Assembly: GCF_040183065.1 (NCBI RefSeq)
Contig: NC_091119.1
Location: forward strand, 206,419,298-206,483,297
Source: Periplaneta americana
Lineage: Eukaryota; Arthropoda; Insecta; Blattodea; Blattidae
Reading direction: 5' to 3'
DNA length: 64,000 nt
Position numbers and translations under genes: made by a program. This document shows, piece after piece, positions 1 through 64,000 of the stretch (the stretch's first letter is position 1; every line of letters starts with the position of its first letter). The notes beneath the pieces were generated by a model, which was not told the origin of the DNA, ran no database searches, and saw nothing but the letters and a program-made list of their open reading frames with translations.

Positions 1-457
1 ATAACATTATCGGTATTCACTGAGATTGCAAAAATTTTAATTTCGACTATAGGCCCAACACTATAATTTCACTCTCACAACACACTTCGCTCTAACCATA
101 GCTCAAATCACTATTCGGATTTAAGTCATTTCTTGATGTAGCCTATAAAAACACCTACACCACTGTCTATTAGTAAAGTTTTAAGCCCGGGTTTAAACAA
201 CTGGATGGTTCTTGAAACATTCTATTATGTCATAATTCTGCAGGTAAAGCACTGCAGTCCCTGATAAGTTGGTTGAAAATGAACATTTTCCAATATCCAT
301 TCTCTGTTTTCTTGGGTTTATCTTATGAGAATTATAAGTTTTTTAATAAGTTGGACTCTATTTTACTTTTCATTTCTTTCAAGACAGGCTCACTATTGCA
401 TATTTCGAACAGTGTACACACGATTCGATTTTTTCCTATGCATAATGAAATTTAAGT
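1..457. other. No gene recognised
   Basis: AT-rich sequence with only short open frames. I see no splice-linked coding and no clear repeat family. Confidence 0.4.
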
Positions 458-850
458 TATTCATTCATTCATAGTTTCCTGCCCAAGGACAGGTCTTTCA
501 CTGCAAACCCAGCTTTCTCCAATATTTCCTATTTTCCTATTTTGCGTCTTCCGCCATATGATCCGTATATCTTAATGTCGTCTATCATATGATGTCTTCT
601 TCTGCCCCGAACTTTTCTCCCGTTCACCATTCCTTCCTGTGCATCCTTTAGTAGGTAGTTTCTTCTCACCTGGAGATCCAACGAATTCCTTTTTCTCTTC
701 CTGATTAGTTTCAGCATCATTCTTTCTTCACCCACTCTTTCCAACATATCTTTATTTCTTATTCTGTCTGTCCATTTCACACGCTCCATTCTTCTTCATA
801 TCCACATTTGAAATACGTTGTAATGTCCACTATTCATATACGGGAAAAAT
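458..850 (-). mobile_element. LINE 3' fragment (family Lb)
   Basis: The minus strand encodes MERVKWTDRIRNKDMLERVG followed by a KVRGRRRHHMIDDIKIYGSY segment, the C-terminal tail of a LINE reverse transcriptase. It ends in an (AATG)n tail. The same tail occurs at 25.2, 28.9 and 37.3 kb. It is 5'-truncated, as is usual for LINEs. Confidence 0.75.
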
Positions 851-889
851 CTAACTGTGTGTAGGCTGCTGTCCACGAGAAATCGATTC

Positions 890-934
890 GAATTTATTTA
901 TTTATTTATTTATTTATTTACTCATTCATTTATT

Positions 935-1009
<75 letters not shown>

Positions 1010-1012
1010 CTT
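890..1012. repeat. (TTTA)n microsatellite
   Basis: About 120 bp of TTTA repeats with a few interruptions. The open frame across it is only translated repeat. Confidence 0.95.
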
Positions 1013-1039
1013 ATTATTTTGCTAATAACTGTAACATAA

Positions 1040-1675
1040 AATATAATATATACAGAAAAGCTTTAGCTCGCCCCTTGAAAGAGTAGAACTCATGTCCATG
1101 CCCATTTCGAGAATTTCCCGTACAATATGAAGGGGCCCTCAATACCAGTATGTAATGTTATACCAGTTTTTTAGTCCATATGAGGCACACAATATTTTCA
1201 CGGGACAGTTCTTCGAACTTAAGACCGTGTAGTAATGCAGATTGAAGTCTTCTGACTCTTTTAATTAAAAATTACATACATTGCTTCCGTTAGTGATTTC
1301 ACTATGTTTGTCGTTATATTTTTTCAACATCCTGTATTCATACAATTCTCGAGTACAATGCAGCACATTCATATGTAAAGCTCCGAGGTCAATCGGAAGC
1401 AGACTTCCGCTACGTCTTCGGGGTTGCACCTAACATTTACAGTACTAAACAAATTTCAAAATATACTACGTTCACTCCGCAGCATCATGTGTTTCGGATA
1501 TGGTTTAGTTCTTGTCTTCGCTACACATTTCGTCTTATTCAGCACCGGACTTCAATATGTTTATGGAACTAGTAAGTAACTGATTGTATTTCACTTCTGT
1601 GTATTTCTTTCACAATATTTCGACATGTAGAACTGATATCATGGAATTATTACATTTATATGATTGTTATTGTTG
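1040..1675. other. No gene recognised
   Basis: Mixed AT-rich sequence without convincing coding, tRNA or terminal-repeat structure. Confidence 0.35.
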
Positions 1676-1760
1676 TTCAGTCAACTGTCCAAAGACAGGT
1701 CTGAACCTCATAGGTGATAACCAGACAATGGATGCGGGATGACTTAAGGAAAAGTGAAGT
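1676..1760 (-). mobile_element. Possible repeat end, also seen inverted near 2810-2880
   Basis: GGATGCGGGATGACTTA and the preceding GTGATAAC block recur in inverted orientation at about 2816-2870, after which the two copies diverge. They look like two ends of dispersed repeats flanking the hAT-like relic. The family is not identified. Confidence 0.35.
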
Positions 1761-2109
1761 TGTTTCGTATCGGAGTAGCCTATATGGCACGTGCCGCGCC
1801 GTCCGTCTTTTGTGTACCTGGCGAGTACAGCAGCGTACAAAACGAAGGAACCCCGGTCCGTTCATAGTAACATTGCAACGCAATATGTGCAGTTGTGTTA
1901 TCCTGCTCAAGTATTTAGTACGAGTTGAATAGTGTAGTGCTGATCCATTCATAATGTCGAAGGCAAAACGTTAAATTCGCTCAGAGATACGAAATGCAAT
2001 TAAGAAGTATGAGAGTGACATGTTATGTATTAACGAAGACAATATCGTATGTAATGTATGTAAAATTGAAATAAAAACCAGAACAACTCAGGCTATAGAG
2101 AAACATTGC

Positions 2110-2332
2110 GTCCACACCTGTGGAGTAACGGTTAGCACGTCTGGTCGCGAAACCAGGTGGCCCGGATTCGATTCCGGGGTTTTCCCTCAACCCAATTTGA
2201 ACAAACGCTGGGTAACTTTCGGTGCTGGACCCCGGACTCATTTCACCGGCACTATCACATTCATCTCATTCAGACGTTAGATAACCTAAGATGTTGATAA
2301 AGCGTCGTAAAATAACCCACTAAAAAAAAAAA
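2110..2332 (+). mobile_element. tRNA-derived SINE (family S), copy 1
   Basis: It begins GTCCACACCTGTGGAGTAAC with a box A-like GTAACGGTTAGCACG and a damaged box B, and ends in an A-tail. Flanking 10-bp duplications GAAACATTGC lie at 2100-2109 and 2333-2342. It is shorter than other copies because an internal part is missing. Confidence 0.85.
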
Positions 2333-2394
2333 GAAACATTGCAACAGTACATCGCACAGGAAATGCGTTTAAATGAAATCTGAGAAACTATCTA

Positions 2395-2430
<36 letters not shown>
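2395..2430. repeat. (ATC)n microsatellite
   Basis: An uninterrupted ATC run of about 36 bp. Confidence 0.9.
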
Positions 2431-2431
<1 letters not shown>

Positions 2432-2879
2432 TAGTTGTGCGGGTCTAAACGACACGTGTAACATGATGCTCAGTTCAAATATTCCTCTAAAGAAATTGAG
2501 TGATCCCCCATTTTAGAGGTTTTCTTCAGAAATTCTCTCTATACAAAAACTGTTTAAGCGATAGGCGAAGACGATTCAGCTTCGACAACTTACGAGAATA
2601 TATCGTCGTTTACTGCAACGCTGGTAATTGCATCAATGATGACGAGGACTGAACCTTTGCAAGGTATGTACTACAGTACGTTATTTTTCTTTTCCTTCTG
2701 ACTGTACGGAGATACAGTAGCATGTTGAAGTCGTCTGTTTACGTTTAAAACCTGTTGAGCCAATGATCTGAATGAAAAAAATACAACAAATAGTAAATGT
2801 GCACCTACATTCAACGATAAGTCATCCCGCATCCTCTGTCTAGTGATAACAAAAGGCAACACTTATGAGGCAACTAGAC

Positions 2880-3540
2880 CAGGAGATAATGGGGTAGGGT
2901 GGTCAGTTCCTTTCCCCCTTCATAAAGTAGGTAGGCAGGCAGACAGACAGACAGATAAATGAATTTATTCACCAATATCATACATACAGATGCACTACAC
3001 TATTGGAATTTTCTCTTAAATCCAATGCACGGGTCTTTTGACCGCACTTGCTTCACAAAGCAAGTCCTACTTTGTAAGTTTCACCCCCACCCCTCACCTG
3101 TGACTAAATCCAACCACTCTCCATAAAGTACACAGATTAATATGTAAATGGTACAAATAAAACAGATTATATCATATATCTTAACCCAGTGATCGCCGAA
3201 AGCTGTGTCGCGACACATGCCCCTGTCTCCACTCAAGCGTAACCATGGCATCATATCCCCACCCTCTGTTTACAGCCTTCACTTCGATATAAGTAAAGAC
3301 ATTTATCAGCAGCGGACGTACGCATGTATTGTTACAAGTGTGTAGGATAATATGTTTCGATGTCTTTTCCAAAACAGATAGTAAGTGAAAATTTAATTTT
3401 AAGGAGCATGGGAGGAAAAGTATTTATTTTGTGCAGATGGCAAAAATGAGATAATTAATTTGTTGTAAAATTTTAAATGAAGTATAAAAGAACATTGTAC
3501 GTTGTGATTATTCTTCTTGATATGAAGACTACCACTCCCT
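2880..3540. other. No gene recognised
   Basis: It contains a short CAGA run near 2938-2965. Otherwise it is non-repetitive sequence with no supported gene. Confidence 0.35.
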
Positions 3541-3544
3541 TACC

Positions 3545-4680
3545 TGTAACTTGGATATTTTATTAATAAACGAACAATAAAAAGTATTCGCTTCTATGTC
3601 TTAATCGGGGTAAAATACTTCCACGTTTTTTCCAACGTATGAGTGTAATTTGAATATTCAATAAATAAATAAACAATACAAAATATCGGCTTCTAGGTAA
3701 GTCCTAATCGGGGTAAAATACTTCAACGTTTTTTCCAACGTATGTAGTGTAATTTGAATATTTCATAAATGAATAAACAATAAAAAGTATCGGCTTCTAG
3801 GTAAGTCTTAATCGGGGTAAAATACTTCAACGTCTTTTCCAACGTATGTAGTGTAATTTGAATATTTCATAAATATATAAACAATAAAAAGTATCGGCTT
3901 CTAGGTAAGTCTTAATCGGGGTAAAATACTTCCACGTTTTTTCCAAAGTATGTAGTGTAATTTGAATATTTCATTAATAAATAAACAATAAAAAGTATCG
4001 GCTTCTAGGTAAGTCTTAATCGCAGTAAAATACTTCCACGTTTTTTCCAACGTATGCAGTGTAATTTGAATATTTCATAAATAAATGAACAATAAAAAGT
4101 ATCGGCTTCTAGGTAAGTCTTAATCGGGGTAAAATACTTCCACGTTTTTTCCAACGTATGTAGTGTAATTTGAATATTTCATAAATGAATAAATAATAAA
4201 AAGTATCGGCTTCTAGGTAAACCTTAATCGGGGTAAAATACTTCCACGTTTTTTCCAACGTATGTAGTGTAATTTGAATATTTCATAAATGAATAAATAA
4301 TAAAAAGTATCGGCTTCTACGTAAGTCTTAATCGGGGTTAAAGACTTCCACGCTTTTTCCAACGTATGTAGTGTAATTTGAATATTTCATAAATGAATAA
4401 ACAATAAAAAGTATCGGCTTCTAGGCAAGTCTTAATCGGAGTAAAATACTTCAAAGTTTTTTCCAACGTATGTAGTGTAACTTGAATATTTCATAAATAA
4501 ATAAACAATAAAAAGTATCGGCTTCTAGATAAGTCTTAATCGGGGTAAAATACTTCAACGTTTTTTCCAACGTATGTGGTGTAATTTGAATATTTCATTA
4601 ATAAATGAACAATAAAAAGTATCGGCTTCTAGGTAAGTCTTAATCGGAGTAAAATACTTCCACGTTTTTTTTAAGCACGC
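3545..4680. repeat. 104-bp tandem satellite, about 11 units
   Basis: The block ATCGGCTTCTAGGTAAGTC...AATCGGGGTAAAATACTTC recurs with AATCGG at 3603, 3706, 3810, 3914, 4018, 4122, 4226, 4330, 4434, 4538 and 4642. The period is 104 bp almost without exception. Units differ by scattered substitutions. Confidence 0.95.
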
Positions 4681-4689
4681 AGTGAAATT

Positions 4690-5065
4690 TATAACTTCAT
4701 GACCAGCCTGGTATGTTTTTCTAATTTCAAATATCTGCTGATGTAAAGTACACGTTCTTTTCATGGTATATAAGAAAATAAATTCATTTTATTTTATTTA
4801 TAATACAAAAATAATGAATAGGAGGATAAAAAATTAACATGGAAAAAAGTGTGTGTAGTTAATAAGTAGAAGAATATTATATTGCTTTTGTTTTTTGGTC
4901 ACAGTCCGTCTCTGCACTGTTATTCACTGCATTACCTGAGGAGATACCCACTCCACCCTTCTCCCTGCGATAGTGGTGTGCGGGTTGCATTTCTATTATG
5001 TCACAATTCCGTGGTGTTTGGCAACCAGTGTCTTAACCTAACACACAAACAGGCATAAAAGTGTA
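4690..5065. other. No gene recognised
   Basis: AT-rich sequence between the satellite and a MITE. No coding or repeat structure was recognised. Confidence 0.35.
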
Positions 5066-5720
5066 TAGTAGGACCTCTATTATCCGTTGGAATTAAGGGG
5101 GTGAACTGAACGGTTAATCGAAAAAATCGGATAATCCGTACCATAAAATATTTTCGTAAATTTAGTGAATAATGCTTGCAATCTCCTAAGCTCCTCCATG
5201 GTTTTGTATTGAATTCGCTGGGTAGTGGATCAGAACTTCACTGATTTAAGTCTGGTTGTTTGTTAAGTTGCAATGTAGCTCCTTATAATGGCTATCTCTT
5301 GAAAGACAGGAAGAGTGGGCGTCTCATGTTGTAGATTTAGGTACTTTATACTCTTTATCCTTGATTTTTATTAAATTGCATACAGTTGTGATTCCAATTT
5401 CGTATTCTGACATGAGCCACATTTTCTCGTTCCCCAAACAACTCTATCTGATACTTAGTACAACACGATTTCTTTTGATACTCGTGGAAGACATTTTATA
5501 TAGATATTATACAGTACAACAACTTGAACAATAGATCATACTGTGTGAGGGTAAAGTCTTGTAATAATTCTCTCTCGAAGAAAGTAACGTGTTAATATAA
5601 TGTACAGAACTTCATATATTTATGTAGCAAAAAAAAAAAAAAGAAAGAAAGAAAGAAAGAAAGACAGTCGGATAATCCAACAATCGGTTAATACGGTGAC
5701 GGATAATCGGGGTTCTACTG
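5066..5720. mobile_element. pogo/Tigger-like MITE
   Basis: The left end TAGTAGGACCTCTATTATCC and the right end, read inverted, CAGTAGAACCCCGATTATCC form imperfect terminal inverted repeats flanked by TA (5064-5065, 5721-5722). The interior has no transposase and includes a GAAA run. Pogo/Tigger elements typically carry CAGT...ATTATCCG ends and TA duplications. Confidence 0.7.
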
Positions 5721-5724
5721 TAAT

Positions 5725-6180
5725 TCAAAAGTTACCATTATCCCTTCGTCAGTTCGCATCATAAACTTCAACAGATGTTCTCAGCTGTCTGATCTTCAAG
5801 AGGAACAATCCCGTCTTTTGTTCGCATTCTCTGTTCCCCATGAGGTCAAAACATGCAAGCGAACCGCTATGCTGAACTAACATCGAGGGTGGTAGATATT
5901 TTCTCCGGATATGTTATGTTCCTTTTTTTTTTTACAACTGGCTAAAATGTGTGTCCAAGAATCCTTTTCTACACATAATGGGCAGATGCGCTCTCATTCT
6001 TCCTTGACAATTTTATTACCCTTCCATGCCCCCAGTCTTAGCCACGCTCAACCTACCCTACTGTCTTTGTTACAAGAATTTATGTAGTCACACCTCCCCC
6101 AGTTAAGCATGAGATCTGATTGTAGATGTAGTGAGGACTTTTCCGAACATTGGAGCTCAATCTCTTGCCTCTCGATATCA
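5725..6180. other. No gene recognised
   Basis: No exon with OBP-like features and no repeat ends were found, though a search for gene A's first exon was made here. Confidence 0.3.
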
Positions 6181-6295
6181 ATTAAACGATTGTAATTTTA
6201 TTGTTCATGTTATAATTGTAATCCCCTGGTAGAGGGGCAGAGAAGGCCTGACGGCCTTGTGTCTACCAGGTTAAATAAATAAATACTAAAAATAC
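6181..6295 (+). mobile_element. LINE 3' tail fragment (family Ld)
   Basis: CTGGTAGAGGGGCAGAGAAG...CTACCAGGTTAAATAAATAAAT is nearly the same as the tail at about 33990-34060 that follows LINE coding remnants. Confidence 0.6.
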
Positions 6296-6299
6296 TAAA

Positions 6300-7638
6300 T
6301 CTTCACATTACGCCATGCATTTCTCCTATTATTTTCTCCTTTTTCCCCATACCCATCCCATTTCTATATGATGCAGCCTTCTCTGCAGTTTATAAATCCA
6401 TCCTTTTTCCCCACCTCTCTCTTTGCTGAACTATAACAAATCAACCGTAAAAGCGAGTGGTCATAAGATTATGGAGATATTAATACAGTAGTCTGCACTC
6501 AAAGTGATGTGCAAAAATTGTATGGAATGAGGGTTGGAAACAATTTTATTGAAAGCAGATCTGAATTACTAGCCAAAATGTACTTCCAAGAAAATATGGG
6601 ACATAACTTAGTGTAATTCTTATTGAATGCTTATTTTCACACCTTCCTTCTCTCATATTATAAGACTGGTCCAGCACAGAAAAAAGTTTAAATTGGGATA
6701 CAGAACATTATCGAGGATATTTATAACCATAATAATTATTTCACTGTCATATGCATCAAACATTCTTTCCTGCGGAAGATTTTGAAAGGAGAAACAGTCG
6801 AAATCAATTCAATTTCGGCAATATAAGTTTTACAGGAATATAAAACTTTATAAAATACGGAAATTAAATAGTTTACCTAAACACAAAAGTACATTGAGGC
6901 TGTAATTTGGTCCTGAAGTTTTAACTACGATACCCTATATATATTAAATTATGAAAGAACTCAAATAAAAAAATGTATATACAAATTGCCTCAAAACAAA
7001 ATTATGAAAACTATATACTTTATAGGCCTACAACGACGTTAAGAATTCGTGAGAAAAAAATGTTGGTAAATAACATTTAAACTGTAATAAATACTCAAAA
7101 GTCAATTTTTACATTTTTGAATCCTATTTTCTGAATATTGAATCCTCTAGATTCAAAACCCCTAAAGACCATTTTGTTCGTAATTGAGTTACGCCAACAT
7201 ATTGCTTGTTAAGAAAGAATTCGAATGATTTATGCAGTTTCAATTCAAAAAGTCACTGTTAGGTTGAAAATTTCCTCTATTTCCCACCAGTTACTGTTAA
7301 AATCCTTCAGTTTGTTAGATAGTATATAGGGGGTTTTGAATCTATAGGATTAATTTGTGCATTACAAGTACCAGCAGTAGTGAAATAATCAATTTTTATT
7401 CTAGTGCACTTTTCTGACGAGAGTGTCTCCAGTGTTTTCCTATGGCGACCAAACACCGGCATGCAAAGCGGTGGGTTAGTTCCAGAAACATCCGTCGGTA
7501 TAGATCAGGGATGTCAAAACGCCTTAACAGCGATTATTGTATTTATCTTGCTGAAAAGCGAACCTGATTGGATTTGTATTGCTTGTAGTATTAGCACGTA
7601 ATTCAGGCGTATTGACATCCCGGCATAGATAATACAAC
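6300..7638. other. No gene recognised upstream of gene A
   Basis: Long AT-rich tract. It may hold the gene A promoter and any 5' untranslated exon, but no TATA box at a fitting distance from 7639 stands out. Confidence 0.3.
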
Positions 7639-7720
7639 ATGAGTGTTAACAGTATACTGTCAGCAGTACAACTAGTAGTTAGCATAACAGCTGTTGTAAT
7701 ACTAATGATGACAGTGGATT
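7639..7720 (+). CDS. OBP gene A exon 1 (candidate signal-peptide exon)
   Basis: From ATG at 7639, preceded by AAC, 27 codons encode a strongly hydrophobic stretch beginning MSVNSILSAVQLVV, then one base and a GTAATG donor, the same donor used by exon 2. Phase 1 fits exon 2. Unlike genes B and C it lacks a clear signal-peptidase site and the shared x-H-x...G ending, and no TATA box is evident upstream. A different first exon farther upstream cannot be excluded. Confidence 0.45.
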
Positions 7721-10700
7721 GTAATGATTATGTCTAAGCCGAAGATATTCTCGTATTTTTTCCATTATACTTTAAGGGGAGAGGATGGTATTTTTGAAGA
7801 AAAATGACTAAATTTTCAAAACAAAAATCTTTAAAATACCCTTTGATATGTCTGGAATGCATTGCATAACATTTTGTGGGTATTTGTGCCCTTATCGGAT
7901 GTTGAGACGTCATTTTTAAACTTCCTGCGCTACGGATTTTTAAATCACACGCCCGCTTTTATCGGTTTCCAGTAACTTCATTGTTTTTGCTACATTGCCA
8001 GACAAAAATGGATATAATTTCTGTAACTGTTAAAGATACATACATGAAATTTAGAACACACATTCTTTAGACTATTAGGAAACTTTTCTCTGTAACAGAA
8101 TTTTGTTAATTGATTTCATTTTAAAAATACGTCCGTTTGTTTGCAAGAAAGGAAATCAGGAAATTGTTATTAAATTTTAATTGTTTATTTTACAAACGTA
8201 GGGACTAATATCAAAATTCTGTTACAGACAGTTTGCAGAACATACTTTTGCAAATACATTGCAAAAACTGTTTGAATCTATCTTTAAAAACGGTTTAGAT
8301 ATATCGGTTTTAGTACAATCCTGCATTGGGTATATTTTTTTCAAATTTGAGCCCCCTAATAATTTTTTTAAATATTTTTATTTGGTTGAGTTGCCACAGC
8401 TATGAGCTCTCTAAATACAAAAAAATCAATAATTTACACCAAATAGGAAAAGAGTTTTAAAAAATACCATCCTCTCCCCTTAGTGATAACACTGTGTATG
8501 TTACAGATATTCTTAACATGTTGGAGTTAAACTTCAACAAGGACAAAAATGAACTACTGGACCACTCAAGACAAGCGAGACAAACTGGCGAAGAAGAGTA
8601 CGCGCAAATTATGGAACATTCTCTGGTAATGAAGCAGTAAAGTCTGTCATCCTAAACAAATTCTGTTTGTCCTATTAATTATTAAGTTAAAACTACATAC
8701 AAAAATTTATCATCTCCTTTCGTATTGGGTCTATAAATGTACAGTATATTTTGTTTTCTCATTTGGAAATACATTATATATAATATAATGTAATATTGCA
8801 AGTCTAAATTCCGAGTGATTGTTTAGAAGTTGTTTCAAATTCAGTAATTTTAAGGCGGAGTGCTCAGTTTTAGTCATGTTGAAGTGTTTATTGATTTCTT
8901 GTGGAAGTTCTAGAAATAGTTCTCCACAGTTTACCAATATTTCAATATTGATGGAATAAAGTATTAATGTATGTTATTTCTATATATGATTTCATAAAAA
9001 TTTGTTGGGTATTGTTTAGTTAAGTTTGAATACTTATACAAAATTAATAAGTTTCAATTGTGTACAAATTGAGTTTAAAAAGTTATAAATAGAAACACTC
9101 TGTGAAAAATTAATTACTACAATTAATGAGAGCTAATTTATTATCGTTTGAAGCAGATTAATTCGTTTCTAAACTGTTCTAAACTTGACGGAAAATGAAC
9201 ATCTCTCCTCCGAGCTGGAATTTTGTCAAAATCGCTGCGATGCACTTAGCTGTGGGCATACATGTACGAGGAAGGGTCAAAAAGTAACCTTAATAACTGT
9301 TTTATTAATTGATTATGTACAATAAGACTACAGACACTTCATCACTTATTTTAATATTCGATACACTTTTCTATTTCGTTGACTTAGCAACACTGAATTT
9401 GTACAGAAGTATCAGGTGTGGGTAATTTTTGAAAAGCTCTTAATGAGCATTATTCAAAAATAAAAAAATTTCTTGGGTGTTCCATTTAAATAAGAGAGTT
9501 GGAGGTACTTCCGGTAAAACCGGAAGTAGAAAAAACTCGGTAATACCATTATTGAGTTCTTAGCATATGGTTATCCCCATGTACCAATTTTCATGTCACT
9601 GAACCACATGCTTCAAAAGTTATTTAAGTGGTTATTAAGGTTACTTTTCGACTCAGCCTCCTATAACGTATTAATTGTATTGTATTGTATTTATTAACAT
9701 TCCATGGTATTCATACATGCTTACAGCTAGAATATGGAACAAGTCAAGAAACTTAATACTATTACAAAGTCTTAATTTATAGTCACAGTCTAGATGAAAT
9801 ATATACAGACGAGATTTACAATATAGTCTACTAGTACAACACAAAGTTTTAGTATCAATTTCATGAAGTGTTATTGAATGTCATGAATTCACCTACAGAA
9901 TAGAAGCCGTGAGAAATTAGGTACTTCTTTAATTTGGCCCTAAATAATCTCAAGTTTTGAGTTTCATTTTTTATATCGATAAGGAGGCTATTAATAAAAT
10001 TACTGCCATAGAACGCACTCCTTTTTGATAGCACGATAGACTTGCCGATGGAGTATGAAAATCATTTTTTGACGTGTATTTATGCTATGAACTGTTGAAT
10101 TAGTTACAAAGTTTTCAGGATTGCATACGAGGAAGATTATTAATGAAAAGATATACTGACAAGGCATGGACATTATTTGTAGTTTTTTGAACATAGTCCT
10201 ACACGATTCCCTAGATTTGGCACCTACTATTATTCTAATTACTCTTTTTTGTAATAGAAATATACTGTTACTATCCGTGGAATTTCCCCAGAATATTATT
10301 CCAAAAGTCATTACCGAGTGGAAGTATGCAAAGTATATTGTTTTTAAGGTATTGATATTTACTATCTTTTGCATAGATCTAATAGCAAAACAAGCTGAAT
10401 TTAGATTGGGGGTAATTTCTTTAATATGATTTTTCGAATTTGACACATTATCGATTTTTAAGCCAAGAAATTTGGTTGTTGTTGTTTCTAAAAGGGCTCT
10501 ATTATTAATTATTGCGCTAGAAATTTGCGACATTCAATTTGGACAGGATTTAAATTGAATTATGTTATTTTTGTTACAATTTAATACTAATTTATTGACT
10601 GAGAACCAGTCACACATTTGAAGAGAATTTCCCCTGTTGAAGATTGGAATGTGTTGGAGTTATTGGCTGTAATTACTATACCTGTGTCGTCTGCAAATAA

Positions 10701-13700
10701 TATGGGATGACCTACATCTTTTACTAGGGGGGCAAGATCATTTATAAACACTAGAAAAAGTAGGGGACCTTATAGTTGCTATCAATAAGAACGAATTCAT
10801 TTCACTTCTATTCTTTCAGATATGTTGTCAGTACCGCTCAGAAGGGGAACATCACCAGAAGGAACAAGAAGGAAAAATAACTGAAAAATGCAGTGCCCCC
10901 TACACAGGTATGTTTCGTGCTGTGACAGTTGTATTTTATGACAGAGGTTTCCAATTGCGTACAGTGGTCACTTTCTCTCTGTTGACTGCCAATTTATGTT
11001 CTATGGTACCTACTACTAATAATTCTTTAGCCACTCTGAAATTATCTATCGGATCAATCCAGTACAAATGTGTTTCTAACATCTTTTTAAGTCTTAAATA
11101 CGATATATTCTTTCTTTTTGTTTTTATTTTAGTTGACATTACACGTCTCGTAATCTTTCTTTTTTCTTTCTACTGTATCTTCGTTTTTCTTGCTTTTTTT
11201 TATTAAGTTAGATTAATTACAGACTATAAATTCACCTAAGTGATTTATCTGTGTTTAAATTTAAGTTCTTTTATATTTATATCCTTGTGTTTTATAACTA
11301 ACTTTTTTGTGTAATAATAGACTATATTTTTACCTGTAAATTTATTTGTAATTTATAATTTTTAAGTAAATAAAATAATATTATTTCAATGTACCGAAGT
11401 ACATATGATATTTCCATGCAGATATTCTGCGTCATCATACGATGGAAGAGTAATGGAACGGAGAAAAATTCTCTCCGGCGCCGGGACTTGAACCCGGGTT
11501 TTCAGCTCTACGTGCTGATGCTTTATCCACTAAGCCAAACCGGATACAACCCCGACGCCGAACAGAATCGTCTCTGATTGAGTTCCAACTCTTGGGTTCC
11601 CTCTAGTGGCCGCCCTTTGCACTACGTCATAGATGTCTATGAACATCGGACCGAAGTCCACACATGTGCTCAGGTGCACTCGTTATGAGTGACTAGTTGG
11701 CCGGGATCCGACGGAATAAGCGCCGTCTTAAATCACTTCGTGATTTACGCATATCATATATGATAAAATAAATTTTCGTTTATAAATTCGCCTATGCCAC
11801 TATGTATTGGTATGATGCCGATATCTTTATATAAGATTCTTAATTTTCGTTATTCAAATTCTCATAATAAATGTTTTAAAATGTTGAAATGTTAAATACT
11901 ACTGATTTGAATTTCGTGTTTAATTCTAGTACGGAAGTAGCTTTGATGTATCGATAGTTATACGATGATTTATAAAAAGTTTCAACAAGCGTTTTCCTGT
12001 TATTTAGTTAAATGTCCGAAAACAATGAAGAATACTTATTAGAAAATTTCGTCATTAACTTGTAATATCTGAAGGTAAAAAGTTAGCCCCTTCTCATGCC
12101 TTGAAGACACTTGAAGAACATGATGGTAGAGCCCCATGCACTACAATGAGGTGGTGTGGCCGGCACCACGCCTTTTACCCCCGGGAAAGACCCGATAGGC
12201 TACTTAATTGGTAGGAGGCTGGGTGAACTTCGGGGCCGTTCTGGAAGTTTGACAAAGAGAAAATCCCGTCATCACCCGGGTCGAACACTGGACCTTCCAC
12301 CCCGTTGCCAGCTGCTCTACCAACTCAACTACCAAGTCGCCCATGTAGTTTGTAAAAAAATGTAATAATGCAAACACTTGTACATTAAAATTTATATTTT
12401 GGAGAAACGCTTTCGTCAGTTCAAATGTCATCAGGTCCTTCTTGTTGAAAAAAATGTTCAATGAGCACTCCATTTACACCAAGTATATGACGTTGGTCAT
12501 TAACTCTAGTAACATGATGTTATTTTTAAAGCATGTTTAAGACTTTAACTCAAGGTTAATTCTTAACTCTTCTAGAAATGTATTTTGTAACAATAATGAT
12601 TTAGGGCTTGGGATAGATGATTTGAATTTGCAATTTATAAATTCAGTAACAAATTTGACAAATACAACAGGTAATTTTAACACCTCGTTCAACAAAATAA
12701 ATGTTGACCGCTGTTCGCAAGTAGGATAGCCCGTTTTAAGATACCTGTTCAAATTTCCATGGTTGAAGTCTGCGTGCAAGATTCAGCTAATTAAACTTTT
12801 GATTTTGTGATTTTAATACAAAGCGATACAGATTAATTTATTCGAATTCTGTTCACAGAAGATGCACACAAACCTGGCGCCAAAGAAGTAAACGACATGA
12901 CGGTAAGATCAAATTAAGGATTCCGCGTTAACATCATAAGAATGTTGTTATTTCATACCTAACACATAACTTCACATTTATCGAGATTTTCAATTTTTTG
13001 CAGTGTTACCTTGAGTGCCTCTACAAGAACCACAACTCTGTGAGTACTCCACCTAACGTGGACGTTTCTTAAGATTATGGAAGAAAAAAAAATCAATTCC
13101 TGTAAGATTTTCAACACACAAACAATTTGCGCAACAAGAGTCGTCATGCAAACACGTTGGCTGTGTATGTTGTGGATTAAGTTTCAATTCAGTCGAAAGT
13201 GTTTGAAATTATTTACGCAACACATTGTTGCGCAACAGTCTGAAACGTGTGTGGCAGTGATTAACAAGACGCACACAAACAAGACAAAGTAAAGTGGCAA
13301 ATAATTCCTGTACGGACGATATCTCTACTCTCATATTTGAATCTATTGTAAAAGGATATGTAACCATTTCCAGTAGCTCACCAAACGAGGTAGGATTCAT
13401 CCGTATATAATTTTTGTAAGCTGCAAGTAAATACAGATGCTTGTTTATGCGGATGACGTGAATATGTTAGGATAAACTCCACAAAAGATTAGGAAACGCA
13501 CAGGAATTTACTTGAACCAAGATAGATTTGGAAGTACATGCCGAAGTATATGATTATGGTCCACACCTGTGCAGTAACGGTCAGCGCGTCTGCCTGCGAA
13601 ACCAGGTGGCCCGGGTTCGAATCCCGGTCGGGACAAGTTACCTGGTTGAGGTTCATTCCGGGGTTTTCCCTCAACCCAATACGAGCAAATGCTGGGTAAC

Positions 13701-14001
13701 TTTCGGTACTGGATCCCGGACTCATTTCACCGGCATTATCACCTTCATTTCATTCAGACGCTAAATAACCTATATGTTGATACAGCGTCGTAAAATAACC
13801 CAATAAAATAAGTATATGATTATGTCTCGTGACAACATAGTACTAAATTCAAATTCAAATTTTTTACAATTTACATTTGAAATGAATACATATGAATAGA
13901 TACCCGAAATGAGCATATGCTCGTGCTCGGGTACAGTCCAGTAGTCTACATAAATTTTACAGGGATCAAATAATAATGCTGATGATAGAAATAATAGTAA
14001 C

Positions 14002-14047
<46 letters not shown>

Positions 14048-15215
14048 GCATAATCGTGACATAAATGATACAAAGATTGTAATACAAAATAATTAAATAA
14101 TAATAATAATAAAATAATAGTGATAAAACAAAAATATTTACAATAATAAAATAAATACTAAGACGGATAAAATAAAATATAAAACCACTAGCGAGAGTTA
14201 ACACAACTTAAATAAGCATATAATAACCGGAAAAAATGCCAAACTCGAAAATCAACAGAAAAGTTCGTTGTATCGTAGACGACAGCAACCGCCGTATTGA
14301 CATTGTGTTGTGCATTAATGGTAGTAGGGGGGAGCCGAAAGTAACTGCCGTTCTCTTCGAATCTTCTCGTACAATCATGGGAAGTTAAAGGTGCAAAAAC
14401 AAAATGTATACGAGTCAAACTGTTCATTATTACCAGGATAACTACAAATAATACTGAAATATATTAATCTAGTTTCAGTTATAGATCTCCCCTTTTGTGC
14501 AAGAGGTATCATATCAAAATATTTTATGAATGGCGGGGAAAATACAAATTTCAAGAACTCTCTAGTGACAAGAGATAGCAATGAAAATATAAAAATTGGA
14601 AATTTATCTTTTGAAAAGGTGGAAAAGTTCAAATATCTTGAAGCAACACAAACAAATATCAACGTCACTCGGGAGGAAATTAAACGCAGAATAAATATGG
14701 GAAATGCGTGTTATTATTCGGTTAAGAAACTTCTGTCATCCAGTCTGCTGTCAAAAAACCTAAAAGTTAGAATTTATAAAACAGTTATATTACCGGTTCT
14801 TCTGTATGGTTGTGGAACTTGGACTCTCACTTTGACAGAGGAACAGAGGTTAAGGGTGTTCGAGAATAAGGTGGTTAGGAAAATATTTGGGCATGAGGGG
14901 AGTGAAGTCACAGAAAATGGAGAAAGTTACACAGCGCAGAACTGTACGGATTGAATTCTTCATCTGACATAATTAGGAATACTAAATCCAGACGTTTGAA
15001 ATGGGCACAGCATTTAGCACGTATGGACGAGTCCAGAAATGGATATAGAGTGTTACTTGGGAGGCCGAGATGTAGATGGAAGGATAATATTAAAATGGAT
15101 TTGAGGGATGTAGATAGAGACTGGATTAATCTTGGACAGGATAGGGACCGATGGAGGGTTTATGTGAGGGCGGCGATGAACCTCCGGGCTCTTTAAAAGC
15201 TATTTGTAAGTAGTA

Positions 15216-15269
<54 letters not shown>

Positions 15270-15646
15270 GCTTTATTTAACCTGGTAGAGCTAAGGCTGT
15301 ATGACCTTTTATACTCAACCAGGATTAAAACTTGCTTACATAATTGAACATACAACTATATCGGATTTAACTAATTACATACAGATAAGATTTACATAAT
15401 GAGATCAAATCAAAAGAGGTATTTAAATAAAAATTTACCTAATAAAGTAAAAATAAACATAGTGGAATGCATATTAATATTATTAGAATCAAACACGAAT
15501 CACATAAAATCAGAAGCGGATAATTCTATAAAGTGTACACAATAAAAATAAAAATAAACACATTGGAATACATATTAATATTAAATTAGAAGCAAGTAGG
15601 ATTCACATAATTGAACCAGAAACCGATCACTGAATAAAATGTACAC

Positions 15647-15700
<54 letters not shown>

Positions 15701-16881
15701 GTCAACACCTGTGGAGTAACGGTTAGCAAGTCTGGCCGTGAAACCAGGTGGCCCGGGTTCGATTCCCGGTCGGGGCAAGTTACCTGGTTGAGGTTTTTTC
15801 CGGGGTTTTCCCTCAACCCAATATAAGCAAATGCTGGGTAACTTTCGGTGCTGGACCCCGGACTCATTTCACCGGCACTATCACCTTCATCTCATTCAGA
15901 CGCTAAATAACCTAAGCTGTTGATAAAGCGTCGTAAAATAACCTAGTAAAATAAATAAAAAAAAATAATAATAATAATCATAAAAAGAAGAAGAAGAATA
16001 AATGAAACATAGTGTAATATAACTCATCATAAGATATTCTTCTAATTAATAATTGGAAGAAAAGTTCGCTAGCCCTTGACTTCAGGAGGCAGAGAATTCC
16101 AGTGACGAGAAGTAGCAACAGTGAAAGATGAGGAATACAGAGATGATGTGTGGAGTGAAATTTCTAGCGTGTTATCGTGTTGTGACCGAGTATTTAAGTT
16201 ATGATAGCGAGGAAGATTGTGGAATCGAACAAATAAGTAATAAGGGGCAGAAGTGTAAAAAATTCGGTATAGCCTAAGAGAGAAAGAAAATGTAACTTTC
16301 TCGTCTCGTAAAACCTGAGCCACGATAATTTATCGAAGGAAGTTGAAAAGTGTTCGTAGTAGTGTACATTACAAATGAAACGAACACACGCATTATGAAC
16401 ACGTTGCAGTTTCTGGGATAAATCCACCCCGAGATCACTGAATAAAGCGTCACAATAATCGAAATGAGGCATAATAAGATTCTGTACAAACATCTGCTTT
16501 AATTTAGCTGGATAGTGGTACAATCTTTTTAATGAGTGAAGAGTGAAAAATACTTTCTTGCATGTGTGTTTGATATGCGTGTCCCAGGTAAGGTTAGATT
16601 CAAAATGAACTCCCAGGTTTTTTTACAGTTGAATTGAATGGAATGATCGCTTTATTCAGAGTCATTGGAGGAAGGTTCAGCTTATTAATATCGGGGATTA
16701 ATCTCCTGCCAAATCCTAATTAATCACATGGTGCCACATTAATAGCAATTGTAATTTTTCACACCCTTTTCTTCGTTTCCCTTCATTAAAATTTAATATC
16801 TATGTTTACATAATATGTATAATAATTTTTTTGAGGATATATTGAGTCCGTAAGAGCTACCCTCAATGGGAGGCAGTTTAC

Positions 16882-16927
<46 letters not shown>

Positions 16928-19900
16928 GCCCTCAGCTTCATTTTGCAAGACCTTTGATCTATTTTTATCATTCTGCTTTCAAATATCTGGATACCGTTGT
17001 AAAACAAATTAATTCAACTTAATTTGTTTACACAATCTTTTCTTATTTTAGACGGATTCAAATGGAGACGTCGTGCTTGAGGCAGCCATGAAATTGTTGA
17101 AATCTTCTGGGTTCAATGTAGACTCAGTATTGAACAAAGTACAGTCCTTCTGTGGAAAGTACAGTAAAGGTAAGGATGTACAGTTACGTTAAGTATCACA
17201 TATCTGCAGAAATTTTCCAAGTTATATCCGTTTTAAGAATACACATATTGGCATAGAGCTGGGGACGGAGCGGTTCGGTTCGTAGCAGGTACTGTGACGT
17301 CATTACTCGGTTGATCCGAGTACAGTACCGAGTACAAATTTGTGGCGGCAGATTTAAAATTTTGATGGATTGAGTCGATTTTAGAACGTACTTTGAAAGT
17401 GAAAGCAGACGTATTTTAAAAGCGTTGTAGTAAAGAACTTTTGCTTTGCCAATTGACGAGAAAAAAAAGTTCTTCGCTTCATTGCAAAATGACGGTTGCA
17501 AATATTATGTGCGTGATTATAGCTATTTTCGGAGTTATTTTATATGAACGGCATATTTAACCTTCAGTATTGTTATATATCGTCGTCTGAATGCAAGAAC
17601 TAGGTAACTCGAAATTTGCGTTTTTTAGTTACCTCTTTTATAGCTTAGCAAAAATCGCACAAAATGTAATGCAAGAACTTGGTGACTGATCGAACGATAC
17701 CAGCGACATCTATTTTCCAATATAACAAATAGGTAAATGAAAACGAGACATATTCCTTAGTGTAATAAATAAGTAAATAAGTAATGTCACAAAATATGGA
17801 AAATCAAGTTACCTAGTTGTTGCATTCACACGACGATATGACAGACGAAATAAAACTGATAAAATAATTTATAATACTAACGGCTAATAATGCCCTTTCC
17901 TGTTATAATTGGAATGGAGAAACGCTGAAAGATGATATCAGACTTGTATGGGATATCGATCTAGTGAACAGTGTGGCCGGGAGAAAAAAGGTCTTAAGTA
18001 AAAAATTTTATACTTTTCAAGAGAGCAGTAGAAACATTGAAATTGGTGTAAATTATAGACCTTTTAATGAAGAGGTTTTTCCTGAATATTATTTGTTTTT
18101 ATTTCTTCTAAAGTAGGTAATGTTGCTCATTTAACAATTTTCTTGATTATTTTCAAAGATAGCCGCACTTAAACCCTTTTAAGACTAGAATTCAAACTGA
18201 GTAAAAGGGACTATTTAAACGTAAGACCTTTCCCATGCCAAAATAAATGAGAAATGTAAATTATTAGGAATGCAAAATGGGTCTTAAACAATTATAAGAC
18301 TGTTTACCCTGGTGCTTGAAGTTTTAAAAGGAAAGGGCATCAGTATATGATAAAATGACTAAAATACAAGTTAGACCTTTTAAATAGGGAAGCATGGAAA
18401 GTAAACATGTGATGGTTTGTAAGGAATAAAGTATTAAATATTCTTAAGTCCTTTATTCTGTGTGTGCTCGATTCAAAAAGTATTTAGGACATTTGGTAAC
18501 GCTCTGTAAATCTAGTCAGGAGTCTTATTTGACTTCAGCCGTTTTACCAGATTGTAGAGAATTGTTTCCGCTTTCAGAATATATAAAAGTCTCATTTTTA
18601 CAAAAAATTGACTTAAGACATTTTTCCTCCCGGCCACATTATTAGAGGTAAATTGAAAATCAACTTTTTTCTGCGAAAATGTGTTAAAAGTGGAAATTTC
18701 AAAAGTTACGTTAGGACTACAGACAGATAATCCGGCGTACTGAGTTATGTTAATGTTTCGCTATTTATTGAATACAACCTTGATGAACTAAAGGTGTAAA
18801 TTTTTTATAATTATAGAAATGACGTCGAAAGACACTAAGAAATACACTTGCCCCCGCCAGCCACTTCACTTCATGCTGTGCGTGCAGGACGTTGCTGTCA
18901 AGGTGGGTTCTTATTCCGATTAGTTAAATGACTGGTTAAATATTAAATTATGTAGCTAATATTTTATTTAAACTAAAGACTTCAAAGATAATGATAGAGC
19001 AATATACAGGGTGATTTATTATTACGTGTAAATACTTTGTGTGTGTAATGTAGAGGTGAAACTAAGACTAAAACGTTCTATGCAACTTTTTCTCAAAACC
19101 TTTAATTCCAGAGTTCCAGTAGATGGCACCTAAGTCGTAGTAACTCCACAGGCATTACTGTTCTCCCACACATTTGGTGTGGTATTGTGGGGAATCAGTT
19201 ACTCGGACCTCGAGTTCACCTCTGCGGTTGACTGGGGAAATCTACCGCGCATTCTTGGAATGCGAATTGCATGGTCTGCTACATGATATCCCTTTTCCAA
19301 CGCGAGTGAACTTATGGTTTATGCACAATGGTGCTCCTGCGCATTACTGCCACAACGTAAGGGCGTATCTCAATGCTGCGTATCCAGGTCAATGGATAGG
19401 TCGCGCAGGACCAACTCCTTGGCCAGCCATGTCACCGAACATGAACCCTCTGGACTTCAAGTTGAGGGACAGCACTTTGAACATGCGTTACACTAAGAAT
19501 TGTGCAAATGTGTAAAGTCTAGAAGAAATTGCTTTACATTCTTTACTGTGTTTGGTTTCAGTTCACAAAACGGGCATAAGTGGACTGCCGAGGATATGGG
19601 TTTAGTGACTTTGGTTGTTTTTGTATTGAAGTCCAAATGCACTGTACGAAAGTTTACATTTGGCGTGTTATCCTTTATTTGTTTGGGAGCGCAAGTTCCA
19701 CGAAAAATGACGTTAACTATGGAAATAAAGGTTTTAAGAAAAAGTTGTATAGAACGTTTTAGTTCTTAGTCTCACCTCTACATTACACACACAAAGTATT
19801 TACACGTAATAATGAATCACCAGTATAAAAAAGACAAATGAAACCGCTGTGCATAGAGGATAACCTGCTTCAAAGAATACGCTCCAGTTGATCTCATGTC

Positions 19901-22123
19901 CATTTGATGGTAATTCGTAACCTGGCTATGCTATGGAGATCTAAATGTCGAAGCTTGCTGCCTATTAAATGTAAACCTATTATTTAAATAGTAAATCTGT
20001 TTTTTTACAGTATTGTCCCAAGGAACTGTGGCAATCAAGTAAGTACCGCTTCAGAATAAGATTAAATTCAATATTTTCACCATCTATTAAAAATGAATTT
20101 CCCATTGTATTCTATACAATGATTATATCAGAGCTCGGATTTTTGTAACATGTAATATTTTTATGTCTTTTCGCAAACTTAAGTTGAATTAAACACATTA
20201 CTAACTTTTAATGTGACATGAAGAAAATTGAATTTGAGCTCTGTTAGTTACAGCTGCTATAACTACAAGAAAAGAAATAATTTCTATTTCAAATCTACTC
20301 TTTAATAATTCCAAATAATAAATATAATTCCATCTACCAAAATGTTATATTCATGAAATCGCTATTAATATACAAACGTCCCCAATCCGATTAGATAAGC
20401 CGTAATTATACCAGAATTCCTTTATTAATTTGTTTACCTTTTTATTTAAAGACTTTAGTATTATTAGTTAGATTCTTAGAAGGTTGACATTATTTTTATT
20501 GGTCATATAATTGCATGTTTTAGCATTAAGTCTTATTTGACGAAAATGGTACAAAATCATATTTTTTTGTTGTACTACAATTTTTTAACAGTTTTCTAAA
20601 TATTATTCACATGTTTTCTGCCAATAATAGGTAGAGATTTTGCTTCCGTTTAGTTACTTATTTCGTATTTCATTTATTTAGAATATCTGTGTTTAAATGC
20701 AGTTTGAAGGTAAATAGATTTGCCAGTAGTAAGTTGTCAAAACATAAAGTACAAAACAATTTAAAGAATATGGCGAGATTGTTGCTAGTCGGTCTTGCCT
20801 TCTCCCAAACATATGACGTTTAAGATGTTCCAATCCCGTTGTTTCAAGGTAGTAATTCATAAACAGTCAGTGGCCTTGTTAACATAGCTACAGAAGAATT
20901 AGTCACGGAGGGGGCAAGCGTTCGACAATTTTCACTCCTATTTCTCCCCGCCTTCTATTTTATAGGCTGAACAGTTCGCTATGCCCAATACAAGGAGATA
21001 ATATTCACATAAAAATGCTGTAGAATGATGAATATAAATTCTAAGTAAATTTAGGATAACATTGAATTCGTTTTGCGTTATATATTCAAGAAGTTATGTT
21101 ATATCTTGGTATTTAGGGTATAAGTGCAAGAATATCTCCAAATTATTTTTAGGTCATAGAAGTTCGACACTAATTATATTTTAAATATTATTATAATGTA
21201 CCGAAGTACATATGATATTTCCATGCATATATTTTGCGTCATCATACGATAAAAGAGTAATGGAACGGAGAAAAATTCTCTCCGGCGCCGGGATTTGAAC
21301 CCGGGTTTTCAGCTCTACGTGCTGACGCTTTATCCCCTAAGCCACACCGGATTCCACCCCGGCGTCGGAAGAATAGTCTCAGTTTTAAGTTCCAACTCTT
21401 GAGTTCCCTCTAGTGGCCGCCCTCTGCACTACGTCATAGATGTCTATGAACCTAGGACCGAAGTCTACACTTGTGCTGAGGTGCACTAGAAGGAACCCAA
21501 GAGTTGGAACTTAAAACTGAGACGATTCTTCCGACGCCGGGGTGGAATCCGGTGTGGCTTAGTGGATAAAGCGTCAGCACGTAGAGCTGAAAACCCGGGT
21601 TCAAATCCCGGCGCCGGAGAGAATTTTTCTCCGTTCAATTACTCTTTCATCAACTAATTATATTGCCAGACACTAACTACAGAATTAATAATAGACCTAA
21701 TGAAAGCTTTGTACTAACTTTTTCATGAAGGTGAAGTGAAAAAATAACTCAAATATCTCATTTTTGAGATGGACGGTTAGATAAAAATAAGTTGGTTGAG
21801 AAAGCTACGCAAGGATGGAAGAATGGTTACTGTATGGAGTAAATTATACAAATTAAAAAGTCAAGAAACTTAGGATTGCATTTAGATTGGAATTTAACTT
21901 TTCAAAATAAAATAACCTACAAAGTTATGCAACAAAAATGTTTGTATAATTTATTCCCTCGAAAACTTATCCAAGTTCCACCACTTAGTCTCAAAATGAA
22001 TTTCATACAAACGTTAGTGATGTCTCGCTTAGATTCTATATTAACGAACCTGAATACTGATCTCGTCGACCGACTACAATATCTGCGTTCCTGTCGTTTG
22101 CAAATTTAGAAAAATTCGATCAT

Positions 22124-22173
<50 letters not shown>

Positions 22174-23118
22174 CTATACTAATTTTCCAAAAATAATTGG
22201 TGTTAACATGTATAATTAACCACCCTGATACCGAAAATCGCTTTTTTGGAATTTTTGTTTGCATGTCTGTCTGTCTGGATGTTTGTTACCTTTTCACGCG
22301 ATAATGGCTGAACCGATTTATATGAATATTGGAATATAAATTAAGTTCGTCGTAACTTAGATTTTAGGCCATATGGCATTCAAAATACTTTATTTAAAAG
22401 GGGAGTTATAAGGGGGCCTGAATTAAATAAATCGAAATATCTCGCTTATTATTGATTTCATGACAAATATTGCATAACAGAAGTTTCTTTAAAAATAATT
22501 TTCGATAAGTTTTATTCTATACAAAATTTTGATAGGACTGATATTTAATGAGATAAATGAGTTTTAAAATTACAATAACAACGCCATCTAAGGCGCTGTA
22601 CTGAAATAAAAACAAATGACTTCGTCTATAAGGGGGCTTGAACAACAACATCGAAAGCTATTAAACACAGCCTAAGAGAATGTTTCTGTGTTTGTATGAA
22701 GTAATATCGGAAGCTAATTAATTGTTTAATTATTATTTCACCATTGGAAAGTGTAGTTTCTCTAGATGGACATAATTCTACAATGTTATTACAGTAACTT
22801 CTGAAACATATAGCAAGTAATATAAAGTATACACATTAAAATTAAATGATATGATAATCTTCATTAAACTATGGTTGCATGTAATAACTATTAAGAAACA
22901 TGTTAAAGGAATTGTCATTGCACCAAATGATTGCTCTCTGGACCAAAATGACCGCATTTTAATTATGTACATACAATTTAAATTAAGTAACATATTAAAC
23001 GATTTATCCATCCATCAAACACGAATGTTCCCTGGATCAAACGTTCTATTTTAATTATGAATTACTTTAGGCCTATATTTATTTCTAAGAGGTGCAGCGG
23101 AACGCACGGGTACGGCTA

Positions 23119-23180
<62 letters not shown>

Positions 23181-24837
23181 TGTTTATTTTAAATGGCAGA
23201 GTTAAGGCCATTAGGCCTTCTCTTCCATTCAACCAGTAACCAGTAACGCCGTAATTAGAACTCTTGTCCTGGAACACACTTAAAGAAATTTCTCCAATTC
23301 TCTCTTTTTGCTATTTAAAATCATCCTCACCTCCACACCCACTTTCCTAGTATCTCGCTTTGGTTACCTTTCACTACCTCGAACTTCGAACATGTCCTTT
23401 CTCTCTATTTCTCTGCACAGAACATCCTTCTACTTGTCATCTTTCAGTATATCACTTCCAGTGCTCTAGAATTCTCTCTCTGACCATATCCAGAGGTTGT
23501 CTGTCAGTATCACAATTCAAATGTAAATTACAGAATAATATTCCAATACTCAAGCCACGAAGCGTACTAGACCAAAAGATTATGACGTCATTGACTGATC
23601 TACGATTAGTTGAACGCCAAAGCCAATATACGCTATAAAACATAGTCCCGTAAATGTTTAATTATAACTAACGATTTACACATATTTTGTCAGTTCAAAT
23701 CAGTGCATTGTATTAACCATTATGTCAGATTAAAAGAAAAGTAATGTATCTATAAATTAATGAGTACTTGATCTTATCTGTTTACCACGGCGTAGTGATA
23801 CATTAGTATGGTTCTTGGCTTGGTTAGATAAAAAGGGCCATATTCATGGACATTCTTAGCGCGGGCTTTCGGTGGATGATCAGCGAACTAACGTTTTTCG
23901 TATTTATAAACCAGTGTCAGCGATATGATATGAATCCTGTTTAGCACGCTCGTAACCCGGGCTAGCGAAATGTCTATGAATAGCACCCTATGGAGGCGCA
24001 CAACTTCGACTTACATCATAATACACGCTATTATAAATTAACTGTCTTGTAAGTTTTATTAATTTTACCCTTAACGTATAATGTACTGTATTCCTTGTAT
24101 TGTATTGTATTGTATTTGTTAACATTCCATGGTATTCATACATGCTTACAGCTAGAATATGGAACAAGTCAAAAAACTTAATACTATTATAAAATCTTAA
24201 TTTATAGTCACAGTCTAGATGAAATATATACAGACGAGATTTACAATATAGTCTACTAGTACAACACAAAGTTTTAGTATCAATTTAATGAAGTGTTCTT
24301 GAGTGTCATGAATTCACCTACAGAATAGAAGGAGTGAGAAATTAGGTACTTCTTTAATTTGGCCCTAAATAATTTTATGTTTTGTGTTTCATTTTTTATA
24401 TCGATAGGGAGGCTATTAAAAATTTTTACTGCCATATAACGCACTCAATTTTGATAGCACGACAGACTTGCCGATGGAGTATGAAAGTCATTTTTTGACG
24501 TGTATTTATGCTATGAACTGTTGAATTAGTTACAAAGTTTTCACGATTACATACGAGGAAGATTATTAATGAAAAGATATACTGACAAGCCATGGGCATT
24601 ATTTGTTTTTTTTTTAATAGTCCTACACGATTCCCTAGATTTGGCACCTACTATTATTCTAATTACTCTTTTTTGTAATAAAAATATACTGTTACTATCT
24701 GTGAGCATACCACGCTTAGGTTTGAAAATATTGATACTCACTACGTACGTATTTTGAACTTTGTCCATTACCACGCTGGGACAAACGAATAGTGAGGATG
24801 ATGCTAAATTTTAAATGAACGAATGACGTATTAAGGA

Positions 24838-24883
<46 letters not shown>

Positions 24884-25037
24884 GTTACTAAAATTTTTCG
24901 GAATGGATGAAAATATATCATTTTAACAGTTTCATTCCCTAAAACATGATTACGAAGACTCCTGCTTGTATATTTCAGATAATCTTGAGAGATGTGAGAA
25001 GCGCAGAGAAGAACTCAAAGACGTGTTCAACGACTAA
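7639..25037 (+). CDS. OBP gene A: Plus-C type odorant-binding protein, 9 exons
   Basis: This is an assembled spliced gene. Exons are 7639-7720, 8507-8625, 10820-10907, 12859-12902, 13004-13039, 17052-17169, 18817-18902, 20011-20038 and 24979-25037, giving 660 nt and 219 aa. Intron phases are 1,0,1,0,0,1,0,1. The predicted product is a secreted carrier for small hydrophobic ligands. It has a hydrophobic N-terminus, a charged linker (about residues 28-67), then cysteines at 69, 70, 91, 112, 116, 157, 174, 184, 193 and 206. Spacing C112-X3-C116-X40-C157 and C174-X9-C184-X8-C193-Pro194 followed by X11-C206 fits the Plus-C OBP signature (extra cysteines before C1, between C4 and C5, and after C6, with a proline after C6). 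The C157-C174 gap of 16 is slightly short. The same architecture recurs in gene B 5.7 kb downstream. Exons 2-9 are well supported; exon 1 is the best candidate only. The function is inferred from family, and a non-olfactory carrier role is possible. Confidence 0.8.
7775..8480. mobile_element. MITE filling intron 1 of gene A
   Basis: AGGGGAGAGGATGGTATTTT at 7775 is repeated inverted at 8461-8480, and both ends are flanked by TA. No coding sequence lies inside. Without it the intron would be about 80 bp. Confidence 0.8.
8507..8625 (+). CDS. OBP gene A exon 2
   Basis: The acceptor TGTTACAG precedes it and the donor GTAATG follows. The translated part (ILNMLELNFNKDK..., charged linker before the cysteines) aligns with exon 2 of gene B through shared FN, SR-A-R and E-x-YA motifs. 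It enters at phase 1 and leaves at phase 0. Confidence 0.75.
9267..9661. mobile_element. mariner-like MITE
   Basis: The left end holds GGGTCAAAAAGTAACCTTAA and the right end an inverted near-copy (GAGTCGAAAAGTAACCTTAA). TA flanks both ends (9265-9266, 9662-9663). Such GGTCAAAAAGTAAC ends are typical of mariner relatives. It lies in intron 2 of gene A. Confidence 0.7.
9672..10800 (-). mobile_element. LINE relic (family Lc, Jockey/CR1-like) with RT core
   Basis: On the minus strand, 10790-10680 reads GPLLFLVFINDLAPLVKDVG then PILFADDTGIV, with the reverse-transcriptase FADD catalytic box. Further on, 10533-10000 encodes the thumb and C-terminal region (TTTTKFLGLKIDNV..., YFAYFHSVMTFGIIFWGNST). 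Its 3' end carries a TTGTA-type tail. It is 5'-truncated, with frame breaks between the two blocks. It lies in intron 2 of gene A in antisense orientation. Confidence 0.8.
10820..10907 (+). CDS. OBP gene A exon 3 (CC doublet and first core cysteine)
   Basis: The acceptor TTTCAG precedes it and the donor GTATGT follows. It encodes ICCQYRSEG... ending at KCSAPYT. The double cysteine at its start and the single cysteine 20 residues later match exon 3 of gene B (RCC...DDC). Phase is 0 in, 1 out. Confidence 0.85.
11389..11767 (-). mobile_element. tRNA-like SINE/fold-back element (family T), copy 1
   Basis: The minus strand contains a cloverleaf-like core (GGCTTAGTGGATAAAGCATC, GGGTTCAAGTCCCGGCGCCG) followed by GAGAATTTTTCTCC. 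The outer end is the near-palindrome ATGTACCGAAGTACAT. It shares its full length with 21.2 and 56.4 kb copies. It lies in intron 3 of gene A. Confidence 0.75.
12089..12341 (-). mobile_element. tRNA-derived SINE (family U)
   Basis: The minus strand starts GGCGACTTGGTAGTTGAGTT, with a box A-like GTTGGTAGAGCAGC and a box B-like GTGTTCGACCC, then GACGGGATTTTCTC and a body ending near GGCATGAGAAGGGG. It is a different head from families S and T. Confidence 0.7.
12859..12902 (+). CDS. OBP gene A exon 4
   Basis: The exon is 44 nt between acceptor TTCACAG and donor GTAAGA. It encodes the spacer DAHKPGAKEVNDMT that leads into the C-X3-C exon. The intron after it is only 101 bp, the shortest in the gene. 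Exon 4 of gene B is 47 nt with the same phases. Confidence 0.8.
13004..13039 (+). CDS. OBP gene A exon 5 (C-X3-C)
   Basis: The exon is 36 nt and encodes CYLECLYKNHNS, the C2-X3-C3 motif of the OBP fold. The acceptor follows a T-rich tract ending TTTTTTGCAG and the donor is GTGAGT. Gene B exon 5 is also exactly 36 nt (CFTQCVFRKNNV). Confidence 0.88.
13559..13809 (+). mobile_element. SINE family S, copy 2 (full length)
   Basis: A 251-bp element with intact box B-like GGTTCGAATCCCGG. It is flanked by perfect 15-bp duplications AAGTATATGATTATG at 13544-13558 and 13810-13824. The tail region ends GCGTCGTAAAATAACCCAAT. It lies in intron 5 of gene A. Confidence 0.92.
13990..14046. repeat. (TAA)n microsatellite
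   Basis: A run of about 55 bp of AAT/TAA units. Further short TAA clusters follow at 14098-14112. Confidence 0.9.
14526..15206 (+). mobile_element. LINE 3' fragment (family La), copy 1
   Basis: It encodes NIKIGNLSFEKVEKFKYLEA, then YKTVILPVLLYGCGTWTLTL and, after a frame break near 14950, KWAQHLARMDESRNGYRVLL...NIKMDLRDVDRDW. This is the thumb and C-terminal end of a LINE reverse transcriptase. It ends near GTAAGTAGT. It lies in intron 5 of gene A. Confidence 0.8.
15210..15267. repeat. (TAA)n microsatellite
   Basis: About 55 bp of TAA repeats at the tail of a minus-strand LINE end. Confidence 0.9.
15648..15700. repeat. (TAA)n microsatellite
   Basis: About 50 bp of TAA units directly before SINE copy 3. 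Confidence 0.9.
15701..15957 (+). mobile_element. SINE family S, copy 3
   Basis: Full-length, with GTAACGGTTAGCAAG (box A-like) and GGTTCGATTCCCGG (box B-like). The shared 3' domain ends at GCGTCGTAAAATAACC and is followed by an A-rich tail. Confidence 0.88.
16881..16927. repeat. (TTA)n microsatellite
   Basis: A pure run of about 46 bp. Confidence 0.9.
17052..17169 (+). CDS. OBP gene A exon 6
   Basis: The acceptor TTATTTTAG precedes it and the donor GTAAGG follows. It encodes TDSNGDVVLEAAMKLLKSSG... to the C4 cysteine in FCGKYSK. It aligns with gene B exon 6 (LDDNGAVIASAATKYLLQ...ICSKRKS). Confidence 0.88.
17575..17842. mobile_element. Short MITE in intron 6 of gene A
   Basis: ATATCGTCGTCTGAATGCAA at the left end and its inverted near-copy (TGCATTCACACGACGATAT) at the right continue into GAACTAGGTAACT/AGTTACCTAGTTG. 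The inverted repeat is about 37 bp and the element about 268 bp, without coding sequence. Confidence 0.7.
17973..18638. mobile_element. MITE with GTGGCCGGGAG ends
   Basis: TGTGGCCGGGAGAAAAAAGG at the left and its inverted near-copy (ACATTTTTCCTCCCGGCCAC) at the right extend about 30 bp inwards. No transposase is present inside. It lies in intron 6 of gene A. Confidence 0.65.
18817..18902 (+). CDS. OBP gene A exon 7 (C-X9-C)
   Basis: The acceptor ATTATAG precedes it and the donor GTGGGT follows. It encodes MTSKDTKKYTCPRQPLHFML through CVQDVAVK. The C-X9-C spacing is the Plus-C extra cysteine followed by C5, and it matches gene B exon 7. Confidence 0.88.
19007..19823 (+). mobile_element. IS630/Tc1-mariner deletion derivative
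   Basis: Both ends carry an inverted repeat of about 105 bp beginning CAGGGTGATTTATTATTACG (right end inverted CTGGTGATTCATTATTACG), flanked by TA. The interior encodes only the C-terminal part of a transposase: VNLWFMHNGAPAHYCHNVRA then GQWIGRAGPTPWPAMSPNMN, the D(G)APAH and W-P-SP-MNPLDF boxes of the DDE/D domain. The N-terminal half is missing and the frame ends early. It lies in intron 7 of gene A. Confidence 0.85.
20011..20038 (+). CDS. OBP gene A exon 8 (C6-Pro)
   Basis: This 28-nt exon encodes YCPKELWQS. The cysteine lies 8 residues after C5 and is followed by the proline diagnostic of Plus-C OBPs. The acceptor is a T7-tract ending ACAG and the donor is GTAAGT. Gene B exon 8 is also 28 nt. 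Confidence 0.85.
21196..21486 (-). mobile_element. tRNA-like element (family T), copy 2
   Basis: Same ATGTACCGAAGTACATATGA end, GAGAATTTTTCTCC hairpin and tRNA-like core as copy 1, ending within the TAGTGGCCGCCC body. It abuts a copy in the opposite direction. Confidence 0.75.
21487..21650 (+). mobile_element. tRNA-like element (family T), copy 3, inverted against copy 2
   Basis: The + strand reads GGAACCCAAGAGTTGGAACT, then TCCGGTGTGGCTTAGTGGAT, the T-arm CCGGGTTCAAATCCCGG and a closing CGCCGGA that pairs with TCCGGTG. Together with copy 2 it makes a palindrome of more than 300 bp in intron 8 of gene A. Confidence 0.75.
22125..22172. repeat. (TAA)n microsatellite, left of Helitron-like element
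   Basis: About 48 bp of TAA units. The series resumes at 23120 on the other side of the element. Confidence 0.9.
22173..23119 (+). mobile_element. Non-autonomous Helitron-like element
   Basis: It starts TCTATACTAATTTTCC right after an A and ends GGGTACGGCTAG before a T, as Helitrons do (5' TC, 3' CTAG, insertion between A and T). No terminal inverted repeats and no Rep/helicase coding are present. The interior has GTCTGTCTGTCTGGATGTTTG and CGATAATGGCTGAACCGAT, common near the 5' ends of such arthropod elements. Confidence 0.6.
23120..23240. repeat. (TAA)n microsatellite and minus-strand LINE tail
   Basis: TAA units run to about 23180. The following block (AATGGCAGAGTTAAGGCCAT, TTCTCTTCCATTCAACCAG) resembles LINE tails with paired ...CTGGT.../...ACCAG... 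ends. Confidence 0.6.
24095..24760 (-). mobile_element. LINE 3' fragment (family Lc), copy 2
   Basis: Nearly parallel to 9672-10270, with the same TTGTA tail and TTCCATGGTATTCATACATG block. The minus strand encodes ADSNSIFLLQKRVIRI-type residues (TDSNSIFLLQKRVIRIIVGA) and a CQYIFSLIIFLVCNRENF segment with a frame break at a T-run near 24612. It lies in intron 8 of gene A. Confidence 0.8.
24840..24890. repeat. (TTA)n microsatellite
   Basis: About 48 bp, 90 bp upstream of gene A's last exon. Confidence 0.9.
24979..25037 (+). CDS. OBP gene A exon 9 (terminal)
   Basis: The acceptor TATTTCAG precedes it. It encodes NLERCEKRREELKDVFND then TAA at 25035. The cysteine 12 residues after Pro194's neighbour C193 is the extra C-terminal Plus-C cysteine. 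An AATAAA lies 80 bp downstream. Confidence 0.85.
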
Positions 25038-25116
25038 GGTCAGCAGCAAGAGCTCCTGCAGATGACTATAAACTCTGAAAATCGTTCAAATATCGATGCA
25101 TGTAGTGCAATAATTC

Positions 25117-25122
25117 AATAAA
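25117..25122 (+). terminator. Poly(A) signal of OBP gene A
   Basis: A canonical AATAAA sits 80 bp after the stop codon of gene A and is followed by an A- and T-rich tract. It fits a short 3' UTR. Confidence 0.65.
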
Positions 25123-25207
25123 CTGTAAAAAGTAAAATGTACTGTTTCGTATGCAATATTACATTCAATTCTAACATTTTCATCATCATACAAATATAAC
25201 TTAACTA

Positions 25208-25605
25208 CTTTGACAAAAGTAATTCATTCATAGTTTTCTGCCCAAGGGTACCCTTTCACTGCAAACCCAGCATTCTCCAATCTTTTCTATTTTCTGCCTT
25301 CCTCTTTGTTTCCGCATATGATCCATATATCTCAATATCGTCTATCATCTGATATCTTCTTCTGCCCCGAACTTGTTTTTTCGTCACCATTCCTTCCAGT
25401 GCATCCTTCATTATGCAGTTTTTTTTAGCTATTGTCCCAGCCAATTCCTTGTTTTTTTTTTTTTCCTTTCTGATCAGTTTCAGCATTATTCTTTCTACAC
25501 CCACTCTTTCTAGCACAGTTTCATTTTTTATTGTCTGCCAATTTCACACACTCTATTCTTTTCCATTTCCACATTTCAAATGCTTCAAATGTTTCTACAC
25601 AATCT
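25208..25605 (-). mobile_element. LINE 3' fragment (family Lb), copy 2
   Basis: The minus strand encodes MLERVGVERIMLKLIRKEKK then QVRGRRRYQMIDDIEIYGSY and KAENRKDWRMLGLQ, with the ATTCATTCATAG tail at its 3' end. It begins about 170 bp beyond gene A's stop codon, antisense to it. Confidence 0.75.
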
Positions 25606-25769
25606 GACAAAAATTCCATCGAAGAACAGCTTTGAAGAATAGGAGATATGATTGGATGATTGGTACGTGGGATCTGATGTGAGTATATCTACAAACTGGT
25701 GTACACGTTAGGAAAAAACTTCAAATTTTAGACTTTCTTACGGAAGAATAGTTACTCCTTTGAATATAT

Positions 25770-26374
25770 CAGCATTGGCAGCACAGGACGACATCAGCAT
25801 TAGGAGCACAGGACATCAGCATTAGGAGCACAGGACATCATAATTAGGAGCACAGGACATCATAATTAGGAGCACAGGGTGACATCAGCATTAGGAGCAC
25901 AGGACATCATAATTAGGAGCACAGGGTGACATCAGCATTAGGAGCACAGGACATCAGCATTAGGAGCACAGGACATCAGTATTAGGAGCACAGGACGACA
26001 TCAGTATTAGGAGCACAGGACATCAGCATTAGGAGCACAGGACATCAGTATTAGGAGCACAGGACGACATCAGTATTAGGAGCACAGGACATCAGCATTA
26101 GGAGCACAGGACATCAGTATTAGGAGCACAGGACATCAGCATTAGGAGCACAGGACATCAGTATTAGGAGCACAGGACGACATCAGCATTAGGAGCACAG
26201 GACATCAGCATTAGGAGCACAGGACGACATCAGCATTAGGAGCACAGGACGACATCAGCATTAGGAGCACAGGACATCAGCATTAGGAGCACAGGACATC
26301 AGCATTAGGAGCACAGGACATCTGCAGTAGGAGCACAGGACATCAGCATTAGGAGCACAGGGTGACATCTTCTA
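25770..26374. repeat. 22/25-bp minisatellite, about 26 units
   Basis: The unit ATCAGCATTAGGAGCACAGG recurs with either a 2-base (AC) or a 5-base (ACGAC or GTGAC) junction, so 22- and 25-bp units alternate irregularly. Variants CAGTATT and CATAATT form local sub-blocks. Confidence 0.95.
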
Positions 26375-27200
26375 ACACAAAATAGAAACATATTATTTAT
26401 TAATGAATGTCTTTGAAAGGGCATGATATTGTAAACTTGAGTTTCAGCAATAAAATAAAAGAGAGATAGCATGAAAAAGTTAACATGTTTGTGAGTTATG
26501 AGGGAAACGCTTCATCACTGCACATTGAACTGCCACCATTTTGAATTTTAAAAACATATATATATTATTGTTTTTGTTTCCATATAGTTGAAGGACAGAG
26601 TTTTACACATGCCAGTTTTCATTATTGTACAAGATACAGTAATGGAGGAGAAAAATGTTGAATATTTCCAAACATTTTACTGCTGCAAGCTGTACCTAGC
26701 CCCTTAAGACATCTACTGGCACTTCATAAACATCCTATCATAGTATATCGGGGCAGCGTAACTCCGCCTTCCAGGTGCCCCAACCTTAAAAGTAGGTTAC
26801 AAATAAGCCACTGCCAGGAGAGACCAGAAATGTAAAATTACAACCTGGTGACAGTGGGGAAGAATAATATTAAATCCCTATATGCTATACTCAGAAAAAT
26901 TGACGGTACTACCGTTTAATAATTACGAAGCTAGATTGATAATTAACTTGCTTCTTATTTATAAAATCAGTCCTCATATCCGGGTGGAGAGAATTGTTGG
27001 GGAACGAAAAGAAATCATGGGAAATCATGTGCTTATTTATTTAATGACCCTTTTCTTAACATTGAAGCAATTTAAACTTTGTGCATCAGACATACAGACG
27101 TGGAGAGCTTCTGTCAGTGTATGCATGGTACCAAGTTTCACACGTGACGTCGCATTGACAGCAGACAGTCGGTCATGATGGCTGAATTTTAACCAAAAAG
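26375..27200. other. No gene recognised
   Basis: The open frame at 26882-27178 has no recognisable domain, no neighbouring exons of matching phase and no family resemblance. Left as unexplained. Confidence 0.3.
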
Positions 27201-27411
27201 AATGTTCTATTCTAAGGGAAGAATATGAGCTAGTGCTTAGGAAATAAAGAATAGAAAAGCAAGAGGAGATGATGGAGACCCCACTGAGTTAGTGAAATGA
27301 TTGGGTGAAGACACAAAGGAAATTGTATTGTTATGCACTAACATTATATGAGAACGGTGAATGGCCTAAAAATTTTACAGAGACAGTGTTGCTGCCGAAA
27401 CCGAAGAAAAA

Positions 27412-27666
27412 GTTTTTTTAAGTAACTTATTTTACGACGCTTTATCAACATCTAGGTTATTTAGCGTCTGAATGAGATGAAGGTGATTATGCCGGTGAAA
27501 TGAGTCCGGGGTCCAGCAACGAAATTTACCCAGCATTTGCTCATATTGGGTTGAGGGAAAACCCCTGTAAAACCTCAACCAGCTAACTTGTCCCGACCGG
27601 GAATCGAACACGGGCCACCTGGTTTCGCGGCCAGACGCGCTAGCCGTTACTCCACAGGTGTGGACT
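27412..27666 (-). mobile_element. SINE family S, copy 4
   Basis: Reverse-oriented full-length copy. Flanking duplications CCGAAGAAAAA lie at 27401-27411 and 27667-27677. It is inserted into LINE Lb copy 3. Confidence 0.9.
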
Positions 27667-28132
27667 CCGAAGAAAAATAATGCCAAGAAATGTAAGAAAT
27701 CCAGGATTATCAGCCCGATATCGCACTTGGCGAAGATTCTCCTGAGAATAATGAATCAACATGTCTATTCTAAGATGGACGGGGAATTAGAAGACGAGCA
27801 GTTTGGCTGCAGAAAGGAAAAAGGTACGAGAGATACAATTGGACTGCTGTGAACAATCGGGGAAAGATTCCTAGAGAAGAATAAAGAAGCGTATGTAGTA
27901 CTTGTAGATTTGGAAAAGGTATTTGACAAAGTTATTGCATTAAACATATGGGGATCCTCAAGAAAATTGGCGTGAATTGGAAATATAGAAAACTATTCAG
28001 TAATTTTCCTATGAAACGAGTCGAAAACAATATCGAGAGAAAAAATGTCAGCGGCAAGTGGAATAGGGAGAGGAATACCACAAGACTGTCATTTATAACC
28101 TAGTCTGTTCAACATCTACTTGGGGATTTAAT

Positions 28133-28395
28133 GATTTTGATTTATTTTATTGGGTTATTTTACGACGCTGTATCAACATCTAGGTTATTTAGCGTCTGAA
28201 TGAAATGAAGATGATAATGCCAGTGAAATGAGTCCAGGGTCCAGCACCGAAAGTTATCCAGCATTTGCTCGTATTAGGTTGAGGGAAAATCTCGGAAAAA
28301 AACCTCAACCAGGTAACTTGCCCCGACCGAGATTCGAACCCGGGCCACCTGGTTTCGCGGCCAGACGCGCTGACCGTTACTCCACATGTGTGGAC
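28133..28395 (-). mobile_element. SINE family S, copy 5
   Basis: Reverse-oriented copy ending GTGTGGAC at 28395. GGATTTAATGA-like and GGATTTACTGA flanks suggest a worn duplication. It is inserted into LINE Lb copy 3. Confidence 0.85.
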
Positions 28396-29030
28396 CGGAT
28401 TTACTGAAGAACTGTTTTAGAACATGGGAGGAGTGAAAGTAGGAGGAAGAAGAATTATGTGCATAAGATTTGCTGATGATGCGGCGTTGTTAGCAGAAGA
28501 CGAAATGGTACTAAGAGATATGACAGCTGTGAGCAGTATGAGGTGAAGATAAATGCTAAATGCTAATGCTTATTAGAAGAAAAAGGAAGAAGGTAAACTT
28601 GAAAATTCTAACTGAGGTTGTGGAATAATTTGACAGGTTCAAATACTTGGGATGTACTATAAGCTGCTGGACAGGAGGTCGAGAGGAGGATAGTAATGGC
28701 AAAGGAAGCTTTTAATACAAAAGAAATATTTACTGTGCACCTCCGAAAAAAATAACTGAGGAAGAGACCAGTACGAGTAAATGCTTTGTGTGAAATATGG
28801 CATTGTATGGGGCAGAAACATGGACATTACGACGAAGAAAGAGAAACGAATAGAAGCATTTGAAATGTGGATATGGAGAAGGATGGAGCGTGTGAAATGG
28901 ACAGACAGAATAAGAAATGAAGCTGTTGGAAAGAACGGGTGAAGAAAGAATGATGCTGAAACTGATCGGGAAGAGCATAAGAAATTTGTTGGTCAATGGC
29001 TGCGAAGAAACTGCCTACTAAAGGACGTAC

Positions 29031-30110
29031 AGGGACATTATTTTATTTTTACTAACACTTTTAATATTAACCTGGCTAAACCTCTGGATCAACGCCATTT
29101 GCTACCCCTTTCAACGATTGGAGTTCGATGATACTGGCGTAATATACAAACAAATCACTTTATTAGATATAGGAGGGAAGAAAAGAAGTTCATCCATTTA
29201 CGTAAACTAGGAAATATCGCGCTTTTGAGTTTGATCATTTTCATTAGGTTTTTGTTTAATCAAAATACAGTACAGTATTAACAATGACTGCTTTTACTCA
29301 CGAACTGAGCTATCCATGCGGACGTATTCATTATGCAGTGTATATTATACTGTCTACAGCACATTAGCGTACACTATAGAGACTGAAGTTAAATTGAAAA
29401 ATAATCATAACATGGATATTTAAACACATTTTTTTAAATGGTGGCCGTTCATTTCGATACGGGCTTCAGTTCTAATGTGCATATTATCGCACTATGGACT
29501 ATTGTACCTAATCCCAATTACCAGTTTCGTCCTTCGTACTAGTAACTCATGTTGAAATAATTCTGTACCTACTCTATATTAGAGTACCTTACGTACTGTA
29601 AATTCAGTCTTCACTTCTGCCCGATCAGAAAAGATAAAATTACTCAGACATACTATCTACTGTTCGTACAAGTGGTTATGTCGTAGGGTCCTAGAAAGGG
29701 AGGAAATCACGTGACAGTTAATTACTTAACGAGGCCCTTTTAATTAAGTTATTTTAAACAGTTGTATAATATTACGTAAACGTCCAATTCCTAACAGAAA
29801 TTCATGTTTTCAGAAAAGAGCTAAGTCAGCCCAGCCAGTAGCTGGCGAAAAAATACGACGTAGGCAAATGGACAACAGTACCTATGCCAAAATGATTCAA
29901 TATTGAAAGCTCTTTCGTCCCTGGAAAACGTGAACATATTTTTGGAACGTACTGTTTGCTATGACCGTAAGGCTATTATGACTGTATATGCGGTCTTGGA
30001 TCTGTGTGGAGGACGGTTGAACTTCATTAGTAGAAGGGGTGGGAGTGAAGTACATTCAAAAACTCAGGTACAATAAAAATTGAAGTAAAAATAAAATGAT
30101 GTCTCTGTAC
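29031..30110. mobile_element. 1.08-kb TA-flanked MITE (family M), copy 1
   Basis: It starts CAGGGACATTATTTTATTTT and ends ATAAAATGATGTCTCTG, so the ends are inverted repeats of about 24 bp. Flanks read GTA on the left and TAC on the right inside LINE Lb copy 3, which resumes immediately after. A second full copy lies at 47.4-48.5 kb. It holds no open reading frame of note. Confidence 0.8.
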
Positions 30111-30259
30111 TAGTAGGAATGGTAAACGGGAGAAGAGTTCGGGGCGGAACAAGGTATTAGATAGTAGACAACATTAAGATAATTATATGAATCAAATGCG
30201 GAGTCTAAGAGGAAGGCAAAAAAAAAAGGAAATACCGGAGAATGCTGGATTTGTAGTGG

Positions 30260-30313
30260 AGTGAGTGAGTGAGTGAGTGAGTGAGTGAGTGAGTGAGTGA
30301 GTGAGTGAGTGAG
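30260..30313. repeat. (GAGT)n microsatellite
   Basis: About 13 GAGT units, directly at the 3' end of LINE Lb copy 3, where other copies have an AATG tail. Confidence 0.95.
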
Positions 30314-30324
30314 ATGCAGTCTTG

Positions 30325-30726
30325 TAATAAATATGGAATATTAAACAACGTAACGGATACAGACTCGCATTTAACATTTAAATATGACATCTGAAGGTAA
30401 ATCTAACTACTAGTGCCACGTGACTGAACCAGATATTAAGCATCTGTTCAACACCACAATGGAACAATCAAAAAGGGAGGACAGTTGTTTAAAATACAAC
30501 ACAATGGCGCACAATTCACTACTCCTAAAATGTAACTACACAAATTTTTTTGACATATACGCTCTTTTGTTAAAAAGATGATATTGTTGCCAATTTGGAT
30601 GCGTTTTGTACTCCCTGTCTAGTTAACACAGGAAATATACTGTCGCATTTGAACAAAATTTTCTGTTGTTCGTGGAGCGTCAAGAAACAGGAAAATAAAC
30701 ATCCGCTGGAGACGATTGTAGTCAGG
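30325..30726. promoter_or_regulatory. Upstream region of OBP gene B
   Basis: About 400 bp of unique sequence between the LINE tail and the TATA box. It presumably contains the proximal promoter. No specific transcription-factor site can be named with confidence. Confidence 0.4.
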
Positions 30727-30734
30727 TATAAAAG
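30727..30734 (+). promoter_or_regulatory. TATA box of OBP gene B
   Basis: TATAAAAG lies 47 bp upstream of the gene B start codon. A start of transcription about 30 bp downstream would fall near 30758-30763 (CACACTCAACAC), leaving a 5' UTR of only about 10-16 nt. Confidence 0.65.
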
Positions 30735-30773
30735 CTGCAGCTGTTAGGAGCCTGCCACACTCAACACTCCACA

Positions 30774-48645
<17,872 letters not shown>

Positions 48646-48792
48646 GAGTTGTCAGAAGAAGCACGACCGGCACCGAGGAGACCAAATGCGAATATGCTAT
48701 GTTTGCTATGTAGATAGGATCTTTCTTCTGACTTGGCATGAAATGTGTATTATAAATACAATTAACTTGTGTTTCTGTTAGAGTTAAATACA

Positions 48793-48798
48793 AATAAA
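48793..48798 (+). terminator. Poly(A) signal of OBP gene B
   Basis: AATAAA lies 148 bp after the stop codon and is followed by a TTCTTTTC run and then TGT-rich sequence, a normal animal 3' end arrangement. Confidence 0.65.
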
Positions 48799-48819
48799 GT
48801 TCTTTTCAAATGTACGTCC

Positions 48820-49205
48820 TTGTAACAATCCCAAACCTGATTCAGTTCCCACATCAATTTTAAATCAGTTATATGGCATACTACTAAGTTGATCTAGAAA
48901 AATATTGCATGCAGATAGTCAGTTGGTTATTAAGACAACTTAGGATCGTCTACAGCAGCCGTGGCGAAAATGTGACTCGCGAGTACATTGTGGCTCGCAT
49001 TGTTAGCTATGCGTTTCTCTTGCTTCCTACATCCCCCAATCCACACCCCTCTCACTCACTGAAGTCAAACTCCGTTCCATTTGTATTTATCTCTGACCTG
49101 CGAGTGGCGTATCGTCGCAATGTCTTACTCGAAACCATGTACCTCTACATAAACGAAAGTTTCAAGTAGGATGGGACAACGCATTTTTTTGCTGTCAATA
49201 TTCAT
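48820..49205. other. No gene recognised downstream of gene B
   Basis: The short open frame at 48909-49169 shows no domain. GTGGCGAAAATGTGACTCGC hints at a transposon remnant but is not enough to name one. Confidence 0.3.
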
Positions 49206-49480
49206 TCATTTTCATTCATTCATTTATTTTATTCCATAGATCTTACATGAGCAATGAAGCTTTAAGATGTGGAACATGTCAACATTTTACATTATTACAA
49301 TTACAATTTTTACAAATTTTTATAGTTTTACAATTTAGTAATTTTCTACAATTTTTACAATGTTGTACAATTTTTTTTTTTTTTTATGATGAGAATATTA
49401 AATGTATGATTTGTTCACAAGTATTACGAGGAAAACGGTTGTATAACATAAAACGGCATTATAATTCATGTTACTTATGA
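49205..49480 (-). mobile_element. Probable LINE 3' tail
   Basis: An ATTCATTCATTTATT tail followed by TTTAAGATGTGGAACATGTC and ACAATTTTTACAA-type AT-rich sequence is typical of a minus-strand LINE end. There is no coding in the short piece. Confidence 0.4.
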
Positions 49481-49735
49481 AACATTAAAAGCTTAAGAAT
49501 TATAATCATCATCATCATCATCATCATCATCTCTGTACGTCGATCCTTTTTCAGCAGATGTACGAATAATTCGGTTAGCTCTTCAATTTTAGACCAAATT
49601 GCAGGAAACTGCCTAATAACAGCAAGGCCAACAAAAGGCTTGTGTAGAAATATATTCCGGTAAAGCTGATATCGCAGAATCATAAAGGATATTCAGATAA
49701 CAGTGTCCATATATAGTTAAGAAACTATTTGTGAA

Positions 49736-50098
49736 GTCACACCAAACGATGACTTTGAAATCCTGAAGTCCATGTTCGATGACAATGTCACACCAAACGA
49801 TGACTTTGAAATCCTGAAGTCCTTGTTGGATGACAATGTCACACCAAACGATGACTTTGAAATCCTGAAGTCCTTGTTGGATGACAATGTCACACCAAAC
49901 GATGACTTTGAAATCCTGAAGTCCTTGTTGGATGACAATGTCACACCAAACGATGACTTTGAAATCCTGAAGTCCTTGTTAGATGACAATGTCACACCAA
50001 ACGATGAGTTTGAAATCCTGAAGTCCTTGTTGGATGACAAGGTCACACCAAACGATGAGTTTGAAATCCTGAAGTCTTTGTTGGATGACAATGTCTCT
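49736..50098. repeat. 51-bp in-frame minisatellite, about 7 units, open on both strands
   Basis: The unit CACACCAAACGATGACTTTG...TTGTTGGATGACAATGT is 51 bp, or 17 codons. The + frame (49772-50104) repeats NVTPNDDFEILKSLLDD. The minus frame (50112-49717) repeats GVTLSSNKDFRIS with SKSSF. Differences between units are few (T/G at DDF/DEF). No start context, splice partner or family was recognised, so coding status is unknown. Confidence 0.85.
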
Positions 50099-50829
50099 AA
50101 CTGAAAGACCAAATATAATGATTATAATGATGATGATGGTGAGACCTGCGATCAGGAAATGAAAATATTAAAATAAAATCACTCGATTTCAACAATGTGG
50201 AGTACTAAAGGAGACGTAAACTTGCTTGATAAAAGTAATTTTTCATATTGGCCTAATTATATGTTCAATTGAAATCGTTTCATATTAAACATTCAAGGGC
50301 ACAACCGATCCAAATAATTAACTTCAAAATACCAAAATACCCCTAGAGCTACTAGGTAACAAAATAAGATTTATCACCCTTGCTTGCAGTATTTCTTCAT
50401 TGTTGTCCAATTTTATATCATGCCAGTGAACCTAAATTTGTAATGGTTCAATTTATAAATATGTCATATATCTTATAAAATTGCATACAGATTCACTTGG
50501 ATTATTAGTAATATTTCTCTGCTTACGAAAATAAATTGATGTAACACGTGTTTTGAAACATAGGTCAAGAAAATGAATCGTGAGTAAGAATAGTATTGAA
50601 AACATGATAGAAATACTGAAGACATAGAATGAAAGGTTATGTCACATCTTCATGACATGCATTGATCATTTTGAAATAACTATGGTGTAATGAGGGGAGG
50701 TGAGTGAGGTTTGGGAGGAGGATTAATTGTACAGATATTGTTCAGTTAAGTAAAATAACGGATTGGTTTTTTAATGCATAAATGTTTAAACGGAAATACG
50801 TACTTTATTGCTTACACTGGCACCATTTA

Positions 50830-51619
50830 TTATATTGTGAGCTTTATTAGTAACAACAATGTAATTTATTCGTCACAACAATAATTCCTTTCTACAATTC
50901 GCCTTAAACGCTCTCGTCAACAATTGGATTTTCACTCAACACAGTATTTGTTATAGCACTCCACCGATGACAATGACAATTTACTTGGACTAGTACGAAC
51001 AACAATGAACTGTTAATCTTAACTAATATTTACAAAGCACTATTTACAAATCAGAACTATCAGTTCTCAGTTCACAGTTCTTCTATCTCAGTCACTCGAG
51101 TTCACAGTATCTCGAACCACAGACCTTCAGAGACAGTTCACTGTACTCGAACTCGGGTCCCTCCAACTGCGGCCACTGCACTCGAACTCAGGTCCCTCCA
51201 ACTGCGGTCCACTGCACTCGAACTCAGGCCTTCGGATGCTGACGCAGATGCGGACGCACACTCGAGTCGAACTCCGGCTGGCTTACTTGCTCTGGCTTAC
51301 TCACTGACTGAATAACTGAAAAACTCTGCTCGAGTTCGCTGGCGCTTCTTTTTTTATAGCAAAATCATAGTTGCGAGAACCTTCTACAGGTGTGTAGAGA
51401 ATTATCTGGATATCTCCACTTCGACGCATTTCTGGAAGGGTCGGGAAGGTCCATTCCCCCTTACTCCGCATGCAGCAGTTGCGCGTGCACTCTCCCCTCG
51501 TCGCGTGGGCCTTTCCCTTTCCCCTCGTCGCGCCGTCCCTCATGCTTCATGATGCCCGCGCGATATGCTCTCTCTCGCGGGACGCTGGTCGTGAGTTCGA
51601 ATCTCACGTCGCTGTCACA
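50830..51619 (-). mobile_element. LTR-retrotransposon relic: one LTR-like end with adjoining PBS-like site
   Basis: Read on the minus strand it begins TGTGACAGCG, has a TATAAAAAAAG promoter-like site about 270 bp in, GC-rich direct repeats, and AATAAA-type signals near the inner end, followed by TGGTGCCAGTG, which resembles the primer-binding start of Gypsy/BEL-type elements. No internal coding region remains. It is a fossil fragment; the family assignment is tentative and the age cannot be set without a second LTR. Confidence 0.4.
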
Positions 51620-51624
51620 ATATC

Positions 51625-52058
51625 TTATTTCACAGAAAACAAATTTTGCACCATTGCAGGCTTTAAAAGAGCAGGGGAACCTTCTGATCAGGTTTATGAA
51701 GTATAATTTTAGTGGTTTCAAATGTCATTGCTGTTTGAGCGTACATCTGTGTTGGAACGGAAAGCAGACCGATTTAAATCTAATGGCATACGAGAGCAAA
51801 ATCCGTGACCCTCAGTTTACATAAACGGAGCCTAAAAAAAGACCTTGGACACATCACATTGCAATATTCAGACCTTCAGTACGCTTTCGTCGTGAAAGTT
51901 TTCATAACATAAATGTTGAGATTTCTAACTACACTTTGAAGCTTTTTCAATGAGCCAAATGGACGACTGTACTGCGTAACGTGGAGCTGGAGCGACACAG
52001 GATTTCCAGAACAAAACATGGCGAAATGAAATCAGAGAAAATTCAAACTGGAGCAAAG
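51625..52058. other. No gene recognised before the satellite
   Basis: Unique-looking sequence without coding or repeat structure that I can name. Confidence 0.3.
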
Positions 52059-53170
52059 ATCTTAGATTTTATACACAATGTTTGAAGACAAGGCAGTATA
52101 AGTGGTTAGTTATAAACCCATTCCGTTCCACTGACGAATATTAAAATACCAAATTTGAAACATGTAGTATACAGGGTGTAAACCAGACATCGCAAAACGT
52201 TACAAATTCAAGGCGCAATGTAAATACTACCCGCTACACACAAAGTGAAGGTTTTATACACAATGTTTGAAGACAAGGCAGTATAAGTGGTTAGTTATAA
52301 ACCCATTCCGTTCCACTGACGAATATTAAAATACCAAGTTTGAAACATGAGGTATACAGAGTGTAAACCAGACATCGCAATACGTTACAAATTCAAGGCG
52401 CAATATAAATACTACCCGCTACACACAAAGTGAATATTTTATACACAATGTTTGAAGACAAGGCAGTATAAGTGGTTAGTTATAAGCCCATTCCGTTCCA
52501 CTGACGAATAGTAAAATACCAAGTTTGAAACATGTAGTATACAGGGTGTAAACCAGACATCGCAAAACGTTACAAATTCAAGGCGCAATATAAATACTAC
52601 CCGCTACACACAAAGTGAATATTTTATACACAATGTTTGAAGACAAGGCAGTATAAGTGGTTAGTTATAAGCCCATTCCGTTCCACTGACGAATATTAAA
52701 ATACCAAATTTGAAACATGTAGTATACAGGGTGTAAACCAGACATCGCAAAACGTTACAAATTCAAGGCGCAATATAAATACTACCCGCTACACACAAAG
52801 TGAATATTTTATACACAATGTTTGAAGACAAGGCAGTATAAGTGGTTAGTTATAAGCCCATTCCGTTCCACTGACGAATATTAAAATACCAAATTTGAAA
52901 CATGTAGTATACAGGGTGTAAACCAGACATCGCAAAACGTTACAAATTCAAGGCGCAATATAAATACTACCCGCTACACACAAAGTGAATATTTTATACA
53001 CAATGTTTGAAGACAAGGCAGTATAAGTGGTTAGTTATAAGCCCATTCCGTTCCAATGACGAATATTAAAATACCAAGTTTGAAACATGTAGTATACAGG
53101 GTGTAAACCAGACATCGCAAAACGTTACATATTCAAGGCGCAATATAAATACTACCCGCTACACATAAAG

Positions 53171-53343
53171 TGAAGAAATGTTATGTTTTATTTAACGACG
53201 CTCGCAACTGCAGAGGTTATATCAGCGTCGCCGGATGTGCCGGAATTTTGTCCTGCAGGAGTTCTTTTACATGCCAGTAAATCTACTGACATGAGGCTGT
53301 CACATTTAAGCACACTTAAATGCCATCGACCTGGCCCGTAAAG
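53171..53343. mobile_element. SINE fragment inside the satellite, copy 1
   Basis: TTTATTTAACGACGCTCGCA...GCCATCGACCTGGCCCG is the tail part of a dispersed tRNA-derived SINE family, in minus orientation and cut before its tRNA-like head. It is bounded on both sides by AAAGTGAAG, the satellite junction. Confidence 0.6.
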
Positions 53344-54453
53344 TGAAGATTTTATACACAATGTTTGAAGACAAGGCAGTATAAGTGGTTAGTTATAAGC
53401 CCATTCCGTTCCACTGACGAATATTAAAATACCAAATTCGAAACATGTAGTATACAGGGTGTAAACCAGACATCGCAAAACGTTACAAATTCAAGGCGCA
53501 ATATAAATACTACCGGCTACACACAAAGTGAAGATTTTATACACAATGTTTGAAGACAAGGCAGTATAAGTGGTTAGTTATAAACCCATTCCGTTCCACT
53601 GACGAATATTAAAATACCAAATTTGAAACATGTAGTATACAGGGTGTAAACCAGACATCGCAAAACGTTACAAATTCAAGGCGCAATATAAATACTACCC
53701 GCTACACACAAAGTGAAGGTTTTATACACAATGTTTGAAGACAAGGCAGTATAAGTGGTTAGTTATAAACCCATTCCGTTCCACTGACGAATAGTAAAAT
53801 ACCAAGTTTGAAACATGTAGTATACAGGGTGTAAACCAGACATCGCAAAACGTTACAAATTCAAGGCGCAATATAAATACTACCGGCTACACACAAAGTG
53901 AATATTTTATACACAATGTTTGAAGACAAGGCAGTATAAGTGGTTAGTTATAAGCCCATTCCGTTCCACTGACGAATATTAAAATACCAAATTTGAAACA
54001 TGTAGTATACAGGGTGTAAACCAGACATCGCAAAACGTTACAAATTCAAGGCGCAATATAAATACTACCCGCTACACACAAAGTGAATATTTTATACACA
54101 ATGTTTGAAGACAAGGCAGTATAAGTGGTTAGTTATAAGCCCATTCCGTTCCACTGACGAATATTAAAATACCAAATTTGAAACATGTAGTATACAGGGT
54201 GTAAACCAGACATCGCAAAACGTTACAAATTCAAGGCGCAATATAAATACTACCCGCTACACACAAAGTGAATATTTTATACACAATGTTTGAAGACAAG
54301 GCAGTATAAGTGGTTAGTTATAAGCCCATTCCGTTCCAATGACGAATATTAAAATACCAAGTTTGAAACATGTAGTATACAGGGTGTAAACCAGACATCG
54401 CAAAACGTTACATATTCAAGGCGCAATATAAATACTACCCGCTACACATAAAG

Positions 54454-54626
54454 TGAAGAAATGTTATGTTTTATTTAACGACGCTCGCAACTGCAGAGGT
54501 TATATCAGCGTCGCCGGATGTGCCGGAATTTTGTCCTGCAGGAGTTCTTTTACATGCCAGTAAATCTACTGACATGAGGCTGTCACATTTAAGCACACTT
54601 AAATGCCATCGACCTGGCCCGTAAAG
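54454..54626. mobile_element. SINE fragment inside the satellite, copy 2
   Basis: Appears identical in sequence and position within the monomer to 53171-53343, exactly 1283 bp later. It was copied with the satellite, not inserted twice. Confidence 0.65.
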
Positions 54627-56439
54627 TGAAGATTTTATACACAATGTTTGAAGACAAGGCAGTATAAGTGGTTAGTTATAAGCCCATTCCGTTCCACTGA
54701 CGAATATTAAAATACCAAATTCGAAACATGTAGTATACAGGGTGTAAACCAGACATCGCAAAACGTTACAAATTCAAGGCGCAATATAAATACTACCGGC
54801 TACACACAAAGTGAAGATTTTATACACAATGTTTGAAGACAAGGCAGTATAAGTGGTTAGTTATAAACCCATTCCGTTCCACTGACGAATATTAAAATAC
54901 CAAATTTGAAACATGTAGTATACAGGGTGTAAACCAGACATCGCAAAACGTTACAAATTCAAGGCGCAATATAAATACTACCCGCTACACACAAAGTGAA
55001 GGTTTTATACACAATGTTTGAAGACAAGGCAGTATAAGTGGTTAGTTATAAACCCATTCCGTTCCACTGACGAATAGTAAAATACCAAGTTTGAAACATG
55101 TAGTATACAGGGTGTAAACCAGACATCGCAAAACGTTACAAATTCAAGGCGCAATATAAATACTACCGGCTACACACAAAGTGAAGATTTTATACACAAT
55201 GTTTGAAGACAAGACAGTATAAGTGGTTAGTTATAAACCCATTCCGTTCCACTGACGAATATTAAAATACCAAATTTGAAACATGTAGTATACAGGGTGT
55301 AAACCAGACATCGCAAAACGTTACAAATTCAAGGCGCAATGTAAATACTACCCGCTACACACAAAGTGAAGGTTTTATACACAATGTTTGAAGACAAGGC
55401 AGTATAAGTGGTTAGTTATAAACCCATTCCGTTCCACTGACGAATAGTAAAATACCAAGTTTGAAACATGTAGTATACAGGGTGTAAACCAGACATCGCA
55501 AAACGTTACAAATTCAAGGCGCAATATAAATACTACCCGCTACACACAAAGTGAATATTTTATACACAATGTTTGAAGACAATGCAGTATAAGTGGTTAG
55601 TTATAAGCCCATTCCGTTCCACTGACGAATAGTAAAATACCAAGTTTGAAACATGTAGTATACAGGGTGTAAACCAGACATCGCAAAACGTTACAAATTC
55701 AAGGCGCAATATAAATACTACCCGCTACACACAAAGTGAATATTTTATGCACAATGTTTGAAGACAAGGCAGTATAAGTGGTTAGTTATAAATCCATTCC
55801 GTTCCACTGACGAATATTAAAATACCAAGTTTGAAACATGAGGTATACAGAGTGTAAACCAGACATCGCAAAACGTTACAAATTCAAGGCGCAATATAAA
55901 TACTACCCGCTACACACAAAGTGAATATTTTATACACAATGTTTGAAGAAAAGTAGTATAAGTGGTTAGTTATAAACCCATTCTGTTCCACTGACGAATA
56001 TTAAAATACCAAGTTTGAAACATATAGTATACAGGGTGTAAACCAGACATCGCAAAACGTTACAAATCCAAGGCGCAATATAAATACTACCCGCTACACA
56101 TAAAGTGAAGACAAGTGGTGGAAGCATCGTCGCAGTAAGCTAGACAGCAGCAGGAATGGTTTGTGATCGTCACTACCTTCCGTGTTCATAACATGAAGTA
56201 ACAAGAGAAAGAAGGAATGTTTTCTTTACATGAAATTTTTGGAAAAAAAAATTTCTAAGTAGGTATCTTTCAATCTTTCAAAATTCAGGAAATCAATTAA
56301 AACTAAAATATCATTAATGTATACAATAATTATTACTCCATTATATTATTGCATAATATTTTGCATTTATTTTACAATTGTATTATTTAATATTTTTCAT
56401 TTCAGTTTATTAATTGTACTTTCTAGTTAACCGAATCTT

Positions 56440-56770
56440 CTATGATGAAAGAGAGATGGAACGGAGAAAAATTCTCTCCGGCGTCGGGATTTGAACCCGG
56501 GTTTTCAGCTCTACGTGCTGATGCTTTATCCACTAAGCCACGCCGGATACAATCCCGACGCCGTTTAGAATCGTCTCAGATTAAGCTCCATCTCTTGGGT
56601 TCCCTCTAGTGGCCGCCCTCTGCACTACGTCATAGATGTCTATGAACGCAGGACCGAAGTCCATACATGTGTTGAGGTGCACTCAAATGAGTGACTGATT
56701 GGCCGGGATCCGACGGTATGAGCGCCGTCTTAAATCACAAAGTGATTTATTACGCATATCATATATATTT
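56440..56770 (-). mobile_element. tRNA-like element (family T), copy 4
   Basis: Same GAGAATTTTTCTCC hairpin, tRNA-like core and TAGTGGCCGCCCTCTGCACT body as copies 1 and 2. It ends near GCATATCATATAT. Confidence 0.75.
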
Positions 56771-56771
56771 T

Positions 56772-56978
56772 GATGTACCGAAGTACATATGATATTTCCA
56801 TGCAGATATTCTGCGTCATCACATGATGGTGGCTTAGTGGATAAAGCATCAGCACGTAGAGCTGAAAACCCGGGTTCAAATCCCGACGCCGGAGAGAATT
56901 TTTCTCCGTTCCATCTCTCTTTCATCATGTGATGACGCAGAATATCTGCATGGAAATATCATATGTACTTCGGTACAT

Positions 56979-56984
<6 letters not shown>
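56772..56984 (+). mobile_element. Compact palindromic tRNA-like element (family T), copy 5
   Basis: About 213 bp. Outer arms TGATGTACCGAAGTACATAT... and its inverse match for roughly 55 bp. The centre holds GGCTTAGTGGATAAAGCATC and CCGGGTTCAAATCCCG. A (TA)n run follows at once. Confidence 0.78.

Positions 56985-57037
<53 letters not shown>
56982..57037. repeat. (TA)n microsatellite
   Basis: TA run of about 55 bp directly after the palindromic element. Confidence 0.95.
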
Positions 57038-57040
<3 letters not shown>

Positions 57041-57189
57041 GAATCTTCTATGTTTTACCTGATATAATTTCATTGTATTTCTTGTATTATTATTTTGATA
57101 TTCATCACTTTACCTTTGCTTACATATATTTGATTATTTAAATTAAACAATTAAATAATTATTTTAGTTTAGGCTTAAACTTGTAATAT

Positions 57190-57291
57190 TACTTTTTTAT
57201 TATTGGATGTAAACTCCACTCCGGGCCACAAGCTTTTGCTTCATCGGGAGTGCGAACCAAAAGTGTGCCATTATTATGATCGTTCAAATAA

Positions 57292-57345
<54 letters not shown>
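57190..57345 (+). mobile_element. LINE-like 3' tail with (TTA)n
   Basis: GATGTAAACTCCACTCCGGG, CCACAAGC...GCTTCATCGGGAGTGCG and AAATAAATTATTATT resemble a retroposon tail followed by about 50 bp of TTA. No coding part is present. Confidence 0.4.
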
Positions 57346-57346
<1 letters not shown>

Positions 57347-57424
57347 TTTTAGGATTGTATTATTTTCATCTGCAGTATTTTAATTTTTAATTACAATATT
57401 TTATTATTTAAGATCTCAAAATTA

Positions 57425-58420
57425 GGAGTTGCCTCATAAGTAGCCACTGCCAATTGTGCAAGAACAATGCCATCTGTTAAGCGTGCCCTTCTTTTTGTTT
57501 TTAATATGTTTACTTTTAAAAAAAAATTGTTCACAAATATACTAGAACCGAACATAGTTGCGATTGAGGCAGGAAATGATCTAAGACGTGGATATTTAGA
57601 GGAGTCATAATTTTTAAATACATCTAAACCAACGCCATCCTTATGCTTGCTTATGGTATCATTTGGGAGATCAGCAACCTCAAATTATAAGTCTGGTCGT
57701 ACTTTCAGAATGAATGTGTTAAAAGTATTTGCAAAGACAGAGAAATCATTTCCAGTTTGTTTAAAATCACAAAACCTTCTATCTCTAAATTCTGAAAGTA
57801 ATGTAACCAGGATGTGGCCGCATTTATCTATTCTCGAATCAGAAACATCCGAAAGTGACTTCAGACAAGAAAAATGGTGAAATTTATTTTCTTTTAATTG
57901 CACTTTCCAAACATTTATCATAGAAAAATGTTTCACAGCGTCATACATGTCAACTGTGTTCTGATCACGTTTTTGAAGTCGGCAGTTTAGTGCACGCCAA
58001 AGCACTATTCAGACAGTACTGGATAACAGAATGAGCCATTACTGACAGTACAGACAACGCTAGAGGAAGGGGTTCACGGCGGGGAGGGGTGGAACTTACG
58101 TCAGAGTCAAGGTGTTGTTTCGATGCCTTGTGTAAACGATATGTACATGTATTTATTTACACTGCAAGTGGACAAGCATCCGGTGGTAATGGTACAAACA
58201 ATAAAATTACAATACACAATACAATTGTACAACATACAATACAATTAGATACACAATACAATCATATACACCACGCATGTCAATTGATGCCCATAGGAGC
58301 AAGCGCGCGCTTTAGAGCTCAGGAGAGCCTGAGCGCTTTACAGTGGAAAGGAAAGAGACAGACGAAAGAGGTGGTATATGCCGCTTGGTCGAGCTATATT
58401 CAGGGATGGCCAGCACTGAT
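57425..58420 (-). pseudogene. hAT transposase relic (GTF2IRD2/ZBED5-like)
   Basis: The minus strand from 58005 reads MLWRALNCRLQKRDQNTVDM, YDAVKHFSMINVWKVQLKEN and EFRDRRFCDFKQTGNDFSVF. After one in-frame stop near 57683 the same frame continues to SKYPRLRSFPASIATMFGSS and NILKTKRRARLTDGIVLAQL, the hAT C-terminal dimerisation region. Near 58407-58422 CAGGGATGGCCAGCAC resembles a hAT terminal repeat. The N-terminal half is missing, and an AT-rich repeat (58141-58275) interrupts it. Confidence 0.72.
58141..58275 (-). mobile_element. AT-rich dispersed repeat, second copy
   Basis: TATTTATTTACACTGCAAGT and ACAATACACAATACAAT blocks match 45781-45960. It is inserted within or beside the hAT relic. 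Confidence 0.5.
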
Positions 58421-58429
58421 TCAATAGAT

Positions 58430-60085
58430 AAAGGGAAGAGAACTTATTAAAACTGTATCCATGTTAATTTTTAGATTTGTCTGAGAAGTATAAGTGCATT
58501 ATAAGAATGTAAGTTTTAATTTTAATGCTCATTGTTCACAATTTGATTTTTTTATTCAAAAGAAATATTTTCTCAACTTTTCATATAGAAAAGTGAAATT
58601 TTCAGGTATAGGCCTATTTATTTAGTAGCCTTACAGAATGTTTTCGTAAATCTAATATACCATATATACGTATTACTGAAGATAGTGTACTGAAAATTTG
58701 GAAAATATTCGCATGGAAATTGTTTGTAAGGAATGAATTAACAAAGCAACTACTGTTTCATCATAAGAAAAAGACACGTGTCCATGTGTTGTAAAAATGT
58801 CAGCTCTATAGCTTCAGCAGATTTCGAGAAAATAATTTAATATTCTGATGGTAGGAAGTTGCTCACAAATATCACCTTAAAAGCATAATGCGATGAGAGT
58901 TTTGTTTGTAATATTAGTTATACTTAAAACAGATACAGAACCTAGGTAACTTTGCTTTATACTGTAATATTGTTTTGATTAGTTTATTGATTACTTTTGT
59001 AAGGCTAAAGATACCATCAATATAAATTCCAACTTATCATGTCATACTCAATCTCTTTCTTTGGAATATCACTTTCTTTATGAATGATGTGTTTCATCCA
59101 CTTAATACAGTATATTATTATACTATGGAATTTAAGTGAATATTCCTTCTTAACTCTCTATTATGTTATTAAGATTTTAAACACAAGTGCAATATCAAGA
59201 ATTCAGTGTTAGTACTTTTGCTTTACAGACAATATAGATAATATTAAACAGAAAGAAGCCATATAAAAATAACGACATAAAATTTCACGTTCCGTTTGAA
59301 GTTTGTGCACCTCTGTTTTTCTTAATCCAACAGGTTGCTTATTCATATACACAACCATTCCTCTTTCCATACTTAGCGCTTGCTGCCCGCGTACGACGTC
59401 AAGGTCAGAAAAATGCGCTTGCTTTGACATAACTGATATATACACGATACAATTATACATAATAATTACAATTAATAGTAATACATAAAATAACCTAATT
59501 AATAAGTGAACTGCCAAAAAAACACTGGTTGTAGAGCATAAATAATTTTAAAAAGTGAAATAATATGTTTCCTCAACTGCCAAGATTTCTTCAGGAAAAA
59601 AATTGTTTTGTGAGTCAAACTATTTTGGAAAAGGGAAAACACAGTTATTATTTAGGCTATTTTGCCCGATATGTACTCTGAAGCAGTCGTTGGTATGTAT
59701 TGGGTGCAAGGTCATTGACAATGGTATTCACATTCAGTCGAAATGTAAACAAATATTAGATTAGTATCAATCTTGGAAACATTGTATTTTATGATTTAAA
59801 AATAAAATTATAAGAAATAATTGAATTTCTCTAGATATTTCAGTAGACCGATACGTACTGACAGTTTATACCATTTACACGATATAGTTATGTAGTTTGA
59901 CATTGTCTACTGCCGTATAGAGCTTAATGACTACATTACCGACATGAAAAGACACTGAAATCAAAATAAAATGTTATAAAACAATACCTGCATCTTCCGT
60001 TCTGCATCAATGTGAAAAATGGAAGGAGTAAGTTCTGTTAATAAATATGTCTTCGGAAGAACTAAAAGCTACTTGCCAATTCTAG
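58430..60085. other. No gene recognised
   Basis: Long AT-rich stretch. An ACACGATACAATTATACATA block near 59450 is related to the AT-rich repeat at 45.8 kb. The minus open frame at 59209-59517 has no family resemblance. Confidence 0.3.
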
Positions 60086-60086
60086 A

Positions 60087-60590
60087 ATGGTGGAGCTTTA
60101 TCCAATATTAAATAAAAGCAGACATCTAAACATACACACAGTCCTAACTTTGTACAAAACATTAATTAGGTCAGTAATATTATATGCTTGTCCTGCTTCG
60201 GGACATGCACCTATTACAGTCCTTAAAAAATTACAGGTTTCCCAAAACAAAATTTTAAGATTCATTACAGAACTTCCTAAAGTAACTCCTGTTAGATTAA
60301 TTCATAAAGAACTCGAAATTTGGACAATTCAAGAATATATTTCAAATCAAGCCTTCTGCACGTACACCAAGTCGTACAGCAGCAACAACCCACTAATTTC
60401 TTCAATGGGAAATTACAACCCTGCATTAAATAAACATAAAAGACCTAAGAGCGTACTCCACCCTCTAGCTTGGAACGACAACGTACAATACTAATACCAA
60501 CTTCAACACTAAATAACCACTTGACTCCACAGCCGGACATAAATGTATTAATGCACTAATAAGGTTATTTCTCTGTTTCAGGGTCATCAC
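60087..60590 (+). mobile_element. LINE C-terminal fragment (family Le, Jockey-like)
   Basis: One frame reads YPILNKSRHLNIHTVLTLYK, TLIRSVILYACPASGHAPIT and VLKKLQVSQNKILRFITELP, the reverse-transcriptase thumb region of Jockey-type LINEs. It ends KHKRPKSVLHPLAWNDNVQY. The 5' end is truncated. A SINE-like block (AGGTTTTCCCGTGGTTTCCC) follows at about 60625-60660. Confidence 0.75.
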
Positions 60591-60659
60591 GTTATTGGCT
60601 GCATAGATGCATTGTCGTCCTGCTCAAGGTTTTCCCGTGGTTTCCCTTGAGCGATAAGA

Positions 60660-61213
60660 CAAATGTCGAGATGAGCCCTAAAAAAAAGAGCCACGGACCA
60701 ATTCTCTTCCCCCACTCTTTCTCTTCAACTATCACAAAGAACTTGCTAATTTCTTAGATAACAACCCTGTACTGTGATAATAGGGGAAAATAATTATACT
60801 GTAAGTTCACAGGGCTAACGGCTTCGAAGCTGGGTACCTGGTTCTAATGAAGTGCACTGGAAGCAATTTAAAACATGGGGGCATGAGATAGTTACTCTGC
60901 CTGCCATAATAAATTCACTTCAATTAAATCCCCCCCCCAAAAAAAACTGATCAAGACTATAACGCATAAAATTGGACTTTTAAGAGGAGCTACAGGTATG
61001 ATTAATTAACAAGACTATCATAGCAATTGGTTTGAAGACATACAGAAAGCAAGAATAAAGAGAGATGATAGTAGGACAGCGATAGAGTTCCAGCATTAGC
61101 AAGACAAGAAGAGATGCCATGTAAAGGTTTACTGTGAAGTGAAGAAAGGCGGTGATCCTATTTCTTCAAATACAGAACAACAAGAATATAATATTACTCT
61201 GAAAGAGGCAAAA
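60660..61213. other. No gene recognised
   Basis: Mostly unexplained sequence with a short C-run and A-run near 60930-60948. Confidence 0.3.
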
Positions 61214-61871
61214 TAGTACATTATGCAACGAGCCTATAATGGTAGTAATTAAGACGCGAGTATGTTTATGAAACGAGCGCAAGCGAGTTTCATAATTTTC
61301 ATACGAGCGTCTTAATTACAATTATAGGCAAGTTTCATACGACTTTTTATGCTCGACCATATTTCTAACTTGAAATTATTCAGAAGTATTCATATTATTC
61401 TTATCTGACCTGGGGAGCGGAAGTGACCTTGTGTAATATCTCGTAAATTGTGAGATGTGCGCAGACGCGAAAGTATTGATTTTTTTCCGAGGTACAAATA
61501 TCATTGACCTTGATATAATCTAGAGAGTAAAATGAACATTGATCTTGATATAACCTGGAAATTGATTTAGACATTGAAAAACGAGATGACAAATTGAATT
61601 TATTTGAATATTATTTACAATTAACGCTAATTATTATAGTAACAGAACATAACCTTCTGCGAGAGTATTGGATTTCCAGCCTCCGTGACGTTTCGCTAGT
61701 TGTCTTTCGATTGCATATCCGAGAGTAATCGATACTTGCGCTTTCACATTGCTACAATGGTGCTTTCTGATTGGTGAAAAACCTGAACTTTAATGAATAG
61801 GTGCACTTTAATGAGGTCCATTAAAGGGCTGCTACCAGGTGTATAATTACTGCACTTCGGCATGGTCGAGC
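61214..61871 (+). mobile_element. 0.66-kb element K, copy 1
   Basis: From TAGTACATTATGCAACGAGC to GGCATGGTCGAGC. It contains a GAAACGAGCGCAAGCGAGTT palindrome and ATGTGCGCAGACGCGAAAGT. A full inverted copy lies at 62747-63420. Non-coding; superfamily not recognised. Confidence 0.8.
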
Positions 61872-62237
61872 TTAAATGTTGGAGGTTATTAATATTCTTC
61901 AGCTGCATCAGAAATTACGTACTAATAATCTTTTGGGATGAAGACAATTAGCCTACCTATAATTGGAAATTTATGCATTACTAAGAGCACAAGTAATTAA
62001 TTGCTATCTTTTTCACAGATATTAGCCTACCATTGACTGCAATGGGAAATGCTATTATCGTAAAATATGAAACACGTGAGCGTTACGTAATATTGACATT
62101 ATGATGCTTTATTATCAAGAGCAAAGTTTTTAGATGACGTTAGTTGATCTACACCGGATGCTGAATAACCGGAAGTTAAATTACATATCGGAGAGATGCG
62201 GTGTGTCGGCAGCAAACGTTCTCGACTCCGCTTCAGA
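61872..62237. promoter_or_regulatory. Upstream region of OBP gene C
   Basis: 366 bp between element K copy 1 and the start codon. No canonical TATA box is evident. It presumably holds the proximal promoter. Confidence 0.35.
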
Positions 62238-62310
62238 ATGGCTGTGGCCAGCATCGTACTGTGCCTGTTGTTTACAAGTGTCATATCTTCTGCATATCAC
62301 ACCGATCTAG
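62238..62310 (+). CDS. OBP gene C exon 1 (signal peptide; gene leaves the window)
   Basis: The ATG at 62238 (context CAGA) opens MAVASIVLCLLFTSVISSA, a clean signal peptide with likely cleavage after Ala19, then YHTDL and one base before donor GTAGGT. Length class, phase 1 and the short post-signal tail ending at a glycine-type split codon resemble gene B exon 1 (TFHINTEF-G). No matching exon 2 appears before 64000, so only the first exon is visible. Calling it an OBP rests on position and exon form, not on cysteines. Confidence 0.6.
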
Positions 62311-62746
62311 GTAGGTAATATGTAATGTGCAAGCACTATCTGTCATTTTGTCATTTTGTCTCACTGTTCTGTTTCCATTACCGTGCAAATCTGACAGATT
62401 CAGAATTTATTGCGAGGTTCGTCACTAAAAGCTCTGCTGCTAGTTATCCAAGCTTATTCCGAGATTTGTAATGGGATATGAATTTCCAGCATTATCGTTT
62501 AACAATTGACTTGTTAATACCTTATCATTATGAGTTACGTTCGGGTTAGATGATAGTTCACCTCTGCTGAGACATGTGGACGTTAGGTCACAGTATAAGA
62601 AGAATCAGTAGGGACAACTCTTGTCGGCACCTTTGATGTTGTTGGTACTAAATTCAAGCACAGTAAGGTCTAGTTCTCAATGAATCCAACTATGTCGCTA
62701 GTATCAAACCACTATCAAAATATTAGTAAAATATTTATTTATTTAT

Positions 62747-63420
62747 GCTCGACCATGTCGAAATGTAATAATTATACACCTAGTAGCAGTCCTTTAATGC
62801 ATGTCATTAAAGTGCACCTACTCATTAAAGTTCAGGTGTTTTCAGCCAATGACAACTCAGCTTACAGGTGTTCAGCCAATAACGAGTCAGCTTTGTACCG
62901 TTATAAAATCGCAAGTATCGATTATTCTCGGATATGCAATCGAAAGAGAATTAGCGAAAAGTCACGGAGGCTGGAAATCCAATACTGTCGCAGAAGGTTA
63001 TGTTCTGTTACTATAATAATTAGCGTTAATTGTAAATAATATTCAAATAAATTCAATTTGTCATCTCGTTTTTCAATGTCGAATTCAATAATAAAAGTTA
63101 TACCAAGTTTAACGGATTACACAAGGTTAATGACATTATTGTTCCTCGGAAAAAATCAATACTTTCGCGTCTGCGCACATCTCACAATTCACGACCTAGA
63201 ACAAGGTCACTTCCGATCTTGTCAGATACAAATAAAATGTATACACCTGAATAATTTCAAGTTAGAAATATGGTCGAGCATAAAAAGTCGTATGAAACTC
63301 GCCTTTAATGGTAATTAAGAAGCTCGTATGAAAATTATGAAACTCGCTTGCGCTCGTTTCATAAACATCCATACCCGCTTTTTAATTACTATCATTATAG
63401 GCTCGTTGCATAATGTACTA
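62747..63420 (-). mobile_element. 0.66-kb element K, copy 2 (inverted)
   Basis: Reverse complement of copy 1 along its whole length, from GCTCGACCATG to GGCTCGTTGCATAATGTACT. It lies in intron 1 of gene C. Internal open frames are accidental. Confidence 0.8.
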
Positions 63421-64000
63421 TTATTTTATTGGTCAGTAATACGAATAATCTTGCATGTATATTATCTATCATTAATATTATGTCGCTAGGAAGTCAAAAT
63501 ACTTATATCCATTGTTGACGTTCATGTTCGCACTTCACCGCAACGGACGCCGTGATGTATTATGTCGTACTTGGATCAGTTTTACCAACATAAGCCTCAA
63601 ACAGTGGCTTGAACGTTAGCGTCAATTAGTGAATATTTTCATGATGATTGCATACGGAAGTAATTATTATTCTGGTTATATTGCCATTCCTTTGCCTCAT
63701 GCCTTTAAAATTGTTAAAAGATGAGTAATGAATGTTTTCAGTTAATATTGAATTATGCCAGTCCGTCGTAGATGGAGATCCATCTGGTGGAGGTTCCAGA
63801 TAATACACCCGGTTTCGTGACATGCGCACTCAGAATTTGTTCCCAAGAAATGACTTAGATGTCTTTACTGTATGTTCTCTATACTGTGGCTAGGTCAGCA
63901 TTCGAGTGGATAGCCTTGGCCCTACTTGGGCTGTCGCGCCACGAATGTGAATGGTGTTTTTCTAAGTTGGCGTATATTCTGTTATGAAGCAACTCATATC
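63421..64000. other. Intron 1 of gene C, no exon found
   Basis: No acceptor plus phase-1 open sequence resembling OBP exon 2 was found. The candidate after TTTTCAG at 63740 meets a stop after about 20 codons and lacks OBP features. Confidence 0.4.

Follow-up and report, generated by a model that had tools for sequence, protein, structure and literature searches.

Nine-exon genes in the window

The stretch of Periplaneta americana DNA analysed here (the window, 64,000 nucleotides, C3:206419298-206483297 in an assembly of 3.23 Gb in 91 contigs) carries two genes of nine exons on the + strand, A6 and A7, and a candidate first exon of a third, A8. These had been proposed, as genes 1 and 2 and a third first exon, to form a hidden tandem array of odorant-binding protein (OBP) genes; the observation is real and in part confirmed, with nine of nine exons standing for gene 2 and eight of nine for gene 1. 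The features are listed with their evidence in brackets, where P0001 and P0002 are NCBI protein records and the exon searches are those described below.

1487-1571, + strand: A6 exon 1, putative signal peptide (leader like that of A5; donor 1571 in P0002)
7405-7474, + strand: A6 alternative exon of NCBI isoform X2, 70 nt (P0002 match)
8507-8625, + strand: A6 exon 2 (rebuild, chain finder, P0002)
10820-10907, + strand: A6 exon 3, CC motif (rebuild, chain finder, P0002)
12859-12902, + strand: A6 exon 4 (rebuild, chain finder, P0002)
13004-13039, + strand: A6 exon 5, 36 nt, C-X3-C (rebuild, exon-5 pattern, P0002)
17052-17169, + strand: A6 exon 6 (rebuild, chain finder, leave-one-out, P0002)
18817-18902, + strand: A6 exon 7, C4a-X9-C5 (rebuild, chain finder, leave-one-out, P0002)
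20011-20038, + strand: A6 exon 8, 28 nt, C6-P (rebuild, leave-one-out, P0002)
24979-25037, + strand: A6 exon 9 with stop, AATAAA at 25117 (rebuild, leave-one-out, P0002)
30774-30852, + strand: A7 exon 1, putative signal peptide, TATAAA 47 nt 5' of the ATG (rebuild, P0001)
33099-33208, + strand: A7 exon 2 (rebuild, P0001, chain finder)
35785-35893, + strand: A7 exon 3, CC motif, C1 (rebuild, P0001, chain finder)
39274-39320, + strand: A7 exon 4 (rebuild, P0001; missed in the one-profile run)
40416-40451, + strand: A7 exon 5, 36 nt, C-X3-C (rebuild, P0001, exon-5 pattern)
41915-42035, + strand: A7 exon 6 (rebuild, P0001, chain finder)
44708-44787, + strand: A7 exon 7 (rebuild, P0001, chain finder)
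44894-44921, + strand: A7 exon 8, 28 nt (rebuild, P0001)
48596-48645, + strand: A7 exon 9 with stop, AATAAA at 48793 (rebuild, P0001, chain finder)
62238-62310, + strand: A8 exon 1, putative signal peptide (rebuild)
65669-78621 (window numbering), + strand, 3' of the window: A8 exons 2-7 (modelled; exons 6-7 also in leave-one-out)

When A6 and A7 were rebuilt exon by exon, all introns were GT-AG, the reading frames stayed open across all nine exons of each gene, intron phases were identical between the two, and the small exons 5 (36 nt) and 8 (28 nt) were equal in length. The rebuild bore out the exon range of 28-121 nt, and polyadenylation signals were found for both genes. The claim that frame-based gene finding misses every exon is nearly correct: three of the 18 exons sit in frame within open reading frames (ORFs) of at least 100 aa, none of which the ORF list gives as a gene. 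An exon-chain finder supplied only with the other gene's peptides and the position of exon 5 recovered 7/7 of A6 exons 2-4 and 6-9, and 7/8 for A7, missing exon 4.

The spliced A7 product is identical to P0001 of P. americana over 219/219 residues, which bears out all nine exons of gene 2 (30774-48645). The genes are not hidden, since NCBI annotation includes both window proteins, without an OBP name. Three protein searches gave P. americana records exclusively; four were found (P0001-P0004), each titled 'uncharacterized protein', and P0001 carries PF01395 in its database listing.

For gene 1, P0002 upholds exons 2-9 (8507-25037) and not the first exon proposed at 7639, for which the phase-compatible donor found scores -3.2 bits with our own matrix. 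The region 1487-1571 is better supported: this candidate exon of 85 nt encodes a hydrophobic leader, ends in a phase-1 donor (gtaagt), and is similar to the 85-nt first-exon candidate of the upstream neighbour A5 (MHWGSEVFLVIVTHFVTSGHGFEEVYNP vs MCFGYGLVLVFATHFVLFSTGLQYVYGT), itself ranked second (10.7) behind a poly-Ile stretch (18.1). There is also weak similarity between A5 and A6 just upstream of their first exons (65 nt, 71% identity, E 0.033). The finder's own choice of 1487-1571 is not independent, as its donor threshold of -2.5 would exclude the 7639 exon anyway. P0002 is reproduced letter for letter by 1557-1571, the 70-nt exon 7405-7474 and exons 2-9, thus NCBI isoform X2 shares donor 1571, and A6 with the new first exon reproduces the last 191 residues of this record. 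Given the A5-like leader and the use of donor 1571 in P0002, A6 spans 1487-25037, and the finding starts at 1487 rather than 7639. Isoform X2 starts at 1557, in a frame other than that of the 1487 leader. Read in the 1487 frame, 7405-7474 disrupts the signal-peptide reading and runs into a stop codon at residue 55, resembling a truncating (poison) exon. The A6 form that lacks this exon is presumably the second P0002 cluster member.

The third first exon (62238-62310) is plausible, as exons 2-7 of A8 can be modelled outside the window, while no recognisable copy of exons 8-9 was found between 62238 and about 87369 in window numbering (beyond the window, loci L001-L003) and no CC motif in A8 exon 3. 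A8 may be a degenerate member of the array. That the window genes more generally are decaying copies without function, to which these losses in A8 and the disruption of the signal-peptide frame by the 70-nt exon of A6 isoform X2 would both speak, seems to us very unlikely, since A6 and A7 keep open frames with GT-AG introns, the cysteine spacing and their polyadenylation signals. Codon position 3 was moreover the least conserved in five of five paralogue pairs, an outcome that the protein-guided alignment itself favours.

The remainder of the window contains several repeats. Between A7 and A8 lies a tandem array of 22 copies of a 185-bp unit (52064-56111), and further tandem repeats occupy 3545-4670 (104-bp unit, 10.9 copies), 25768-26361 (22-bp unit, 25.9 copies) and 39704-40185 (ATCT, 120 copies). 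A 51-bp tandem repeat of 7.1 copies at 49721-50101 is open over 127 aa on the + strand and has open frames on the - strand as well; its 13 Pfam families were rejected as an artefact, all being sums over repeats of which single stretches never pass. Of the 42 listed ORFs, ten other than the OBP exons were scanned with Pfam; nine had no match at E<=0.01, the tenth being the 51-bp repeat. Four sequences resembling tRNA-Tyr(GTA), plus a fifth that is partial (11473-11544, 21280-21351, 21548-21619, 56476-56547 and 56829-56887) have, by eye, common flanking sequence and are probably parts of mobile elements, not tRNA genes. ORF fragments resembling reverse transcriptase were also seen by eye at 14442-14951, 30805-31365, 38468-38938, 44161-44562 (- strand) and 10000-10533 (- strand); the four of these searched (14442-14951, 38468-38938, 44161-44562 and 10000-10533) had no Pfam match at E<=0.01.

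The array beyond the window

The tandem arrangement on one strand was borne out by a scan for the 36-nt exon 5, and the array proved larger than claimed, with twelve exon-5 genes and a partial thirteenth, mostly outside the window. The surrounding 344 kb gave 12 matches to the exon-5 pattern on the + strand and none on the - strand, compared to an average of 0.25 matches per strand across 20 third-order simulations of 344 kb, and further exons chain to each of the 12 anchors. When exons 6-9 of each gene were chained using no peptides but those of its fellow genes, scores were 88.8-182.6 across the 12 genes (the lowest, for A8, counting exons 8-9 that we do not trust). The 72 reverse-strand trials never exceeded 21.3, and a single one of them yielded no chain.

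These results bear on the objection that picking by eye turned AT-rich noise into apparent exons, cysteine-rich by luck. Exons this short allow many spurious picks, and the first exon proposed for gene 1 did prove wrong; however, the exact letter identity to NCBI models, the gap between leave-one-out and reverse-strand scores, and the recurrence of exon 5 on one strand alone all counter chance assembly, which we regard as already refuted.

Stop-free chains of nine exons were obtained for eight genes (A1, A3-A7, A10 and A12), some after changes by hand. Exon 1 of A5 and exon 2 of A10 were swapped for others; exons 8-9 of A8, exon 3 of A1, exon 2 of A2 and exon 4 of A11 were removed; exons 1 and 3 of A9 were added; and exon 3 of A1 was later refilled via its CC motif. 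As a result A2, A8, A9 and A11 remain partial, and the first two exons of A10 are weak. A pyrimidine filter of 0.6 was applied in listing exon 8. The models of A3 and A4 were not changed by hand and later matched P0004 and P0003, respectively, letter for letter.

Upstream, the array continues with a thirteenth gene, of which exons 6-9 were located from -115068 to -103759 (window numbering), thus the upstream edge of the array was not reached; the exon-5 pattern was not found in the 5 kb upstream of its exon 6. Downstream, no pattern exon 5 was found between 184583 and 244000 (window numbering). Twelve genes of the Plus-C type and a partial thirteenth occupy about 310 kb, with individual genes spanning about 11-25 kb and pairwise identity of 22-45% among seven full models.

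Plus-C family and proposed role

Single-sequence searches gave OBP matches for some members of the array. The expected match to the Pfam profile PBP_GOBP (PF01395) was obtained for A7 (25.5 bits, cut-off 22) and not for A6 alone (13.2 bits with the 7639 exon, 13.7 with the 1487 exon). Three of eight models exceed 22 bits (A4, A7 and A10), A5, A6 and A12 fall below this cut-off, and A1 and A3 have no PBP_GOBP match at E<=1. A3 and A4 also match Pfam OBP47_like, below its cut-off. Against the PDB, a profile of seven array members matched 23 sequences at E<=1 (best E 3.1e-5), 20 of them named OBP or PBP. Searched alone, A7 gave no PDB match at E<=10, and gene 1 with the 7639 first exon gave four, three OBPs and one TraK (best E 0.044). 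An exon-by-exon genome search with PF01395 found nothing in P. americana and equally nothing for any of 14 controls, and is uninformative. The predicted fold of A4, a neighbour outside the window, is a helical OBP fold whose best Foldseek match is AgamOBP48 (PDB 4ij7), which we take to be a Plus-C protein; the c+ class OBP of PDB 3pm2, presumably AgamOBP47, ranks 30 for the A4 model (VIA).

The C2-X3-C3 core is read directly from A6 and A7, while in the other genes it is not independent because it formed part of the search pattern. All 11 genes having exons 5-9 show C4a-X9-C5-X8-C6 and a further cysteine, C6a, 10 or 12 residues after C6, the spacing described for Plus-C OBPs (PMC5054612, PMC3720860). 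Adjacent cysteines 5' of C1, described as another Plus-C feature (PMC5054612), precede C1 in 11 of 12 genes including A6 and A7 and are absent in A8, a count in which the exon of A1 was selected by its CC. Proline directly follows C6 in eight of 11 genes (A6, not A7, which has threonine). There are deviations: A1 lacks C4, A2 and A3 have an extra cysteine, and the C4-X12-21-C4a spacing extends below the published range of 20-33 (PMC5054612). The chained models have hydrophobic leaders, hydrophobicity itself having served to choose exon 1, and the start sites of A3, A4 and A7 agree with NCBI models. Taken together, cysteine spacing, Pfam, the PDB profile matches and the predicted A4 fold point to Plus-C OBPs; the OBP call originally made was thus right as to family, with Plus-C as the subclass in place of the classic six-cysteine type.

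From what was seen directly (gene structure, the array, its family and the agreement with NCBI protein models), we consider it very probable that this is a + strand array of nine-exon Plus-C OBP genes, grown in tandem, whose products are secreted and act through their fold as carriers or scavengers. The genes would be transcribed from the + strand and their nine short exons spliced, with intron phases constant between genes. Exon 1 would encode a putative signal peptide directing secretion of a product of about 200 residues with the OBP cysteine core and extra cysteines (CC 5' of C1, C4a and C6a), and disulphides would hold its helices in a compact fold around an internal pocket. Dissolved in body or sensillum fluid, the protein would most likely carry or scavenge small hydrophobic molecules. 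The array itself probably arose through tandem duplication, after which the copies diverged strongly. Tissue and ligand can be guessed by analogy, and the analogy makes smell no likelier than a gustatory or general role.

A rival reading, to which we give slightly less than even weight, is that these proteins have the OBP fold and no part in chemosensation, their work in haemolymph, cuticle or glands being general scavenging or transport, with 'odorant-binding' a historical name. PameOBP3 is described as expressed in most tissues examined and as a poor binder of all 87 ligands (Ki > 40 uM; PMC5232348), Robertson et al. raise the possibility that some Blattella relatives are non-chemosensory (PMC6175461), and the strong divergence within the array fits the same idea; however, expression in antennal sensilla is recorded for certain Plus-C OBPs, for example OBP4 and OBP9 of the locust.

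OBP counts and known systems

According to the P. americana genome paper, blattodean OBPs are dramatically reduced, with the highest number in P. americana (PMC5861062). A dozen genes plus a partial thirteenth within one stretch fit poorly with a reduction of OBPs in cockroaches as that paper words it. Their number within about 310 kb, together with the 'uncharacterized protein' titles of the four records, suggests that genes of this kind readily escape notice or go without a name. We regard as evenly poised a broader proposal, that the 13 genes are a fraction of a Plus-C array tens of genes strong and titled 'uncharacterized', that the 'reduction' is an artefact of micro-exons, and that an ancient blattodean expansion was mostly turned to taste or carrier roles. 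OBP counts serve arguments on how chemical ecology shapes genomes, and the exon list given above eases both a recount and a test of expression.

In the open-access PMC literature we found no paper on the present array in P. americana. One Plus-C OBP has been studied in this species, PameOBP3, which by its description is of similar length (mature protein 215 aa; PMC5232348). More distant are AgamOBP48 and 3pm2 of the mosquito Anopheles gambiae, structural matches to the A4 model yet with about 20% identity. The Plus-C genes OBP5 and OBP6 of Myzus persicae resemble the array genes in having 9 and 8 exons, respectively, and long introns, but unlike them are not described in PMC7380018 as a large array.

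The closest parallel is Blattella germanica, reported with 109 OBPs, where 61 genes over about 1.6 Mb form an array comprising the greater part of a Plus-C clade of 71 genes, an OBP gene usually has 7-9 short coding exons beyond the signal exon, and termite relatives are likewise arrayed (PMC6175461). The P. americana genes share the subclass and, with eight exons after the signal exon, the structure described there. They differ in the intron after the signal exon, which is in phase 1 compared to mostly phase 0 in Blattella, and in gene span, about 11-25 kb compared to 'several kilobase pairs' (PMC6175461). The two arrays are presumably orthologous. Since a 61-gene Plus-C array and short-exon OBP genes have been published for Blattella, the kind of array is already known, and the P. 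americana array is of this same kind.
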